From: Caulobacter segnis ATCC 21756
Lineage (GTDB): Bacteria > Pseudomonadota > Alphaproteobacteria > Caulobacterales > Caulobacteraceae
Direction of reading: 5' to 3'
DNA: 64,000 nucleotides
NCBI RefSeq assembly: GCF_000092285.1
Contig: NC_014100.1
Location: 1,922,001-1,986,000, forward strand
Shown here: piece after piece, positions 1 through 64,000 of the stretch
Layout of the letters: each line of letters opens with the position of its first letter
Position numbering within the stretch: position 1 is the stretch's first letter
Notes under the pieces: model-generated
Databases searched by the model: none
What the model was told of the DNA's origin: nothing
Seen by the model: the letters and a program-made list of their open reading frames with translations, nothing else
Program-made: the position numbers and the translations under genes

Positions 1-304
1 AGTTGCGCCTCCACGGCGACGGCCAGCTCTCAGGCGCATGGCGCCCCTCGCATCCCGCAGCGATCGTGCTCTGGTATGGACGCCTTTGAGGCGCGTCTGG
101 TTCGCCTTGAAGCAAATTTCAGCGCCATCCCGCTGATTTCGAAGTCGCCAACGGCCCAAGATGCATGCTGGAGGGACATTTTGAGTGAAATGTCAGGCAG
201 CTCGCCTCGCCGGGGCGCCTGACCGGTTGATGATGGTCTGGAGGTGTCGTCCTTGGGGATAACCGCCGCAGGCGGTGGGCGCGACAGCCTCGCATGAGGA
301 CCGC
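1..304. other. Leader region with no supported gene; upstream of TonB receptor
   Basis: I see no gene here that I would defend: the open frames on either strand have no family resemblance and no ribosome binding site. The stretch probably holds the promoter of the TonB receptor that starts at 305. At 100-115 it has GTTCGCCTTGAAGCAA, which matches 13 of 16 positions of the repeat found twice in the divergent promoter near 11.7 kb and lies in the same orientation relative to its gene. A 3' end of a gene lying mostly outside the window cannot be excluded. Confidence 0.5.
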
Positions 305-2719
305 ATGTCGAACTACCGGCTTTTGATGGCGGGCTGTTCCGCCCTTGTGTTGCTGGCGCACGCGCAAATCGCTTTCGCCGACGAGGCCGCAACGCCGTCC
401 GACACTGTCGACGAGGTCGTGGTCAAGGCGCGTGACAAGGCGGGGCTGTTGGAGAAGCAGCCCAACAACACCGTCTTCGGCATTGATAAGCCGCTGCTGG
501 AGACGCCGCGCTCGGCCAGCTTCGTCAGCGACGTGACGCTACAGCGCTACGGCATCGAGACGATCGATGGCCTGACCGCCGTCTCGCCGGGCACTTACAC
601 CGCCAGCTTTTATGGCGTGCCGGGCGCGCTGAACATTCGCGGCACCCTGGCCGAGAACTATTTCCGCGGTTTCAAGCGCATCGAGAACCGGGGGACCTAT
701 TCGACCCCGATCGGCGCGGCCGACCAGATCCAGATCGTGCGCGGTCCGCCGACCCCGATCTACGGCTCGGGCAAGGTGGGCGGCATGCTCAACTTCATCC
801 CGAAGTCGGGCAAGAACGAGGGCGGCTACCTGACCGAGCCGACCGGCGAGTTCACGGTGACCTACGGCTCGTACAACAAGAAGAACGCGATCGCCCAGGT
901 GGGCCTGCCCGCGAACTTCGGCTCGGTCACCGGCGGCGTCTATCTGTATGGCGAGGTCGAGGACAGCCACAGCTACTATAAGGGCATCTATCCGCGCCGT
1001 CAGACGCTGGAGGCCTCATCGGACTTCGACCTGGGCGATGGCTGGACCACGGCGTTCGGCGGCATGTACTACCACTCGGACGGTGACGTGCAGACGCCGG
1101 GCTGGAACCGCCTGACCCAGGCCCTGATCGACAACCGGACCTACATCACCGGCCGCGACACCACGCTGAAGGACACCGACGGCAATGGTCGCCTGACGCC
1201 GAACGAGGTCGGCTTCTATCCGTACGGTAGCGCCACATACCTGGCCTACTACGGCTATCCAGACAGCAACGCCCTACACACGTTGGACACCGGCGTCGGA
1301 ACGACCAAGCTTGACCCGCGCACCGTCTACATCAGCGGCGCCGACTTTTCGAAGACGCAGACCAACACCCTCTACTACGACCTGGCCAAGTCGCTGACGC
1401 CCGACAGCACGATCAAACTGCAGCTGTTCTACGACGACCAGGAGAACAAGCGCTTTGTCAGCTACGGCTATCCGGCCTGGTTCGACAGCTCGGTGTGGGA
1501 GGCGCGCCTCACCTACAACTTCGCCTATGACATGGGGATCATCAGCTCCAAGTCGTTCATCGGCGCGTCCTACCGCAGCTTCGACGGCCGCCGTCGCGAG
1601 AGCTACAACAGCGGCATGATCGCGCTGGACCGCCGCGACATCAGCTTCGGGGCCACGCCGACCGACATCGTCGACAGCCCGTTCTCGACCGAGACCGGCG
1701 CCGGCGTGCAGGGCCTGCAGTGGGAGAATGACAACAAGAGCGAATGGACCCAGACGGGCGTGTTCGCGATGACGGACATCAAGGTCGGCGAGCGCTTGAA
1801 CCTGATGCTGGGCGGCCGCTACGACGACTACGACGTCACCTCGGAAGACACCGGCTTCCTCAGCTACCAGATCACGGGCAAGCAAAAGGCCAGCAAGGGT
1901 AAGTTCACCTACAGCGCCAGCGCCACCTACAAGGCCCCGGCCGGCGTGATGCCCTACATCACCTACGCCAAGGCCTCGGCCCTGGAGATGAGCCAGGCGG
2001 GCGACATCGCGCCGGGCCTGGTGGCCGACGCCAGCGACGCCTGGCTGTCCAACAGCGACCTGGCGGAGGCCGGCTTCAAGTTCCAGTGGCTGCGCGGCAC
2101 GCTGGTCGGCTCGCTGGCGGGCTATCGCCAGAACCGCACCCAGCTGACGGGCATCACCGGAACGCCGACCGGCACCCGGGCCAAGGGCGTGGAGCTGGAA
2201 GTCCGCTGGCTGGCCAGCGAGAACCTCAGCTTCACCTTCTCGGGCAACACCCAGCACACCACGGTGAAGGGGCCCGATAACTCGTTCCAGTACATCCCGG
2301 CCTACACCGCCGGCGTGGCGGGGGCGCAGGCCTATGGCGGCACCTATGTGGTGTGGGCGTTCAGCAGCCTGCCGGGCCGCTCGGGCGACTACGACTACAC
2401 CCTGATCCCCAAGTCGGTGGTCAGCCTGTACGGCGCCTACACCAGCGATGAGCATGAGTGGGGCAAGGTCGGCGGCACGCTGGGCGTGACGCATGTCACC
2501 AAGACCTCAGGCACCGTCCAGAACGCCGTGACCTATCCCGCCTACTGGGTGGCCAGCGGCAGCGTCTATTACGAATACGGTCCGTACACGGCCACGCTCA
2601 ATGTCGATAACCTGTTCGACAAGCTCTACTTCACGCCCGACGCCGACAGCTACGCCAACCTCGGCGCGCTGCCCAGCAAGGGGCGCGAGTGGCGCGTGAC
2701 CCTGTCTCGAAAGTTCTAG
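305..2719 (+). CDS. TonB-dependent outer-membrane receptor (siderophore-like plug)
   Basis: A 804-residue outer-membrane receptor that would import a ligand using TonB energy. It opens with a Sec signal peptide (about residues 1-25, ending in an AFA-type cleavage site), then a TonB-box-like stretch DTVDEVVVKA, a plug domain of about 110 residues containing the IQIVRGPPTPIYGSG motif, and a long beta-barrel ending in aromatic F. There is no N-terminal STN domain, so it probably does not signal to a sigma factor. I chose the ATG at 305 because the signal peptide begins there; an in-frame GTG at 275 only adds a non-hydrophobic tail. An MFS permease follows after about 60 bp, and the flavin oxygenase operon follows that, so receptor and permease probably carry the substrate of that pathway across both membranes. 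The plug resembles siderophore receptors, but the context favours an organic substrate. Confidence 0.9.
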   Translation: MSNYRLLMAGCSALVLLAHAQIAFADEAATPSDTVDEVVVKARDKAGLLEKQPNNTVFGIDKPLLETPRSASFVSDVTLQRYGIETIDGLTAVSPGTYTASFYGVPGALNIRGTLAENYFRGFKRIENRGTYSTPIGAADQIQIVRGPPTPIYGSGKVGGMLNFIPKSGKNEGGYLTEPTGEFTVTYGSYNKKNAIAQVGLPANFGSVTGGVYLYGEVEDSHSYYKGIYPRRQTLEASSDFDLGDGWTTAFGGMYYHSDGDVQTPGWNRLTQALIDNRTYITGRDTTLKDTDGNGRLTPNEVGFYPYGSATYLAYYGYPDSNALHTLDTGVGTTKLDPRTVYISGADFSKTQTNTLYYDLAKSLTPDSTIKLQLFYDDQENKRFVSYGYPAWFDSSVWEARLTYNFAYDMGIISSKSFIGASYRSFDGRRRESYNSGMIALDRRDISFGATPTDIVDSPFSTETGAGVQGLQWENDNKSEWTQTGVFAMTDIKVGERLNLMLGGRYDDYDVTSEDTGFLSYQITGKQKASKGKFTYSASATYKAPAGVMPYITYAKASALEMSQAGDIAPGLVADASDAWLSNSDLAEAGFKFQWLRGTLVGSLAGYRQNRTQLTGITGTPTGTRAKGVELEVRWLASENLSFTFSGNTQHTTVKGPDNSFQYIPAYTAGVAGAQAYGGTYVVWAFSSLPGRSGDYDYTLIPKSVVSLYGAYTSDEHEWGKVGGTLGVTHVTKTSGTVQNAVTYPAYWVASGSVYYEYGPYTATLNVDNLFDKLYFTPDADSYANLGALPSKGREWRVTLSRKF

Positions 2720-2780
2720 TTCCCCGCGCGGCGCGCCCCAGCGAGGGATGCGCCGCGAGCTTGCATGGAGGCTCGATGCG

Positions 2781-4085
2781 ATGTCGACGATCCAATGGCG
2801 CTCCTGGACTCTCCTGGGCGCTCTTTCCCTTCTCCTGTTCCTGATCACCGCCTCGACGTTCTCGTCGCTGGGCGTGGTCCTGCCGGCCATGATCAAGGAC
2901 CAGCAGTGGAGCTTCGCTTCGGCCTTCCTTGGCTTTACGCTGTTGGGCGCCTTCTGCGGCGGCTCGTCGTGGCTGCCGGCGCTGCTGATCCGCAAGATTG
3001 GCGTGCGGGCCACGATCATCGTCGGTTCGGCGGTGATGATCGCCGGCTTCATCTGCCTGGCGGTGGCGCGCGGCTTGCCGATCTATCTTTTCGGCACCGC
3101 CCTGCTGGGCGTTGGCTACCAGATGATGGCCCTGATCCCTGGCACGCATCTGTTGTCGATGCTGTTCAAGAAGCGGGCCCTGCCGTTCGGGGTCTATTTC
3201 ACGATCGGCTCGCTGGGGGGCGTCGCTGGTCCGTGGATGGCCCTGGTCGGCATGGAGATCGCCGGCGGCGCCTGGCGGCCGTACTGGGTCTGGCAGGCCA
3301 TCGCCTCGGCTGTGGTGGGGGTCTTGGCCGCCGCCCTGGTTCCCGCCAAGGCTTGGCTGGACAGCGCCGCGGTCGAAACCGACAAGGCCGTGGCCGAAGA
3401 GGCGGCCGCCCAGCAGGCCAACGCCCGAGTCTACCGCACCCAGGTCGACTGGACGGTCAAGGAAGCGATCCGCACCCCGCAATTCTACGTCATTGTCGCG
3501 GCCTATTTCGCCCATCTGCTGGGTGGGGTCACCGCCGTCAGCCTGGCGCCCAGCCACTTCAGCGAGATGGGCGTGGCCTCGGCCGTGGCGGTCGCGGCGC
3601 TGAGTTTGGAATCCTTGATGCAGGTCGTGGCCCGCATGAGCGGCGGTCTGCTGGGCGACCGCATCGACCCGCGCTGGCTGCTCGCGGGCGCGCAAGGGAT
3701 GATGGCCGCGGGCCTGCTGGCCCTGGCCAACGCCGTGACCTGGCCGATGATGGTGATCTTCGCTCTCGGCGTGGGTGTCGGCTTCGGCATGACCGTGCTG
3801 GCCGTCAGCATCCTGCTGCTCAACTATTATGGCCGGAAGAACAATCTCGAGCTCTTCTCGATGGTCTGCCTGGTTGGCGCGGTCTCGGCCTTGGGGCCGG
3901 TGATCGGCGGCTTCATGCGCGACCACCTGGGCGGCTTCGCGCCGACCTTCCAGGTCTTCGCCGCCGTGATCGGGGTGATCTTCGTGGCGGCGCTGTTCAT
4001 GCGCCCGCCGCGCAAGACGATCGAGGAAAGCACGCTCGCGCCCGTCCCGGCGCCCACGCCTGTCCTGCTGCGCGACGCCGCGTAG
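2781..4085 (+). CDS. MFS transporter
   Basis: A 434-residue inner-membrane major facilitator permease with about 12 hydrophobic helices and a charged loop near the middle (about residues 195-220 count as the central cytoplasmic linker). Glycine-rich helices and the LFKKRALPFG loop fit the monocarboxylate/oxalate-formate type branch of the family, so an organic anion is a reasonable cargo (inference). ATG 2781 is preferred over the in-frame upstream ATG at 2748, because the extra 11 residues are charged and lie before a normal helix-1 start. It lies between the TonB receptor and the RutA-like gene, on the same strand with short spacers, so it is probably the inner-membrane uptake step of this catabolic cluster. 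Confidence 0.88.
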   Translation: MSTIQWRSWTLLGALSLLLFLITASTFSSLGVVLPAMIKDQQWSFASAFLGFTLLGAFCGGSSWLPALLIRKIGVRATIIVGSAVMIAGFICLAVARGLPIYLFGTALLGVGYQMMALIPGTHLLSMLFKKRALPFGVYFTIGSLGGVAGPWMALVGMEIAGGAWRPYWVWQAIASAVVGVLAAALVPAKAWLDSAAVETDKAVAEEAAAQQANARVYRTQVDWTVKEAIRTPQFYVIVAAYFAHLLGGVTAVSLAPSHFSEMGVASAVAVAALSLESLMQVVARMSGGLLGDRIDPRWLLAGAQGMMAAGLLALANAVTWPMMVIFALGVGVGFGMTVLAVSILLLNYYGRKNNLELFSMVCLVGAVSALGPVIGGFMRDHLGGFAPTFQVFAAVIGVIFVAALFMRPPRKTIEESTLAPVPAPTPVLLRDAA

Positions 4086-4118
4086 GGACCAAGACCAAAG
4101 AACAAGGAGAGCAACGCC

Positions 4119-5183
4119 ATGTTCCACCGCCCTTCTCAGCACAAGGACTTCGGAGTGTTCCTGCCGGTCGCCAACGGCGGCTGGATCATCTCCAAGACTG
4201 CGCCGGTCCTCGATGGGCTCTACGCTCAGAACCGCGCCGCCGCGGTGAAGGCCGATGAGGTCGGCATGGATTTCGTGATGTCGATGGGCAAGTTCCGCGG
4301 CTTCGGCGGCGAGACCGACCATTGGGGCACGGCTCTGGAGTCGGTGACCATGATGGCCGGCATCGCCGAGGCCACCAAGACCGTGAAGATCTGGGCGACC
4401 ATCCATCCGCTGCTGCAGAACCCGGCCGTGGCGGCCAAGATGATCGCCACCCTGGACCACATCAGCGGCGGTCGCGCGGGCCTGAACATCGTGGCGGGGG
4501 CCTACAAGGGCGAGTTCGACCAGATGGGCGCGTGGGATGACTCCCTGACCCACGACGACCGCTACGCCCTGACCGAGGAGTGGACGACGATCGTCAAGCG
4601 GCTGTGGGCCGAGGACAGCGTCGACTTCCAGGGCAAGTACTTCACGATGAAGGACTGCCAGTCCAAGCCCAAGCCATTGTCCAAGCCGCGTCCGGACCTG
4701 GTCTGCGCCGGCATGAGCGACCGGGGCTTCCAGTTCTCGGTGCGCGAAGCCGACATCTGTTTCATCGGCGGCCGCACCCCGGACGAGCGACGCGACGCCT
4801 CGCTGCGGGCCAAGAAGACCGCCGAGGCGATGGGCAAGAGCATCAAGACCTTCGCCATGTGCACCGTCGTTCACGGCGACACGGACGCCGACGCCGAGGC
4901 CAAGGTCGAGCACTACAAGAGCGGCGCCGACATGGGCGCCATCCTGGCCATGCTGGAAAGCTGGGGCGTGCCGGCCGAGAAGCTCTCCAGCGTGGCGGCC
5001 GCCCAGGGGGCGTTCATGACCCACACCGTGGTCGGCTCGCCCAAGACCTGCGGCGAGCAGATCGAGACGTTCCTGCGCTACTGCGAACTGGACGGCCTGA
5101 TGATGATCTTCCCCGACTATGTCGAGGGGCTGACCATGTTCGGGTCCGAGATCCTGCCGGGCCTGCGGGCGGTGTTTCAGTGA
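4119..5183 (+). CDS. RutA-like luciferase-family flavin-dependent monooxygenase
   Basis: A 354-residue LLM-class flavin monooxygenase close in pattern to RutA, which opens uracil at an amide bond with a flavin peroxide. Shared blocks include VANGGWIIS near the N terminus, the MGKFRGFGGET segment, an IWATIHPLLQNPAVAAKM block, DHISGGRAGLNIVAG and the EHYKSGAD helix. The length matches RutA. The next gene is an isochorismatase-type hydrolase, as in RutA-RutB, and a flavin reductase lies three genes on, as RutF would; the other rut genes are absent. The natural substrate is therefore probably not uracil but another amide or N-heterocycle (inference). The downstream gene starts within its last four bases, which suggests translational coupling. 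The ribosome site AAGGAGAG lies just upstream of the ATG. Confidence 0.88.
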   Translation: MFHRPSQHKDFGVFLPVANGGWIISKTAPVLDGLYAQNRAAAVKADEVGMDFVMSMGKFRGFGGETDHWGTALESVTMMAGIAEATKTVKIWATIHPLLQNPAVAAKMIATLDHISGGRAGLNIVAGAYKGEFDQMGAWDDSLTHDDRYALTEEWTTIVKRLWAEDSVDFQGKYFTMKDCQSKPKPLSKPRPDLVCAGMSDRGFQFSVREADICFIGGRTPDERRDASLRAKKTAEAMGKSIKTFAMCTVVHGDTDADAEAKVEHYKSGADMGAILAMLESWGVPAEKLSSVAAAQGAFMTHTVVGSPKTCGEQIETFLRYCELDGLMMIFPDYVEGLTMFGSEILPGLRAVFQ

Positions 5184-5833
5184 ATGCGATGACGACAGCG
5201 GCGGGCATGGCCGACGATTTGAAAGCCTGGATCGCGCCGTCGCGGACGGCGGTGCTGGTCATCGACATGCAGGTCGACTTCGCCTCGCCCGAAGGCGCTC
5301 TGGGCGCCTATGTCGATATGGCCGTCGTCCAGCCGGCCGTCGCGGCGGCCGAGCGGCTGGTGGAGACCGCCCGGGCGACGGGCGTTCCTGTCGTCTTCGT
5401 GGGCCTGTTCACGACGCCCGAGACCGACTCCGCCAGCTGGAAGGAGCGCATGCGCCGTCGCGGCGGCGACCCGGACAACGAGAGCGCCCTGTGCCGCGAG
5501 GGCGAGGTCGGCTCGGACTTCTACGGTCCCAAGCCCCTGCCCGGCGAGACGGTGGTGAAAAAGACGCGCTACAGCGGCTTCGGCGGCGCCGAGCTCGACG
5601 CGCGCCTGAAGGCGCTTGGCGTCGACACCTTGGTCGTGGCTGGTCTGACCACCGAGTGCTGCGTCGACAGCACCGTGCGCGACGCCTTCAGCCTGGACTA
5701 TCACGTCTTCGTCGCTGCGGACGCCTGCGCCGCCTACGAGGCCGACATCCACGCCGCCTCGCTGAAGGTGATGGAACTGAACAGCGCGATCCTGACCGAC
5801 ACGGCCGCGATCGCCGCCGCCTGGAGCGTCTGA
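5180..5833 (+). CDS. Isochorismatase-family cysteine hydrolase (RutB/amidase-like)
   Basis: A 217-residue cytoplasmic cysteine hydrolase. The family signature is clear: AVLVIDMQVDFASPEG supplies the catalytic Asp, VVKKTRYSGF the Lys, and TTECCVDSTVRDA the nucleophilic Cys. Members hydrolyse amides or ureido groups (N-carbamoylsarcosine, maleamate, ureidoacrylate). Its position directly behind a RutA-like oxygenase suggests it removes an amide or carbamate that the oxygenase exposes. I chose GTG 5180, which overlaps the previous stop (GTGA) and has GGGCGG 8 bases upstream; an ATG at 5189 is the alternative and would cost only three residues. The exact substrate cannot be read from sequence. 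Confidence 0.87.
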   Translation: MNAMTTAAGMADDLKAWIAPSRTAVLVIDMQVDFASPEGALGAYVDMAVVQPAVAAAERLVETARATGVPVVFVGLFTTPETDSASWKERMRRRGGDPDNESALCREGEVGSDFYGPKPLPGETVVKKTRYSGFGGAELDARLKALGVDTLVVAGLTTECCVDSTVRDAFSLDYHVFVAADACAAYEADIHAASLKVMELNSAILTDTAAIAAAWSV

Positions 5834-5836
5834 CCC

Positions 5837-7225
5837 ATGGCCGATGGATTTCCGAACCTGGGCGCCAGCGCCCCCTACAAGGTCACCGAGGCCGATCGCG
5901 CGGCGATCGCCGCCGCCATCGACGAGGCCGAGATCGTCGAGCTGGCCCTGACCCTGGGCAACATTCCCGCGCCGTCCGGCAAGGAGCTGGAGGTCGCCAA
6001 CTACGTCCATGACTGGATGGCGCGCGAGGGCTTCTCGCCGCGCAAGGTCGGGGCGACGCCCGAGCGACCCAATATCATCGGCACGCACGGCGGCAAGGGT
6101 GTCGGCAAGAACCTGCTGTTCACCGCCCACCTCGACACCGAGGCTCCGACCTGGAACCCTGACCTGGACGCCTACAAGTACGCGCCCGAGACCCTGGCCA
6201 ATCCCGAGTGGGAAAAGTGCTGGCTGGAGGACGGCAAGCTGTTTGGCTATCCGATCGCCAACGACCGCGGGCCGATGAGCTGCTTCCTGATCGCGGCCAA
6301 GGCGCTGAAGAAGGCCGGTTACGAACTGGCCGGCAAGATGTACCTGACAGCCTGTCCCGGCGAGATCGGTCCCGAACCGATCGAAGAGCATCGGGGCGTC
6401 GCCTACATGGGCAAGGACATCGGCGCCCATTACCTTTTCCACCATGGCGGCGTCGCGCCGGACTACGCCATCGCCGCCGAGGGCTGCGATTTCGGCCTGA
6501 CCTGGGTGGGGTGCGGCTATGCGGTGTTCCGGTTCCAGGTCTGGGGGGAGGGCGTCTTCACGCCACTGCTCGAGCATCCGGCGACGGCGGCCCAGCATCC
6601 CAACCCGATCTACAAGATCGGCAAGCTGACCGAGGCCATCCACGCCTGGAGCGGCGAGTACGAAAAGAACAGCCGCTACGACAGCCCTGGCGGCGTGGCC
6701 CAACCCAAGTCGCAGATCGCCTCGATCCGGGGCGGCATTCCCTATGCCTTCGGTGCGGGCACCGAGCTGGTCAACCTTTATCTGGAGGTGGGCCTGACGC
6801 CCAAGCAGCGTGTCGCCGACGTTCAGCATTCGCTGGAGGCCCTGGTCCGCGAGGCCGGCCTGGGCCGCATCGACATCGAGCCGGTCGTGGTGCGCCATGG
6901 CTTCGAGGCCGACGCCGCCGAGGTGGCCCCGCTGGTCGGCGCCGTCGACGTGGCCACCCAGCTGGGTCTCGGCCATCCCGTCGCCCTGGCCAACCGGGTA
7001 TATTCCAGCATGTGGCGAGACCACAATGTCTTCAACATGCACCGCATCCCGGCCATCACCACCGGCTTCCGCCGCTGGCGGCCGACGCCGAAGGATCTGG
7101 TCGACAGCGCCCTCATCTACGCCCTGACAGCCCTGGCGATCTGCGGTCGCGCCGGCCCCGATGAGAGCGTCGCGCGACCGGCGTCGGCGGTCTATCCCGA
7201 TAACCCGTTCGGAACCGAAGGATGA
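5837..7225 (+). CDS. M20-family metallohydrolase (amidase/peptidase-like)
   Basis: A 462-residue protein of the M20 co-catalytic zinc hydrolase type. Metal-ligand motifs are recognisable: TAHLDTEAP gives His and Asp, the NDRGPM segment the bridging Asp, the PGEIGPEP region the Glu pair, and FNMHRIPAITTGF a C-terminal His. Family members cleave N-acyl amino acids, dipeptides or carbamoyl amides. There is no signal peptide, so it acts in the cytoplasm. It starts three bases after the isochorismatase-type gene and overlaps the flavin reductase start by four bases, so all are probably translated together. The role is likely a second amide-bond cleavage in the same pathway (inference). It is somewhat longer than simple ArgE/DapE enzymes, with an insert between the two halves. 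Confidence 0.82.
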   Translation: MADGFPNLGASAPYKVTEADRAAIAAAIDEAEIVELALTLGNIPAPSGKELEVANYVHDWMAREGFSPRKVGATPERPNIIGTHGGKGVGKNLLFTAHLDTEAPTWNPDLDAYKYAPETLANPEWEKCWLEDGKLFGYPIANDRGPMSCFLIAAKALKKAGYELAGKMYLTACPGEIGPEPIEEHRGVAYMGKDIGAHYLFHHGGVAPDYAIAAEGCDFGLTWVGCGYAVFRFQVWGEGVFTPLLEHPATAAQHPNPIYKIGKLTEAIHAWSGEYEKNSRYDSPGGVAQPKSQIASIRGGIPYAFGAGTELVNLYLEVGLTPKQRVADVQHSLEALVREAGLGRIDIEPVVVRHGFEADAAEVAPLVGAVDVATQLGLGHPVALANRVYSSMWRDHNVFNMHRIPAITTGFRRWRPTPKDLVDSALIYALTALAICGRAGPDESVARPASAVYPDNPFGTEG

Positions 7226-7716
7226 GCGCCGCGCCCCAATCACACGCGCCCGAGCCGGCCGATTTCCGCAAGGCCATGGGCAGTTTCGCGGCGGGCGTGA
7301 CCGTGGTCACCACCTGCCACGACGGCCGGCTGGTCGGCACGACGGTCAGCGCCTTCAGTTCTGTGTCGATGGACCCGCCGCTGGTCATGGTCTGCCTCAA
7401 GCGCGACAGCCGCACCCTGGCGGCGCTGAGCCAGTCCGGGACCTTCTGCGTCAACATCCTGGCCCGGGAGCAGGGCGACCTGGCCTACCGTTTCGCCAAG
7501 AGCGGGGCCGACGACCGCTTCGCCCTCACGGCCGTCGAGGCCGGGATGTGTGGCGCGCCGCTGCTGGACGGCTGTGTCACGGCCATCGAATGCGAACTGC
7601 GCGACGCCCACGACGGCGGCGATCACGAGATCCTGGTCGGACGCGTGCTGCGCGTGGTGACCGACGAAACCAAGACGCCGCTTGTCTATGTGCGCGGCGC
7701 TTTTCTCAACGCTTAG
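7222..7716 (+). CDS. Flavin reductase-like domain protein (FMN reductase component)
   Basis: A 164-residue flavin reductase of the HpaC/RutF type. The FRKAMGSFAAGVTVVTT opening, the TVSAFSSVSMDPPLVMVCL block and the FCVNILAREQ segment are diagnostic. It would use NAD(P)H to supply reduced FMN to the RutA-like monooxygenase encoded three genes upstream, which has no reductase domain of its own. The ATG overlaps the M20 gene stop (ATGA), so it belongs to the same transcript. Conserved operon position and length make this one of the safer calls in the island. Confidence 0.9.
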   Translation: MSAAPQSHAPEPADFRKAMGSFAAGVTVVTTCHDGRLVGTTVSAFSSVSMDPPLVMVCLKRDSRTLAALSQSGTFCVNILAREQGDLAYRFAKSGADDRFALTAVEAGMCGAPLLDGCVTAIECELRDAHDGGDHEILVGRVLRVVTDETKTPLVYVRGAFLNA

Positions 7717-7728
7717 GGAGGCGGCCGG

Positions 7729-8541
7729 ATGGCCTACGACGTGCTCGACGTGAAGCCCATGACCCGCCGGATCGGCGCGGAGATCTTCGGCGTCGACCTG
7801 GGCAAGCCGCTCTCGAACCGTCAGTTCGAAGAGATCCATCAGGCCCTGACCCAGTACCAGGTGATCTTTTTCCGCGACCAGGAGATGTCGCACGACGCCC
7901 ACAAGGACTTCGGCCGCAAGTTCGGGAACCTGGCCATCCACTCGGGCGTGCCGGGCCTGCCGGACCACCCCGAGATCGTCGCCATCCACGCCGATGCCAA
8001 TTCCAAGTTCGTGGCCGGCGAGAACTGGCACTCGGACCTGACCTGCGATCCCGAGCCGCCGCTGGGCAGCATCCTCTACATGAAGGTCCTGCCCGACGAT
8101 GGCGGCGACACCTGCTTCGCCAGCATGTACTGGGCCTATGACACCCTGTCGGACCGGATGAAGGCCTATCTGGAAGGCCTGTCGGCGGTGCACGACGCCA
8201 ATCCCGTCTACAAGGCGATCTTTCCGGACATCGACCGCAAGTACAATTGCTCCACCCACCCCATCGTGCGCACCCACCCGGTCAGCGGCCGCAAGAGCCT
8301 GTTCGTCAATCCGTCCTACACGACCCACATCGCCGGCCTGTCCAAGGCCGAGAGCAACGCGATCCTGAACTTCCTCTACCAGCACGCCAGTAATCCGGAC
8401 TTTCAGGTGCGCTTCCGCTGGAAGCCGAACTCGGTCGCCTTCTGGGACAACCGCTGCACCTGGCACCAGGCGATCTGGGACTATTTCCCCGACACCCGCA
8501 CGGGCTATCGGGTGACGGTCGCTGGCGACAAGCCGGTTTGA
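7729..8541 (+). CDS. TauD/TfdA-family Fe(II)/2-oxoglutarate dioxygenase
   Basis: A 270-residue TauD-type dioxygenase. The iron facial triad is visible as H101 and D103 (WHSD) and H246 (CTWHQAIWDY), with an Arg about 11-15 residues further on for 2-oxoglutarate. Such enzymes hydroxylate next to a sulfonate, ether, amine or carboxylate, often cutting the C-O, C-N or C-S bond. It follows the flavin reductase after 12 bp, with the ribosome site GGGAGG. Its stop overlaps the TTG start of the next gene. A second TauD homologue lies at 10709-11566 on the other strand, so two such hydroxylations may be used in the pathway. The substrate is unknown. Confidence 0.88.
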   Translation: MAYDVLDVKPMTRRIGAEIFGVDLGKPLSNRQFEEIHQALTQYQVIFFRDQEMSHDAHKDFGRKFGNLAIHSGVPGLPDHPEIVAIHADANSKFVAGENWHSDLTCDPEPPLGSILYMKVLPDDGGDTCFASMYWAYDTLSDRMKAYLEGLSAVHDANPVYKAIFPDIDRKYNCSTHPIVRTHPVSGRKSLFVNPSYTTHIAGLSKAESNAILNFLYQHASNPDFQVRFRWKPNSVAFWDNRCTWHQAIWDYFPDTRTGYRVTVAGDKPV

Positions 8542-9344
8542 GAGTTCTTCTGCTGGGCGCGGCCGGCGGCATCGGCTCGGCGATCCGGGAGGGGCTGGCC
8601 GGCCGCTACACCCTGATGCGGCTCGCCGACATCGCGCCGCTGTCGGCGCCGGGCCAGGGCGAGGAGACCGTGCGGGTCGACCTGCTGGACCTCGACGGCC
8701 TGGCCGCCGCCATGGCCGGGATCGACTGCGTCGTCCACATGGCCGGCGTTCCGGTCGAGCCCGAGACCAACGCGTGGGAGCAGGTGCTGCCGGCCAATAT
8801 CGTCGGCGTCCACAACCTGTTCGAGGCCGCGCGGCTCGCTGGCATCAAGCGCGTGCTGTTCGCCTCGTCGCATCACGCGGCGGGCTTCCATCGGCGCGAG
8901 ACGCCGACCGCCGAGACGCTGGTCCCTCGCCCCGACAGCTACTACGGCGTCAGCAAGGTGTTCGGCGAGGCTATGGGCCGGATGTACGCCGACAAGTTCG
9001 GCCTGCAGGTGCTGTCCCTGCGCATCGGCGCCTATCGCGAGCGGCCGTCGGACCCGCGCCAACTGGCCGTGTGGATCAGCCCGCGGGACATGGTCGAGCT
9101 GGTCCGCTGTGGCGTCGAGGCGCCCGATTTCGGCTATGCGACCGTCTACGGCGTCTCGGCCAACACGCGGACCTTCTGGGACAATTCGGCGGTCGCCTTC
9201 CTCGGCTATCAACCCCGCGATAACGCCGAGGCCTGGGCGGCCGAGATCATGGCCGGGCCGCCCGAGGCCCCGGCCGCCGCGCCGTTCCAGGGCGGCGGGT
9301 ACTGCGCCAAGGGCTTCGTCGGCGATCTCGGGCGCGTCGACTGA
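8538..9344 (+). CDS. NAD-dependent epimerase/dehydratase, uronate dehydrogenase-like
   Basis: A 268-residue extended-SDR protein. The Rossmann motif LLGAAGGIGSAI is at the N terminus, and the YYGVSKVFGE motif gives the active-site Tyr and Lys. The blocks VHMAGVPVE, RVLFASSHHAAG, RIGAYRERP and FWDNSAVAFLGYQP match the pattern of bacterial uronate dehydrogenases (Udh), which oxidise C1 of hexuronates. A sugar acid, or a sugar-like portion of the pathway substrate, is possible. The start is TTG at 8538, inside the previous stop (TTGA); no better start exists near the Rossmann motif. It is the last gene of this operon and its stop abuts the stop of the convergent VOC gene with no spacer. Confidence 0.8.
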   Translation: MRVLLLGAAGGIGSAIREGLAGRYTLMRLADIAPLSAPGQGEETVRVDLLDLDGLAAAMAGIDCVVHMAGVPVEPETNAWEQVLPANIVGVHNLFEAARLAGIKRVLFASSHHAAGFHRRETPTAETLVPRPDSYYGVSKVFGEAMGRMYADKFGLQVLSLRIGAYRERPSDPRQLAVWISPRDMVELVRCGVEAPDFGYATVYGVSANTRTFWDNSAVAFLGYQPRDNAEAWAAEIMAGPPEAPAAAPFQGGGYCAKGFVGDLGRVD

Positions 9345-9845
9345 CTATTCCCGCGTGAAGTCGGCCGGGATCTGCGGATCCGGGCCCGCCTTGCCCCACA
9401 GGACGATCTCGTTGCCCCAGGGGTCGCGGAAGGCGTGGTTGTAGCCGTTGAATTCCTTCCAGTAGTGGTTCCGCCACAGGACGCTGGCGCCGAGCTCTTC
9501 GGCGGTCCCGAGGATGCGGTCGGCGCTGTCGTCGTCGCTGATCAGCACCCAGACGCGCGGCTTGCGGCCTTCGGTGCTCAGCGCGCGGGGCTCGACGCCT
9601 TCGGGTTCCGGATGAGGGCGGGCGTTCGCGGCCTTGAAAATCCCAAGGTGCAGGTTGCCGATCTCGCTGTCGGTCCCGTCGGGCTTCTTGAAGAAGCCGC
9701 CCGGCACCATGCGGTGGTAGACGCCCTCTGGGCGGGCGTCGTTCTGCCAGCCGAACACCTTGGCGTAGAAGTCGCCGGCTTCGGACGGGTCATCGGAGGC
9801 CAGGTCGACGAAGATCAGGGTGTTGGTCAAGGCTTGCGCTCGCAT
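9345..9845 (-). CDS. VOC-family (glyoxalase/dioxygenase fold) protein
   Basis: A 166-residue vicinal-oxygen-chelate protein with two beta-alpha-beta-beta-beta repeats. TNTLIFVDLASDDPSEAGDFYAKVFGW marks the first module, and the FRDPWGNEIVLW segment the metal-ligand strand of the second. Members include glyoxalases, extradiol dioxygenases, epimerases and antibiotic-binding proteins, so the chemistry is not fixed by sequence. It is the last gene of a three-gene minus-strand operon (TauD, SDR, VOC) and its stop codon directly touches that of the plus-strand operon. A role in the same degradation pathway is likely from position only. Confidence 0.8.
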   Translation of the reverse strand: MRAQALTNTLIFVDLASDDPSEAGDFYAKVFGWQNDARPEGVYHRMVPGGFFKKPDGTDSEIGNLHLGIFKAANARPHPEPEGVEPRALSTEGRKPRVWVLISDDDSADRILGTAEELGASVLWRNHYWKEFNGYNHAFRDPWGNEIVLWGKAGPDPQIPADFTRE

Positions 9846-9852
9846 TTGGGGG

Positions 9853-10686
9853 TCAGTCGTTGAAGCCGATGGAGAGGCTCAGGGCCTTCCAGGCTTCGAT
9901 GTCGGCGGCCAGGCCCTGGGCGGCGTAGCCGGCGTACTTCAGGGCGTCCTCGCCCAGCAGCAGGTGCATCGGCGGGGCCTCGACATCGGCGATCGTCAGG
10001 ATCGCCCGGGCCGCCTTGGCCGGGTCGCCGGGTTCCTGGCCGGCGTGATCGGCCATGATCCGCTCGGCGTCGCGGGCGAGGCCGTCATAGTCGGAGAGCT
10101 TGTCGGCCACGATGACCTTGGAGCCCGTGGCGAAGTCCGTGCGCAGCCCGCCGGGCGCGACATTGACGACCAGGATCCCGAGCTCCGCGACTTCCTGGGC
10201 CAGGGTCTGGGTCAGGCCTTCCAGCGCCCATTTGCTGGCGCAGTAGACGCCCGTGCCGGCCCAGACGGCCAGGCCCGAGACCGAGGTGATGTTGATGATC
10301 CGGCCCGCGCGGCGCGCGCGCATGGCGGGCAGGACGGCCTTCAGGACCGCGAGGGGCCCGAAGACGTTGACCTCGAACTGGGCGCGAACCTCGTCCAGAG
10401 ACGCCTCTTCGACCGCGCCGACTAGTCCATAGCCGGCGTTGTTGACCAGGACGTCGATGGTCCCGGTCGCGCGTTCGGCCTTGGCGACGGCGGTGGCGAT
10501 GGCCGCCGTGTCAGTGACGTCCATGACGACGCCGTGCGCGCGCCCGGGCGCGAGGGCTTCGAACGCGGCGACGGCCTCGGGCCTGCGCACAGTGCCGACG
10601 ACGACGTCGCCCCGCTCCAGGGCGGCGCGGGCGATCTCGCGGCCCAGGCCGCCGGAGACGCCGGTGATCATCCAGGTCTTGGTCAT
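9853..10686 (-). CDS. SDR-family oxidoreductase
   Basis: A 277-residue classical short-chain dehydrogenase. It has the cofactor motif TGVSGGLG, the NNAG motif, an active-site Ser in ITSVSG and the YCASK Tyr/Lys pair. The C-terminal region is of the type common in uncharacterised ketoreductases. It lies seven bases upstream of the VOC gene and 22 bases behind the TauD-type gene on the minus strand, so the three probably form one transcript. It would oxidise an alcohol or reduce a ketone formed in the pathway; the substrate cannot be inferred. Confidence 0.85.
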   Translation of the reverse strand: MTKTWMITGVSGGLGREIARAALERGDVVVGTVRRPEAVAAFEALAPGRAHGVVMDVTDTAAIATAVAKAERATGTIDVLVNNAGYGLVGAVEEASLDEVRAQFEVNVFGPLAVLKAVLPAMRARRAGRIINITSVSGLAVWAGTGVYCASKWALEGLTQTLAQEVAELGILVVNVAPGGLRTDFATGSKVIVADKLSDYDGLARDAERIMADHAGQEPGDPAKAARAILTIADVEAPPMHLLLGEDALKYAGYAAQGLAADIEAWKALSLSIGFND

Positions 10687-10708
10687 GCCAACTCCACCGA
10701 AAGCGGGA

Positions 10709-11566
10709 TCAGTACGGCTTGTCGCCCTTCACCCAAAGGCGGTGCATGGTCCGGATGTACTTGGTGTCGTCGTACAGCGTGCCGGTGTGCAGGGTGCAGC
10801 GGTTGTCCCACATCAGCAGGTCGCCGACCCGCCACTTGTGGCGATAGACGAACCGCTCCTCGGTCATGAACTCGACCAACTCGTCCAGTAGCGCCAGACC
10901 TGCAGGACCCGGCATGCCGATCACTTCGGTGACGGTGCCGGTCGAGGGCCACAACGCCTTGCGACCATCCGCCGGATGGGTGCGGATCAGCGGGTGTTCG
11001 ACGTCGGGATTGGCCGCTTCCAGCTCGGGCGACAGGGTCTGCTGTTGGCCGAACTGGCGAGTGGCCATGAAGTGCTTATAGCTGTGGTGCAGCCGAAGAC
11101 CCTCCAGCAGGGCCTGCTTGTCGGCGGGCAGGGCGTTCCAGGCCGCGCAGCCGTCGGCCAGCAGGGTGTCGGAACCTTCGTCAGGGACCTCGACCGCGTA
11201 GAGCATGGTCAGCATGACCGGCTCGGGCTTGTAGCTGTAGTCGGTGTGCCAGCCCACGCCGTCATTGTGGGCGCCGATCGGCTTTCCATCGACAACGCGA
11301 TTGCTGAGGATGAAGATCTTCGGATAGCCGGGCAGGGTGAAGCGGGTTTGGGTGTGGTCTTCCGGATCGCCGAACCGTCCGATGAACCGCATCAGGTCGT
11401 CGGGCGTCATCTTCTGGCCGCGCAGGGCGATGGCGCCATGGCGGTGGAAGGTGTCGACGACCTGGTCCAGGGCCGCGTCGGGGGCGGAGGCCAGGTCGAT
11501 GCCGGAGATCTCGGCCCCGAAGCCCGGCTTCAGGTCCTTGATGGCGATGTCTGCGGTCGGCGTCAT
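10709..11566 (-). CDS. TauD/TfdA-family Fe(II)/2-oxoglutarate dioxygenase
   Basis: A 285-residue second TauD-type dioxygenase. GWHTDYSY carries the first His and Asp of the iron triad, LMWDNRCTLHTG the distal His, and RTMHRLWVKGDKPY the 2-oxoglutarate Arg. The start is the ATG at 11566, with a GGAGGA ribosome site four bases upstream; the frame stays open further upstream but that part reads as promoter DNA. The gene heads the minus-strand operon and diverges from the Rieske gene. The intergenic region has a paired 22-bp repeat, one copy about 53 bp upstream of this start codon. Reaction probably an oxygenolytic cleavage or hydroxylation in the catabolic pathway. Confidence 0.88.
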   Translation of the reverse strand: MTPTADIAIKDLKPGFGAEISGIDLASAPDAALDQVVDTFHRHGAIALRGQKMTPDDLMRFIGRFGDPEDHTQTRFTLPGYPKIFILSNRVVDGKPIGAHNDGVGWHTDYSYKPEPVMLTMLYAVEVPDEGSDTLLADGCAAWNALPADKQALLEGLRLHHSYKHFMATRQFGQQQTLSPELEAANPDVEHPLIRTHPADGRKALWPSTGTVTEVIGMPGPAGLALLDELVEFMTEERFVYRHKWRVGDLLMWDNRCTLHTGTLYDDTKYIRTMHRLWVKGDKPY

Positions 11567-11839
11567 GGCATCCTCCGTGGGGCGATGTGCACGACATGAC
11601 CCTAGGCGCGGCGAGGGTGGCGGTCTTGTCTCAACGCGCACGACAGCTTTCTTGACGGCGCCGGATGTGATCCTGGATTGGGCGCCAAAGGCGTCTCCGG
11701 GGCGCCGAGCGCCTGCAAACCCGGCGTCGCGCCATGGAGGGCGGTTGCTGACCAACTCTTCGTGCGCGCTGAGGCAAGACCGGCTCACGGTGCGGTCCTA
11801 GCGTGATGGTCGACTTCCGCCCTTGTAGAGCGCTTCACG
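11567..11839. promoter_or_regulatory. Divergent promoter region with paired 22-bp operator-like repeats
   Basis: This region separates the TauD operon (minus) from the Rieske operon (plus). Two copies of one motif, in inverted orientation, lie at 11620-11641 and 11762-11783 and agree at 19 of 22 positions (core GCGCGYTGAGRCAAGACC, read toward each gene). Each copy ends 53-56 bp upstream of its own start codon, so the layout is symmetric. Asymmetric sites of this length and placement suit an AraC-type activator, and one is encoded at the end of the Rieske operon. This assignment is inference. Confidence 0.65.
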
Positions 11840-13063
11840 ATGAGCCCGCGGCCGCCCCTTCTCAGCGATGTCTTCTTCGAAGGCCTGTCACGCTCGATGC
11901 GGGACGTCGAGACCGCAGAGACCCTGCCGCCCGCCTGCTATGTCGACGCCGACTTCTACGAGTTCGAGAAGGAGGCGCTGTTCAATCACGAATGGCTGTG
12001 CGTGGGCCGCGTCGACTGGGTCAAGGAGCCCGGAGACTTCTTCACGACGCGGATCATCGGCGAGCCGATCATCGTCACGCGCAACCGCGACAACCAGATC
12101 AAGGCGATGTCGGCTGTGTGCCAGCACCGGGCCATGCTGGTGGCCGAGGGCAGGGGTAATACGCGCGGCTTCGTGTGTCCCTATCACCACTGGGTCTATT
12201 CGCTGAACGGCGACCTGGTGAACGCCCCGGCCATGGAGCGCACCTGCGAGTTCGACAAGAAGGCCATCAAGCTCCCGACCTTCAAGGTCGAGGTCTGGCT
12301 GGGTTTCATCTTCATCAACTTCGACGCCGAGGCCCCGCCGCTGGCGCCGCGCCTGACGACCGTCGAGGCGGCGGTGGCCAATTACGACCTTTCGAACGCC
12401 GATGGGCTCTCCCCGCCGATGACCGGCCAGTTCGCCTGGAACTGGAAGGTCATGTTCGAGAACAACAACGACGGCTACCACGCCAGCAAGCTGCACCGGG
12501 GCCCGCTGCACGACTTCATTCCGAGCGAGCTGTGCAGCTTCCCCGAGGCGGGCGAGGGGGACGCCGGCTTTCTGCGCTACAACGGCACGCTGCACCGAGA
12601 CGCCAGCTTCAACCCGACGCAGAAGGCGGTGTTGCCGGTGTTCCCGAACCTGACCGACGAGGACCGCAACCGCGCCACCTTCGCCAACATCCCGCCGACG
12701 CTGTCGCTGGTGATGACCAGCGACATGGTCATCTACCTGATCCTGCGCCCGACCGGTCCCGAGACCATGGAGCAGGACACGGGAATCCTCGTGGCGCCTG
12801 GCGCCACGGAGAGCCCCGGCTTCGAGGAGCGCCTCGAGATGATCATGACCTCGGCCGGCAAGATCATCGCCCAGGACATGCATGTCGACGAACTGGTCCA
12901 GCAGGGCCTGCGCTCGCGGTTCGCCATCCGGGGGCGCTACTCCTGGCAGGAGGGGGCGCAGGTGCAGTTCAACCGCTGGCTCACGCCGCGTTACCAGAAG
13001 GCCTGGGCCGCCCTGAAAGCCGGCGAGGCGCCCGCCGCCGCCAATACGGAGGCCGCCGCATGA
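11840..13063 (+). CDS. Aromatic ring-hydroxylating oxygenase, Rieske alpha subunit
   Basis: A 407-residue Rieske non-haem iron oxygenase. The [2Fe-2S] ligands are C94, H96, C113 and H116 (CQHR...CPYHH). The mononuclear iron site is in NNNDGYHASKLH, with D211 bridging and H214 and H219 as ligands. The catalytic domain continues to about residue 380. Such enzymes hydroxylate or dealkylate aromatics using electrons from a ferredoxin and reductase; neither partner gene is present in this window, so they must be supplied from elsewhere. The gene overlaps the next (extradiol dioxygenase) by four bases, ATGA. It begins an operon with ring-cleavage and formamidase genes, which suggests an aromatic intermediate. 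Confidence 0.92.
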   Translation: MSPRPPLLSDVFFEGLSRSMRDVETAETLPPACYVDADFYEFEKEALFNHEWLCVGRVDWVKEPGDFFTTRIIGEPIIVTRNRDNQIKAMSAVCQHRAMLVAEGRGNTRGFVCPYHHWVYSLNGDLVNAPAMERTCEFDKKAIKLPTFKVEVWLGFIFINFDAEAPPLAPRLTTVEAAVANYDLSNADGLSPPMTGQFAWNWKVMFENNNDGYHASKLHRGPLHDFIPSELCSFPEAGEGDAGFLRYNGTLHRDASFNPTQKAVLPVFPNLTDEDRNRATFANIPPTLSLVMTSDMVIYLILRPTGPETMEQDTGILVAPGATESPGFEERLEMIMTSAGKIIAQDMHVDELVQQGLRSRFAIRGRYSWQEGAQVQFNRWLTPRYQKAWAALKAGEAPAAANTEAAA

Positions 13064-13863
13064 GCCGTCTGCCCGTCATCTTCTTCGGTCACGGCAGCCC
13101 GATGATCGCGCTGGAGACCAACGACACCACACGGGCCTGGAAGGCCATGGGGGACGCTGTCGGCAAGCCCAAGGCGATCCTTTGCGTCTCGGCCCACTGG
13201 CTGACGCGCGGGGTCGCGGTGACGGCCATGACCAGGCCCCGCACAATCCACGACTTCGGCGCGTCCTTTCCCAAGGCGCTCTTCGATCAGCAGTATCCGG
13301 CGCCCGGCTCGCCCGAGCTGGCCGCGCGGGTGCGTGAAATCCTCAGCCCGACGCCGGTGGCGATGGACGAACAGGCCTGGGGCCTGGACCACGGGACTTG
13401 GTCGGTCCTGGGCAAGGCGTTCCCGGACGCCGATGTGCCGGTGGTGCAGCTCAGCATGGACGCGAGCAAACCGCCCGCCTGGCATTACGAGATCGGCCAG
13501 CGCCTGGCGCCCCTGCGCGACGAGGGCGTGCTGATCGTCGGCACTGGCAACATTGTCCACAATCTGCCGGCCATGGACTGGGGCGACCGGAACTGCGCGC
13601 CCTACGACTGGTCGCAGCGCTTCAATGACTACATCAAGACCGCCATCGTCGAGGACGCCCCGCAGCGCGCTGTCGACTTCGAGAGCCAGGGCCAGGACGC
13701 CAAGCGCTCCGTGCCGACGCCCGACCACTACTGGCCGCTACTGTACGTGCTGGGCGCGCGCCTGCCCGGCGACGTCCCGACCTTCGCCCCCGACCATATC
13801 GAGCACGGCTCGCTGAGCATGACTTCCGTCACGCTCTCCATCCCCCATTTGGCCAGCGCCTGA
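13060..13863 (+). CDS. Class III extradiol dioxygenase (DODA/LigB type)
   Basis: A 267-residue protein of the 4,5-DOPA extradiol dioxygenase/YgiD group of the LigB superfamily. FFGHGSPM provides the first metal His, SAHW another, and IVGTGNIVHNLP a conserved block with a His. Members use Fe(II) or Zn(II); the iron enzymes cleave catechols next to one hydroxyl. The ATG overlaps the Rieske stop, so oxygenation of an arene and cleavage of the resulting diol would be made together. This pairing is the strongest argument that the island degrades an aromatic ring. Whether this member cleaves rings or is a YgiD-like dioxygenase of unknown substrate cannot be told from sequence. Confidence 0.85.
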   Translation: MSRLPVIFFGHGSPMIALETNDTTRAWKAMGDAVGKPKAILCVSAHWLTRGVAVTAMTRPRTIHDFGASFPKALFDQQYPAPGSPELAARVREILSPTPVAMDEQAWGLDHGTWSVLGKAFPDADVPVVQLSMDASKPPAWHYEIGQRLAPLRDEGVLIVGTGNIVHNLPAMDWGDRNCAPYDWSQRFNDYIKTAIVEDAPQRAVDFESQGQDAKRSVPTPDHYWPLLYVLGARLPGDVPTFAPDHIEHGSLSMTSVTLSIPHLASA

Positions 13864-13876
13864 GGACCGAGACCCG

Positions 13877-14953
13877 ATGCCCTTCATCTGCGAACCCGGC
13901 CAGACCCGTCCCGACGTCGTTCCCGGCGCCTTGCACACCCTGAAGGCCACGCCCCAAACGGTGCATTGGGGCTATTTCGATCCTTCGACGCCGCCGTCGC
14001 TGCGTATCAAGAGCGGGGACCTGGTCCAGGCCGAGGCGATCACCCACCATGCCGGCGACGCGCCCGAGCTGATGATGGACGAAGGCGTCACGCGGATCTT
14101 CAAGGAGATCCCCGAGGACGACCGCAACCCCGGCGTCCACATCATGACGGGGCCCATCTACGTCGAGGACGCCAAGCCTGGCGATGTGCTGGAGGTGCGC
14201 TACCTGCGCATGGTTCCGCGCAACAACTACGGCTCCAACCTCGCGGCCAATTGGGGCTATCTCTACAAGGAGTTCGGCGAGAAGGAGCGGGTGACGATCT
14301 ACGAGCTGGATCCGAACACCAACACCGCCAGCGCGCTCTACGCCTATGACTTCGAGGGCAAGTATCTGATCCCCGGCACGATCACCCATTGTCCCGAGTG
14401 CGACCGCCAGCCGGCCCTGGAGGGGATCCGGATTCCGGCCCGGCCGCACCTGGGCACCGCGGGCGTGGCGCCGGCGGTCGACGGCCGCGTCAGCACCATT
14501 CCGCCCGGCGAGCACGGCGGCAACATCGACAACTGGCGCATCGGGGCCGGGGCGACGATGTACTATACTGTCCAAGTCGACGGCGGCTTGTTCTCCATCG
14601 GCGACCCCCACGTCAGCCAGGGCGATGGCGAGCTGTCGGGCACGGCCATCGAGAGCTCGCTGAACGTCCTGATGCAGATCGTCCTGCGCAAGGACATCCA
14701 GACCCCCGGCCCCCTGCTGGAGACGCCAAAGTGGTGGATCGTCCATGGCTTCAATGAAGACCTGAACCTGGCCATGCGCGACGCCTCGACCAAGATGCTG
14801 AGCCTGCTCAGCGAGCAGGTCGGGCTGTCGAAGAACGACGCCTATTCGCTGATGAGCGTGGCCGCGGACTTTGGCGTCACCCAGGTCGTCGATGGCACCC
14901 AGGGCTGCCACGTCAGGATTCCCCGCGACATCTTCCCCAAGCTCAAGGAATAG
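13877..14953 (+). CDS. Acetamidase/formamidase family protein
   Basis: A 358-residue member of the FmdA/AmdA family, which hydrolyses short amides such as formamide and acetamide to ammonia and the acid. Recognisable blocks are the HWGYFD opening, THHAGDAPE, TGPIYVEDAKPGDVLEV, FSIGDPHVSQGDGE and GTAIESS. It is cytoplasmic, with no signal peptide. It lies 13 bp behind the extradiol dioxygenase and ends just before the AraC regulator. In a pathway that also has a RutA-like oxygenase and two other amidase-type enzymes, a formamide or small-amide by-product is a natural substrate (inference). Confidence 0.88.
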   Translation: MPFICEPGQTRPDVVPGALHTLKATPQTVHWGYFDPSTPPSLRIKSGDLVQAEAITHHAGDAPELMMDEGVTRIFKEIPEDDRNPGVHIMTGPIYVEDAKPGDVLEVRYLRMVPRNNYGSNLAANWGYLYKEFGEKERVTIYELDPNTNTASALYAYDFEGKYLIPGTITHCPECDRQPALEGIRIPARPHLGTAGVAPAVDGRVSTIPPGEHGGNIDNWRIGAGATMYYTVQVDGGLFSIGDPHVSQGDGELSGTAIESSLNVLMQIVLRKDIQTPGPLLETPKWWIVHGFNEDLNLAMRDASTKMLSLLSEQVGLSKNDAYSLMSVAADFGVTQVVDGTQGCHVRIPRDIFPKLKE

Positions 14954-14957
14954 GACG

Positions 14958-15983
14958 ATGAAGGCTTGGTCGTTTAGCACCGAAAGCCATCCCCGCGCCG
15001 AGCGGGCCGAGGCCTGGCGTGATGCGATGGGACGCCTGGGCCTGCCGATCGAGGGACTGTCGGCCGGCGAGCCGGCCGCGGCTTCGGTGATCTGCCTGAC
15101 CTCCCCCCTGGGCATCGAGTTCGCCCTGGTCGAAGCCGGCGCCCAGACGATTTCGGGCCGACTTTCGGGGCAGCCCGCCGCCGTGTGGCTGGCGGTTCTG
15201 CTGCATGGCGAAGCGACCCTGGTGACCGACGATCTGGCTGTCGGCGTCTCTCCCGGGGACATCGCCTTCGGCCCCACGGGGCAGGCGGCGGCTCTTCGCT
15301 TGGACACCCGCTCGCGCCTGCTCTTCGTCCGCGCGCCTCGCGTGGCCCTGGATCACCGCCTGATCAAGCCCTTCAACTTGCGCGTGGGGTGGCTGGAGGG
15401 ATCAGAGGGCGTGCCGCGCATCCTGTCCGACCTGCTGCGCGGTACGGCCGAGGAACTGGAGAACTTGTCGGTCGATCAGTTGCGACCGGTCGACCTGGCT
15501 CTGACGGAATTCTTGGCTCAGTGCTTGCTGGAGCGGGGGGCGGCTGCGTCAGACGCTCTGGATCCTTCGACCCCGACGGCGCATCTGCAGCGCCTCTGCC
15601 AAACCATCGAGACCCTGCTGCCGGATCCGGACCTGTCGCTCCGTCGCGTGGCGGACGAGGAGGGCGTCTCGCCACGCTACGTGCAGAAGCTGTTCGCGTC
15701 GGCCAACGAAACCTTCAGCCACTATTTGCGCTCGCGTCGTCTGGAGCGGTGCCGGATCGATCTGGCCAGTCCGCAACATGCGCGGCTTTCTATTTCGGAG
15801 ATCTGCTTTCGCTGGGGCTTCAACGGCTCGGCGCATTTCAGCAGAGCTTTCCGCGAACAGTACGGCCGGTCGCCACGTGAATTCAGGAACGCGTGCGAGG
15901 CTGGTGTGTCCAGAGATCTTACGTCCGCACTTGCGCTGAAGCCGGCGTCCGTCGTCCCGAGTTTGAGCGCACTGAACTCATAG
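14958..15983 (+). CDS. AraC-family transcriptional regulator
   Basis: A 341-residue activator. The N-terminal two-thirds is a cupin-like sensor domain (AraC_binding_2 type), and the C-terminal about 100 residues carry two helix-turn-helix units: the first in LRRVADEEGVSPRYVQKLF, the second in ISEICFRWGFNGSAHFSRAF followed by REQYGRSPREFR. The start at ATG 14958, five bases behind the formamidase stop, gives the expected domain length. It is last in the Rieske operon and so probably controls the cluster, binding the repeats in the 11.57-11.84 kb divergent promoter and perhaps the weaker copy at 100-115. The effector is probably a pathway substrate or intermediate. Confidence 0.9.
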   Translation: MKAWSFSTESHPRAERAEAWRDAMGRLGLPIEGLSAGEPAAASVICLTSPLGIEFALVEAGAQTISGRLSGQPAAVWLAVLLHGEATLVTDDLAVGVSPGDIAFGPTGQAAALRLDTRSRLLFVRAPRVALDHRLIKPFNLRVGWLEGSEGVPRILSDLLRGTAEELENLSVDQLRPVDLALTEFLAQCLLERGAAASDALDPSTPTAHLQRLCQTIETLLPDPDLSLRRVADEEGVSPRYVQKLFASANETFSHYLRSRRLERCRIDLASPQHARLSISEICFRWGFNGSAHFSRAFREQYGRSPREFRNACEAGVSRDLTSALALKPASVVPSLSALNS

Positions 15984-16697
15984 CGTGAGAAGCCGCGCCA
16001 AGTTGGTCCGCGTCGGTGACCCGGATCAAACAGCGGCCTCGCCCAATGTCGCGTTTCTAGAACGCTCCCTGTGTCGCCAACTGGCGCGACCGAGCTGGAG
16101 ATACGGACGTTTTGATCTACCGCGCAGGGCTCGCGCGCCAAGAGACATCCTGCCTGAAGATTCTGCGCCGCCACGGGTCGGCTAGCTTCTTGGGGACGCG
16201 GACACCCGTTGAGGCGCGAGCCCAGGAGCATGCCGTGGTCACGGACAAAAAGCTCACCGGCCTGACCGATCCCAAAGCCGCGCTGGGAAGCCTTTGCTAG
16301 GCGACGCCTAAACCCCGGCTTGCAACGACGGTGCGGCAATCTAAAGCGTTCGACGTCGAAAATGGCAGACCGGTTTTTGGGTGAGCCCGGTCAGCTCAGC
16401 GCTCTCAGCGTCGGGCCCAATCTAGCCCCTCGGGCCGCAGACCACGACGGAAGGCGGACGTGCGCCTTCTCGTCGCGCTTCGACCGTTAAACGAAAGATC
16501 ATTCCGACGGCCAAGCCCTCGTTGCTATGGCGTGAGAGAGAGCGCGTTCTTCGCCGTGCCTCCGGCCTCACTCCCCAAGGGCGCCCCTTCAAAAAGATAT
16601 CGCAATAAACATTATTGCGCTTGACGTTCGGCGTGGCTGAGGGCAATTGGATATCACGATAACAAATACCGCAATAATCAAATCCGAGGAGCTGACC
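15984..16697. promoter_or_regulatory. Long intergenic region with AT-rich operator-like repeats
   Basis: About 600 bases after the AraC gene hold no gene I can support. The last 100 are AT-rich against the surroundings and carry repeats: a perfect dyad CGCAATAA-ACA-TTATTGCG at 16601-16619, a third CGCAATAA at 16670-16677, and the direct pair GATATCGCAATAA (16596-16608) and GATATCACGATAA (16651-16663 region), 11 of 13 identical. They straddle a TTGACG box at 16621-16626. This is most simply read as a repressor operator overlapping the promoter of the alpha/beta hydrolase and cupin genes. Confidence 0.6.
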
Positions 16698-17462
16698 ATG
16701 TTTAAGACCGTTCTGCTGTCCAGCGTTCTGGCCCTGACCGCCACGGCGTCGGCCTTCGCCCAGCCCGCCGCGCCGGCTGTGAAGAATGTCGTCCTCGTAC
16801 ACGGGGCCTTCGCCGACGGCGCGGGCTGGCGCGGCGTCTACGACCGGCTCACCGCCGACGGCTACAAGGTGAGCATCGTCCAGAACCCGCTGTCCTCGCT
16901 GGCCGACGACGTCGCCGCCACCAACCGCGTGATCGCCCGGCAAGACGGTCCGGTGATCCTGGTCGGCCACTCCTATGGTGGAGCGGTGATCAGCCAGGCT
17001 GGCGACAATCCCAAGGTCGCGGGCTTGGTCTATGTCGCGGCCTTCGCGCCGGACGTCGGCCAATCGGTGCTTGACCAGTACGCCGACATCCCGCCGCCGC
17101 CCAATTTCCAGCCCCAGGAAACGCCGGACGGATTCGCTTTTCTCAAGGCTGAGAGCTTCCGGGCAGGCTTTGCCGGCGATCTGTCGGAGAAAGACGCGGC
17201 CTTCCTGCAGGCCTCGCAAAATCCCGTGGCGATGGCCGCGCTCAGCGCCAAGCTGACGGTCGCGGCCTGGAAGACCAAGCCCAGCTGGGCCGTGGTCGCC
17301 ACCGAGGACGGTGCGATCGCGCCCGAGCTCCTGCGCAAAACCGCCCGCCGCATCGGCGCCAAGGCGACCGAAGTGAAGGGCAGCCACGTGGTCTTCGTCT
17401 CCCAACCCAAGGCGGTGGCGGCGGTGATCGAGGCGGCGGCCCAAGGCGTCTCGGCCAAGTAG
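16698..17462 (+). CDS. Exported alpha/beta hydrolase
   Basis: A 254-residue alpha/beta hydrolase with a Sec signal peptide (about residues 1-22, ending ASAFA). VVLVHGAFADGAGW gives the oxyanion region, VGHSYGG the nucleophile elbow with Ser, and GSHVVFVSQPK the catalytic His region. Proteins of this short type act as esterases on small esters or are of unknown substrate. ATG 16698 follows the ribosome site GAGGAG; an upstream in-frame ATG at 16647 lies inside the operator repeats and is unlikely. The cupin gene follows after about 58 bp. The repeat-rich promoter suggests tight control by a repressor that is not encoded next to it. Confidence 0.88.
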   Translation: MFKTVLLSSVLALTATASAFAQPAAPAVKNVVLVHGAFADGAGWRGVYDRLTADGYKVSIVQNPLSSLADDVAATNRVIARQDGPVILVGHSYGGAVISQAGDNPKVAGLVYVAAFAPDVGQSVLDQYADIPPPPNFQPQETPDGFAFLKAESFRAGFAGDLSEKDAAFLQASQNPVAMAALSAKLTVAAWKTKPSWAVVATEDGAIAPELLRKTARRIGAKATEVKGSHVVFVSQPKAVAAVIEAAAQGVSAK

Positions 17463-17520
17463 GTTTCGCCGCACCTAGTTATTCAGAGCCCCCGCGGCTC
17501 GACTTTTGAAGGAAAAGATC

Positions 17521-17937
17521 ATGCGTAAGATTCTGGGCCTGGCCCTGGCCACCGTCTTCATCGGCTCGGCGACGCTCGCCGCGCCGATCCCGCCGCAACC
17601 GAGCGTCAAGCGTACGGACCTGCAGCGTCACGACCTGTCGATCCCAGGTCATGAGACCGTGCAGGCGCGCATCGATATCGCGCCGGGCGCGACCGCGCCC
17701 TGGCATCGTCATCCCGGCGAGGAGGTCATCTACGTCCTCGAAGGCGTTCTTGAGTACCAGCTCGAAGGCCAAAGCCCGGTGACGCTGCAGCCCGGTCAGG
17801 TTCTATTCGTGCCCAAGGGCGTCGCTCACAAGGCGCATAACCCCGGGACGACAAACGGCGCCGAATTGGCGACTTACATCGTCGAGAAGGGCAAGCCCCT
17901 GGTCGCGCCCGCGCCGGACGTAGCTCAGCCGAAATAG
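17521..17937 (+). CDS. Exported small cupin protein
   Basis: A 138-residue single-domain cupin with a Sec signal peptide (about 1-20, LATVFIGSATLAA). Cupin motif 1 is seen in PWHRHPGEEVIYVLEG (His, His, Glu ligands) and motif 2 in PGQVLFVPKGVAHKAHNPG (His). A metal ion is therefore expected in the periplasm. ATG 17521 has AAGGAA 7 bases upstream. It follows the exported hydrolase on the same strand and is followed by a strong hairpin, so the two form a small transcription unit. Function is unknown; similar proteins are annotated only as cupin-domain proteins. Confidence 0.85.
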   Translation: MRKILGLALATVFIGSATLAAPIPPQPSVKRTDLQRHDLSIPGHETVQARIDIAPGATAPWHRHPGEEVIYVLEGVLEYQLEGQSPVTLQPGQVLFVPKGVAHKAHNPGTTNGAELATYIVEKGKPLVAPAPDVAQPK

Positions 17938-17953
17938 GCGCCAAGGTCAGACG

Positions 17954-17992
17954 AGATGCGTTGTCCGCCAACCCAGGGCGGACAACGCATCT
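17954..17992 (+). terminator. Strong hairpin, probable terminator of hydrolase-cupin unit
   Basis: A perfect 16-bp inverted repeat (17954-17969 against 17977-17992) with a 7-base loop, starting 17 bases after the cupin stop. The stem includes GTTGTCCGCC and its complement. No T-run follows, so termination by this hairpin is likely but not of the textbook kind. Confidence 0.7.
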
Positions 17993-18119
17993 TGGCCGAG
18001 CTGAGTAAACGACACGCAGGTTTGGCTAAGGCGCCTTTTGTGACCCACGCTTGATGCGCAAGCGCACGGAAAGTCGCAAGGCTGAAGTGTTCGTGATTCA
18101 ACCCATAAGGAACGTCTCG

Positions 18120-18908
18120 ATGTGGCTTTCCCTGATCGCCTCTCTGCTCGGAATTGCAAACATCGCTAGTTCTGACCGTGAGGCTGCGGTCGTCGAGGCC
18201 TGCAGGGCATGGAACCGCCCTGGCAGCGCGCGAGTCCTTCCCGTCCACCGGGTCGCGCCCGACGGTCTGTGCTTCTCAGGGGAGATCAATAGCGCCAGTT
18301 CCGCGGCGTTTGTAGACGCCTTGGCGACGCTCGAGCCGGCGACGCCCCTGGTGATCGTGGTCCATTCGAATGGCGGCGAAATCAACGCCGGCATAGCTAT
18401 GGGTGAAGCGCTTGCGCCGCTAAAGACCACCGTGGTGGCGCAGAGGGTCTGCGCTTCTTCATGCGCCAACTATCTGTTCACCGCCGGCGACCGGCGAGTG
18501 ATCGACGACGACGCCTTGCTGTTATTCCACGGCGGTGCGCATCCGATCGATGAAGGCGCACTCCGCAAGGCGATCGGCTCGCAAATCCCCGCCGACCAGG
18601 TTGAGGCGCAGGTCGCCAATATCCGTGCGGACATCGATAGGCAAATCCGTCGCCAGGACGCCTTTTCCACTATGGCCCGCATCGACGTGAACTTCTTCCG
18701 CTGGATGGCTAGCTTCAATGACCTGCCCGAAGACGCCTTCCTGACTTTGTGCCCGACCCGAGACCCAGTGATGATCCTCTATTCCGACCGGCTTCTTGCG
18801 ATGCATGGCGTCGCGGTGCACGAGAACCGCGGTCCGAACTCTCAGGAAGCCCTGACGGCTAGGGTCGCCGCGTTGGGCCGCGCTGAGCCCGTCTGTTTCA
18901 TGGAATAA
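18120..18908 (+). CDS. ClpP/crotonase-fold exported protein of unknown function
   Basis: A 262-residue protein with a short N-terminal hydrophobic segment and a domain resembling ClpP-like serine peptidases. VIVVHSNGGEINAGIAMGEAL corresponds to the oxyanion-hole strand, CASSCANYLF to the nucleophile helix and LLFHGGAHP to the His position. Two Cys flank the presumed Ser, which would suit a disulphide in the periplasm. ATG 18120 was chosen for its AAGGAA ribosome site and hydrophobic start; an open frame from 18051 adds only charged residues. It stands alone between the cupin unit and the molybdenum hydroxylase. Peptidase activity is not proven by sequence and a structural role is possible. 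Confidence 0.72.
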   Translation: MWLSLIASLLGIANIASSDREAAVVEACRAWNRPGSARVLPVHRVAPDGLCFSGEINSASSAAFVDALATLEPATPLVIVVHSNGGEINAGIAMGEALAPLKTTVVAQRVCASSCANYLFTAGDRRVIDDDALLLFHGGAHPIDEGALRKAIGSQIPADQVEAQVANIRADIDRQIRRQDAFSTMARIDVNFFRWMASFNDLPEDAFLTLCPTRDPVMILYSDRLLAMHGVAVHENRGPNSQEALTARVAALGRAEPVCFME

Positions 18909-19150
18909 GGAAGTCGCGCGTTTTTCGAGCAGGGGGCTTCCTCTAGGCCGCCCATCTTTCAGCGGTTACCTCGGCGGTCGCTGGGGGAGGGCTCGCCGCG
19001 GCGGAGGCTTGGTTTGAACGATCCTGCTGCGATCGTGTCGCAGCACGCGTGTCGATCTTGCCCCGCGCGAGGTTTGCTCTCAAAGTCTCGCACCTGACCT
19101 TGTTGCGGATGAGCTTGGCGCGTTCGTACGAGGCCGCTGGAGGGCGCGCC
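18909..19150. promoter_or_regulatory. Intergenic region with an 8-5-8 inverted repeat
   Basis: The 242 bases before the cytochrome gene hold TGCTGCGA-TCGTG-TCGCAGCA at 19025-19045, a perfect inverted repeat that could be an operator or leader hairpin for the molybdenum hydroxylase operon. No gene is supported here. An in-frame ATG at 19109 is an alternative start for the cytochrome. Confidence 0.4.
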
Positions 19151-20440
19151 GTGCTGAAACGTCTCATAGCCGGATTGCTTGCGCTGGCGGTTGTCGGATT
19201 GGTCGGGTTGGGCGTGTTCGCTTGGCGTCCGGCTATCGGCAAGATCGATCCGCCCGCGCCGTCCAGCTTCGCTCCGGACCTCGTCGCGCGAGGCGAGGCG
19301 TTGGCCGGGGCCGGCTATTGCTCGACTTGCCACACCTCGAAAGGGGGACAGCCCTTCGCCGGTGGCTACCCCATGAAGACCGGGTTCGGCACGATCTATT
19401 CGACCAACATAACGCCCGATCCCGGCACCGGCATCGGGACCTGGTCGGAGGCGGCCTTCCGTCGGGCGATGCACGAGGGCGTGGCCCGAGACGGGGCGCA
19501 CCTCCTTCCGGTCTTTCCCTATGATCACTTCACAAAACTCTCGGACGACGACGTGTCGGCGCTCTACGCCTACATGATGACGCGCCCGCCGGTCGTCGCT
19601 TCGGCCAAGCGCAACAGCGTGCCGTTCCCGCTGAACATCCGAGCCCTGCAGGCCGGCTGGAAGCTTCTCTTCTTCAAGCCTGGCCGGTTCGAGCCGGACG
19701 CGGCCAAGAGCGCCGAATGGAACCGCGGCGCCTATCTGGCCGAGGGCGTCAGCCACTGCGGCGCCTGCCACACGCCGCGCAACGCCTTGGGGGCGGAGAA
19801 GCGGGGCAAGGCCTACGCCGGCGCGCTGATCGACGGCTGGGTCGCTCCACCCCTCACCGCCGCCAATCCTTCGCCCGCGCCTTGGGACCAGGCCGAGTTG
19901 ACCGCCTATCTGCGGACGGGCGTCAGCCGCTATCACGGCGTCGCCGCCGGCCCGATGGCGCCGGTGGTGCATGACGGCCTGATCAAGCTGCCCGGCGCCG
20001 ATATCCGGGCGCTGGCGATCTATTTCGCCGATGTGGACGGCGCGGCGGGCAGGGGCGGGGCTCTGGCGCCGGCCCTGCGAAGGGCCGCTGTCGCCGATCG
20101 CCTGAACGTTGGGCCACAGAACGATCCGGCCGCGCGGCTCTACACCGCCGCCTGCGCCTCGTGCCACTACAACGGCGTTGGCCAGCCCAACCCGCTGCGC
20201 CCTGACCTGGCGCTCAATAGCGCCGTCAATCTGGACGACCCGACGAACCTGATCCGCGTGGTGCTTTACGGCGTCAGCGCCAAGGACGGCGCGCCGGGCG
20301 TGGTGATGCCTGGCTTCAACCGTTTTAGCGACGCCGAGGTCGCCAGGCTGGCCACCTATCTGCGCGCCACCCGCACGGACAAGCCCGCCTGGCCGAACCT
20401 CGAAAAGAAGGTCGCGGCGATCCGCGCGCAGGGAAAGTGA
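19151..20440 (+). CDS. Membrane-anchored triheme cytochrome c, electron acceptor of molybdenum hydroxylase
   Basis: A 429-residue exported cytochrome with one N-terminal membrane helix (about residues 4-22) and three class-I haem sites: CSTCH, CGACH and CASCH. This is the architecture of the third subunit of periplasmic xanthine-oxidase-type dehydrogenases (aldehyde, nicotinate or isoquinoline oxidoreductases), where the haems pass electrons to the respiratory chain. GTG 19151 has GGAGGG upstream and puts the helix at the N terminus. The iron-sulphur gene follows after seven bases and the molybdopterin gene overlaps that, so the three form one enzyme complex. Confidence 0.88.
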
Positions 20441-20447
20441 GCCAGCC

Positions 20448-20912
20448 ATGACCCAGTTCACGATCAACGGCCGGGCCGTCTCCATTGACGCCGACGAGGA
20501 CACGCCGCTGCTGTGGGTGATCCGCGACGACATCGGCCTGACCGGCACCAAGTTCGGCTGCGGGATCGGCATGTGCGGCGCCTGCACCGTCCACGTCGGC
20601 GGGCGCGCGACGCGCTCGTGCATCACGCCGCTCAGCGCGGTCGACGGTGCCGAGGTGACGACCATCGAGGGCCTGGACCCCGCGGGGCAGCATCCGGTGC
20701 AGAAGGCCTGGCTGGACCTGCAGGCCCCGCAGTGCGGCTACTGCCAGTCGGGCCAGATCATGCAGGCGGCCGCCATGCTCAAGGACTTCCCCACGCCCAC
20801 GGATCAGGACATCGATGCGACGATGAGCGGTAATCTGTGTCGCTGCATGACCTATGCCCGCATTCGGGCGGCCATCAAGCAAGCCGCAGCGGCCATGGGA
20901 GACAAGTCGTGA
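20448..20912 (+). CDS. Two-[2Fe-2S] subunit of molybdenum hydroxylase
   Basis: A 154-residue small subunit of the xanthine oxidase family. The plant-type cluster is in [13 protein letters not shown] plus the later RSC, and the second cluster in [11 protein letters not shown] and NLCRCMTY. It hands electrons from the molybdenum centre to the cytochrome. It has no signal peptide; export would depend on the Tat signal of the large subunit by the hitchhiker route (known for this family, inferred here). Its stop overlaps the GTG start of the large subunit (GTGA). Confidence 0.93.
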
Positions 20913-23218
20913 GCCGCCTCCAGCGGAAGGGCGCGCCAGGCGGCTTCCTATCGCGCCGCAATTTCCTGATCGCGTCGACCGGGGCAGGCCTGGCGTTTGG
21001 CTTTTCGGCCTTGGTCGAGGCGGCGATGGACCCGACCGTTCCCGGCGGCGCGCCAACCGCCAGCGCCGGGCCTCGGTTCGAGCCCACCCTGTGGTTCGCC
21101 ATCGATGGCGACGGGATCGTCACCGTCAACATCATCCGCGCCGAGATGGGTCAGCACGTAGGCACCGCGCTGGCCCGTATTCTCGCCGATGAACTAGACG
21201 TCGCCTGGGATAAGGTGCGGATCGTTCACGTCGACTCCGATCCCAAGTGGGGATTGATGGTCACCGGCGGTAGCTGGTCCGTGTGGCAGACCTTCCCGAT
21301 CTTCAGCCAGGCCGGCGCGGCCGGCCGCATCGCCCTGGTCGAGGCGGGGGCCAAGCTGATGAATGTCTCGCCCGCCGGCGGGACGGCGCGCGGCGGAGTG
21401 GTCCATGTGGGCGGCCGGTCGATATCCTATGGCGACATCGTCAAGCGTGGCGGCGTCGCGCGGACGTTCACGCCCGAGGAGCTGGCCAAGCTCCCGATCA
21501 AGCCCGCGGCCGAGCGCAAGTTGATCGGCAAGCCGGGAAAGGCCCTGGACATCGCCGCCAAGATCAATGGGACGGCGGTGTACGGCATCGACGCCAAGGT
21601 CCCGGGCATGGTTTTCGCCCGACCCAAGCTGCCGCCCACGCGCCACGGGGCCAGGGTCGTGTCGGTCGACGATGGCGCGGCCAAGAAGATCAAGGGCTAC
21701 CTGCGCTGCCTGACGATCGAGGATCCGTCCGACACCGTGCCGGGTTGGGTCCTGGTGATCGCCGAAAGCTATCCCGCCGCCCTGCGCGCCTCCGAACTGG
21801 TCAAGGTGACATGGACCGCCGGCCCGGGCGCCAGCGTGTCGGAGAAGGACCTGCAGGACCACGCCGCCGCCTTGATCGCCAAGCCCGATGTTGGCGCTCT
21901 GCTCGACACCAAGACCGCCGACACGGCGCCGGCCTTCCAGGCCGCCAAGTCGGTGCTGGAGCAGACCTACACAACGGCGACCGTGCTGCACTTCCAGCTC
22001 GAGCCGCTCAACGCCCTGGCCTTTGAAAAGGACGGGGTGATGGAGATCCACACCGGAAACCAGTGGCAGAGCCTGATCCTGCCGACCTTGGCTAAGGCGC
22101 TGGACCGTCCCGAGACCAGCATCGTCATGCGCACCTACATGCTCGGCGGCGGCTTTGGTCGACGGCTGACCGGCGACTACGCGGTGCCGGCCGCGCTGGC
22201 GGCCAAGGCGCTGGGCAAGCCGGTCAAGCTGGTCCTGACACGGGAGGACGACGCGCGCTTCGACTCGGTGCGCTCCCCCTCGGTTCAGAAGGTGCGCATG
22301 GCCTTCGATGGCGCCGGAAATATCCTGGCCCAGGAGCACCACGCGGCCGCGGGCTGGCCGACGCTAGCCAATGCGCCGGCCTTGATGCCGAAGGGCAAGA
22401 ACGGCGTGGCCTACGACCCCTTCGCGATCTCGGGCGCCGATCATTGGTACGAGGTCGGGGCCCACAAGGTGCGCGCCATCAATAACGACTTGGCCAACGA
22501 GACCTTTCGCCCCGGCTGGCTCCGCTCGGTCGGGCCGGGCTGGACCAACTGGGCGAGCGAGAGCTTCATCGACGAGGCGGCTCACCACTTGAAGACCGAC
22601 CCCGTGGCCTTGCGGCTGAAGCTGCTGACCGGAGCGGGCGCCAACGCCGGCGGTGACGCCAGCACAAAGGGCGGCGCCAGGCGTCAGGCCGAAGTGGTGC
22701 GTCGCGCGGCCGAAGCCGCGGGGTGGGGCCAGCCCCTGCCCAAGGATACGGGGCTGGGCCTGGCCACGAGCTTTGGTCAGGAACGCGACATGCCGACCTG
22801 GGTGGCCTGCGTCGCTCGGGTCCATGTCGATCGCGCCAGCGGCGTCGTCACGGTGCGAAAACTGACCATCGTAACCGACGCCGGCACCATCGTTGATCCC
22901 GACGGCGCGCGGGCCCAGACCGAGGGGGCGGCGCTATGGGGCCTCAGCATGGCGCTGCACGAGGGGACCCAGTTCGTGAACGGACAGGTCAAGGACGTGA
23001 ACCTCGACACCTATGCGCCGCTCCGCATCGCCGACACGCCAGAGCTGGACATCCGCTTCGTCGACAGCGTCGAGGTCCCCGTCGGCTTGGGCGAGCCCGC
23101 CACCACCGTTGTCGCTCCGGCCATCGCCAACGCCATCTTCCGCGCCGTCGGCGTACGCCTTCGGCATATCCCCATCACTTCCGCCGCCGTGCTCGCGGCC
23201 TTGTCGGGCAAGGGCTGA
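20909..23218 (+). CDS. Molybdopterin-binding large subunit, isoquinoline oxidoreductase/aldehyde dehydrogenase type
   Basis: A 769-residue catalytic subunit that hydroxylates an aldehyde or N-heteroaromatic carbon using water. A Tat signal ([18 protein letters not shown]) near the N terminus sends it to the periplasm. [11 protein letters not shown] is the molybdopterin-binding glycine motif, and [18 protein letters not shown] holds the active-site Glu. The start GTG 20909 overlaps the small-subunit stop and places the twin Arg about 18 residues in; the frame also continues upstream inside the small-subunit gene, which is not coding for this protein. Cofactor maturation genes (XdhC/MocA type) are not in the window. 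The substrate is unknown. Confidence 0.9.
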
Positions 23219-23314
23219 CCCCATTCGGCGTTTCCAAGCCACGCGTCGACGCGGCGGGCCGAGACTGGCTACGGAAGCGCCCCATTCCGCGCATTCCAAA
23301 TCCTTGATTGTAGA

Positions 23315-23371
23315 GCTCCCCGAGCGACGCCAAAGGCGGCTTCTGGCGCTTCGCTCTCCCCGTGAGGGAGC
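23315..23371. repeat. REP-like compound hairpin
   Basis: A structured intergenic element behind the molybdenum hydroxylase. An outer pair GCTCCC (23315-23320)/GGGAGC (23366-23371) encloses GAGCGACGCCA (23322-23332), which pairs with TGGCG and TCGCTC (23344-23356), plus a small CTCCC/GGGAG hairpin. It may be a terminator or a member of a dispersed repeat family. I saw no second copy in this window. Confidence 0.5.
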
Positions 23372-23396
23372 CTCCACAGCGGTGGCCAATCACGCC

Positions 23397-23427
23397 TTGA
23401 CCTTGACATCATGTCAGGCCGCAGACT
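23397..23427 (+). promoter_or_regulatory. MerR/CueR-type promoter of the copper ATPase operon
   Basis: TTGACC (23397-23402) and CAGACT (23422-23427) form -35 and -10 boxes with a 19-bp spacer, the long spacing typical of MerR-family activated promoters. The spacer holds the dyad TGACA-TCA-TGTCA (23405-23417). The cueR-like gene lies at the end of the operon. Together these fit copper-induced untwisting of the promoter by CueR (established for the family, inferred here). Confidence 0.7.
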
Positions 23428-23448
23428 CTCCCCGGATAGGAGATCCGG

Positions 23449-25784
<2,336 letters not shown>

Positions 25785-25788
<4 letters not shown>

Positions 25789-26189
25789 ATATTGGCCAGG
25801 CCTCGGCCGCCACCGGCGTGTCGCAGCGGATGATCCGCCACTACGAGAAGATCGGCTTGGTTCCGCCGCCGCCGCGCCGCGACAGCGGCTATCGCGACTA
25901 CGACCAGCCCGACGTGAATCGTCTGCGGTTTATCGCCAACGCGCGCGATCTGGGTTTTCCCATCGAGGAGATCCGGGAGTTGCTATCGTTGTGGGGCGAC
26001 GCGGGGCGCGCCAGCGCCGAGGTGAAGGCGATGGCGCTGGCGCGAGCCGAGGATCTTCATGCCAAGGCGATGGCGCTGGAAGCCATGCGCGCCGCGCTGC
26101 TGGACCTGGCGGAAAGCTGCCACGGCGACGCGCGCCCCGACTGTCCGATCATCGATCGCCTGCAACAGGACAGCCTCCCCCTGGCCTGA
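25785..26189 (+). CDS. cueR: Cu(I)-responsive MerR-family regulator
   Basis: A 134-residue CueR/HmrR-type regulator. The winged helix is in [20 protein letters not shown] with the IGLVPPPPR turn, followed by a dimerisation coiled coil. The C-terminal metal loop [10 protein letters not shown] has two Cys eight residues apart, then PIIDRL, as in copper sensors. The ATG overlaps the ATPase stop (ATGA), so sensor and pump share a transcript and the operon is probably autoregulated from the promoter at 23397-23427. Confidence 0.92.
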
Positions 26190-26363
26190 ACTTGGCGCGC
26201 GCATAGGACACCGGAGAGACCTATTGGCCTAACGGCTCACGCCAGAGAACTTCCGAAAAGGTCGATCTTCCGCGGCGCGAGTAACTGACGGTCCGGAGTT
26301 CGGAACGGTCCGGGCGTCGGCTTCTGGCGCGCTGCGGACGGCTGAGAAGAGCAGTCATCGAGG
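26190..26363. other. Intergenic region, no supported gene
   Basis: This gap lies between the convergent cueR and mesD genes. A 45-codon basic open frame on the minus strand (26221-26358) follows mesD, but has no family resemblance and I do not call it. No T-run hairpin was seen. Confidence 0.5.
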
Positions 26364-27392
26364 TCAGGCCGAGAGTTCTTTGCGGACGATCGCCGCGCCC
26401 GCGCTCAGGGCCTCCAGCTTGCCCCTCGCCACGTGACGAGCCAGCGGGGCCATCCCGCAGTTGGTGGAGGGATAGAGCTTGTCGGCGTCCACGAACTGAA
26501 GGGCCTTGCGCAGGGTGTCGGCGACGTCCTCGGGCGTCTCGATGGTGTCGGTCGCCACGTCGATGGCCCCCACCATCACCGTCTTGCCCCGAATGAGTTC
26601 GATCAGATCCATCGGGACGCGAGAGTTCTGGCACTCCAGCGAGATGATATCGATGCTGGACTGCTTCAGCTTGGGGAAAGCTTCCTCATACTGACGCCAC
26701 TCCGAACCCAGGGTCTTCTTCCAGTCCGTATTGGCCTTGATGCCGTAGCCGTAGCAGATGTGGACGGCCGTTTGGCATTTGAGCCCTTCCGTCGCCTTCT
26801 CCAGGGTCGCGACGCCCCAGTCGTTGACCTCGTCGAAGAAGACGTTGAACGCGGGCTCGTCGAACTGGATGATGTCGACGCCGGCGGCCTCCAGCTCCCT
26901 GGCTTCCTGGTTAAGGATCTTGGCGAACTCCCAGGCCAGCTTCTCGCGGCTCCTGTAGTGGTCGTCATAGAGGGTGTCGATCATCGTCATCGGACCGGGC
27001 AGGGCCCATTTGATCGGCTGGGTGGTCTGCCGACGGAGGAACTTCGCGTCCTCGACGAAGACCGACTTCGGGCGGCTGACAGCGCCGACGACCGTCGGCA
27101 CGCTCGCATCATAGCGGTCGCGAATTCTGACGGTCTTGCGCGCCTCGAAGTCGACGCCGGCGAGATGCTCGATGAACGTCGTGACGAAATGCTGGCGCGT
27201 CTGCTCGCCGTCGCTGACGATGTCGACGCCGGCCCGCCGCTGATCGTCCAGGGACAGACGCAAAGCGTCCTGTTTGCCCTCGATCAGTTCCTCATTTTGC
27301 AGTTTCCAGGGCGACCAGAGCGTCTCGGGCTGGGCTAGCCAGGCGGGTTTGGGCAGGCTGCCGGCGGTCGACGTGGGCAACAGGGTTTTCAT
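26364..27392 (-). CDS. mesD: Folate-independent methionine synthase MesD (core-MetE)
   Basis: A 342-residue protein equal to the C-terminal catalytic half of MetE, lacking the N-terminal folate-related half. Zinc ligands are seen in AVHICYGYG (His and Cys) and in STNCGMA (Cys), with a Glu between. It transfers a methyl group to homocysteine, but not from methyl-tetrahydropteroyl-triglutamate. The upstream partner gene encodes a DUF1852 protein, the required accessory named MesX in published work on folate-independent methionine synthases (recalled, not checked), where MesD needs MesX and oxygen. The ATG at 27392 lies 28 bases after the mesX stop. The pair lies behind a cobalamin riboswitch, which fits a B12-independent backup for MetH. 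Confidence 0.9.
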   Translation of the reverse strand: MKTLLPTSTAGSLPKPAWLAQPETLWSPWKLQNEELIEGKQDALRLSLDDQRRAGVDIVSDGEQTRQHFVTTFIEHLAGVDFEARKTVRIRDRYDASVPTVVGAVSRPKSVFVEDAKFLRRQTTQPIKWALPGPMTMIDTLYDDHYRSREKLAWEFAKILNQEARELEAAGVDIIQFDEPAFNVFFDEVNDWGVATLEKATEGLKCQTAVHICYGYGIKANTDWKKTLGSEWRQYEEAFPKLKQSSIDIISLECQNSRVPMDLIELIRGKTVMVGAIDVATDTIETPEDVADTLRKALQFVDADKLYPSTNCGMAPLARHVARGKLEALSAGAAIVRKELSA

Positions 27393-27420
27393 GATAGATG
27401 ACTCTGTACGTTTTGGCTGA

Positions 27421-28407
27421 TCAGGCGGCGAAATCGGCGGAGAACTGTTCGAGGACGGCCCGATACCGCTTGATGAAACGTTCCTCGGCGAACTTGCCCT
27501 GCTCAAGGGCCAGTCGGCTCCGTTCTTCCCGATCGTAGACAATCCGAGTCAGCGAATAGTCCTGACACTTCAGGCTCGGCTGATACTGTTCGGTCGCCGG
27601 GGAGTTGGCGTTATAGATCTCGGGGCGATAGATCTTCTGGAACGTCTCCATCGTGCTGATCGTGCTGAACAGCTCAAGATCTGTGTAGTCGCCGGTCAGG
27701 TCGCCGATATGGTAGAAGGCCAGAGGAGCCATGCTGTTTCTGGGCATGAAGTAGCGAACCTTCATTCCCATTTTCGCGAAATACTGATCGGTCGAAGAGC
27801 GCTCGTCGTTCTCATATTCAATCCCCAGCACGGGGTGCTCAGCGCCGGTCCGATAGTAGGTCTTGCTACTCGACACGCTCAGGCAGATGACGGGCGGCTT
27901 GCTGAAATTATCCCGATAGGCGTCTGAACTCAGGAAGCGCTTGAACAGGTTTCCATGCAGGTCGCCGAAGCCCTCCGGAGCGCCGGAATTCGGGTGGCGC
28001 TTCATGTGCTCCGGGAGAAGCACGCTGAAGTCATAATCGCGGACGTACGAAGAGAAGTTATTCCCCACGATGCCGTCGATGCGCTCGCCGGTCTGTTTGT
28101 CGAGAATGGTCGTCTGAAGGATTTCGATCAGCGGGAAGGCGTCGCCGCCCGCTTCGGGAGAAGCATTCATCTCGACGGAGATGATCTTGAGTTCGACCGC
28201 GTAACGATCCCCCTTGGGATTGTCCCGATGCGCCAGGGAATTGAAACGATTGTCGATCATCCTGAGGGTATTGCGCAGGTTTTCCTGCCGGTTCTCCCCT
28301 CTGGCCAAGTTGGCGAAGTTGGTCGTGATCCGCGTGTTCTCGGCGGGACGATAGTCCTCATCGAGCGCAGTGCTCTTGATGGTGAATGCAAATTCGCTCT
28401 TGAGCAT
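27421..28407 (-). CDS. mesX: DUF1852 protein, MesX accessory of MesD
   Basis: A 328-residue DUF1852 protein. It opens with EFAFTIKSTALDEDYRPAE and carries the family blocks TNFANLARGENRQENLRNT, RFNSLAHRDNPKGDRYA and FFLPRNSMAPL-like segments. It has no signal peptide and no cofactor motif that I recognise. In the described system MesX is needed with MesD for methionine synthesis and is thought to help obtain the methyl group in an oxygen-dependent way (family knowledge). It is the first gene after the riboswitch leader and is followed by mesD, which supports a two-gene operon. Confidence 0.88.
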   Translation of the reverse strand: MLKSEFAFTIKSTALDEDYRPAENTRITTNFANLARGENRQENLRNTLRMIDNRFNSLAHRDNPKGDRYAVELKIISVEMNASPEAGGDAFPLIEILQTTILDKQTGERIDGIVGNNFSSYVRDYDFSVLLPEHMKRHPNSGAPEGFGDLHGNLFKRFLSSDAYRDNFSKPPVICLSVSSSKTYYRTGAEHPVLGIEYENDERSSTDQYFAKMGMKVRYFMPRNSMAPLAFYHIGDLTGDYTDLELFSTISTMETFQKIYRPEIYNANSPATEQYQPSLKCQDYSLTRIVYDREERSRLALEQGKFAEERFIKRYRAVLEQFSADFAA

Positions 28408-28530
28408 GGTCTCCGCCGTTGATGCTGTGGCGAGACAGCGGGCAGGGACGCGCGACCGCCCGCGCGGAGTGGTCCGGTCGCGGCGCTCATGCGACCTGAC
28501 CGGACACCCCGCCGGAGGACGTTATCTGTC

Positions 28531-28720
28531 GGGGCAGGTCTCCTGGCTCACGGGTCACGGCTTCCGGTCCGGCCTTCCCAACGCCCGAGGACGTCAGTGA
28601 CACGAGATGGACCTTCGGCTCGCCGCTTACAGTTGCGGGGGCAGCGCCGGCGTCGCACCGGCTTCCCTCTTAGCTCCACGCCCTCCGAAGAGGATGGGGA
28701 GAACCACGACAACCCTATCA
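28531..28720 (-). promoter_or_regulatory. Cobalamin (B12) riboswitch upstream of mesX-mesD
   Basis: Read on the minus strand, the leader contains the conserved core GCCGGTGCGACGCCGGCGCT, then the CCCCCGCAACTGTAAGCGG segment, a TGTCACTG element and, at 28533-28548, the B12 box AGCCAGGAGACCTGCC. This is the standard cobalamin riboswitch layout. With B12 bound it should shut off the downstream genes, which encode a B12-independent methionine synthase about 125 bases further on. Outer limits are approximate. Confidence 0.93.
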
Positions 28721-28926
28721 AACGACCATCCACTAACGGTGTCAATGGGACATAAGGATATCTTTATGTGTTTAAGCGCCGCGTGCGGAGCCGTGTTTTC
28801 GGAGCTGTCTTAGAAACTGCTCCTGACGCTGCGCCGCCGGTTACGACTGCGGGTGCGCGAACGCTCAACAGACGGGCGTAGACCGTGTCGAGTGAAAAAC
28901 GACGAGCGCGGCCGAACATCTAGACA

Positions 28927-28959
28927 GCCAAATGTGGATGATTGATCATCCAACTTGGC
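28927..28959. promoter_or_regulatory. Dyad operator candidate upstream of AraC gene
   Basis: A perfect inner dyad GGATGAT-TG-ATCATCC (28936-28951) is flanked by GCCAA (28927-28931) and TTGGC (28955-28959), so the whole 33-base stretch is nearly symmetric. The core TGGATGATTG recurs near 29945-29954 before the SDR gene, which suggests one regulator acting on both genes. It lies 24 bases before the AraC start codon. Confidence 0.55.
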
Positions 28960-28982
28960 AAATCTGTTTTCGGTCGTCCTCC

Positions 28983-29951
28983 ATGGATCCCCTCAGCGAC
29001 ATTATTACCCTGCTTCGCCCGAGCTCGATCGTCTCCAAGCCGATCACTGGGCGGGGGCGCTGGGGCGTGCGTTACGCGGCCCATGATATGCCCGGCTATA
29101 CGATCATTCTGAAGGGGCGCTGCTGGATCGCTTTCGAGGGCCAAGCACCGATGGCTCTGGAGGAAGGCGACTTCCTTCTGCTCCCGTCGACCCCGGCGTT
29201 CGTCCTGGGCAGCCATCCCGACGTCGACGGCCCGTCGCGCGATCCAAGCGATGCGCCGGTGCGGCACGGCGACCAAGAGGGCGAAGCGCAGTTCGAGTCA
29301 CTGGGCGGCGCCTTCCGGATCGAGCGGGCGAACGCCCCACTACTGCTCGCCCTAATGCCCCGCATGATCCACATTCCCGCGTCCGAGGGGCGGACGGCCA
29401 GGCTTGGGACCCTCATTGGGCTGATTGTGCAGGAATGCGCCCGCGAGGATCCGGGCAAGGACATGATCCTGCAGCGGCTGCTGGAGGTCCTGTTGGTCGA
29501 GGCGCTGCGCTGGCGCCCCGTGGCCGGAGATGACGCGCGGACCGGCTTGCTTCGTGGCATGCGCGATCCGGCCTTGGCGCGAGTCCTGAGCGCCATGCAC
29601 TCGGACGTGCGGGCGCACTGGACGGTCGCGGGGTTGGCCAAGGTGGCCGGCCTTTCGCGATCGGCTTTCGCCGCGCGGTTCGGCGAAGCGCTGGGCTGTG
29701 GCCCGATTGAATATCTGGCGCGGTGGCGCATGGCTCTGGCCAAGGACGCCCTGATCGGCGGGGCCAAGACCCTGGACCGGATCGCGGACGAGATCGGCTA
29801 CGAATCCGCCAGCGCCTTCAGCACCGCTTTCCGCAAACGGTTGGGCTGCTCCCCCGGACGGTTTGCTCGCGCGGGCGACGCTGTCGCCGGCCGCTTCGAT
29901 CCGGCGCAGCGCGAGCGCGCCGTCGGAGCCTTGGCGCACTATATTGGATGA
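28983..29951 (+). CDS. AraC-family transcriptional regulator (cupin_6 sensor)
   Basis: A 322-residue regulator with an N-terminal cupin-type sensor (about residues 10-190) and a C-terminal double helix-turn-helix. The first helix-turn-helix is in WTVAGLAKVAGLSRSAFAARF and the second in LDRIADEIGYESASAFSTAF, with RKRLGCSPGRF at the end. This class, similar to regulators beside short-chain dehydrogenase genes, usually controls its neighbour. I chose ATG 28983; an upstream ATG at 28932 lies inside the dyad operator. The SDR gene follows on the same strand after 86 bp containing a related repeat. Confidence 0.88.
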   Translation: MDPLSDIITLLRPSSIVSKPITGRGRWGVRYAAHDMPGYTIILKGRCWIAFEGQAPMALEEGDFLLLPSTPAFVLGSHPDVDGPSRDPSDAPVRHGDQEGEAQFESLGGAFRIERANAPLLLALMPRMIHIPASEGRTARLGTLIGLIVQECAREDPGKDMILQRLLEVLLVEALRWRPVAGDDARTGLLRGMRDPALARVLSAMHSDVRAHWTVAGLAKVAGLSRSAFAARFGEALGCGPIEYLARWRMALAKDALIGGAKTLDRIADEIGYESASAFSTAFRKRLGCSPGRFARAGDAVAGRFDPAQRERAVGALAHYIG

Positions 29952-30037
29952 TTGGAAATGAAATTTGGACATTTGATTATCGATAGTCCTCCGCCGTGAC
30001 CGTATTGAGGGATCACTGAAACTCTTGGAGATCCCCT

Positions 30038-30793
30038 ATGCCGACCGTCCTGATCACCGGCGCATCCTCAGGCTACGGCCTCGAGACGGCCCGCCACTTC
30101 CTGGCCAAGGGCTGGAACGTCATTGCGACGATGCGCAATCCCAGAACCGACACCCTGCCGCGCTCGGAGGCCCTGCGGATCCTCCCCCTGGATGTCACCG
30201 ACCCCGGAAGCATCGCCGCCTGCGTCGAGGTCGCCGGCTCAGTCGACGTCCTGGTCAACAACGCCGGCATCGGGGTCGTCGGCGCCTTCGAGGCCACGCC
30301 AATGGACCACATCCGCAAGGTGTTCGACACGAACACCTTTGGCGTGATGGCCATGTGCCAAGCCCTCATCCCTCAGATGCGAGAGCGACGCTCCGGCGTC
30401 ATTGTCAACGTCACCTCCAGCGTGACCCTGTCGGACATGCCTCTTGCCGCCGCCTACAAGGCCAGCAAGCAGGCGATCGAGGGTTTCTCAGAGTCTCTGG
30501 TCCACGAACTCGGCTATTTCGACGTGCGCGTAAAGCTGGTGGAGCCCGGTTACGCTCCGACCACGCGGTTCGCTCAGAACACCTCGATCAATCCGCTAGA
30601 TCTGATTCCCGCGCCCTACGAGGCGTTCGCGGCGCCGATTTTCGAAGCGTTCGCCACGCCGCAGATGACGACGAAAGAGCGTGATGTCGCCGAAGCGATC
30701 TGGGTCGCGGCCAACGACGCTTCGGGCCGGATTCACTTTCCCGCGGGCGAGGACGCGGTCGATCTGGCCCGGCGGCGTACATTCGGCGGTTGA
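30038..30793 (+). CDS. SDR-family oxidoreductase
   Basis: A 251-residue classical SDR with TGASSGYG for the cofactor, NNAGIG, the Ser in NVTSSVT and the YKASK Tyr/Lys pair. It is of the type often found under AraC control in proteobacteria, and it sits 86 bp behind such a regulator. The spacer has GGATGATTGG (about 29946-29955) and ATTTGATTATC, which echo the dyad at 28927-28959. Substrate unknown. It converges with the beta-lactamase-fold gene, with a 130-base gap holding no evident gene. Confidence 0.87.
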   Translation: MPTVLITGASSGYGLETARHFLAKGWNVIATMRNPRTDTLPRSEALRILPLDVTDPGSIAACVEVAGSVDVLVNNAGIGVVGAFEATPMDHIRKVFDTNTFGVMAMCQALIPQMRERRSGVIVNVTSSVTLSDMPLAAAYKASKQAIEGFSESLVHELGYFDVRVKLVEPGYAPTTRFAQNTSINPLDLIPAPYEAFAAPIFEAFATPQMTTKERDVAEAIWVAANDASGRIHFPAGEDAVDLARRRTFGG

Positions 30794-30925
30794 GCCGTAG
30801 GCGCCGCCGTCCGGTAGGCGCGCTTTCCTTCGAAAGTTCATCGAAGCCGACAATCTCGTCCCCGCCAGATCCAAGCCTGGTCGAGGCAGGCTGCGTGACC
30901 AATATGGTTGCTAGCCAGATAGCGC

Positions 30926-32104
30926 TTAGGGGGCTCTGGGAACAGACACGGAAACAACGCGATCGCTTTCGCTGCGATGGTCCGTGACGACCACACGATA
31001 GTCCGCGCCGCCTGGCGCAACGCGGACCACGATGTGCCCCTCGCGCGCGGTCAGGCGGTCGGTCAGCCAGTGGTGAGCCATCTCATTGGCCGGCGAGAGG
31101 CCGGTGGCGAAGACGTCGCGCGGACCGGGATAGAGCCTCTGGCTGAACATCCGTTCCAGCACGTCGCTGCTGGGATGGGCCACGTGCCAGGCGGGGATGA
31201 TCCAGGTCCGCGGTTTCAGGGCGCGCACCACGTCGGCGCCGGTGGCGTCGAACATGCCGTGATGCGCGGCGACCGCCACGTCCACGGGACCGGCGGCCTG
31301 GGCGGCGGGCGTCTCGACGTCACGCCAGGGCAGGGTCCCGTCGAAGCTCTGGCTGGTCAGGTCGCCGGCCGCGAAATAGCCGAACGCGCCGTAGCGCAGC
31401 CGGATGGCGGCCGAGCAGGCGTTCTCGTCGGGGATGTCGGTGGCCGCCAGTGTGTCGATGGCCGGGAAGAGGCGGCGAGTGTCGCTTCCGTGTCCGGTCC
31501 AGACCTCGCCGTTGGCGGCAAGATTGCGGATTTCGGCGCCGGGGAGTTGAAGCTGGTCGGCCGCTCCGACCCGAAAACGCTCGATCTTGCCGCCGGCCTG
31601 GACCCGTTCATGAACGAAGGCGACATAGGCCTTCAGGAACGGCGCGTCCGATGGCCTTGGATAGGTATAGTCAGGCCAGGCGCGGTCGACCAGCTTGCCG
31701 ATCGGCAGCGCCTTGGCGACATCGTACAGGCCGTCGATGTGGTCGGGGTGCAGGTGGCTGACCAGGAAGGCGTCCAGCTTTGGCGTTCCGGTCGCGGCGA
31801 GATGCCGTCGGGCATAGCGGCCAATCCACTCACCAGGACGGCGCTCGGCGCTGGGCCGGGCGTCCAGGCTGGCTGGCGTCGGCGTGGTCGAGGCGCCGGC
31901 GTCGATCATCAGGCTGGAGCCATCCGGTCCGATGATCAGTGTCGAGTCGCCTTTGCCGGTGGCGATGTGGTGGATGTCCAGGCCGCCGGGCCGCCACGGG
32001 CGTAGCGGCTGGCCGACGACATCTTCGCCAGCAGGAAGAGGGGCGGCCGCGCCCAGCGCCGCGGCGCCCAGCAGCAGCCCCCGCCGGGTCACGACCGCCG
32101 CCAT
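30926..32104 (-). CDS. Exported metallo-beta-lactamase-fold hydrolase
   Basis: A 392-residue protein with a Tat-like signal (VTRRGLLLGAAALGAAAP, residues about 4-21) and a metallo-beta-lactamase fold. LVSHLHPDHIDGL is the HxHxDH metal motif, with AAGDL and VAVAAHHG as later ligands. The overall pattern is that of ComEC-like beta-lactamase-fold domains, whose free-standing forms have unknown substrates. Its ATG overlaps the TonB receptor stop by one base (TGATG), so they are co-translated. In this locus it plays the positional role that the CehA-type gene has on the other side, so the two receptors each come with an exported hydrolase that may release the ligand. Confidence 0.83.
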   Translation of the reverse strand: MAAVVTRRGLLLGAAALGAAAPLPAGEDVVGQPLRPWRPGGLDIHHIATGKGDSTLIIGPDGSSLMIDAGASTTPTPASLDARPSAERRPGEWIGRYARRHLAATGTPKLDAFLVSHLHPDHIDGLYDVAKALPIGKLVDRAWPDYTYPRPSDAPFLKAYVAFVHERVQAGGKIERFRVGAADQLQLPGAEIRNLAANGEVWTGHGSDTRRLFPAIDTLAATDIPDENACSAAIRLRYGAFGYFAAGDLTSQSFDGTLPWRDVETPAAQAAGPVDVAVAAHHGMFDATGADVVRALKPRTWIIPAWHVAHPSSDVLERMFSQRLYPGPRDVFATGLSPANEMAHHWLTDRLTAREGHIVVRVAPGGADYRVVVTDHRSESDRVVSVSVPRAP

Positions 32105-34479
32105 CAGAACTTGGCCGACAGCATGACGCCGACCGTGCGCGGCTCGCCCAGATACTCGGCCAGCACACCTTGGGTGGACGGGGTCAGCAGGAAGTCGACA
32201 TCGCCCAGGTTCTTGGCCCAGGCCGTCAGCATCCAGCGGCCATCCTGGCTCTCATAGCCCAGCGACAGGTTGGTCAGAGCGTAGCTGTCGATATGCAGGT
32301 TCGGGTCCTTGGTCGCGCCGGTGTAGTAGCTGTCGGTATAGGCCCAGCTGATCGCGCCGGTGACATAGCCCGCGCCGTCCAGCGGGACCCGGACGTCGGC
32401 GGCCAGCGAGCCCTTGTTGCGCGGCGACGAGCCCAGCGGATTGCCGGTGTTCACCGCGCCACCCGGAATGACGAAATCGTCGTAGACGGTGTCCAGCAGG
32501 CCGTAGTTGGCGCTGAGGTTCAGCCAGGGCAGGGGACGCCAGGCGATCTCGACCTCGGCGCCTTCGACCGTCGCCTGGCCGGCGTTGGTGATGGTCAGCA
32601 CGCGGGTCAGGTTGTTGAAGAACAGCTCCTGCTTGTCCTTGTAGTCCATGTGGAAGACCGAGGCGTTGATCCGCAGGGTGTCGGCCAGCCACTGGGACTT
32701 CACGCCCAGCTCGTAGTTGGTGACGGTCTCGGGATCGAACGGCTTGGTCAGAGCCGTGATCACCGCCGCGTCGGTGTTGAAGCCGCCGGCCGTGTAGCCG
32801 CGCGTGACGCTGCCATAGACCTTGAAGTCCTCGCGCGGCGTCCAGCTGAGCACGGCGCGGGGCGTGACCTCGCTCCAGTCGGCCTTGAGGTCGCGGGCCA
32901 TGAAGCTGCCGGTCGCCGGGCGAACGAAATCGGTGCGAACCAGCGAGGCGGTCTTCTCGTCATGGGTGTAGCGCGCGCCCAGGGTCAGGTCGAAGGCGGC
33001 CGGCAAGCGCAGCGTCCCGTCGACGAAGGCGGCGTAGCTTCTGGTCTTCACCGCCTGGTCGGTCAGGACGTCGGACAAGGCCACGCCCGAAACAGCGGCC
33101 AGGCCTCTGGTGCGCAGTTGGCGCTTGGCGTCCTCGTCCGCGAAATAGACGCCGGCCACCAGGTCGCCGCGCGACCATTTCGGGCTGGCCCAGCGGACTT
33201 CCTGCGAGAACAGGCCCACATCGTCGACGTCGCGGTTGACCGACTGGGTGTTGGTCCCGGTCAGAAAGCGATAGCTGGCGCCTGTGCCCGAATAGTCCTC
33301 GCCCGACTGCGACCCGCGATAGCCGGTGATGGCGGTGACTTGGCCGACGGGCGCGTTCCAGTAGATCCGCCCGGAGGCGCCCCACTGGTTCCGGGCGAAG
33401 CCCTGGTTGTAGCCCAGCTCGGAGGTGCGGCGGTCGCCATCCGAGCCGGCGGCCTTGGACGACAGAGTGCGGCCGCCATTGTGGTCCTCGGCATAATCGG
33501 CGCCCAGCAGCACCTCGACGTCGTCGCTGGCCTGCAGGCGGGCCTGGGCGCGCAGGCTCTTGCTGTCGAGGTCATCCTGCTCGCGGCCGGTCAAGCGGTC
33601 CTTCCCATAGCCCTCGTGCTGCTTCAGTGAGCCGGCCAGACGAAAGGCCAGGGTGTCGCCGACCGGGATGTCGACGCGGCCGTCGACCTGCTTCAGGTCA
33701 TAGTCGCCCGCGCCGATACGGATCGCGCCCGATGCATCTCCATAGGCCGGCTTGCCGGTGTCCAGCACGATGGCGCCGCCGGTGACGTTGCGACCGAACA
33801 GCGTGCCTTGGGGGCCTTTCAGCACCTGCACCGAGTTGAGGCCATAGAGCTCGAAGGCGGCGGCGCTGTTGCGAGGGACGAAGAGGTCGTCGATGACCAC
33901 GGCGACCGGCTTGTTGGCGCCGATCTGGGTGAAGGTGTTGGTCGCGCCGCGGATCGCGATGGTTGGGCTGGACTGGCTGAACGACGAGACCAGCAGTCCC
34001 GGTGTCAGGCGCGAGATGTCGCGCAGGCTTTCCAGGCGATAGGTTTCGACCGCGCGGCCGGAAAAGGCGGTCAGCGAGATCGGCACGCCTTGGGCGGCTT
34101 CCTCGCGCTTCTGGGCGGTGACGATGATGGTGTCCAGCGCGATGGGTTCCGGCTCGATAGCGGTGGCCTGCGTCGTGGCGCGACGCAGGACGATGACGCC
34201 GTTGCTGTCGGAGACGATCTCCAGGCCGGTTCCGTCGATCAGCTTTCGTAGGGCGGCGCGGGCGTCCATCGGGCCTTTGAGAGCCTGGGTGCGGACGCCT
34301 TCCAACCCGTCGGCCGGGGCTACGACCTGCAGGCCCGCCTGCCGCGCGAAGGCGGAGATGGCCGAGGCCACGCCCTGGGCGGGCACGTTGAAGGTCCGCT
34401 GCTGGGCTGCCGCCGGCATGGCGCAGGTCAGGAGAGCAAGAGCGGCCGCGCCGCCGGCCAGGGTTGTCTTCCGCATCAT
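32104..34479 (-). CDS. STN-domain TonB-dependent receptor (FecA-like transducer)
   Basis: A 791-residue outer-membrane receptor. The signal peptide (about 1-25) is followed by an STN signalling domain (FNVPAQGVASAISAFARQAG, then LRKLIDGTGLEIVSDSNGV), a TonB box DTIIVTAQKREE, a plug with VLKGPQGTLFGRNVTGG, and a barrel ending in AKF. The STN domain is the part that tells FecR a ligand is bound. The fecR gene upstream is split, so the signalling chain may be altered. A ligand such as a siderophore, sugar or phosphorylated compound cannot be chosen from sequence; the IDDLFVPRNSAAAF plug pattern is of the general family. Confidence 0.92.
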   Translation of the reverse strand: MMRKTTLAGGAAALALLTCAMPAAAQQRTFNVPAQGVASAISAFARQAGLQVVAPADGLEGVRTQALKGPMDARAALRKLIDGTGLEIVSDSNGVIVLRRATTQATAIEPEPIALDTIIVTAQKREEAAQGVPISLTAFSGRAVETYRLESLRDISRLTPGLLVSSFSQSSPTIAIRGATNTFTQIGANKPVAVVIDDLFVPRNSAAAFELYGLNSVQVLKGPQGTLFGRNVTGGAIVLDTGKPAYGDASGAIRIGAGDYDLKQVDGRVDIPVGDTLAFRLAGSLKQHEGYGKDRLTGREQDDLDSKSLRAQARLQASDDVEVLLGADYAEDHNGGRTLSSKAAGSDGDRRTSELGYNQGFARNQWGASGRIYWNAPVGQVTAITGYRGSQSGEDYSGTGASYRFLTGTNTQSVNRDVDDVGLFSQEVRWASPKWSRGDLVAGVYFADEDAKRQLRTRGLAAVSGVALSDVLTDQAVKTRSYAAFVDGTLRLPAAFDLTLGARYTHDEKTASLVRTDFVRPATGSFMARDLKADWSEVTPRAVLSWTPREDFKVYGSVTRGYTAGGFNTDAAVITALTKPFDPETVTNYELGVKSQWLADTLRINASVFHMDYKDKQELFFNNLTRVLTITNAGQATVEGAEVEIAWRPLPWLNLSANYGLLDTVYDDFVIPGGAVNTGNPLGSSPRNKGSLAADVRVPLDGAGYVTGAISWAYTDSYYTGATKDPNLHIDSYALTNLSLGYESQDGRWMLTAWAKNLGDVDFLLTPSTQGVLAEYLGEPRTVGVMLSAKF

Positions 34480-34571
34480 ATGATCGCCCCGAAATTCGCC
34501 GGTCCCGCGCCGGCCTCATCGGGGTGGAGCCTCCATGTCGAAACTCCCGCCATGCCGCCCTCGAAAAAAGT

Positions 34572-35544
34572 TCAGCCGCGCGAGAGGCGCACGCCATCGG
34601 CTTCCGTCGTAGCCCTTAGACCCAGGCTCAGCGCCGCGGCCTTTGCAAAGCCGTCGGGATCGCTGGCCGAGAACAGGCCGGTCATCTTCAGCTTCGCCAC
34701 GGCCGGGTCGTCGATGACGATGCGGCGATCGGAATAGCGGGCGAACTCGTCGGCGGCTTGGCCCAGGGTCAGGCCGTCCAGGTCGATCTGGCCCTGCCGC
34801 CAGGCCATGGCCCTATCCACAGCGGCCGAGCCGACCGTCGTGGGGACGAGCGCGCCGGCGGTCGCGACTTGCACGGCGTGCTCCGCGGAAAGGCGCACCG
34901 GCTTGCCCTCGGCCCCGCGCCAGACCTCGACGACGCCCTCGCGGACGATGACCCCGACCTGACCGTCGTCATGGGTGCGGACCGTGAAGCTGGTGCCGAC
35001 CGCCCGCACGCGCACGTCGCCGGCCACCACCACGAACGGACGGGCTGGGTCCTTGGCCACATCGAACAGGGCCTCGCCACGCAGCAGGTCGACCCGCCGC
35101 ATCTTCCCGTCGAAGGCGGCGCGGATGGTGGTGTCGGTGTTCAGAGTCACGGCCGAGCCGTCCTCAAGGGGCGCCGCGGCGGATGTCGCCCTTGGCCGTC
35201 GTCACCCGCCCCCTGAGGCTTAGCGCGGCATACCCGACGGCTCCCACCACCGAGGCGGCCGCCAGCAGACCCCCCGTGGCCAGCAGGCGGCGGCGGTCGG
35301 CGGCTTTCGCGGTGGGATGCGAGGCGGGCGCGAAATCGGCGCCCAGCCCGGCGGCGCGGTCCAGGTGAGCGTTGACGGCCAGAGCCTTGGCGTAGGCCCC
35401 GGCGCGACGCGGATCCTGCGCCGCCCAGGCCTCAAGGGCGGCCTGATCCTGATCCGACAGCGGCCCCCGGTCGACGCGCGCGGCCCAGGCGGCCGCGGCG
35501 GCGTCAATGTCGGCGCTGCTCTCTCGGATCGTGGTCAAGGTCAC
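34572..35544 (-). pseudogene. fecR: FecR-type anti-sigma regulator, reading frame split at CCT-TGA
   Basis: Two open pieces make one FecR. The N-terminal piece (GTG 35544 to stop 35164) has the anti-sigma domain and a membrane helix (GGLLAAASVVGAVGYAAL), then stops at GDIRRGAP. The C-terminal piece continues in the next frame from about 35163 with EDGSAVTLNTDTTIRAAFDG and the rest of the periplasmic domain to 34572. A single extra base, or a +1 ribosomal slip at CCT-TGA (35164-35169), would join them with the normal spacing. The start is supported by AGGA and overlaps the sigma gene by about 41 bases. A stop here leaves only the cytoplasmic part and helix, like the product of natural FecR cleavage. 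Sequencing error cannot be excluded. Confidence 0.75.
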
Positions 35545-36109
35545 TCGGGTCCTGCTCGCTACGGTTCCTAGATGCCTGGAAGCGTCGGTTTCCGCCACGT
35601 CCCAATGCATTCATCAGCACGCCTATGCCTTTTCCGACGTGCTTCTCGACCGTGTTCTCGGAAACGCCCATGCGGCGCGCGACCTCGCGCTGCGACAGGC
35701 CATGCACCTTGCGCAAGGTGAAGGCCTCGCGACACTTGGCCGGCAGACCCGCGATCAGGCCGGCGATGCGCGAGAGTTCCTGGCGGTCGGCGGCCACGGT
35801 CTCGGGCGAGGGCTCGTCGCTGGGCGGCTCCAGGGCCTCGGCCTCGGCCAGGGCTTCGAAGGCGACGATGCGGCTGCGACGCAAGCTGCGCAGCACCACC
35901 GACTTGGCGACCTCGAACATGTAGGTGCGGCCGTTCAGGATGTGGTCGACGCTCTCCAGGGCCGCGAGGATCGCGTAGGTCTCTTGGACGATGTCGTCGA
36001 CCTCGAGGCCCGCCAGCGGACGGCGAGCCAGCCAAGCGCGCAGGGCCGGCTCGTGCGGCAACGCGTTGCGCGCCAGCCAGATCGCCCGCTCATGTGTGGC
36101 TAAGGTCAT
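35504..36109 (-). CDS. fecI: ECF sigma factor, FecI type
   Basis: A 201-residue ECF sigma factor. Region 2 is in DDIVQETYAILAALE with the RTYMFEVAKSVVLRSLRRSRI helix, and region 4 in LPAKCREAFTLRKVHGLSQREVARRMGVSENTVEKHV (quoted in part: GLSQREVARRMGVSENTV). The C-terminal tail is unusually acidic and His-rich. It probably drives the TonB receptor gene at 32104-34479 under control of the FecR encoded next. It diverges from a second sigma gene 230 bp away, so the two systems share one regulatory interval. Confidence 0.9.
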   Translation of the reverse strand: MTLATHERAIWLARNALPHEPALRAWLARRPLAGLEVDDIVQETYAILAALESVDHILNGRTYMFEVAKSVVLRSLRRSRIVAFEALAEAEALEPPSDEPSPETVAADRQELSRIAGLIAGLPAKCREAFTLRKVHGLSQREVARRMGVSENTVEKHVGKGIGVLMNALGRGGNRRFQASRNRSEQDPSDLDHDPREQRRH

Positions 36110-36339
36110 AAGCCCAGTTTGCTAGCACCCCTTTATGACGGCCAGTCGTAAGCGCGGGTGACGACGATCCTCGGTTCCAAGCGCCGCGGATATCCGCAGC
36201 GTTCAGGCCAAAAGGTCGTCTTTAGGGCGGGAGGGCGTCGCTGGGGGCTCCGCCGCGCCGCTTCGTCGCCAAACTGACATCTCCGCCCGCTAGGGCAGGT
36301 CATAAGAGTCGGCGGCCTTTGTCGGCGAGGCGCAGTGCG
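36110..36339. promoter_or_regulatory. Shared divergent promoter of two ECF sigma genes
   Basis: A 230-base interval between two head-to-head sigma genes. It must carry both promoters. I see no clear box pair that I can assign with confidence and no gene. Confidence 0.6.
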
Positions 36340-36921
36340 ATGGCTTGGCTACGCGACATCGACAAATGGTTCGCCGAGGCGGTGTTGCCGTTCGCGGCGA
36401 ACTACCGCGCCTACGCGCGCAAGCTGACGCGCGACGCGGTCGAGGCCGAGGACCTCGTGCAGGAAGCCTACGCAAAGGTGCTGGGCGTTCCTGACTGGCG
36501 TGGGCTGGAGCGACCGGAGCGCTTTGTTCTGACCATCATTCGAAACCTGGCCTTCGAGCGCGTGCGACGAGCCAAGGTTATCGGCATTCGCCAGATCGGG
36601 GTGCTGGAGATGGAGACCCTCCCGGATCCCACGCCCGACGCCTACGCCGTCGCCAGCGCTCGCGAGGAACTACAGCGGGTGATCGAGGCGGTCGAGCGGC
36701 TGCCCGAACAGTGTCGGCGCGTGGTCATGCTGCGAAAAATGGAAGGGCTTTCGCCGGGCCAGATAGCGGTTCGGTTGAACTTGTCCATCTCTACGGTTGA
36801 AAAGCATCTGGCCAAGGGATTGGCCCTGCTCACCAAGGCGTTGGCGGCGGACGAAAGCCGAAGGATCGGAGTTAAGGCGAGTACATGGCGCAAGCGGGCG
36901 ATCAAGACAGAGACGCGCTGA
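36340..36921 (+). CDS. fecI: ECF sigma factor, FecI type
   Basis: A 193-residue ECF sigma factor with region 2 in AEDLVQEAYAKVLG and RFVLTIIRNLAFERVRRAKV, and region 4 in LPEQCRRVVMLRKMEGLSPGQIAVRLNLSISTVEKHL (quoted in part: GLSPGQIAVRLNLSISTV). ATG 36340 follows a GGCGAGG site; the TTG at 36319 would add seven residues. The gene overlaps fecR by 37 bases, which suggests coupled translation. It probably activates the TonB receptor gene at 37904. Confidence 0.9.
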   Translation: MAWLRDIDKWFAEAVLPFAANYRAYARKLTRDAVEAEDLVQEAYAKVLGVPDWRGLERPERFVLTIIRNLAFERVRRAKVIGIRQIGVLEMETLPDPTPDAYAVASAREELQRVIEAVERLPEQCRRVVMLRKMEGLSPGQIAVRLNLSISTVEKHLAKGLALLTKALAADESRRIGVKASTWRKRAIKTETR

Positions 36922-37832
36922 TCGCCCAGGCTTCGGAGTGGCTGGCGCGTCTGGACGCCGGACGAGCGGATTCTCGGGAATTCGAAGCCTGGCGCGACGC
37001 CGATCCTCGCCGCGCGGCCGCCTTCGCCGAGGTCGCCGCCGCTTGGAGCCGGCTGGACACCCTGCGCGACGCGCCGTCTCGCGCCGAGCCGGCGATGACC
37101 CGGCGCGCTTGGATGGGCGGTGGTCTCGCCCTGGCGGCCGGGCTTTCGGGGGCCGCCTATCTGGGGCGCGATCAATGGCTGCGCGCCCGCACGGTCACCG
37201 GGGTGGGGGAGCGTCGCACGATGGCGCTTCCTGACGGCAGCTCTGTCGAACTGAACACCGACACCGAGGTGCTCTGGCGCTTTGGTCGTGACCGGCGGCG
37301 GTTGTGGCTGAGGCGCGGGGAGATTGCGCTGACGATCGCCCATGATGCGCTGCGGCCGTTCGAACTCTTCACGCCGACCGGGCTGGCCAACCTCGCGCCG
37401 GGTCAATTCAACGCGCGCCTGCGGTCGACGGGTTTGGACCTGATCGTGCTGGCCGGCCGGGCGGCGATCCGGACCGCGGCGGGCGAGACCCAGGCCGCCG
37501 TCGTCAGTGCTACTGACCCCCGCCAGACCCTAGCGGTCACCGCCACGGGCGTCGCCGTCGCGGCTGCGCCTGAAGACGAAGTCCAGAACGTCCAGGCGTG
37601 GCGTCGCGGTGAAATCGTTTTCGAGGGGCAACGCCTGTCCGACGCTGTCGAGGAGTACAACCGCTACCTCGTACGCAAGATGGTCATAGAAGACCCCAAG
37701 GTCGGAGCCCTGCGCCTGGGCGGCCGTTTCATGACCGGCAATCCCGAAAGCTTCCTCGACGCCTTGCGGACAACGTTCGGTCTACGGATCATCGACGACG
37801 GATCGTCACGAATTCTTCTCAAATCTCGATAG
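36885..37832 (+). CDS. fecR: FecR-type anti-sigma/signal regulator
   Basis: A 315-residue intact FecR. The cytoplasmic anti-sigma domain (about residues 1-70) precedes a membrane helix (GGGLALAAGLSGAAYLG, about 78-95) and the periplasmic domain with RRTMALPDGSSVELNTDTEV and the C-terminal secretin/TonB-like part to residue 315. It holds the sigma factor inactive until the TonB receptor reports ligand. This whole copy is a useful comparison with the split copy across the divergent promoter: both have the same order of parts and RR-xxxx-DGS spacing. Confidence 0.9.
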   Translation: MAQAGDQDRDALIAQASEWLARLDAGRADSREFEAWRDADPRRAAAFAEVAAAWSRLDTLRDAPSRAEPAMTRRAWMGGGLALAAGLSGAAYLGRDQWLRARTVTGVGERRTMALPDGSSVELNTDTEVLWRFGRDRRRLWLRRGEIALTIAHDALRPFELFTPTGLANLAPGQFNARLRSTGLDLIVLAGRAAIRTAAGETQAAVVSATDPRQTLAVTATGVAVAAAPEDEVQNVQAWRRGEIVFEGQRLSDAVEEYNRYLVRKMVIEDPKVGALRLGGRFMTGNPESFLDALRTTFGLRIIDDGSSRILLKSR

Positions 37833-37903
37833 AGGTTTCTCGCGCTCCTTTCATCTTGCTCAGCGAGACGCCGGTTTTTTCGGCGACCGATATGGGGCGA
37901 AAT

Positions 37904-40726
37904 ATGATGATCAAGACTTGGACGCGCCACGGGGCGCCGCACCTTGGCGCCTGTCTGCTTCTGGCCACCTCGGCGCTTGTCGTCGTCGCGCCGGCGGCGG
38001 TCCACGCGCAGGCCGCCGCGCGGGTGGAATTCAAGATCCCGGCCGGCGATACGGCCCAGGCGCTGAACGCCTTCTCGCGCCAGGCTGGGGTGCAGATCCT
38101 CTTCCCCTACGACGTGGCGGCCAAGCATCGCACGGTGGGGCTGCAGGGCGTGTACAATCGCGAGGACGCGGTGCGGCGGCTGATCGCGGGTAGTGATCTG
38201 GAGGTCGCTTCGGCCAACGCCGAGGTCATCACCCTGCGCCAGCGGAGCGCCGGCCCTTTGGCCGCCGGCGCGGCCGCAGCTGAAGTCTCCACCGTCGAGG
38301 AGCTGATCGTCACGGCTCGCGCGGGTTCGGACGCCCGCACGCGCCTGTCGACCAGCTACGCCGTCACGACGATGAACGAGGAAACCCTGCGCCTGCGTTC
38401 GCCGATGGGCGTGGCCGACGCGCTGAAGTCGGTGCCCGGCTTCTGGGTCGAGGCCTCGGGCGGCGAGGCCAGCGCCAACATCCGCGCCCGCGGCATTCCG
38501 CAGGAAGGCTTCTCGGCCATCGCCCTGCAGGAGGATGGCGCGCCCGTGCAGCATGACGGCGGGCTGGGATATCTGAACGCCGACCAGTCGTTCCGCCTGG
38601 ACGAGACGATCGAACGCATCGAGGTGGTGCGCGGCGGTCCCTCGTCGATCTTCGCGTCCTACGCGCCGGGCGGCACGGTCAACTTCATCACCCGCAAGGG
38701 CGAGACCCGCGAGGGGATCATCAAGGTCCAGGCCAGCGACTACGGCCTCAAGCGCGTCGACGCCTATGTCGGCGGGCCCATCGGCGATTGGCGCGCCAGC
38801 CTCGGCGGCTTCTGGCGCGACGACGACGGCATCCGCGATCCGGGCTTCACCGCCAACAAGGGCTACCAGGTCCGCGCCTCGATCGGTCGCGATTTCCAGC
38901 GCGGCAGCGTCGACTTCAACATCAAGCACCTGGACGACAACGTCATCCTGTTCGCCGGCGTGCCGTTGAAGTTCAACGCCGCGGGCGAGCCCAGCGCGGC
39001 GCCGGGCTTCGATCCGCTGACCGGCACCTTGGCGGGGCCGGAGACCGAGAAGCTGACCTTGCGCGGCCCCAAGGGGCCTTTCAACTGGGACCTCTCGCGC
39101 GGCACCGAGGTCAAGCTGACCCAGGCCACCGCCGTCCTGAAGTACGAGATCGCCGACGGCTGGCGTCTGCAGGAGACGCTTCGCTATCGGACGTCGGAGT
39201 CCAAGCGTATTGGCCTGTTCCCCAACACGCCGGTGCTGGGCTCGGCGCGGATCGCCCAGTATCGCGCGGCCCTGCTGGCGGCGACGCCGGGCGCGACCGA
39301 CGTTCAGCTGCGTTACGCCACCAACCCCAGTGAGGTGTTCAGCACGACGGGCGCGGGCCAGAACGGCAATGGCCTCGTGCTCGACGGCTCGCTGCGTTAC
39401 GTCTCCGTGCCGCTGGACGAGCTGATCAGCGACACGCGCCTGCTGCACAAGTTCGAGATCGGCGGCCAGACCCACGACGTGGCGGCCGGTGTCTACCACG
39501 CCCATGTCGAAGAAGCCTTCAACCGCTACTCGGCCAACGCCCTGCTGGACGTGCGCGACAACGCGCGACGCCTCGACCTAGTGGCCGTCGACGCGACCGG
39601 CAAGGTGCTCTCCAGCCTCACCGAGAACGGCGTCAGCCGCTACGGCGCGGAGTTCGCCAATGGCGATGGCAAGTCCAACACCACCGCGCTCTACCTGACC
39701 GACGAGTGGCAGGTGACGCCGGCCCTGCGCATCGACGCCGGCGTGCGCTGGGAAAAGGTGGAGTTCACAGGCCGCAGCGAGCGGACCGCGACGATCAATC
39801 TGGGCCTCTCGCCGACCCCGGCCGACGACACGGTGCTGGCGGGCTCGGGCGTCTACGACCGCTTCACCCGCAAGTTCGACCATACCGGCTGGACGCTAGG
39901 GGCCGACTATCGGCTGAGCCAGCACATGGGCCTGTTCGCCCGCTACACCTCGGCGTTCCGACTGCCGTCGCTGGGCGACTACATCACCAACGCGACCAAC
40001 ACCGCGCCGATCGTCCAGACGATGGATCTGACCGAGGCGGGCTACAAGCTGACCACCGGCAAGCTCGATCTTTACGCCACGGTGTTCCACACCGCCTATG
40101 ACGCCCTGACCTTCGGCAGCCTGGTCTTCAACCCGACCACCGGCGCCTATGTGAACCAGACCAGTATCACCGACACCAAGACGCTGGGCCTGGAACTAGA
40201 GGGCACGATCCGCCCGCTCGACTGGTTCGACCTCGGCTTCAGCGCCACCGTCCAGAACCCCGAGTTCGGCGACTACAAGTTCGAAGAGAGTTGCGCGGTC
40301 TCGGCGTCGGACCCGACCTGCCAGATCAAGCCGCCGGCGGGAACCGCCAGCCGCACGCGCGACTTCACCGGCAACCGCCTGGTCCGCGTGCCCAAGACCG
40401 CGTTCCGCCTGACCCCCGGTGTCAACCTGATGGACCGTCGCCTGCGGATCGAAAGCAGCATCGAGCGCTATGGCGACCGCTTCTCGGACGCGGCCAACAC
40501 CTCGCGCCTGCCGGCCTACACGTTGGTAAACGCCACGGTGCGGTTCAACGTCAACGACGCCCTGTCGATCTACGCGTACGGCACGAACCTGACCAACGAG
40601 CTGGGCCTGACCGAGGGCAATCCGCGCGCCGGGCAGATCATCAGCGGCGAAGCCGGGGCGCTCTACGGCGTCGGCCGGCCGGAGTTCGGCCGGGCCTTTA
40701 AGGCGGCGCTGCTCTTCCGCTTCTGA
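37904..40726 (+). CDS. STN-domain TonB-dependent receptor (transducer)
   Basis: A 940-residue receptor. After a signal peptide (about 1-35, TSALVVVAPAAVHAQ) come the STN domain (FKIPAGDTAQALNAFSRQAG, then RRLIAGSDLEVASANAEVI), a TonB box VEELIVTARAG, a plug with VVRGGPSSIFASYAPGGTVN and a barrel ending in LLFRF. ATG 37904 is chosen; a second ATG follows at 37907. The receptor lies 71 bases after fecR and probably reports ligand to it. A strong terminator follows at 40760-40791, then the CehA-type gene. Confidence 0.92.
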   Translation: MMIKTWTRHGAPHLGACLLLATSALVVVAPAAVHAQAAARVEFKIPAGDTAQALNAFSRQAGVQILFPYDVAAKHRTVGLQGVYNREDAVRRLIAGSDLEVASANAEVITLRQRSAGPLAAGAAAAEVSTVEELIVTARAGSDARTRLSTSYAVTTMNEETLRLRSPMGVADALKSVPGFWVEASGGEASANIRARGIPQEGFSAIALQEDGAPVQHDGGLGYLNADQSFRLDETIERIEVVRGGPSSIFASYAPGGTVNFITRKGETREGIIKVQASDYGLKRVDAYVGGPIGDWRASLGGFWRDDDGIRDPGFTANKGYQVRASIGRDFQRGSVDFNIKHLDDNVILFAGVPLKFNAAGEPSAAPGFDPLTGTLAGPETEKLTLRGPKGPFNWDLSRGTEVKLTQATAVLKYEIADGWRLQETLRYRTSESKRIGLFPNTPVLGSARIAQYRAALLAATPGATDVQLRYATNPSEVFSTTGAGQNGNGLVLDGSLRYVSVPLDELISDTRLLHKFEIGGQTHDVAAGVYHAHVEEAFNRYSANALLDVRDNARRLDLVAVDATGKVLSSLTENGVSRYGAEFANGDGKSNTTALYLTDEWQVTPALRIDAGVRWEKVEFTGRSERTATINLGLSPTPADDTVLAGSGVYDRFTRKFDHTGWTLGADYRLSQHMGLFARYTSAFRLPSLGDYITNATNTAPIVQTMDLTEAGYKLTTGKLDLYATVFHTAYDALTFGSLVFNPTTGAYVNQTSITDTKTLGLELEGTIRPLDWFDLGFSATVQNPEFGDYKFEESCAVSASDPTCQIKPPAGTASRTRDFTGNRLVRVPKTAFRLTPGVNLMDRRLRIESSIERYGDRFSDAANTSRLPAYTLVNATVRFNVNDALSIYAYGTNLTNELGLTEGNPRAGQIISGEAGALYGVGRPEFGRAFKAALLFRF

Positions 40727-40759
40727 TGCGCGCCACCTGAGCCTCTTCCCCTGAACTCG

Positions 40760-40791
40760 GGCGGCCGCAGCCCCGGCCGCCTTCTTTTTTT
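40760..40791 (+). terminator. Rho-independent terminator between TonB receptor and CehA-type gene
   Basis: An 8-bp perfect stem (GGCGGCCG 40760-40767 and CGGCCGCC 40774-40781) with a 6-base loop, followed by TTCTTTTTTT. This is textbook. It ends only 11 bases before the CehA-type start codon, so it may act as an attenuator that lets some transcripts through. Confidence 0.9.
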
Positions 40792-40802
40792 GGAGACCGC
40801 CC

Positions 40803-42272
40803 ATGCTCCGCTGGCTCGTCCTCGTCGCGCTGCTGATCGCTTGGCCCGCCTACGCCCAGACTGGGAAGCCGGACCTCATCCTCAACGGCGAGATCACCGG
40901 CGCGGATCACCAGACCTACAAGCCCGTGACCTTTGACGTGCCGGCGGGGGTCGCTCGCCTGTCCATCGCCTTCGACTATACGGGCCGGGAGAACCGCACC
41001 GTGGTCGATCTTGGCCTTCTGGACCCTGTCCGGTTCCGGGGCTGGAGCGGCGGGAACAAGAAAGCTCTCTTCATTTCCACAGAGGCGGCGACCGCGAGCT
41101 ACCTGCCGGGGCCGCTGCCGGCCGGCCAGTGGACCTTGCTTCTAGGCGTTCCCAACGCCCGGCCCGGGTCCCGAGCGACCTATGAGGCGAAGGTCTGGTT
41201 CCAGCGCGCCCCGGAGCCACCACCCGCCGCGCTGGCCAAGGCGACGACGCCCGGCTGGTATCGCGGCGACCTGCACATGCACACGGCCCATAGCGATGGC
41301 GGCTGCGTCACCGGAGACGCGCCGCGCGCCCCTTGCCCGGTCTATCGCACGGTGCTGGCGGCTCTGGCCGCCGGGCTCGATTTCATCGCCGTGACCGACC
41401 ACAACACCACGAGCCAGGCGCAGGCCCTGGCCGAGCTACAGCCGTCTTTCCCGAACCTGTTGCTGATGACCGGCCGCGAGGTCACGACCTTCCAGGGGCA
41501 CGCCAATGTCTTCGGGCCGACCGCCTTCATCGACTTTCGCTTGGGCTCCAGCAGCGTGCCGACGATCCGCGACCTGCAACGGGCGGTGACGGCCGCGGGC
41601 GGGATTTTCTCGATCAACCACCCCGCCGTCCCGTCCGGCGAACAATGCATGGGCTGCGGCTGGACCGCCAAGGACACCGACTTCGACGCAGTCCAGGCGA
41701 TCGAGGTGGCCAATGGTGGAAACGAGAAGGCGTTGGGCGGATTCGAGGGCGTCCTGTCGGGTGTTCCGTTCTGGGAGAACCAGCTGAATCAAGGGCGTCG
41801 GATCACTGCGATCGGCGGTAGCGACAACCATGACGCCGGCGTTCCGCACGATCAGCCATCGGCCTTGGGGCGACCCACGACGGTGATCCGCGCCGAGGGA
41901 CTCTCATCCGAGGCCTTGTTGACGGGCCTGCGCGCCGGGCGCGTCTTTGTCGACCTGGAAGGGACCCGCGATCGGATGCTCGACCTTTCCGCCAGCGTGG
42001 ACGGCGTTTCGGCAGTCATGGGCGGAGTGCTGGAGGCCAGACCTGGCCAGACTATCTCCTTCGTCGCGACGATCACGGGCGTGGATCGCGCCGGGCTGGA
42101 GCTCATTCAAGACGGCTTGCCGATCCACCCCCCAGTTTCCGCGACGGGCCAGTTCGAGATCCAGATGGGGCGGCGCCAGACCTGGGTCCGGATTAATGTT
42201 CGCGATGCTCAAGGGCGGCTGCTTCTGATCGGCAATCCGATCTATTTGTCGCCCGCGCCCCAGGGGAGTTGA
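40803..42272 (+). CDS. Exported CehA/McbA-family PHP-fold metallohydrolase
   Basis: A 489-residue protein with a Sec signal (about 1-19, LVLVALLIAWPAYA) and an N-terminal beta-sandwich of about 130 residues, then a PHP domain. The metal motif GDLHMHTAHSDGG begins near residue 158, with DHNTTSQAQAL and GSDNHDAG later. Family members include phosphodiesterases and the carbaryl hydrolase CehA/McbA. GGAGA precedes the ATG. It is separated from the receptor by a terminator, so its level may differ from the receptor's. The beta-lactamase-fold gene occupies the mirrored place on the left. Confidence 0.86.
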   Translation: MLRWLVLVALLIAWPAYAQTGKPDLILNGEITGADHQTYKPVTFDVPAGVARLSIAFDYTGRENRTVVDLGLLDPVRFRGWSGGNKKALFISTEAATASYLPGPLPAGQWTLLLGVPNARPGSRATYEAKVWFQRAPEPPPAALAKATTPGWYRGDLHMHTAHSDGGCVTGDAPRAPCPVYRTVLAALAAGLDFIAVTDHNTTSQAQALAELQPSFPNLLLMTGREVTTFQGHANVFGPTAFIDFRLGSSSVPTIRDLQRAVTAAGGIFSINHPAVPSGEQCMGCGWTAKDTDFDAVQAIEVANGGNEKALGGFEGVLSGVPFWENQLNQGRRITAIGGSDNHDAGVPHDQPSALGRPTTVIRAEGLSSEALLTGLRAGRVFVDLEGTRDRMLDLSASVDGVSAVMGGVLEARPGQTISFVATITGVDRAGLELIQDGLPIHPPVSATGQFEIQMGRRQTWVRINVRDAQGRLLLIGNPIYLSPAPQGS

Positions 42273-42379
42273 GCGGCGCAAGGCGCTACGCTAGAGCGCC
42301 AGGCGGTTCGCCAGAGCCCGGACACGATAATAGCCTCGCGCAAGCAGTGCTCTTGAGCAGGACGCCGAGCAAGACCTGA
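42273..42379. other. Convergent intergenic region
   Basis: The gap between the convergent CehA-type and GH30 genes has small inverted repeats (GCGCAAGGCGC, GGCGGTTCGCC) without a T-run. I assign no terminator and no gene. Confidence 0.5.
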
Positions 42380-43870
42380 CTAGGCGCCTCGCTTCAGGAT
42401 CAGCGTCGCCACGGCGCGCGGCGGGACGACCAAGCCGGTCACCGGCTCGGCGCGATGTTGAGCGTCCGTAATGATCATCCGCCCGGACCAGCCCGCCGGT
42501 GGGGCCAGGCGGCGCGGTGACAGTCCGCCGTTGACGTGGACCAGCACCAGGGCCTTGCCGTCGGGCGACAGCGCGCCGACCGTGTCCAGGTCGTCGACCG
42601 GAACCAGCCGGTAGCCCGGGCGAATGAAGCGGCTGAACTGGGCCATCACCCAGTAACGGCGCGTCACGTGGATCGTGTGCGGCCCCTCGGGCGAGGTGCT
42701 GAAGTCCGTCTTGATCAAGCCCCAGTTCGAGCCCTTGCCGCCGTCGCGGGCGCTGAGGTTCTCGACCGCCTGCCAGAACACCCAGGCAGCCGGCTCCAGG
42801 CGCTTGAGGTCCAGCACCACATGCTCGGCGAAGGCGAGCGGCGAAGCCATCCCCTCGAAGTCTTCCGGATCCTTGTCCAACGGGGTGTCGTTTTCGGACA
42901 TCCAGAGGCGGACGCCTGACGCGCGAGCTACGTCACGCACGCCGGTCTGATTCACCGTTCCATAGCTGTGCACATTCAACTGCCCGATCGCGGCGCGGAC
43001 CTCGCGCGGATAGGCGTCCCAGTCGGCCAGGAAGAGATGCGAGTTGGTCTCGTCCGGCGCGCTGACCACGGCGGCGAGGCCACGCGCCCTTAGGGCGGCG
43101 TCGGTGGCCAGGATCATCGCGCCCTGGCGTTGCGGACTCCAGTGCGCGCCTTCCTGCGTATTGGCCGCGTGCCAGTAGTCGGTATTGGGTTCGTTGACCG
43201 GCGACAGGGTGCGGAACGCAACGCCATGGCGTCGCTGCAGTTCTTCGACCACTCGAGCGAGATAGGTGGCGAACAGATCCTCTTGTCCAGGGCGGAGATT
43301 GTCGTCGGTTCGCCTTTCCGCGCCCGAGACCTTGCCGCTGACGGTCATGAACCAGGGCGGAGAGTTGGAGAAGGCTTCCAGTATCGGCGCTCGGACGCGG
43401 GCCTTGATCGCGTCCAGCCACCAACGCTGATTGGCGTCGGCCGACCAGTCCCACATCGCTGGATCGTCCGGATCCCACCAATCGGCGCCAGCGGCGCCTT
43501 CTGGCTGGCGCCAGAAGCCGGGCACGGCCGCGCCGGGGCGCAGATAGGGCTTGGCGTCGGGCCTGTCGCCTCCGCCGATGTTGTAGCGCGCAATGGTCCA
43601 GCCAAGCCCGTTCTGGCCATAGAGCAGATCGGCGAGTCGTTCGCGATCCGCGGCCGGCCAGCCTCCCGTGACGTTAGCGAACCACGCCAGGGCCGTGCCC
43701 CAGCCTTCGAACACCGTCGAGGCGCGTGAAAGATCGGGACGAAGCGCGACCGTGATAGCGGGCTCGGCGGACCGGCTGACCGTCGGGACCAACACGGCGC
43801 CGACCGCCGCCGCGATCATGCCCCGGCGCGTGGGCGACAGGAGAGGGGCGGCGGTCGGTGTGTTGGTCAT
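42380..43870 (-). CDS. Exported glycoside hydrolase family 30 enzyme (endo-1,6-galactanase-like)
   Basis: A 496-residue glycosidase with a twin-Arg-type leader (TRRGMIAAAVGAVLVPTVS). FEGWGTALAWFANVTGG is the start of the barrel, RTLSPVNEPNTDYW holds the acid/base Glu and RLWMSENDTP the nucleophile Glu. The pattern fits the GH30 group that includes endo-beta-1,6-galactanases, which cut type II arabinogalactan side chains. I use ATG 43870, with GGAG upstream; ATGs at 43900 and 43954 are possible. It is last in the glycosidase row, 70 bases after GH35, and would act in the periplasm or on the surface. Other GH30 activities (beta-glucosidase, xylanase) cannot be excluded. Confidence 0.82.
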   Translation of the reverse strand: MTNTPTAAPLLSPTRRGMIAAAVGAVLVPTVSRSAEPAITVALRPDLSRASTVFEGWGTALAWFANVTGGWPAADRERLADLLYGQNGLGWTIARYNIGGGDRPDAKPYLRPGAAVPGFWRQPEGAAGADWWDPDDPAMWDWSADANQRWWLDAIKARVRAPILEAFSNSPPWFMTVSGKVSGAERRTDDNLRPGQEDLFATYLARVVEELQRRHGVAFRTLSPVNEPNTDYWHAANTQEGAHWSPQRQGAMILATDAALRARGLAAVVSAPDETNSHLFLADWDAYPREVRAAIGQLNVHSYGTVNQTGVRDVARASGVRLWMSENDTPLDKDPEDFEGMASPLAFAEHVVLDLKRLEPAAWVFWQAVENLSARDGGKGSNWGLIKTDFSTSPEGPHTIHVTRRYWVMAQFSRFIRPGYRLVPVDDLDTVGALSPDGKALVLVHVNGGLSPRRLAPPAGWSGRMIITDAQHRAEPVTGLVVPPRAVATLILKRGA

Positions 43871-43940
43871 GAGCTGATCGCGCTCCAGTCTGTCCGACAT
43901 GTCGTTATCGAGTTCGAGGGCGGCGATCTTCTCGTGCCGA

Positions 43941-45794
43941 CTACTGCGCTTCACGCGTGTTCGTCACCTTGCCGAAGACCGGCGCATTCACCGTAGTGAG
44001 GCGTTCTTTTGCGTCACCCGTCAGGTCGAAGAAGACGATCCGGTTGGCGCCGGGCCGCATCCACGGCGCGGGCGTGTAGAGGGTATGTACGGGCCCAATG
44101 GACCAGAAGCGGCCCAGGTTGTGCTCCCCGAGCCAGAGCTGCCCTTTGTGCAGGCCGCGCGTGTCCAGATAGGTGTCGGCGGGCTGATCAACCTTCATCT
44201 CCACTTCGTAGAAGCAGGGACCGACACAGGGCTCGGCCGACATCCGCACCTTGGACAGGTCATCCATCGGCAGGCGGTACATGCGCCAGTCGTTCAGCGG
44301 CTGGCCCTCCAGCGTGACCTCGCCGGTCAGGCCCGCCTGCTCGGTCCTGATCGCCCGCGAGTAGTTCACGCGCCCGGTGTTCTCGACCAGGATATCCAGC
44401 GTCGCCGCCCTCGACCGCCCGGGAAGGGTGACGGTTTCCTGGTCGAGGCGACGGTCGATCACGCCCACCAACTTCTGATCGACATAGATCTGAGCGTAGC
44501 TGTGAACGCCCTTCAGCGTCAGCACGCCGCCCTGTCCCGGGCGAAGCGGGACGCGATAGAGGACATAGCCGTAGTTCTGATCAAGCTCCTCGAACGTCAG
44601 GGGGCGGTCGGCTCGAACCGGCTCGGGGAGGTTGCGCCACAGCGAGGCGCTGCGTTTCACGGGCGAGATCGGGAAGGTCTTGGCGATGCTGGCCGCAGGC
44701 GTCGGCGCGGCCGGCTTGCCCGTGACCTCGGCGATGACCGAGGCCAGCAGCCCGTACTTGTAGCGGGGGGCGCCCGCCTCATCGAGCGGCGCGTCGTAAT
44801 CGTAGCTGGTCGTGTCGGGGTGATAATCCTTGCCGGTGTGGGAGTCCGCGCCGTTCATCCAGCCAAACGAGGTGCCGCCGTGGAACATGTATAGCGACAC
44901 CGAATAGCCGCGCTGCAGCATGAAGCGCAGTTCCTCGGCCTCCTTGCGGCCGTCGGTCTCGTGGTGCTCCTCACCCCATTTGTCGAACCAGCCAGCCCAA
45001 TATTCGCCGACCATCCGCAGGCCGTCGGGCCGGAACGTTTCCAACTGGGCGACCGACTTCTCGGCGCCGCCCGAGCCGAAATTGACCATCGACGGCAGAT
45101 GCGGCAGCGAGCCCTTGGCCAGGTCGGAAGCCTGGTTCGACGTGAACAGCACGCCGTCGGCCAGGCCGGCCCGGCGGTAGGTCGCCTCCAGACCTTCGAG
45201 ATAGGCCTTGTCGTCGCCAAAGGCGCCGTACTCGTTCTCCAACTGGATGGCGACGATCGGCCCGCCGTTCTTCAGGAGCAGCGGCTTCACCTCTCGCCCC
45301 AGCCGCGCCATCCAGCGCTCGACGGCGGCGGCGTACTGGGGCTCGGTGGAGCGCAGAAGGACGTTGCGGTCTTTCAGCAGCCACGACGGATAGCCGCCGA
45401 GCTCCCATTCGGAGCACACATAGGGACCGGGGCGCAGGATGACGTCCAGGCCCTCCGCCTGCGCGGCGCGAATGAACGCGGCCAGATCGTTCTGACCCGT
45501 GAAATCGTACACGCCGGGGCGCGGTTCGTGGACGTTCCAGAAGGCGTAGGTCGTGATGGTGTTGAGGCCCATCGTCTTGGCCTTTTGCAGGCGATCGCGC
45601 CAGTAGGCCCGCGGAATGCGGACATAGTGCATCTCGGCCGAGATGACCTGGTGGGGCGCGCCGTCCTTCAGGAAGCCAGCGCCACTGACCTCGAAACGAT
45701 GCGCCGGGGCGGCGGACCTCGCATCCGAGGGCAAGATCGCCAACGCCGACATCGTGAGCGTCGCATAGAGCATCGATCGAACGAACAGCTTCAC
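43941..45794 (-). CDS. Exported GH35 beta-galactosidase
   Basis: A 617-residue exo-beta-galactosidase. A Sec signal (about 1-28) leads to the GH35 barrel: ISAEMHYVRIPRAYW, YAFWNVHEP, ILRPGPYVCSEWELGGYPSWL, the acid/base Glu in VAIQLENEYG and the nucleophile Glu in MVGEYWAGWFDKWG. Beta-sandwich modules follow with SLWRNLPEPVRADRPLTFEEL-type elements. It removes terminal beta-galactose from side chains. It lies between GH97 and GH30 on the minus strand and would act together with them on a galactose-rich polymer. Confidence 0.93.
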   Translation of the reverse strand: MKLFVRSMLYATLTMSALAILPSDARSAAPAHRFEVSGAGFLKDGAPHQVISAEMHYVRIPRAYWRDRLQKAKTMGLNTITTYAFWNVHEPRPGVYDFTGQNDLAAFIRAAQAEGLDVILRPGPYVCSEWELGGYPSWLLKDRNVLLRSTEPQYAAAVERWMARLGREVKPLLLKNGGPIVAIQLENEYGAFGDDKAYLEGLEATYRRAGLADGVLFTSNQASDLAKGSLPHLPSMVNFGSGGAEKSVAQLETFRPDGLRMVGEYWAGWFDKWGEEHHETDGRKEAEELRFMLQRGYSVSLYMFHGGTSFGWMNGADSHTGKDYHPDTTSYDYDAPLDEAGAPRYKYGLLASVIAEVTGKPAAPTPAASIAKTFPISPVKRSASLWRNLPEPVRADRPLTFEELDQNYGYVLYRVPLRPGQGGVLTLKGVHSYAQIYVDQKLVGVIDRRLDQETVTLPGRSRAATLDILVENTGRVNYSRAIRTEQAGLTGEVTLEGQPLNDWRMYRLPMDDLSKVRMSAEPCVGPCFYEVEMKVDQPADTYLDTRGLHKGQLWLGEHNLGRFWSIGPVHTLYTPAPWMRPGANRIVFFDLTGDAKERLTTVNAPVFGKVTNTREAQ

Positions 45795-45878
45795 ATCTTC
45801 TCCTTCGCCCCCACCGACCCATCAGGCCGCCGGGCGGTTAGCGTTGATTTGATGGGGTAGGGGGGCGATAGACGACGC

Positions 45879-47753
45879 CTATCGTGGCTCGATGACGATC
45901 ACGCTTCCGCCGGATCCTTTCAGGTCCATCTTCAGAATCGTGTTCCGGTCGACGGCTCGGCTGAAGTTGACGACCTCGGTTGGTGCGGCGCCGTCGGCCC
46001 AGATTTTCGCGCTGAACCTTCCCTTGGGCAGAAAGCCTAGCGGCAAGTCGATAGACCGGGATTCCTCATTGTTCATGACGCCTAGGTACCAACGCGTTCC
46101 CGAGCGTCGAGCCAGGGCGACGTAGGTTTCGGGAGCTCCACCCACAAACCGGGTCTCGTCCCAAGCGGTGGGTACGGCTTGCAGGACCTCAAAGCCCTGC
46201 GCGTTCCGATAAGCCGACGGATCGTCCGAGACCATCTGCAGCGGACTGTCATAAACGACGTACATCGCCAGGGCCTGGCCGCGCCGCGTTTGGGTGGACG
46301 GCATCACCTCGGTGGGCGCGTAGTTCTCCGGCACGCCGTTCCGGAAGCCGCCGGGGGTGTAGTCCATCGGACCAAGCAACATGCGCGTATAGGCCAGATG
46401 GACGTTGTGGCTGGCGGTCACGCGCTTGGTCGGGAACTTGTCGTACTCGGCGCCCAGAACGCCTTCCTGGGTGATGTAGTTCGGATAGGTCGTGGACAAG
46501 CCCGACGGTGGGAAAGCGCCGTGCATGTCGAGCAGCAGGTGATGCGCAGCCGTCGCCTTGGCCAGGCGCTCGTAGAAGGCGACCATCTCCTGGTCGTCGC
46601 GCTCCATGAAGTCGACCTTGATGCCCTTGATCCCCCATTCGGCGTACCGCCTGAGCACCTCGTCCATGCGAGGCTCGATGTGCTTCCAATGGACCCAGAG
46701 CAGCAGGCCAACGCCCCGCGCCTTCGCGTAGGCCACGAGGTTGGGCATATCGATCGCCGGGTCGGCGCGGGTGATGTCCGTCTTGGGATCGGCGTCACAG
46801 CAGCCCGTGGCGTTGTAGGCCCAGCCGGCGTCGATCAGGAAGTAGGGGAACTTGTTCTCAGCGGCGAAGTCGATGAAGCGGCGGAAGCGCTCCATCGTCG
46901 GCTTTTCGCCATTGGTCGGTCCCGACCACCAGTCCCAGGCTGCCTTCCCAGGCTTCACCCATGTAAAGTCGCCGGCCGGCCGGGGCGCCAGATTGCCGAT
47001 CAGCGGCGAGGGGATCAGGTCGCCAGCCCGGTCGCCGATCACGAGGACGCGCCACGCCGTGGTCAGGCCGTGATCCGAGATCACGGCGACGCTCGGATCA
47101 TCCACGCGCGGCGCCAGCTTTACGTGGAAGCCGGTTCCGGTGGGAACGAGCGCCGAGCTTGTGTAGCCGCTTAGGTCCGACTGGGCGATCGCCAGGGTCG
47201 TACGGCCGCTCTTCGACGTGCAGACAGCGGGGATGTCGTAGGTCTTGCTGACATCCATCGCGGAAAGGTCGAGGAACGTCCAAATGTTCTCGTGGGACGA
47301 CCTGTATTCGCTCGTCAGGCACCGCAGATCGCCATCGAACCTGAACTGGGTGCGTTCCTCACGAAGCTTGATCGGGCCGCCATCCGGAAGGACATAGCGA
47401 AACGCGACGCCGTCGTTGTACGCCCGAACCTCGACCTTCAGCGTTCTGGCGCTGTCGCCCTTCGCCCGAAAGGTCAGGGTCGTCGCGTTGTAGACGTCGC
47501 CGGCGCGAGCGGCCTTGGTGGCGACCAGGGGCAGGGTCCTGTTGATCGCTCGACGCTCGACCGACTTCAGCTCTAGACGATCCAGCGTCTCTCCCGACAG
47601 GTCCAGGCCCAGCGAAGAGTCCAAGATCAGCGGTTCCGACCGACGCGCCACCGAGAACGCGCTTCCGTCATCGGCGATGGATATCGCGATGCTCTTGTCG
47701 GGCGAGGCCGTGACGATCTGCGCGACGGCCAGCAGGGTGATGGGAAAGGACAT
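45879..47753 (-). CDS. Exported GH97 alpha-glycosidase (alpha-galactosidase-like)
   Basis: A 624-residue GH97 enzyme with a signal peptide (about 1-17). Its order is an N-terminal beta-supersandwich, a central barrel (WDWWSGPTNG, FLIDAGWAYN, KGIKVDFMERDDQEMVAFYE, THGAFPPSG-like segment LLDMHGAFPPSG) and a C-terminal beta-sandwich. The KVDFMERDDQ region carries an Asp where retaining members have their nucleophile, so an alpha-galactosidase activity is favoured over the inverting alpha-glucosidases (inference). It is 21 bases after GH2 in one operon. Confidence 0.85.
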   Translation of the reverse strand: MSFPITLLAVAQIVTASPDKSIAISIADDGSAFSVARRSEPLILDSSLGLDLSGETLDRLELKSVERRAINRTLPLVATKAARAGDVYNATTLTFRAKGDSARTLKVEVRAYNDGVAFRYVLPDGGPIKLREERTQFRFDGDLRCLTSEYRSSHENIWTFLDLSAMDVSKTYDIPAVCTSKSGRTTLAIAQSDLSGYTSSALVPTGTGFHVKLAPRVDDPSVAVISDHGLTTAWRVLVIGDRAGDLIPSPLIGNLAPRPAGDFTWVKPGKAAWDWWSGPTNGEKPTMERFRRFIDFAAENKFPYFLIDAGWAYNATGCCDADPKTDITRADPAIDMPNLVAYAKARGVGLLLWVHWKHIEPRMDEVLRRYAEWGIKGIKVDFMERDDQEMVAFYERLAKATAAHHLLLDMHGAFPPSGLSTTYPNYITQEGVLGAEYDKFPTKRVTASHNVHLAYTRMLLGPMDYTPGGFRNGVPENYAPTEVMPSTQTRRGQALAMYVVYDSPLQMVSDDPSAYRNAQGFEVLQAVPTAWDETRFVGGAPETYVALARRSGTRWYLGVMNNEESRSIDLPLGFLPKGRFSAKIWADGAAPTEVVNFSRAVDRNTILKMDLKGSGGSVIVIEPR

Positions 47754-47774
47754 ACTCGGACTTCCTCTTGGCTC

Positions 47775-50240
47775 TTAGCGGCTTGAGAGCGCGACGGCCG
47801 CGCTGGTCAGGCCTTCCGCCCGCGCCATGAGACGGATGTCGCCCGGCGCCTTTCGCGTCTGGACGAGCGCCTGGGCCCACCCGTTGTAGGTGGTGCGGTA
47901 GTCGGCCTTGTCGGGCTCGTGGCAATTCGGATCGCCATTGCCGACGCCGATCAATCGCCCGGCGCCGATGAGATCGAAGTCCACCCGGACGGCGGCCTTC
48001 GGCACGATGACGCCCGCCTTGTCGCGCACCGACACGTTGATGACGGCCACGTCCTGGCCATCGGCGGTCAGACGCGTCCGATCGGTCTCGATGACGAGCC
48101 TGGCCGGCGTCCCGGCGGTGCTTCGCTCCGATTTCAGCACGACCTTACCGCCCCTGAAGCCATAGGCGACAAGGCGACCGGGGGCGTAGGGAACCGACCA
48201 TTGGACATGGCCATCCTTGGGTGGGCTTTGCCGGCCCAGGGATCTTCCGTTCAGGAACAGCTCGACCGCATCAAGGTTGGTGTACGCCCAGACCTCGACG
48301 GCCTTGCCTTCCTGGCCCTCCCAATTCCAATGCGGCAGGAGGTGCAGGACCGGCAGATCGTCTCTCCACCAGGCCTGGTAGTAGTAGAAGATGTCCTTCG
48401 GCAGGCCGCAGAGGTCCAGTATGCCGAAGTTGGAAGAGACGGACGGCCACCAGTTGAACGGCGTCGGCTCGCCCCGATAGTCGAACCCGGTCCAGACGAA
48501 GCCGCCGAGAAGGTAAGGCTTGGCGTTGTAGAGCTTCCACCAAGCCTGAGCGGTCTTGCCCCAGTAGGGCGCGTCGACGTCATAGGACGAGACGACGGAG
48601 CGTTTGTCATCCCGCGCGTACTCGCCGCGGGTGGACACGGCGCTGGCGGTCTCGGTGCCGATGATCGGCATGTCCGGATACTTCAGCCGAAAGGGCTCGA
48701 TGAGCTCTTCGTGGTAGTTGAAGCCCATCACATCGATCGCTTCCGTGATCCCTTCGCCATAGCCCTTGTTCATGGCGGCCGTGATCTTGCGGGTGGGGTC
48801 GAGGTCGCGGATCTCGCGAGCCATCGCCTTGGCGATCTTGGCGCCGCGCGCCGTGCCCTGCTGGGGTTCTTCGTTGCCGATGGACCACAGCATCACGCAA
48901 GGATGATTGCGGTCGCGGCGAACCAGGCGCCGCAGCTCGTCCATGGGCTCGGGCGCGGAGCTCATCTGACGGGTTTCATCGATCACCAGCAAACCCAGCG
49001 CATCGCAAGCGTCGAGCAACTCCGGCGTGGGCGGATTGTGGGCCGCGCGATAGGCGTTCGCGCCGAGCGCCTTCAGCTGCTTGAGCCGCCAGATCTGCAA
49101 GGCGTCTGGAATGGCCGCACCGACGCCGGCGTGATCCTGGTGGTTGTTGACGCCCTTCAGCTTGAGGGGACGGTCATTGAGGAAGAAGCCTTCGCGCGCG
49201 TCGAACCGGAACTCGCGGAAGCCGAAGCTGACATCATACACATCCCGGACCGTCTCTCCCTCGCGGAGAGTCACGCGCAGGACGTAGAGATTGGGCGCGT
49301 CCGTCGACCAGAGGCGAGGGGAGGCGACCTTGCAGGTCAGGCGGGCGGTGGTGTCGCGCCATGCCGCGACCGATTGCGCCGCCTGGGCCGAAGCCACCGG
49401 CGCGCCGGCGTCCAGCACAAGCGCTTCGATCCTGACGTCGGCCCCGGTCTCGCGGCGGTTGGCGACTTCGACGTCGACCTCGACCTGGCCGTCGCGCGAG
49501 GCGCGGGCGAAGACGCCCCATTGCGGCACGAAAACGGGGGTCGTCTTTACGAGCCAGACGTGTCGGTAGAGGCCGGCGCCCTCGTAGAACCAGCCTTCTC
49601 CAAGGCTGGCGTCGAGGCGGACAAGCAGCACGTCGGGCGCGCCATCGGTATTCAGGAATTCGGTGATGTCGACGCCGAACGAGGCGTAGCCGCCATGGTG
49701 CTGCGTGACGATGTAGCCGTTGACGATGACGGTGGCGTCGCGAAACGCTCCGTCGAACTCCAGCGCCACGCGCCCCTGGGCGTCGGACGGGCTGACGGGC
49801 AGCGTTAAGCGGTACCAGCCGACCGACGTCTCCGGAAAATTCCGCCCGATAGGCTTATAGCCGTGGGCGGCGGCGAGGTCCTCGTCGTCCTTGTCGGCCG
49901 GATTGCGGCTGAAGCGGATGTTGTTGACGAACGGCAGCTCCACCGCCCAGTCGTGGGGCAGGGTGACCTCCCGCCAGCGGCTGTCGTCGTAGCCGGTGAG
50001 CGCCAAGGGGCCGGCGGCGCGGCCTTGCTTGGCGAAGGTGCGCTGAAAGTCGCCAAAGCCGAAGTCGCGATCAGGATCGGCGGCATGGCCAAGGGCGAAC
50101 CGCCACCCTTGATCCAAGCGTATGCGCTGACGCGGAGAAGAATTTGCTGATCCCGCCGAACCGCTGGCTGGAGCCAGCGAGGCGATCGCCGCGCCCGCGA
50201 CGGGCAGGGAGTGGATCAGGGTTCGGCGGTCGATGGGCAT
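47775..50240 (-). CDS. Exported GH2 beta-galactosidase
   Basis: A 821-residue GH2 glycosidase. A leader with IDRRTLIHSLPVAGAAIASL suggests export (Tat or Sec). The sugar-binding sandwich, immunoglobulin-like and barrel domains follow in order. The acid/base Glu is in LWSIGNEEPQQG and the nucleophile Glu in IIGTETASAVSTRGEY. The DETRQMSSAPEPMDELRRLV segment and HNPPTPELLDACD block are typical of beta-galactosidases. It lies about 305 bases behind the TonB receptor, past a probable terminator, so it may have its own promoter. Confidence 0.9.
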   Translation of the reverse strand: MPIDRRTLIHSLPVAGAAIASLAPASGSAGSANSSPRQRIRLDQGWRFALGHAADPDRDFGFGDFQRTFAKQGRAAGPLALTGYDDSRWREVTLPHDWAVELPFVNNIRFSRNPADKDDEDLAAAHGYKPIGRNFPETSVGWYRLTLPVSPSDAQGRVALEFDGAFRDATVIVNGYIVTQHHGGYASFGVDITEFLNTDGAPDVLLVRLDASLGEGWFYEGAGLYRHVWLVKTTPVFVPQWGVFARASRDGQVEVDVEVANRRETGADVRIEALVLDAGAPVASAQAAQSVAAWRDTTARLTCKVASPRLWSTDAPNLYVLRVTLREGETVRDVYDVSFGFREFRFDAREGFFLNDRPLKLKGVNNHQDHAGVGAAIPDALQIWRLKQLKALGANAYRAAHNPPTPELLDACDALGLLVIDETRQMSSAPEPMDELRRLVRRDRNHPCVMLWSIGNEEPQQGTARGAKIAKAMAREIRDLDPTRKITAAMNKGYGEGITEAIDVMGFNYHEELIEPFRLKYPDMPIIGTETASAVSTRGEYARDDKRSVVSSYDVDAPYWGKTAQAWWKLYNAKPYLLGGFVWTGFDYRGEPTPFNWWPSVSSNFGILDLCGLPKDIFYYYQAWWRDDLPVLHLLPHWNWEGQEGKAVEVWAYTNLDAVELFLNGRSLGRQSPPKDGHVQWSVPYAPGRLVAYGFRGGKVVLKSERSTAGTPARLVIETDRTRLTADGQDVAVINVSVRDKAGVIVPKAAVRVDFDLIGAGRLIGVGNGDPNCHEPDKADYRTTYNGWAQALVQTRKAPGDIRLMARAEGLTSAAVALSSR

Positions 50241-50545
50241 GCTGATCCCTTGGCTTGTTAGCGCGGCAAAGAGACGCCCGCCGCGTCAACGGGGGGGCGA
50301 ACGCGGCGGGCAAGGGAGGAGTGGACTTGCATCGCGCTTGCAGTCGCGAAGCATTTTTCGGCGCCGCCTGTCCGATGGCGCCGATCCAGCCGCTCGGCCA
50401 AAACGCCGGCCGGCCGCCAGATCCGGTCTGTGTCATCCGCCGAGGGGCCTTGCTTGCCATGCATCGCTTGATGCGCTCGATGGTGTGGAGGGAGGAAGAG
50501 AGGGAGGGCCGTCCCGCTGACGAAACGGCCCTCGGTGGTTGGTCG
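50241..50545. other. Intergenic region between TonB receptor and GH2
   Basis: This 305-base gap holds the receptor terminator at 50504-50533 and otherwise a promoter-like stretch for GH2. No gene is supported. Confidence 0.55.
50504..50533 (-). terminator. Terminator-like hairpin behind TonB receptor
   Basis: A perfect 9-bp stem (GAGGGCCGT 50504-50512, ACGGCCCTC 50525-50533) with a 12-base loop, 13 bases beyond the receptor stop on the minus strand. A pyrimidine-rich tract follows in place of a T-run. Confidence 0.65.
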
Positions 50546-53500
50546 TTAGAACGTGGCGCGCGCCGTCAGAGTGATGGTGCGGCCGTCATAGTCGACCCAG
50601 CGGGCCACTCGACGATCGTTCTCGTATTCGAACCGGACCGCGTCGGTCAGGTTGTAGACGTCGAGCGACAGGCTGAGGGCGTCGTTGACGTTGTACGACG
50701 CCGACATGTCCAGCTGGCCACGCGACTTCACCGAACGGGCGCCGCCCGTGTAGGTGCCGTTGGCGTTCAGCGGATAGTCGGAACGCCAGTTGTAGACCAT
50801 CCGCACCCCGTACTTCGGCGTCTCGTAGTAGCCGATCAGGTTGACGTTGTTCTTGGAGATGCCGGGGAACGGCGCGATCGCGGGGCTCTTCGACTTCGTA
50901 TAGGAGTAGTTGAAGGCGCCGCCGAAGTTCTTCCAGAAGCCCGGCAGGAAGTCGAGGTTCTGCTGGATGTTGAACTCCAGGCCCTCGACGGTGGTCTTCG
51001 AGTCGAGGTTATAGCTGGCGCTGGCGTTGACGTGGACTTGCTTGGTCGCGCTGCTGAGGGCCGTGGCCGTGCAGTAGGTGCCGTCCCAGGATAGGGCGCC
51101 GAAGCCCCAGGTCGAGCCGTCCGAAGGGCACAGGATCGACGGATCGGAGGTCGAGGTGATCCGGCCCGTGATGTCCTTGTGGAAGTAGGCCAGCGAAATC
51201 AGACCGTTGGGACGGTTGTACCACTCCAGGGACAGGTCGAACGACTCGGCCATGTACGGCTTGAGCTTGTTGTTGCCGATGGAAACCCAGGTGTCATAGA
51301 CGCTCAGCGAACCGACGCTGAGGGTCTTGTTCAGGCTTTGCAGCGGGTCGACCTTGGTGGCCGGCGAATACTGCCGCGGGTGCGGGCGGACATAGGTCTT
51401 GTAGTAGGCGCCGCGCAGAACCACGTCGTCCGTGACATCGGCGGCGAAGATCGCCGACGGCAGGAAGTAATTGTACTTGTTTTTGTACTGGACGGTCTGG
51501 AAGTCGTTCGGCGAACCAATCCCGTTGGTCGGCGCGACCTTGCGGTCGAGCACCGTGATGGTGTTCTTGGTGTCCTCGTAGCGACCACCGAAGTTACCGC
51601 GCACGCCGTGACCGAAGATCTCGGTGTCGTACTTCGCCTGGACGTAGAACTGATTGATGTCGTTCTCGTTGGTGAAGTTTTTGTCGTAGTAGGCGCCATC
51701 CGCATACTGGATGTTAAGGCCCATGGACGACAGGCCGCCGCCCGGGAAGGTCTGGACGGGGCGAACGGCGTCGAGGAACTCGCGGACCTTGAGGGTCTGC
51801 CAGTTCTGATTGATGGCGCCGGCGGTGCCGCCCATGAAATCCTTCAGGAACGGCGAGGTTTCCATCATGTCCGAAGTGATCTTGGACGTCTGGATGCCGT
51901 AGGCATACGAGCGATAGCCAGTAGAGACATACTTCTCGCGCTCCAGTCGCACGCCCGCCTGGATGCTCTTGATCGGACCGAGCGTGACGAAGCGCTCGGC
52001 GTCGAGGCCCAGGCTGTTCAGGTCGTTCTTGGCGAAGCTCTCCGAGCCTTCCAGCGCCATACGGTTGGTGCTGTTGGCAGACGTGCCGTTGTTGTACCAC
52101 GACACCGGATCGTCCACGCCGCCCCAGGTCCAGTTCGCGCCCGCGTCGATGGAGTTCTGCGGGTTCGGGCGGGTGACGTAGGAGAAGCCGTCCATGTTGC
52201 CCAGGCCCGTCGAAAGCGAGCCCGAGGCGCCGCCGCCGGGACGGGTGTAGTTGACGAAGTCAACCGAGGTCTCGACCGACGCGTTGGAGCCCGACGACAG
52301 GCTCAGGGCCGCGGCCAGGCGCCACTGCTCGTTGCTCCAATCGATATTGCCGATGGCGCCCTTCGACTTTTGGTGCTGCGAGTACAGGCGGTTCGAGGTC
52401 AGGACCGTCAGGTTGTTGAAGTCGTAGCTCTCGTACAGGTACCGGCCGTCGTTCGTCTGGATCGGCGAGCCCTTCGGGGTGATCACGGTGCCCGCTCCCG
52501 GCGTCGAGGACGGGGAGAAGTAGCTCGTCATGAAGTACTGGACGGTGTCGGGCAGGTTGCGATCGGTCATAAAGCCGATCAGGCCAACTTTGGTGTTGTC
52601 GTTCGGCTTCCACTCGACGCCGGCCGTGCCCGACCAGACCTTGCCCACGTTCATGCGGGTGTACTGGCGAATGGCGCTATTGGACCAGACCCCGTTGGTG
52701 CTCTTCGAGCCCGTATTGCTGGTGACGAAGGGCGCCGCGTCAGCGGCCGAAAGGCCCAGCGCCTGAGACAGGGACCGACAATAGGACGTCGCGTTGTTCG
52801 CGCAGGGCGTGGCCGAGAAGTACTGGCCGTAGGTGGCGTTGAACTGCGTCGGCGTCAGGCCCGTCGAGGCCGCCGTCAGGTAGTCGTAATTGTTGAGGCG
52901 CAGCGTATCGCGGCGGAAGTTTTCCTTCTTGTAGGCGATCGTGCCGAACACCGCGAGGTTGTCGCTCAGGTGCTTGTTGTACCCGATCGTCGCGGCCGGC
53001 GCGCCCAGGTCGCCCAGGGTGTTGTGCTCATAGGCCGCCTTCATGAAGCCGCCGTCCTTGCGCGACAGCGCCGGGGCGATCTGCATGTCGACGTTGCCGG
53101 ACAGGCCGCCGGAAACCGTGTTGGCCATCGGCGATTTCTGGATCACGAACGCCGAGAAGATGTCCGAGTTGAACGCGCCAAGAGGCGAGCCCTGGTTGTC
53201 GCGCAGCAGCGCCGGACCCGAGAAGGATTGGCCGTTCAGCGTCGTCTTGGCGTATTCGCCGGGCATGCCGCGCAGGTTGATCGTGGCGTCGCGGCCTTCC
53301 GCCTCGCGGTTGATCTGAACGCCAGGAACGCGTTGCAAGGCTTCGCCGACATTCAGGTCCGGAAAGCGGCCGAGGCCGTCCGACGAGATGCCGTCGGTGA
53401 TTTCAATGGCGTTCTTCTTCGAGCGTATCGCGTTCGCGTAGCTCTGCTTGAAACCGGTCACGACGACCGCTTCAAGCGTATCGCTCTGAGCGGCGGCGGT

Positions 53501-53599
53501 GTCCGCTTGTCGAGCGATCGCGGTGGCTGGAAGGCCGATAATCGTCGCGGACAGTAGCGCCATGCGAAGCGCGCGCGCCCGATTTTGATCGAAACTCAT
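50546..53599 (-). CDS. TonB-dependent receptor, Xanthomonas/Caulobacter carbohydrate type
   Basis: A 1017-residue outer-membrane receptor. A signal peptide (about 1-29) leads to a TonB box LEAVVVTGFKQS, the plug with SDGLGRFPDLNVGEALQRVPGV and the REAEGRDATINLRGMP motif, and a large barrel ending RATF. This group is linked with complex-sugar uptake in Xanthomonas and Caulobacter. It has no STN domain. Being followed by GH2, GH97, GH35 and GH30 genes, it probably imports oligosaccharides from a galactose- and fucose-rich glycan. Its promoter region is AT-rich and has AATGAAACTTTG, also seen nearly unchanged before the fucosidase. Confidence 0.93.
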   Translation of the reverse strand: MSFDQNRARALRMALLSATIIGLPATAIARQADTAAAQSDTLEAVVVTGFKQSYANAIRSKKNAIEITDGISSDGLGRFPDLNVGEALQRVPGVQINREAEGRDATINLRGMPGEYAKTTLNGQSFSGPALLRDNQGSPLGAFNSDIFSAFVIQKSPMANTVSGGLSGNVDMQIAPALSRKDGGFMKAAYEHNTLGDLGAPAATIGYNKHLSDNLAVFGTIAYKKENFRRDTLRLNNYDYLTAASTGLTPTQFNATYGQYFSATPCANNATSYCRSLSQALGLSAADAAPFVTSNTGSKSTNGVWSNSAIRQYTRMNVGKVWSGTAGVEWKPNDNTKVGLIGFMTDRNLPDTVQYFMTSYFSPSSTPGAGTVITPKGSPIQTNDGRYLYESYDFNNLTVLTSNRLYSQHQKSKGAIGNIDWSNEQWRLAAALSLSSGSNASVETSVDFVNYTRPGGGASGSLSTGLGNMDGFSYVTRPNPQNSIDAGANWTWGGVDDPVSWYNNGTSANSTNRMALEGSESFAKNDLNSLGLDAERFVTLGPIKSIQAGVRLEREKYVSTGYRSYAYGIQTSKITSDMMETSPFLKDFMGGTAGAINQNWQTLKVREFLDAVRPVQTFPGGGLSSMGLNIQYADGAYYDKNFTNENDINQFYVQAKYDTEIFGHGVRGNFGGRYEDTKNTITVLDRKVAPTNGIGSPNDFQTVQYKNKYNYFLPSAIFAADVTDDVVLRGAYYKTYVRPHPRQYSPATKVDPLQSLNKTLSVGSLSVYDTWVSIGNNKLKPYMAESFDLSLEWYNRPNGLISLAYFHKDITGRITSTSDPSILCPSDGSTWGFGALSWDGTYCTATALSSATKQVHVNASASYNLDSKTTVEGLEFNIQQNLDFLPGFWKNFGGAFNYSYTKSKSPAIAPFPGISKNNVNLIGYYETPKYGVRMVYNWRSDYPLNANGTYTGGARSVKSRGQLDMSASYNVNDALSLSLDVYNLTDAVRFEYENDRRVARWVDYDGRTITLTARATF

Positions 53600-54126
53600 A
53601 GTACTCCCTCCTTGTCAGGCTCGCCGTTTTCTGGCGGCTCGTATTGGCTTGACCGCTTCTGTTCCCCACAGCGATCAACCACATCAATTTCTCATATAAA
53701 TATCTTTTTTTAAATGAAACTTTGTGGCCTGCGTCGGAACTTTCCGATAGTGGATTGAAAATAAACAATAAAAAATATTACGTCGCGTTCTATAAGGCGA
53801 CGGTTTTGCAACACGCGGTTGCGTGAAGAGCTTTCGTGCTCGTAAATTGGTCAGGCCAAAAGGCGCTGAGGCTAAGGTTTGCCCGCCGGCGACTCAGTCC
53901 CTGAGAAGGGGCTGGCATGCCGCGACACCGACCGACGATCGCTTCGAGCGGGCGGCCGGAGGAGGCAAAACAGGTTGGCGCGTCGTGGGCGACGAGAGGC
54001 CATGGACCCGATCGGCTGGGGCCCGGTACGGTTCTGGATGGAGCTCTCTAAGCTATGGACGCCGGCCCAATCTTCACCGAGGCGGAGCGAGTTCGAGCTC
54101 CCCAGCGCCTCCGGAGGGGGGGGCGC
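53600..54126. promoter_or_regulatory. Promoter region of TonB receptor, AT-rich
   Basis: This 527-base gap is rich in A and T between about 53680 and 53790, in strong contrast to the rest of the window. At 53713-53724 lies AATGAAACTTTG, matching 11 of 12 bases at 62702-62713. The latter is a possible IclR-type operator. The rest has no supported gene. Confidence 0.6.
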
Positions 54127-54879
54127 CTAGCTGACGCCCTGAATCTCGCCCGATATGAGACGGGCCGTCGCGCGCAGGAGCTCTATCGCGGTTTCGACGG
54201 GGCGCGCGCCTCTGCGAGCCATGTAGGGCATGGTGAGCGCGGCCGTCGCGGCGCCATCGACCACGACGGGGGCGGATATATCCACAATACCCGGCGTGAG
54301 ATCGCTTTCGGCGCGCCAGTAACCTTGCTTCGCCACCCGCGCCGCGTCCGCCAGGAAGCGTTCCCGACCGGCTTCGTCGACACTGGAAAAGATCTCGCCA
54401 TGCCAACGGTTTTGGATGGCCTCGGGCTGGAAGGCGTACAGCACCATGCCTGACGTCGCCTCCACGATCGGGCGACGATGGCCCGTGCGCACTGAATACC
54501 CAAAGTAGCCTGGGTTCTCGATGCGGGCCACGACCACGATCTCATCACGCGAGACAATGGCCAGGTGACAAGATTGCTCGGTCTCGGCGGCGAGGTCGCG
54601 CATCTGGGGGAGAGCGGCTTCAAGCAAGTTCTTCACCGGGGCGCGCGCCATGCCGAGCGTGAACAGCCTGTTGGTCAGCTGGTAGCCGTCGCCGGATGGC
54701 GTCGCCTCGATAAAGCCCTTGAACTCCAGCACGTGGATCATGCGGAAGAGCTCGCCGACCGAGCGACCGAGAGCCACGGAAATCTGCGACAGGGTCATGG
54801 CCTGCCCGTGCTGGGCGAGCAGGTCGAGGATGTCGAGGCCCTTCTCCAGCGCGGGGGCCGTGTATTTGCGTTCGGTCAA
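54127..54879 (-). CDS. IclR-family transcriptional regulator
   Basis: A 250-residue IclR regulator. The winged helix is in ALEKGLDILDLLAQHGQAMTLSQISVALGRSVGELFRM (quoted in part: TLSQISVALGRSVGELFRM), and the ligand-binding domain runs from about residue 80, with HLAIVSRDEIVVVARIE and SGMVLYAFQPEA. It sits between the receptor/glycosidase row and the fucose pathway row on the same strand and probably governs both, with a sugar acid as ligand (inference). Confidence 0.9.
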   Translation of the reverse strand: MTERKYTAPALEKGLDILDLLAQHGQAMTLSQISVALGRSVGELFRMIHVLEFKGFIEATPSGDGYQLTNRLFTLGMARAPVKNLLEAALPQMRDLAAETEQSCHLAIVSRDEIVVVARIENPGYFGYSVRTGHRRPIVEATSGMVLYAFQPEAIQNRWHGEIFSSVDEAGRERFLADAARVAKQGYWRAESDLTPGIVDISAPVVVDGAATAALTMPYMARRGARPVETAIELLRATARLISGEIQGVS

Positions 54880-55001
54880 GCCAGGTTCCTATGCGTTCGC
54901 ATGACGGCTGTAGCGTTGACCTTTTAACGCCTTGCAAGCCCGCAAGCGACGCCGATCGCTCTTCGCTCCGCGCTTCATGCAAGCCAGGTCACGGTTGTTC
55001 C

Positions 55002-55349
55002 TTAGGATGGTTGTTGGCTGAGGGCGTAGATGCGTCTCATGGCCACCCACTTCTCGCCAGGCGCGGCCTGGGGCAGGGGGCGTTGAAATTCCCACATCAG
55101 GCGCTCCCAAGCCTGGACGTCCTCGCTGGCCATGTCCGCCGCGGCTTTGGCGTTGGGCGAGAAGCCGGGTCCTGTTTCCATAATCATGAAGAGGCGATCG
55201 TGGGCTCGCCAGATCTCCATGTCGATGATGTCGGCGTCGCGGATGGATCGCGTCACCGCGGCGGGAACGGCGCCGGGCGCATGCCAGGCTTCGTAGCGGG
55301 CGATGGCGTCGGCGTCGTCGACGAGGTCGAGGGCAAGGCAATGGCGCAT
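55002..55349 (-). CDS. L-rhamnose/L-fucose mutarotase family protein
   Basis: A 115-residue protein of the RhaM fold family (PF05336). MRHCLALDLVDDADAIARYEAWH and the MEIWRAHDRLFMIMET strand fit, and WERLMWEFQRPLPQA is the end of the fold. It would speed the alpha/beta interconversion of the sugar for the dehydrogenase. In this setting L-fucose is the natural guess, though the family name is L-rhamnose mutarotase. ATG 55349 begins 4 bases after the FAH stop at 55354; longer starts extend into that gene. Confidence 0.82.
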   Translation of the reverse strand: MRHCLALDLVDDADAIARYEAWHAPGAVPAAVTRSIRDADIIDMEIWRAHDRLFMIMETGPGFSPNAKAAADMASEDVQAWERLMWEFQRPLPQAAPGEKWVAMRRIYALSQQPS

Positions 55350-55353
55350 CGTG

Positions 55354-56205
55354 TCAGACCCGGGTCTCGACGACGACCGTCTGGCGCTGGGCGCCCAGAC
55401 CTTCGATGCCAAGCTCCATCACGTCTCCTGGGACGAGATATCGCGGCGGCTTCTGTCCCATGCCGACGCCCGGCGGCGTGCCGGTCGAGATGATGTCGCC
55501 GGGCTGCAGGCTCATGAAGCGTGAGACGTAGGAGACCAGGAAGGCGGGCTTGAAGACCATGGTCTTGGTCGAGCCGTTCTGGAAAAGCTCCCCGTTGACC
55601 TTCAGCCACATGCCGAGGTTCTCGACGTCGCCAGCCTCGTCCTTGGTGACCAGCCACGGGCCGGTTGGGCCGAAGGTGTCGCAGCCCTTGCCCTTGTCCC
55701 AGGTGCCGGTGCCGTCGATCTGGAAGGCGCGTTCCGAGACGTCGTTGATCACGCAATAGCCGGCGACATGCTCAAGCGCCCGCTCCTCGGAGACGTAACG
55801 GGCCTCCGTGCCGATCACGACGCCCAGCTCGACCTCCCAGTCCAGCTTGGTCGATCCTATGGGCTGGATGACGTCGTCGTCCGGGCCGCAGATGGCGCTG
55901 GTGGCTTTGGTGAAGATCACGGGCTCGGTCGGAACGGGCAGGCCGCTTTCGGCGGCGTGATCGGCGTAGTTCAGACCGATGCAGATGAACTTGCCGACGC
56001 GGCCCACGCAGGGGCCCAGGCGGCCAGGAGCGGCGACCAACGGAAGGCTCGACGGATCCACCTCGGCCAACTTGGCGAGGCTGTCGGGGGAGAGGGCGGC
56101 GCCGTCGATGTCTTGAACGACGCCCGAGAGGTCGCGCACCTGGCCTTGGCCGTCCATCAGGCCTGGGCGTTCTTGGCCCGTAGGGCCGTAACGGAGAAGC
56201 TTCAT
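55354..56205 (-). CDS. Fumarylacetoacetase-family hydrolase (2,4-diketo-3-deoxy-L-fuconate hydrolase-like)
   Basis: A 283-residue FAH-family enzyme with the metal-binding DWEVELGVVIG and the FIGLNYADHA-like FICIGLNYADHAAE segment; STGTPPGVGMGQKPPRYL is the C-terminal family block. In oxidative L-fucose breakdown this step splits 2,4-diketo-3-deoxy-L-fuconate into pyruvate and L-lactate. The neighbours carry all other steps, so this function is a strong inference. It is the last catalytic gene of the row before the mutarotase. Confidence 0.88.
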   Translation of the reverse strand: MKLLRYGPTGQERPGLMDGQGQVRDLSGVVQDIDGAALSPDSLAKLAEVDPSSLPLVAAPGRLGPCVGRVGKFICIGLNYADHAAESGLPVPTEPVIFTKATSAICGPDDDVIQPIGSTKLDWEVELGVVIGTEARYVSEERALEHVAGYCVINDVSERAFQIDGTGTWDKGKGCDTFGPTGPWLVTKDEAGDVENLGMWLKVNGELFQNGSTKTMVFKPAFLVSYVSRFMSLQPGDIISTGTPPGVGMGQKPPRYLVPGDVMELGIEGLGAQRQTVVVETRV

Positions 56206-56227
56206 CGGTTTTGCCTCCTGGCGGCGA

Positions 56228-58169
<1,942 letters not shown>

Positions 58170-58173
<4 letters not shown>

Positions 58174-58466
58174 CCCGTGTCCTCGCCTGTCGCCTGCCGC
58201 GTATGGCTGGCGATGTAGTCGCTTTTCATGTTGTGCATGTGGACGTGTTCGCCCGGCGCGGCGGCGGCGGTCATCGAGCCGATCGGGGCGCCGTATTTGA
58301 GCACCTTCTCGCCAACCGACAGAGGGCGGCGGGCGATCTTATGGCCGACCGCCACGTCGCCGGCGGCGACGATGGGCTGGCCATCGATCTCCAGCCGCTG
58401 GCCCGCCTGGATCGGGGCGGCCAGCACCAGGATATTGTCGTCCGGATGCAGCAGAACAACGCTCAT
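58170..58466 (-). CDS. SAF-domain small chain of UxaA-type dehydratase
   Basis: A 98-residue SAF-domain protein equal to the N-terminal part of UxaA/GarD dehydratases. NILVLAAPIQAGQRLEIDG and KIARRPLSVGEKVLKYGAPIG are the family blocks, and the tail HVHMHNMKSDY is typical. It probably forms a complex with the large chain encoded next, overlapping by four bases. ATG 58466 overlaps the aldo-keto reductase stop. Confidence 0.85.
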
Positions 58467-59467
58467 GCGGGTCTCTCGTCCTCGGGGGCGGGCGCTTCGG
58501 CGTGGAGCAATCCAGCCTGGCGCAGGTCGCGCCAGAACGCCGCCGGGATCGGCGCGTCGAGCCAGTCTAGGGCCTGGTTCACCTGAGCCGCTGAAGCCAA
58601 GCCGGGAACGACGCTGATCACGGCCGGATGGGCGAGCGGAAAGCGCAGGGCCGCGGCCGGCAGGGCGACGCCGTGGTCTCGGCAGACCGCCCGCAGACGC
58701 GCCACGCGCTCGACGATCTCCTTGGGCGCCGGCTCGTAATTGTAGTGCAACGGCGCGCCCGAGGCCGCGTCCTCGACGAGAATTCCCGAGTTGAAAGGAC
58801 CGCCGGCGATCACGGACACGCCCTTGGCGACGCAGGTCGGGAGGAAGCTGTCGAGCGCCGACTGTTCCAGCAGTGTGTAGCGACCGGCCAGCAGGAAGAC
58901 GTCGAAATCGGCGTGGGCGGCGGCTTCGAGGCAGACCTGCCATTCGTTCACGCCCAGTCCGATGGCGCCGACGAGGCCCGCCTCGCGTAATTCGACCATC
59001 GCTCGGTAGCCGCCCTCTAGGAACGCCTTCAGTTGCGCCGGATGAGCGTCGCCATGGGTCATGCGGCCCAGGTCGTGGGCCAGAAGCACGTCCACGCGTT
59101 CACGCCCCAGACGCGCGAGACTGGCCTCGAACGTCGCCATCACCCCGTCGTAGCTGTAGTCGAAGACGGGCTCGAACGGCGCCGCGCCGGCGAAGCCGTG
59201 CCGCACGGCGTCGGCCGGCGCGTCGATGGGCTCGAGCCGGCGGCCCACCTTGGTCGAAATCCGGGCGGAGTTGGGGAGAAGGTCTCCCAGCCGGCTCTCG
59301 CTGAGACCGAAGCCGTAGTGCGGCGCGGTGTCGAAGTAGTCGAGGCCGGCGGCGAGCGCGGCGTCGACCGCCGCCTGGGCGGTCTCGTCCGAGACCGGCG
59401 TGTAGAGGTTCCCGAGCGCCGCTGCGCCAAAGCCGAGACGGGGCAAGTCAGGTTGACGGGGTCTCAT
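58463..59467 (-). CDS. Aldo-keto reductase (L-fucose/D-threo-aldose 1-dehydrogenase candidate)
   Basis: A 334-residue AKR. The catalytic tetrad is visible: Asp and Tyr in YFDTAPHYGFGLSE, Lys in ISTKVGR and His in LLAHDLGRM. This is the group with bacterial L-fucose dehydrogenase (D-threo-aldose 1-dehydrogenase), the enzyme that makes L-fucono-1,5-lactone. ATG 59467 overlaps the lactonase stop; longer open frame upstream reads through that gene in another frame. Position in the row agrees with the first oxidation step. Confidence 0.87.
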   Translation of the reverse strand: MRPRQPDLPRLGFGAAALGNLYTPVSDETAQAAVDAALAAGLDYFDTAPHYGFGLSESRLGDLLPNSARISTKVGRRLEPIDAPADAVRHGFAGAAPFEPVFDYSYDGVMATFEASLARLGRERVDVLLAHDLGRMTHGDAHPAQLKAFLEGGYRAMVELREAGLVGAIGLGVNEWQVCLEAAAHADFDVFLLAGRYTLLEQSALDSFLPTCVAKGVSVIAGGPFNSGILVEDAASGAPLHYNYEPAPKEIVERVARLRAVCRDHGVALPAAALRFPLAHPAVISVVPGLASAAQVNQALDWLDAPIPAAFWRDLRQAGLLHAEAPAPEDERPA

Positions 59468-60300
59468 TGGGGGCCCGCATCCAGGCGATAGAACCGACGG
59501 GCGACGTCCGAGAACACCGCTTGGGCGAACGCCGGGTCGCGCAGGGCGGGGAAGTTCTTCACTTGCCCGAGCCAGGCGGCGTAGTCGGTCGCGAGGTTCA
59601 CCACCGGCCAGTCGCTGCCCCACATCAAACGATCCGGGCCAAACAGCGCGATCAACCGGTCGACATAGGGCGTGATGGCCTCGGGCGGCTGATCGGGTCG
59701 CGCCTCGGTCAGCAGGCCTGAGAGCTTGCAATGCACTTGGGGCAGGGCGGCGAGCCGCGACATCGCCTCGGCCCATTCGTCGAACGCCTCGCCAGCGATT
59801 GGCGGCTTGGCGCCGTGGTCGATGACGATCCGCAGATCGGGCCGCCGTGTGGCCAGGGTCAGCAGGTGCGGTAGGTGGCGTGTGAAGACGAGGGCGTCCA
59901 GAGAGAGGCCGTGCGCCACCAGGGCGTCGATCGCCGGCGCGAGGCCCGCGTGCGCGATCCACGCGTCATCGGGCAGGTCCTGCAGCATGGGCCGCACGCC
60001 CTTGAATTTCGATCGCGCAGATAGCGCCGCGATCCGCTCGGGCGCTCGCGGCGACAGAAGATCGACCCAACCCACCACGCCAAGAATGAGAGGCTCGTCT
60101 TCGGCGAGCCGCAGAAGCCAGTCGGTGTCGGCGTCGCTGGGTTGGGATTGCACCGTCACCGCGCCGGCCAGGTTCGATCCCGCCGCGGCGCGTAGATCGC
60201 GAGGCTCGAAATCCCGATGGATCGCCGCGAGTTCGGGCGTCGGCCAGACACAATCGTTCTGGCCGATGCGCCAAAAGTGCTGATGGGCGTCGATCAGCAC
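59464..60300 (-). CDS. Amidohydrolase-family lactonase (L-fucono-1,5-lactonase candidate)
   Basis: A 278-residue COG3618-type amidohydrolase. DAHQHFWRI gives the metal His pair, IDHGAKPP the central His and MWGSDWPVVNL the active Asp. This group includes L-fucono- and L-rhamnono-lactonases. It would open the lactone made by the AKR to L-fuconate. Its ATG overlaps the alcohol dehydrogenase gene by 7 bases, and its stop overlaps the AKR start. Confidence 0.88.
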   Translation of the reverse strand: MLIDAHQHFWRIGQNDCVWPTPELAAIHRDFEPRDLRAAAGSNLAGAVTVQSQPSDADTDWLLRLAEDEPLILGVVGWVDLLSPRAPERIAALSARSKFKGVRPMLQDLPDDAWIAHAGLAPAIDALVAHGLSLDALVFTRHLPHLLTLATRRPDLRIVIDHGAKPPIAGEAFDEWAEAMSRLAALPQVHCKLSGLLTEARPDQPPEAITPYVDRLIALFGPDRLMWGSDWPVVNLATDYAAWLGQVKNFPALRDPAFAQAVFSDVARRFYRLDAGPQ

Positions 60301-61307
60301 GAGACGATCGCCTTGATCACGCCAGCCTCGGGGCTCATCCAGTTGGGCAGATCGGTCGGAAGATCGGCCAAGCGACCGCTATGGGTGTTCAGCGCTCGGG
60401 TGGGCGCCTTGCCCGCGCGGATTGTCTCCACCACCATCTCGAAGTCTTCCAGCGTGGCGTTTCGACTGGCCAGCAGCGTCGTTTCGCGCTTGTGAAACTC
60501 GGGGTCGGAGAATGTGATGTCGGCGCTCACGACCGAGATCAGGACGTAGGCTCCGCCGTGGCCGACATAGGCGAACCCCGCTTCCATGGCCTTCGGGCTG
60601 CCGGTCGCGTCGAACACCACGTCGAAGAAGTCGCCATCCGTTATCGAGCCGAGCCGATGCGCCGAGTCCGGGCCGAGGTCGACGGTGTGGTCGACGCCGA
60701 TATGCTCGGCGCAGAAGTCCAGGCGATCGCGTCGGCCGTCCAGCGCCGTGACCACCCCGCCCGCGAGCTTGGCGAACAGCGCGGCCGCGATGCCGATGGG
60801 GCCCGCTCCGACGACTAGAACGCTTTGCCCGGGCTGGATCTGGGCGCGTCGCACCGCGTGGGCTCCGATGGCCAGGAATTCCACCATGGCCGCCTCATCC
60901 AGCGATAGCCCCGTGGCCTTGCCCACGAATCCCGCTGGAACGCAGAGATACTCAGCCAGGCCGCCATCCACGTGGACACCCAGCACTTGGATGTTTCGGC
61001 AGCAGTTCGGCTTGTCCTTGCGGCAGGCCGAGCAGTGGCCGCACGACATGTACGGCATGATGTAGACGGCCTCGCCGGGCGCGAGATCGACGCCGGTCGG
61101 GGCCGAGACCACCTCTCCCGCCAACTCGTGCCCCATGATCCGCGGGTAGGCGAGATAGGGCTGTGTGCCGCGGAAGATGTGCATGTCCGTGCCGCAGACG
61201 CCGACGCGGCGAATCCGTACCAGAACCTCGCCCTCGGCCGGAACGGGCCGCGGGCGTTGCTCCAGAACCAGTTCGCCCGGCGCAGTGCAAACTAGAGTGT
61301 TCATCAT
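60294..61307 (-). CDS. Zinc-dependent alcohol dehydrogenase
   Basis: A 337-residue medium-chain zinc dehydrogenase. Catalytic zinc is bound by Cys in GVCGTD and His in GHE; the structural zinc site is CGHCSACRKDKPNCC. VLVVGAGPIGIAAAL is the cofactor motif. The pattern is close to sugar-acid dehydrogenases such as L-galactonate 5-dehydrogenase. Its role is uncertain, since the AKR already supplies a sugar dehydrogenase: it could be a second fucose dehydrogenase, act on L-fuconate or handle a galactose derivative. It overlaps fucP (ATGA) in one operon. Confidence 0.87.
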   Translation of the reverse strand: MMNTLVCTAPGELVLEQRPRPVPAEGEVLVRIRRVGVCGTDMHIFRGTQPYLAYPRIMGHELAGEVVSAPTGVDLAPGEAVYIMPYMSCGHCSACRKDKPNCCRNIQVLGVHVDGGLAEYLCVPAGFVGKATGLSLDEAAMVEFLAIGAHAVRRAQIQPGQSVLVVGAGPIGIAAALFAKLAGGVVTALDGRRDRLDFCAEHIGVDHTVDLGPDSAHRLGSITDGDFFDVVFDATGSPKAMEAGFAYVGHGGAYVLISVVSADITFSDPEFHKRETTLLASRNATLEDFEMVVETIRAGKAPTRALNTHSGRLADLPTDLPNWMSPEAGVIKAIVSC

Positions 61308-62608
61308 GCGTGGGGCGCCTTCAGAGCGGTGGTGGTGTCCATCGACAACGCCGCCCGCGCCGCCGACAGCCCGTAGGCCGCGACGACCGCGAAGCAGGCG
61401 CTTGGAACGAGGATCGCGAGGTTGATGGCGCTGAGATCGGAGATCGCGCCCATCAGGGCGGTGAAGACCGCGCCGCCAATGATCGCCATGACCAGGAACG
61501 ATGACCCTGTCTTGGTCAGCGGACCAAGATCCTTGATCGTCGTCGCGAAGATGGTCGGGAACATGATCGACATGAAGAAGCTGGTCGCGGCCAGAGCCAT
61601 GAGGCCAGGCTTGCCACCGGCGAGCGCCGCGAAAAGCGTGAGGGCCGTGTTGATGGCCGCGAACACGGCCATCAGCCGGGTCGGGCTGATCTTGCCCATC
61701 GCCGCGGTTCCCGCGAAGCGTCCGGCCATGAAGCCGACAAGCGACCAGGTGAGGTAAGCCGCGGCCGCCTTCTCGCCCAAGCCGACCTCATGTTGGGCGT
61801 AGCGGATCATATAGCTCCACACCCCGACCTGGGCGCCGACGTAGAAGAACTGGGCGGCCACCCCGAACAGAAAGCGTGGGCGCCGAAACAGGGCGGCGAT
61901 GGCTGCGCCTGCGGAGGGCGCGTTAGCGACGTCCTCGCGCGGTGGCCGGGTGGCCGCGGCGGGGAAGCGCGTGCACGCCACGAGAGCCGCCCATCCGAAG
62001 ACGACGGCGGCGATCACTAGATAGGGGAGCTGGGTCGATCGAGCTTCCTGCGCCTGGAAGGCGGCCAGTTGCGCCGCGCTCATGGCGTCGAACTGCGCCT
62101 TGGTGGGCTCGACGCCTGAAAGGATGAAGTGGCCTCCGAGAAAGACCGCCGTGATCGAGCCCAAGGGATTGAAGGCCTGGGCGAAGTTCAGGCGGCGTTC
62201 GGAAGTCGCTGGGTCGCCCAGGACGGTGATCAGCGGATTGGCCGAGGTCTCAAGGAACGCCAGGCCCGACGCGATGACGAACAGGGCGGCCAGAAACAGT
62301 GGGTATTGGAGCGCCGCGGAAGCCGGATAGAACATCAGGGCGCCGAGGCCAAAAAGGCCGAGGCCAACCAGAACAGCGATCTTGTATCCATATCGTCTCA
62401 TGACGATGGAGGCGGGCAGGGCGAGAAAAAAGTAGCCGAGATAGAAGGCGGACTGCACGAGGCCCGATTGCAGGTCCGACAGGAAGAACGCCTTCTTCAG
62501 ATGAGGGATCAGCACGTCATTCAGATTGTTCGCGACGCCCCACAGGAAGAACAACGCGATGATGATTGCCTGGGTCAAAACCGCCCCGTCCTGACGTCGC
62601 CTTTCCAT
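61304..62608 (-). CDS. fucP: L-fucose:H+ symporter, MFS
   Basis: A 434-residue MFS permease of the FucP type. The first helix carries FFLWGVANNLNDVLIPHLK, and the FLETSANPLITVLGDP block is a FucP-group hallmark, as is RRLNFAQAFNPLGS. Twelve helices are seen. ATG 62608 has GGGAGG upstream; a longer frame from 62674 lies in the promoter. It heads the fucose operon and diverges from the fucosidase gene, so released fucose can be brought into the cell. Confidence 0.92.
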   Translation of the reverse strand: MERRRQDGAVLTQAIIIALFFLWGVANNLNDVLIPHLKKAFFLSDLQSGLVQSAFYLGYFFLALPASIVMRRYGYKIAVLVGLGLFGLGALMFYPASAALQYPLFLAALFVIASGLAFLETSANPLITVLGDPATSERRLNFAQAFNPLGSITAVFLGGHFILSGVEPTKAQFDAMSAAQLAAFQAQEARSTQLPYLVIAAVVFGWAALVACTRFPAAATRPPREDVANAPSAGAAIAALFRRPRFLFGVAAQFFYVGAQVGVWSYMIRYAQHEVGLGEKAAAAYLTWSLVGFMAGRFAGTAAMGKISPTRLMAVFAAINTALTLFAALAGGKPGLMALAATSFFMSIMFPTIFATTIKDLGPLTKTGSSFLVMAIIGGAVFTALMGAISDLSAINLAILVPSACFAVVAAYGLSAARAALSMDTTTALKAPHA

Positions 62609-62776
62609 CTTCCCTCCCAAATGCCTCGACGCCTTCGCGCTCTCATGCCCAGCGATCATGGCCGCCACCTGCATCTTATCGCGGGTAAAAAGGATTGCAT
62701 CAATGAAATTTTGAAGTAGTCAGTATTATGGGGCGTCGGCGCGAACGACTGGCGTTTCAACGGAGCGGGGAGCGCC
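62609..62776. promoter_or_regulatory. Divergent promoter of fucP and fucosidase
   Basis: A 168-base interval with an AT-rich core at about 62685-62735. AATGAAATTTTG (62702-62713) matches 11 of 12 bases of the element at 53713-53724 before the TonB receptor. It is a candidate operator for the IclR regulator encoded nearby. Confidence 0.6.
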
Positions 62777-64000
62777 ATGAAGCCGACTAGACGCGATCTT
62801 TTTAGCGGAGCCGCCGCCGCGAGCATGGCCTTCGCTAGCGCGAACGCTAGCGCCGAGATTCTGACGCCGCCCGGGTTCGACAAAATCGCCGATGGGCCGT
62901 TCAAGCCGACGTGGGATTCGCTGAACGCGGCCTATAAGACGCCGGACTGGTTCCGCGACGCCAAGTTCGGCCTTTGGGCGCACTGGGGCCCGCAATGCGT
63001 GCCGGAGGCCGGCGACTGGTATGCCCGCGGCATGTACGAGCAAGGCAGCCCAGCCTACGAGCATCACCTGAAGACCTATGGCCATCCCGCCGACACGGGC
63101 TTCATGGATATCTATCCGCAATGGCGGGCCGAGAACTGGAACCCCGACGATCTTCTCGATCTCTATGTGAAAGCCGGCGCCAAGTATTTCGTGGCCATGG
63201 CCAACCATCACGACAACTTCGACGCCTATGACTCGAAGTTCCACGATTGGAACAGCGTCCGCATCGGTCCCAAGAAGGACATCATCGGCATTTGGGAAAA
63301 GGCGGCGCGTAAGCGGGGCCTGCGGTTCGGCGTCTCGAACCACTCGGCGCACGCCTGGCACTGGTTCCAGACCGCCTATGGCTACGACCCCGAAGGGCCT
63401 CGGCGCGGCGAACGCTACGACGCCTTCAAACGGTTCAAGGCCGATGGCCTGGGAACCTGGTGGGAAGGCCTTGATCCGCAAGAACTGTACGGCGGCGCGG
63501 TGATGCCGCTGCCGCCGGGCGTCACCAGCATCGCCGAAGCCAATAAGTGGCACGAAGCCAACGACGGGGCCTGGAACGAGAAGGCTCCGTTGAGCAATCC
63601 GGCGTTCGTTCGCCAATGGTATCTGCGCTGCAAGGACCTGATCGATAGCTACAAGCCCGATCTGGTCTATTTCGACAATTTCGATCTGCCGCTCGAGCAG
63701 GCCGGCTTGGATGTCACGGCGCACTACTACAACGCTTCCATGGGCTGGCATGGCGGCAAGTTGGAGGCCGTGGTCAATATCAAGCCCGGTGATCGCAAGG
63801 TTCCCGGCGTCGTCGCCGACGTCGAGCGTGGCCTGCGCGCCGAGATCAGCCCCACGCCCTGGCAGACCGACACCTGCCTTGGCTCTTGGCACTACAGCCG
63901 CGAAATCTTCGACAAGAAGCGCTATCGGCCGGCCGCCGAAGTGATCCATCGCCTGTGCGACATTGTCTCCAAGAACGGCAACCTTTTGCTGAGCGTGCCG
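62777..64000 (+). CDS. Exported GH29 alpha-L-fucosidase, cut by window end
   Basis: The first 408 codons of an alpha-L-fucosidase; the frame is open at the window end and no stop is reached. The leader TRRDLFSGAAAASMAFASA suggests Tat export. FRDAKFGLWAHWGPQCVPE is the GH29 barrel start, ANHHDNFDAYDSK and VSNHSAHAWHW follow, and YKPDLVYFDNFDLPL should hold the nucleophile Asp; NGNLLLSVP is the typical late block. It would release L-fucose from glycans outside the cytoplasm. It diverges from fucP and so fits with the fucose pathway as its supplier. ATG 62777 has GGGGAG upstream. Confidence 0.93.
   Translation, partial: MKPTRRDLFSGAAAASMAFASANASAEILTPPGFDKIADGPFKPTWDSLNAAYKTPDWFRDAKFGLWAHWGPQCVPEAGDWYARGMYEQGSPAYEHHLKTYGHPADTGFMDIYPQWRAENWNPDDLLDLYVKAGAKYFVAMANHHDNFDAYDSKFHDWNSVRIGPKKDIIGIWEKAARKRGLRFGVSNHSAHAWHWFQTAYGYDPEGPRRGERYDAFKRFKADGLGTWWEGLDPQELYGGAVMPLPPGVTSIAEANKWHEANDGAWNEKAPLSNPAFVRQWYLRCKDLIDSYKPDLVYFDNFDLPLEQAGLDVTAHYYNASMGWHGGKLEAVVNIKPGDRKVPGVVADVERGLRAEISPTPWQTDTCLGSWHYSREIFDKKRYRPAAEVIHRLCDIVSKNGNLLLSVP

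Follow-up and report, generated by a model that had tools for sequence, protein, structure and literature searches.

The window, which is the whole 64,000-nucleotide stretch of DNA analysed here, contained fifteen intact genes between its positions 305 and 15983 and comes from a Caulobacter-type chromosome. The fifteen genes named in the initial annotation were all recovered in place as open frames, and the expected Pfam domain was found in 14 of the 15 proteins, the exception being the M20 protein, which had no Pfam match. The genes were arranged as follows.

305..2719, plus strand: TonB-dependent receptor for uptake (Pfam PF00593/PF07715); the open frame may start at 275
2748..4085, plus strand: MFS permease of the lactate / oxalate-formate type (PF07690)
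4119..5183, plus strand: RutA-like FMN monooxygenase, proposed pyrimidinedione ring opener (TIGR03612 below cut-off; PDB RutA)
5180..5833, plus strand: cysteine hydrolase of the isochorismatase fold, candidate for ureido (carbamoyl) hydrolysis (PF00857)
5837..7225, plus strand: M20-fold aryl-aminohydrolase-like enzyme, NaaA-like (PDB 5-nitroanthranilic acid aminohydrolase)
7222..7716, plus strand: flavin reductase that may pair with the RutA-like enzyme (PF01613)
7729..8541, plus strand: TauD1, 2-oxoglutarate dioxygenase (PF02668)
8538..9344, plus strand: NAD-dependent sugar dehydrogenase-like SDR, Udh/Azf type (NCBIfam G6PDh_Azf below cut-off)
9345..9845, minus strand: VOC-fold protein, strongly conserved (PF00903)
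9853..10686, minus strand: SDR dehydrogenase (PF00106; NF004824)
10709..11566, minus strand: TauD2, 2-oxoglutarate dioxygenase (PF02668)
11840..13063, plus strand: Rieske oxygenase alpha subunit, GbcA/CntA-like (PF00355 and PF00848)
13060..13863, plus strand: 4,5-DOPA-type extradiol (LigB) dioxygenase, DODA (PF02900; NF007914)
13877..14953, plus strand: acetamidase/formamidase family amide hydrolase, FmdA (PF03069; PDB 3b9t)
14958..15983, plus strand: AraC-family regulator, FeaR-like (PF12833, PF14525)

The first eight genes formed a plus-strand run whose intergenic distances ranged from -4 to 33 bases, and the last four formed a second plus-strand run in which they ranged from -4 to 13 bases. 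The minus-strand block of the VOC, SDR, and TauD2 genes lay between the two runs. The AraC gene most likely starts at the ATG at 14958, and the translation suggests that the minus-strand TauD2 gene starts near 11566, not 11788. When the window and six loci were searched with Rfam, the sole riboswitch match was of the cobalamin type and lay in another part of the window.

Gene order was compared across genomes, as the initial annotation had proposed, using 61 related genomes and 84 related loci, 67 of which were long. The NaaA-like protein served as the bait for 80 of the related loci. The set recurred in other genera, and all nine core enzymes were present, in shuffled order, in 32 of the 67 long loci, covering at least seven named genera. 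A Kozakia plasmid carried all nine core genes together with a Rieske-type reductase, and this set had IS5 copies on both sides and one inside. The Rieske and FmdA genes were each found in 18 of the 61 relatives, and the two sets of 18 were identical; all 18 belonged to the 21 relatives with the NaaA-like gene, and neither gene occurred without it in any of the 61 (Fisher p 1e-12, uncorrected for relatedness). The grouping of these genes appears to exceed chance, because the set re-clusters in other genera and the two halves stood together in 18 of 18 relatives with the second half. This co-occurrence supported the earlier proposal of one catabolic system joining a Rut-like and a Rieske/extradiol module, and the fifteen genes look like one pathway. 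Counted against this were the 35 of 67 long loci whose fetched stretch was missing one or more core genes, and the 27 in which the Rieske gene was absent from it.

The RutA-like protein scored 272.7 bits against TIGR03612, short of the curated RutA cut-off of 498.3, and its second NCBIfam match was SfnG (174.9 bits). The best PDB match was RutA with 231.8 bits, whereas RcaE (5w48) gave 53.9 bits, so that the protein does not class with the RcaE-type lyases. The O2-site residues T105, N134, and V136 were retained in the window and in all 76 RutA-like rows. The position of RutA W139, which was Trp in 29 of 29 true RutAs, was occupied by Ala128 in the window protein; all 76 RutA-like rows had either Ala or Ser there. 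The position of L65 was likewise Leu in the 29 true RutAs and Met in the window and in all 76 RutA-like rows, and this change was counted against the pathway reading. W139 of RutA borders the si-side cavity (PMC10005588), and L65 lines the O2 cavity (PMC7662398). A separate true RutA (692 bits) was found elsewhere in the same genome; on this ground and on the sub-cut-off scores, true uracil use by the cluster was rejected. Ala or Ser at the W139 position plus a linked NaaA-like gene is a candidate annotation signature that separates the cluster from uracil use. The flavin reductase matched HsaB (142.9 bits) and RutF (107.3 bits) in NCBIfam, both below the cut-offs.

The isochorismatase was best matched in NCBIfam by RutB (90.7 bits, cut-off 377.95) and biuret hydrolase (90.3 bits), neither of which reached its cut-off; in the PDB, unnamed family members ranked on top, followed by RutB and biuret hydrolase. 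The M20 protein showed weak NCBIfam matches to DapE/ArgE, and its only close solved relative was 5-nitroanthranilate aminohydrolase (E 1.4e-84, residues 32–439). The M20 protein is probably no amide hydrolase, because this relative exchanges an aryl amine for a hydroxyl group. M20 enzymes usually carry a pair of glutamates at the position where a GEI motif stands in both the M20 protein and NaaA of Bradyrhizobium JS329; in contrast, the cysteine of NaaA aligned with aspartate 143 of the M20 protein. The initial annotation had counted three hydrolases of C–N bonds; their reading as amidases was not supported, given the aryl-amine chemistry of the M20 relative and the nearest families of the isochorismatase, RutB and biuret hydrolase, which it matched only far below cut-off.

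The RutA-like oxygenase, the RutB-like isochorismatase, and the M20 protein formed a near-constant triad across the loci. Judged by the relatives of its members, the triad fits three steps: opening of a ring-fused pyrimidinedione, removal of the ureido group, and hydrolysis of an ortho-amino acid. A nitrogen-bearing (hetero)aromatic, as suggested earlier, was the best reading of the substrate.

In the second half of the cluster, the Rieske alpha subunit scored 124.6 bits against NCBIfam GbcA (cut-off 670), and its best PDB match was carnitine monooxygenase. Reductases of the Kozakia type occurred in 3 of 84 loci (L103, L108, and the Kozakia locus L123 itself). A Rieske reductase at C1:2553345 in the same genome (42% match) was ruled out as a dedicated partner because it follows a VanA-like Rieske frame, as judged by eye. 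The DODA-type enzyme, a LigB-type protein of 267 residues, reached 346.8 bits against NF007914, above the cut-off of 233. FmdA matched PDB 3b9t with 254.1 bits, and the AraC regulator matched FeaR with 111.8 bits (cut-off 199). In sphingomonads, Hyphomonas, and Aliiglaciecola, a regulator was fused to the amidase domain and may sense the pathway; a full-text literature search found no paper on an AraC–formamidase fusion.

The TonB receptor was present in 44 of 84 loci, heading the operon in the Caulobacteraceae and Parvibaculum loci and lying near the triad in Hyphomonas. The MFS permease, found in 73 of 84 loci, matched SfMCT and the oxalate/formate families of NCBIfam without reaching their cut-offs. 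TauD1 (274.6 bits against taurine dioxygenase, cut-off 313) occurred in 63 loci and TauD2 in 30. At the metagenome locus L082, an NtaA/DmoA-family monooxygenase (341.9 bits, cut-off 279.7) stood beside TauD1; a neighbouring frame was also luciferase-like by eye, so that a sulfur-type block is as likely there as an RcaE-like lyase. The VOC protein, found in 45 of 84 loci, had a mean column identity of 64% over 11 chosen sequences, with H44, H66, H127, and E146 invariant. The minus-strand SDR exceeded its cut-off (NF004824, 351.3 bits against 298).

Genes for sugar handling were also linked to the cluster. The Udh-like SDR (G6PDh_Azf, 150.9 bits, cut-off 400) was found in 7 of 84 loci, whereas a ribokinase gene, absent from the window, was found in 23, and the two never occurred together; this split may follow lineage. 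A ribokinase at C1:3666011 in the same genome (53% match) was rejected, as it follows a FliP-like frame by eye. A Tsx-type nucleoside channel preceded the operon in Variovorax (L114) and Paraburkholderia (L121). These genes agreed with the sugar part suggested in the initial annotation, whereas nothing was found in favour of the ether side group.

From the observed gene families and their linkage, we infer the reactions and substrate of one aerobic catabolic pathway. The cluster may serve, with slightly less than even confidence, to degrade a compound in which a uracil (pyrimidine-2,4-dione) ring and an electron-poor aromatic ring are fused and which bears a pentose in some lineages, with the flavins lumichrome or riboflavin as the likeliest substrates. 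The compound would enter through the TonB receptor and the MFS permease, and the RutA-like enzyme with the flavin reductase would break the N3–C4 bond. The resulting ureido group would be converted to CO2 and ammonia by the isochorismatase-type enzyme, and the ortho-amino (hetero)aryl carboxylate to a hydroxy or oxo acid by the NaaA-like enzyme. The TauD enzymes would oxidise this acid through decarboxylative hydroxylation, removal of an N-alkyl sugar, or both. The Rieske enzyme would then yield a catechol for cleavage by the DODA-type enzyme, and the formamidase-type enzyme would hydrolyse an amide fragment. Two further points were counted against this scheme: none of the 15 proteins was a hydratase or an aldolase that would process a meta-cleavage product, and the proposed steps leave out TauD2, VOC, and SDR.

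A flavin was favoured, with limited confidence and with pteridines next, because ribokinase, sugar-dehydrogenase, and nucleoside-channel genes are linked in some lineages and because of the Rieske and extradiol genes. Counted against a flavin were the absence of an FMN riboswitch from the window and six loci at Rfam gathering scores, and a cluster holding a GbcA-type Rieske alpha subunit and no beta subunit. The linkage of ribokinase in just 23 of 84 loci, the window not among them, also weighed against it. A pteridine (lumazine, pterin, or a folate fragment) would follow the same triad logic, leaving a pyrazine to be oxidised by the Rieske, TauD, and DODA enzymes and finished by the amidases. 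The fifteen proteins, with several amide or amine hydrolases and few carbon-handling enzymes, suit such a substrate. An Amidohydro_1 deaminase, which has no clear role in flavin breakdown and was counted against it, was found close to the triad in 6 of the 84 loci and inside its operon in L101, L107, L109, and L115; Variovorax is known to deaminate pterins early in their breakdown (PMC9513972). However, the closest families to the deaminase were 5'-deoxyadenosine deaminase and the TRZ/ATZ hydrolases, for none of which it reached the cut-off, and guanine-type deaminases scored lower still. In addition, the DODA enzyme passed the cut-off for a catechol extradiol enzyme. The linked ribokinase would also be left unexplained, since to our knowledge the common pterins carry no ribose. 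A pteridine substrate was considered unlikely.

The same deaminase match, the Tsx-type channel, and the ribokinase would suit a purine- or deazapurine-type nucleoside, such as a modified guanosine or the queuosine base, handled by these three proteins before the triad opened the six-membered ring. This substrate appears quite improbable: no nucleosidase or phosphorylase was found among the 16 annotated of 30 unlabelled neighbour families (each in at least three loci), and the Rieske and catechol extradiol enzymes would have no obvious role. A benzenoid anthranilate-type substrate (quinazolinedione, isatoic or nitroanthranilate-like) would agree with the nearest solved relative of the M20 protein and would give a salicylate-type acid for the Rieske and DODA enzymes. 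It was given equally little weight, as the NaaA reaction depends on a nitro group to stabilise the intermediate (PMC9814641), and the sugar genes would be unexplained. In addition, no cupin domain was found among the 15 proteins, unlike the 5-nitroanthranilate pathway with its monocupin 5-nitrosalicylate dioxygenase. Release of sulfite from an organosulfur compound by the luciferase-like and TauD enzymes is very unlikely. TauD1 came near the taurine dioxygenase cut-off and SfnG was the second match of the RutA-like protein, but RutA was well ahead of SfnG, and such a pathway has no place for the isochorismatase, the aryl aminohydrolase, the extradiol enzyme, or the formamidase.

In the preferred reading, the cluster appears to encode a so far undescribed pathway for a uracil compound with a fused ring, perhaps vitamin B2 or its degradation product lumichrome. 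As the initial annotation had held, no named pathway with this set emerged: the full-text literature search found neither the same gene order in a characterised pathway nor a paper with the same gene set, and no on-topic paper on pterin with RutA. No such gene set was named in the available parts of papers on gut riboflavin breakdown (PMC12934955) and folate breakdown (PMC9513972). Cofactor breakdown is barely mapped, and the proposed chemistry, if true, would add an oxygen-dependent ring-opening step for fused pyrimidines. Lumichrome is a plant signal and quorum-sensing mimic (PMC12746152), and clearing it would therefore have consequences in the rhizosphere.

The cluster shares RutA-like, RutB-like, and RutF-like parts with the Rut uracil pathway (RutA–G), and a RutE-family member was present in 8 of 84 loci; however, the three parts were far below the Rut cut-offs and the pocket Trp was lost. 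The riboflavin lyase RcaE system of Microbacterium and Devosia is similar in its luciferase-like monooxygenase and flavin reductase. The rca cluster includes a ribokinase, as do relatives of the present cluster.

In the lumichrome catabolism of Nocardioides simplex (LumA–Y), the fused pyrimidinedione is opened, the urea hydrolysed, and the ortho-amino group hydrolysed by LumH, LumI, and LumM, and a Rieske and an extradiol enzyme act later (PMC12746152). The proposed order of reactions is alike, and the parallel with LumI and LumM is limited to reaction logic and protein size. The ring opener there is an 80-kDa hydrolase, LumH, whereas an oxygen-dependent RutA-like enzyme is proposed here; the extradiol enzyme LumE is 46 kDa, in contrast to the 267-residue LigB-type enzyme; and the Rieske enzyme has alpha and beta subunits, in contrast to a single subunit. 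The present cluster adds TauD, VOC, and formamidase proteins. None of the 15 proteins corresponded to the P450 LumU, the TPP enzymes LumKL, the xanthine oxidase-type LumJ, or an RcaE-like enzyme, and membership in the known Lum system was rejected because the P450, TPP, and xanthine oxidase-type proteins were absent.

We know of no gene or protein of the riboflavin route of Pseudomonas RF. This degrader, identified in 1958, was not preserved as a strain, nor were its enzymes ever reconstituted (PMC12746152). Its reported route began with the pyrimidine ring and passed through a ribityl-quinoxalinedione and loss of ribose to a dimethyl-carboxypyrone, with urea and oxalamide as products; the likeness is one of reported chemistry, as PMC12746152 gives no gene or protein for the route. 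A candidate enzyme class for each step may be assigned in the cluster and its relatives. It is conceivable, though on balance doubtful, that the cluster is the gene set of this lost route. The set would then comprise a flavin-destroying RutA relative, an aminohydrolase acting by aromatic substitution on an aminoquinoxaline acid, a sugar-releasing 2-oxoglutarate dioxygenase, and Rieske/DODA cleavage to the pyrone; plasmids of alpha-, beta-, and gamma-proteobacteria would carry all or some of it. If the chemistry is true, a portable set of this kind in Caulobacter, Sphingomonas, and acetic acid bacteria that can be grown in culture would make the Pseudomonas RF route testable.

The genome consisted of one contig (4.66 Mb) with the window at C1:1922001-1986000 of the chromosome, and the nearest named loci were those of Caulobacter (98% identity). 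All fifteen genes claimed in the initial annotation were open frames, and 14 of the 15 had the expected Pfam family. A tight run of eight genes (TBDR, MFS, RutA-like, isochorismatase, M20, flavin reductase, TauD1, and Udh-like SDR; gaps of -4 to 33 bases) and a second run, module 2, of consecutive Rieske, DODA, FmdA, and AraC genes (gaps of -4 to 13 bases) were separated by the VOC, SDR, and TauD2 genes on the opposite strand. The gene set is a real, conserved, partly plasmid-borne, catabolic one; as had been supposed, it carried no name in the literature searched, and its novelty is a new combination of known enzyme families. The class of chemistry is reasonably supported, whereas any substrate named is a candidate.

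Features of the window
305..15983, cluster of 15 genes
5837..7225, plus strand, M20 gene
16647-20440, 3' of the cluster, open frames resembling (by eye) an alpha/beta-hydrolase, a cupin, and a cytochrome c
28516-28723, minus strand, cobalamin riboswitch (125.3 bits)

The alpha/beta-hydrolase-like and cupin-like frames, used as queries, had no match in 80 loci.

The M20 protein had no match in a Pfam search and weak DapE/ArgE matches in NCBIfam. Among all PDB sequences, it matched 5-nitroanthranilic acid aminohydrolase (NaaA) with an E-value of 1.4e-84, the next other protein being at 0.0099. NaaA uses a divalent metal and aromatic substitution to exchange an aryl amine for a hydroxyl group (excerpts of PMC9814641 and PMC10306065). 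The HLDT and GEI motifs were preserved in the alignment, and a cysteine of NaaA was aligned with D143 of the M20 protein. Because its close PDB match is an enzyme of this type, the M20 protein is better read as a putative aryl-amine hydrolase than as an amide hydrolase, the third in the initial annotation.

In NCBIfam, the families nearest to the isochorismatase were RutB and biuret hydrolase, at 90.7 and 90.3 bits, respectively, both far under cut-off. Its top PDB matches were a cysteine hydrolase, a putative amidase, and a protein of the isochorismatase family; lower down came RutB (69.7), biuret hydrolase (61.6), and a relative of N-carbamoylsarcosine amidase (60.0). Since RutB and biuret hydrolase were nearest in NCBIfam and also among the PDB matches, a putative ureido hydrolase is its best reading. 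RutA cleaves the uracil ring between N3 and C4 (excerpts of PMC10005588 and PMC7662398). The RutA-like protein and then the isochorismatase would convert an aromatic-fused uracil to an aryl carboxylate with an ortho-amino group. 5-Nitroanthranilate has this pattern, and such a compound is what the NaaA relative would hydrolyse. The same reaction logic was published for lumichrome catabolism (PMC12746152, with a commentary, PMC12752717, both as excerpts).

A true RutA was encoded elsewhere in the genome (692 bits). When residues were mapped through a printed RutA alignment, T105, N134, and V136 were preserved in the RutA-like protein and W139 was replaced by alanine. In excerpts of the RutA literature, W139 adjoins the substrate-side cavity (PMC10005588) and L65 belongs to the O2 cavity (PMC7662398). 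The comparison covered 76 RutA-like rows, one from the window and 75 from other loci, at 47-100% identity; one of those loci is the identical second copy in the same genome. The W139 position was occupied by Ala (51 rows) or Ser (25 rows), followed by Tyr or Phe in all 76; it was Trp in 29/29 true RutAs of the genus. L65 was Met in 76/76 rows and Leu in the 29 true RutAs, so the O2 site was only partly preserved. The predicted roomier pocket fits a larger substrate, without naming which.

The second RutA-like and isochorismatase pair (C1:2059144-2060858; loci L128 and L130) lay behind an OmpW gene, without an M20 gene and with sugar-metabolism genes alongside (by eye). The two RutA-like proteins were identical, their genes differing at 20 of 1065 bases, 19 at third positions; the isochorismatase copies shared 199 of their 218 codons, the stop included, and the two pairs were unrelated over the flanking 200 bases on each side. 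The second pair seems to have arisen by recent copying or gene conversion. Two related genomes, G001 and G007, also had paralogous pairs that lacked M20.

Genome contigs scanned with the M20 alignment gave 119 relatives, the best 80 of which were kept and joined by four plasmid loci. In these 84 loci, closely related strains included and gene presence called by identity limits chosen for this analysis, the counts were 79 for isochorismatase, 77 for the RutA-like gene, 73 for MFS, 63 for TauD1, 49 for SDR, 45 for each of Rieske, VOC, and FmdA, and 39 for DODA. Since M20 served to pick the loci (the RutA-like gene in one case), M20 counts are circular; the other counts are free of this. Of the loci, 67 spanned 18 kb or more; in these, the near-constant core was a triad of RutA-like (64/67), isochorismatase (64/67), and M20 (66/67), and all nine core genes were present in 32.

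Loci with all nine core genes
14 Caulobacter
5 other Caulobacteraceae, Phenylobacterium included
12 Sphingomonas, Sphingobium, Novosphingobium, Altericroceibacterium or uncultured
Kozakia

In 35/67 long loci, at least one core gene was absent from the stretch fetched. The triad stood alone in, for example, Pseudomonas L102, Paraburkholderia L121, Acinetobacter L122, and Hyphomonas L083, and Hyphomonas-type loci L089, L092, and L094 had M20, FmdA, Rieske, and VOC with no RutA-like gene nearby. In the gene-order comparison proposed earlier, the set recurred, its order shuffled between lineages. Plasmid pKB16680_1 of Kozakia baliensis carried the nine core genes together with genes for a GbcB/PaaE-kind reductase, a TonB receptor, and a member of the nitroreductase family; IS5 copies flanked the block on both sides, and one more lay within it. 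Plasmid loci L122 and L121 had the triad with MFS, flavin reductase, and a regulator near insertion sequences. Among 398 evenly drawn Pseudomonadota genomes, the M20 gene (E 1e-60) was found in this genome and one congener only; therefore, the gene set is rare and patchy. In Parvibaculum and similar loci (L084, L086, L090, and L099), the operon was followed by further small recurring genes and by a gene for a TonB C-terminal protein, the latter called by Pfam on L099 only; this arrangement suggests dedicated energy coupling for the receptor.

Among 61 related genomes, the M20 protein had any match (E <= 0.001) in 26 and a strong match (best E 2e-214 or lower) in 21. The Rieske gene (E <= 1e-60, two 32-33% paralogues in G020 set aside) was present in 18, FmdA in the same 18, and all 18 fell among the 21; Rieske or FmdA without M20 was found in 0 of 61. 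Fisher's p, a statistic that ignores kinship, was 1e-12 for the 61 genomes and 1e-8 within the genus (20/37 positive). Three M20-positive genomes (G017, G035, and G053) were without module 2, G017 being 85% complete with M20 on a 3.3 kb contig. M20 and Rieske were ~32-41 kb apart in G004, G009, G019, and G021, and on separate contigs in G003; in G021 and G004, the two of these genomes that were read, module 2 kept its usual order. Both modules look like one pathway.

An AraC-family regulator and an FmdA-type amidase domain shared one frame (771-854 aa) in 23 loci of sphingomonads, Hyphomonas-type loci, and Aliiglaciecola (e.g. L119:11518-13902 and L089:16165-18483), called by Pfam on 2/23 and by ORF length and BLAST labels on the remaining 21. 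The fused domain retained 103/192 columns conserved in 27 free-enzyme rows, and the fusion may be either bifunctional or a sensor that derives from an enzyme.

In a neighbour survey, 16 of 30 unlabelled families found in at least 3 loci were annotated. Ribokinase was present in 23/84 loci, immediately 5' of the RutA-like gene in sphingomonads (e.g. L101). The member scanned scored 254.7 of 299.65 bits, under the ribokinase cut-off; the N-x-D, GGKGANQ, glutamate, and GAGD motifs ran across 18 aligned rows with small changes in a few. A Udh/Azf-type sugar dehydrogenase occurred in 7 Caulobacter loci, never alongside ribokinase in the 84, an exclusion that lineage alone could explain. DODA was over its cut-off as a catechol extradiol enzyme. 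A substrate that combined a fused uracil with a pentose and a catechol ring, as these genes would suggest, points to a flavin, which is tentatively put forward; a pteridine is rather unlikely. Tsx-type nucleoside channels were found in Variovorax L114 and Paraburkholderia L121, and Pseudomonas L102 had a protein that resembled them by eye. A RutE-family protein was present in 8/84 loci, and 6/84 had a deaminase whose nearest relatives were 5'-deoxyadenosine deaminase and TRZ/ATZ hydrolases. A purine-type nucleoside seems improbable as substrate, and there is a similarly slim chance of a benzenoid of the anthranilate type. Against the flavin reading stand this deaminase linkage, the lack of an FMN riboswitch in the window or six loci at Rfam gathering scores, and the lack of a linked ribokinase in this window. 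In metagenome locus L082 (12200-14237), an NtaA/DmoA-family monooxygenase adjoined TauD1 and the triad; it could be either related to riboflavin lyase or an enzyme of the sulfur type.

The flavin reading recalls the 1958 route of Pseudomonas RF, a riboflavin degrader, through ribityl-dimethylquinoxalinedione, dimethylquinoxalinedione, and dimethyl-carboxypyrone, with urea and oxalamide; according to excerpts of PMC12746152, the route was never reconstituted and the strain was not preserved. The Rieske and extradiol types of the cluster differ from those of the published lumichrome pathway, which also counts against the flavin reading. A pyrone end product would suit the absence of pyrone-degrading genes in the cluster, and each enzyme class needed for the route had a candidate in the cluster or its relatives.
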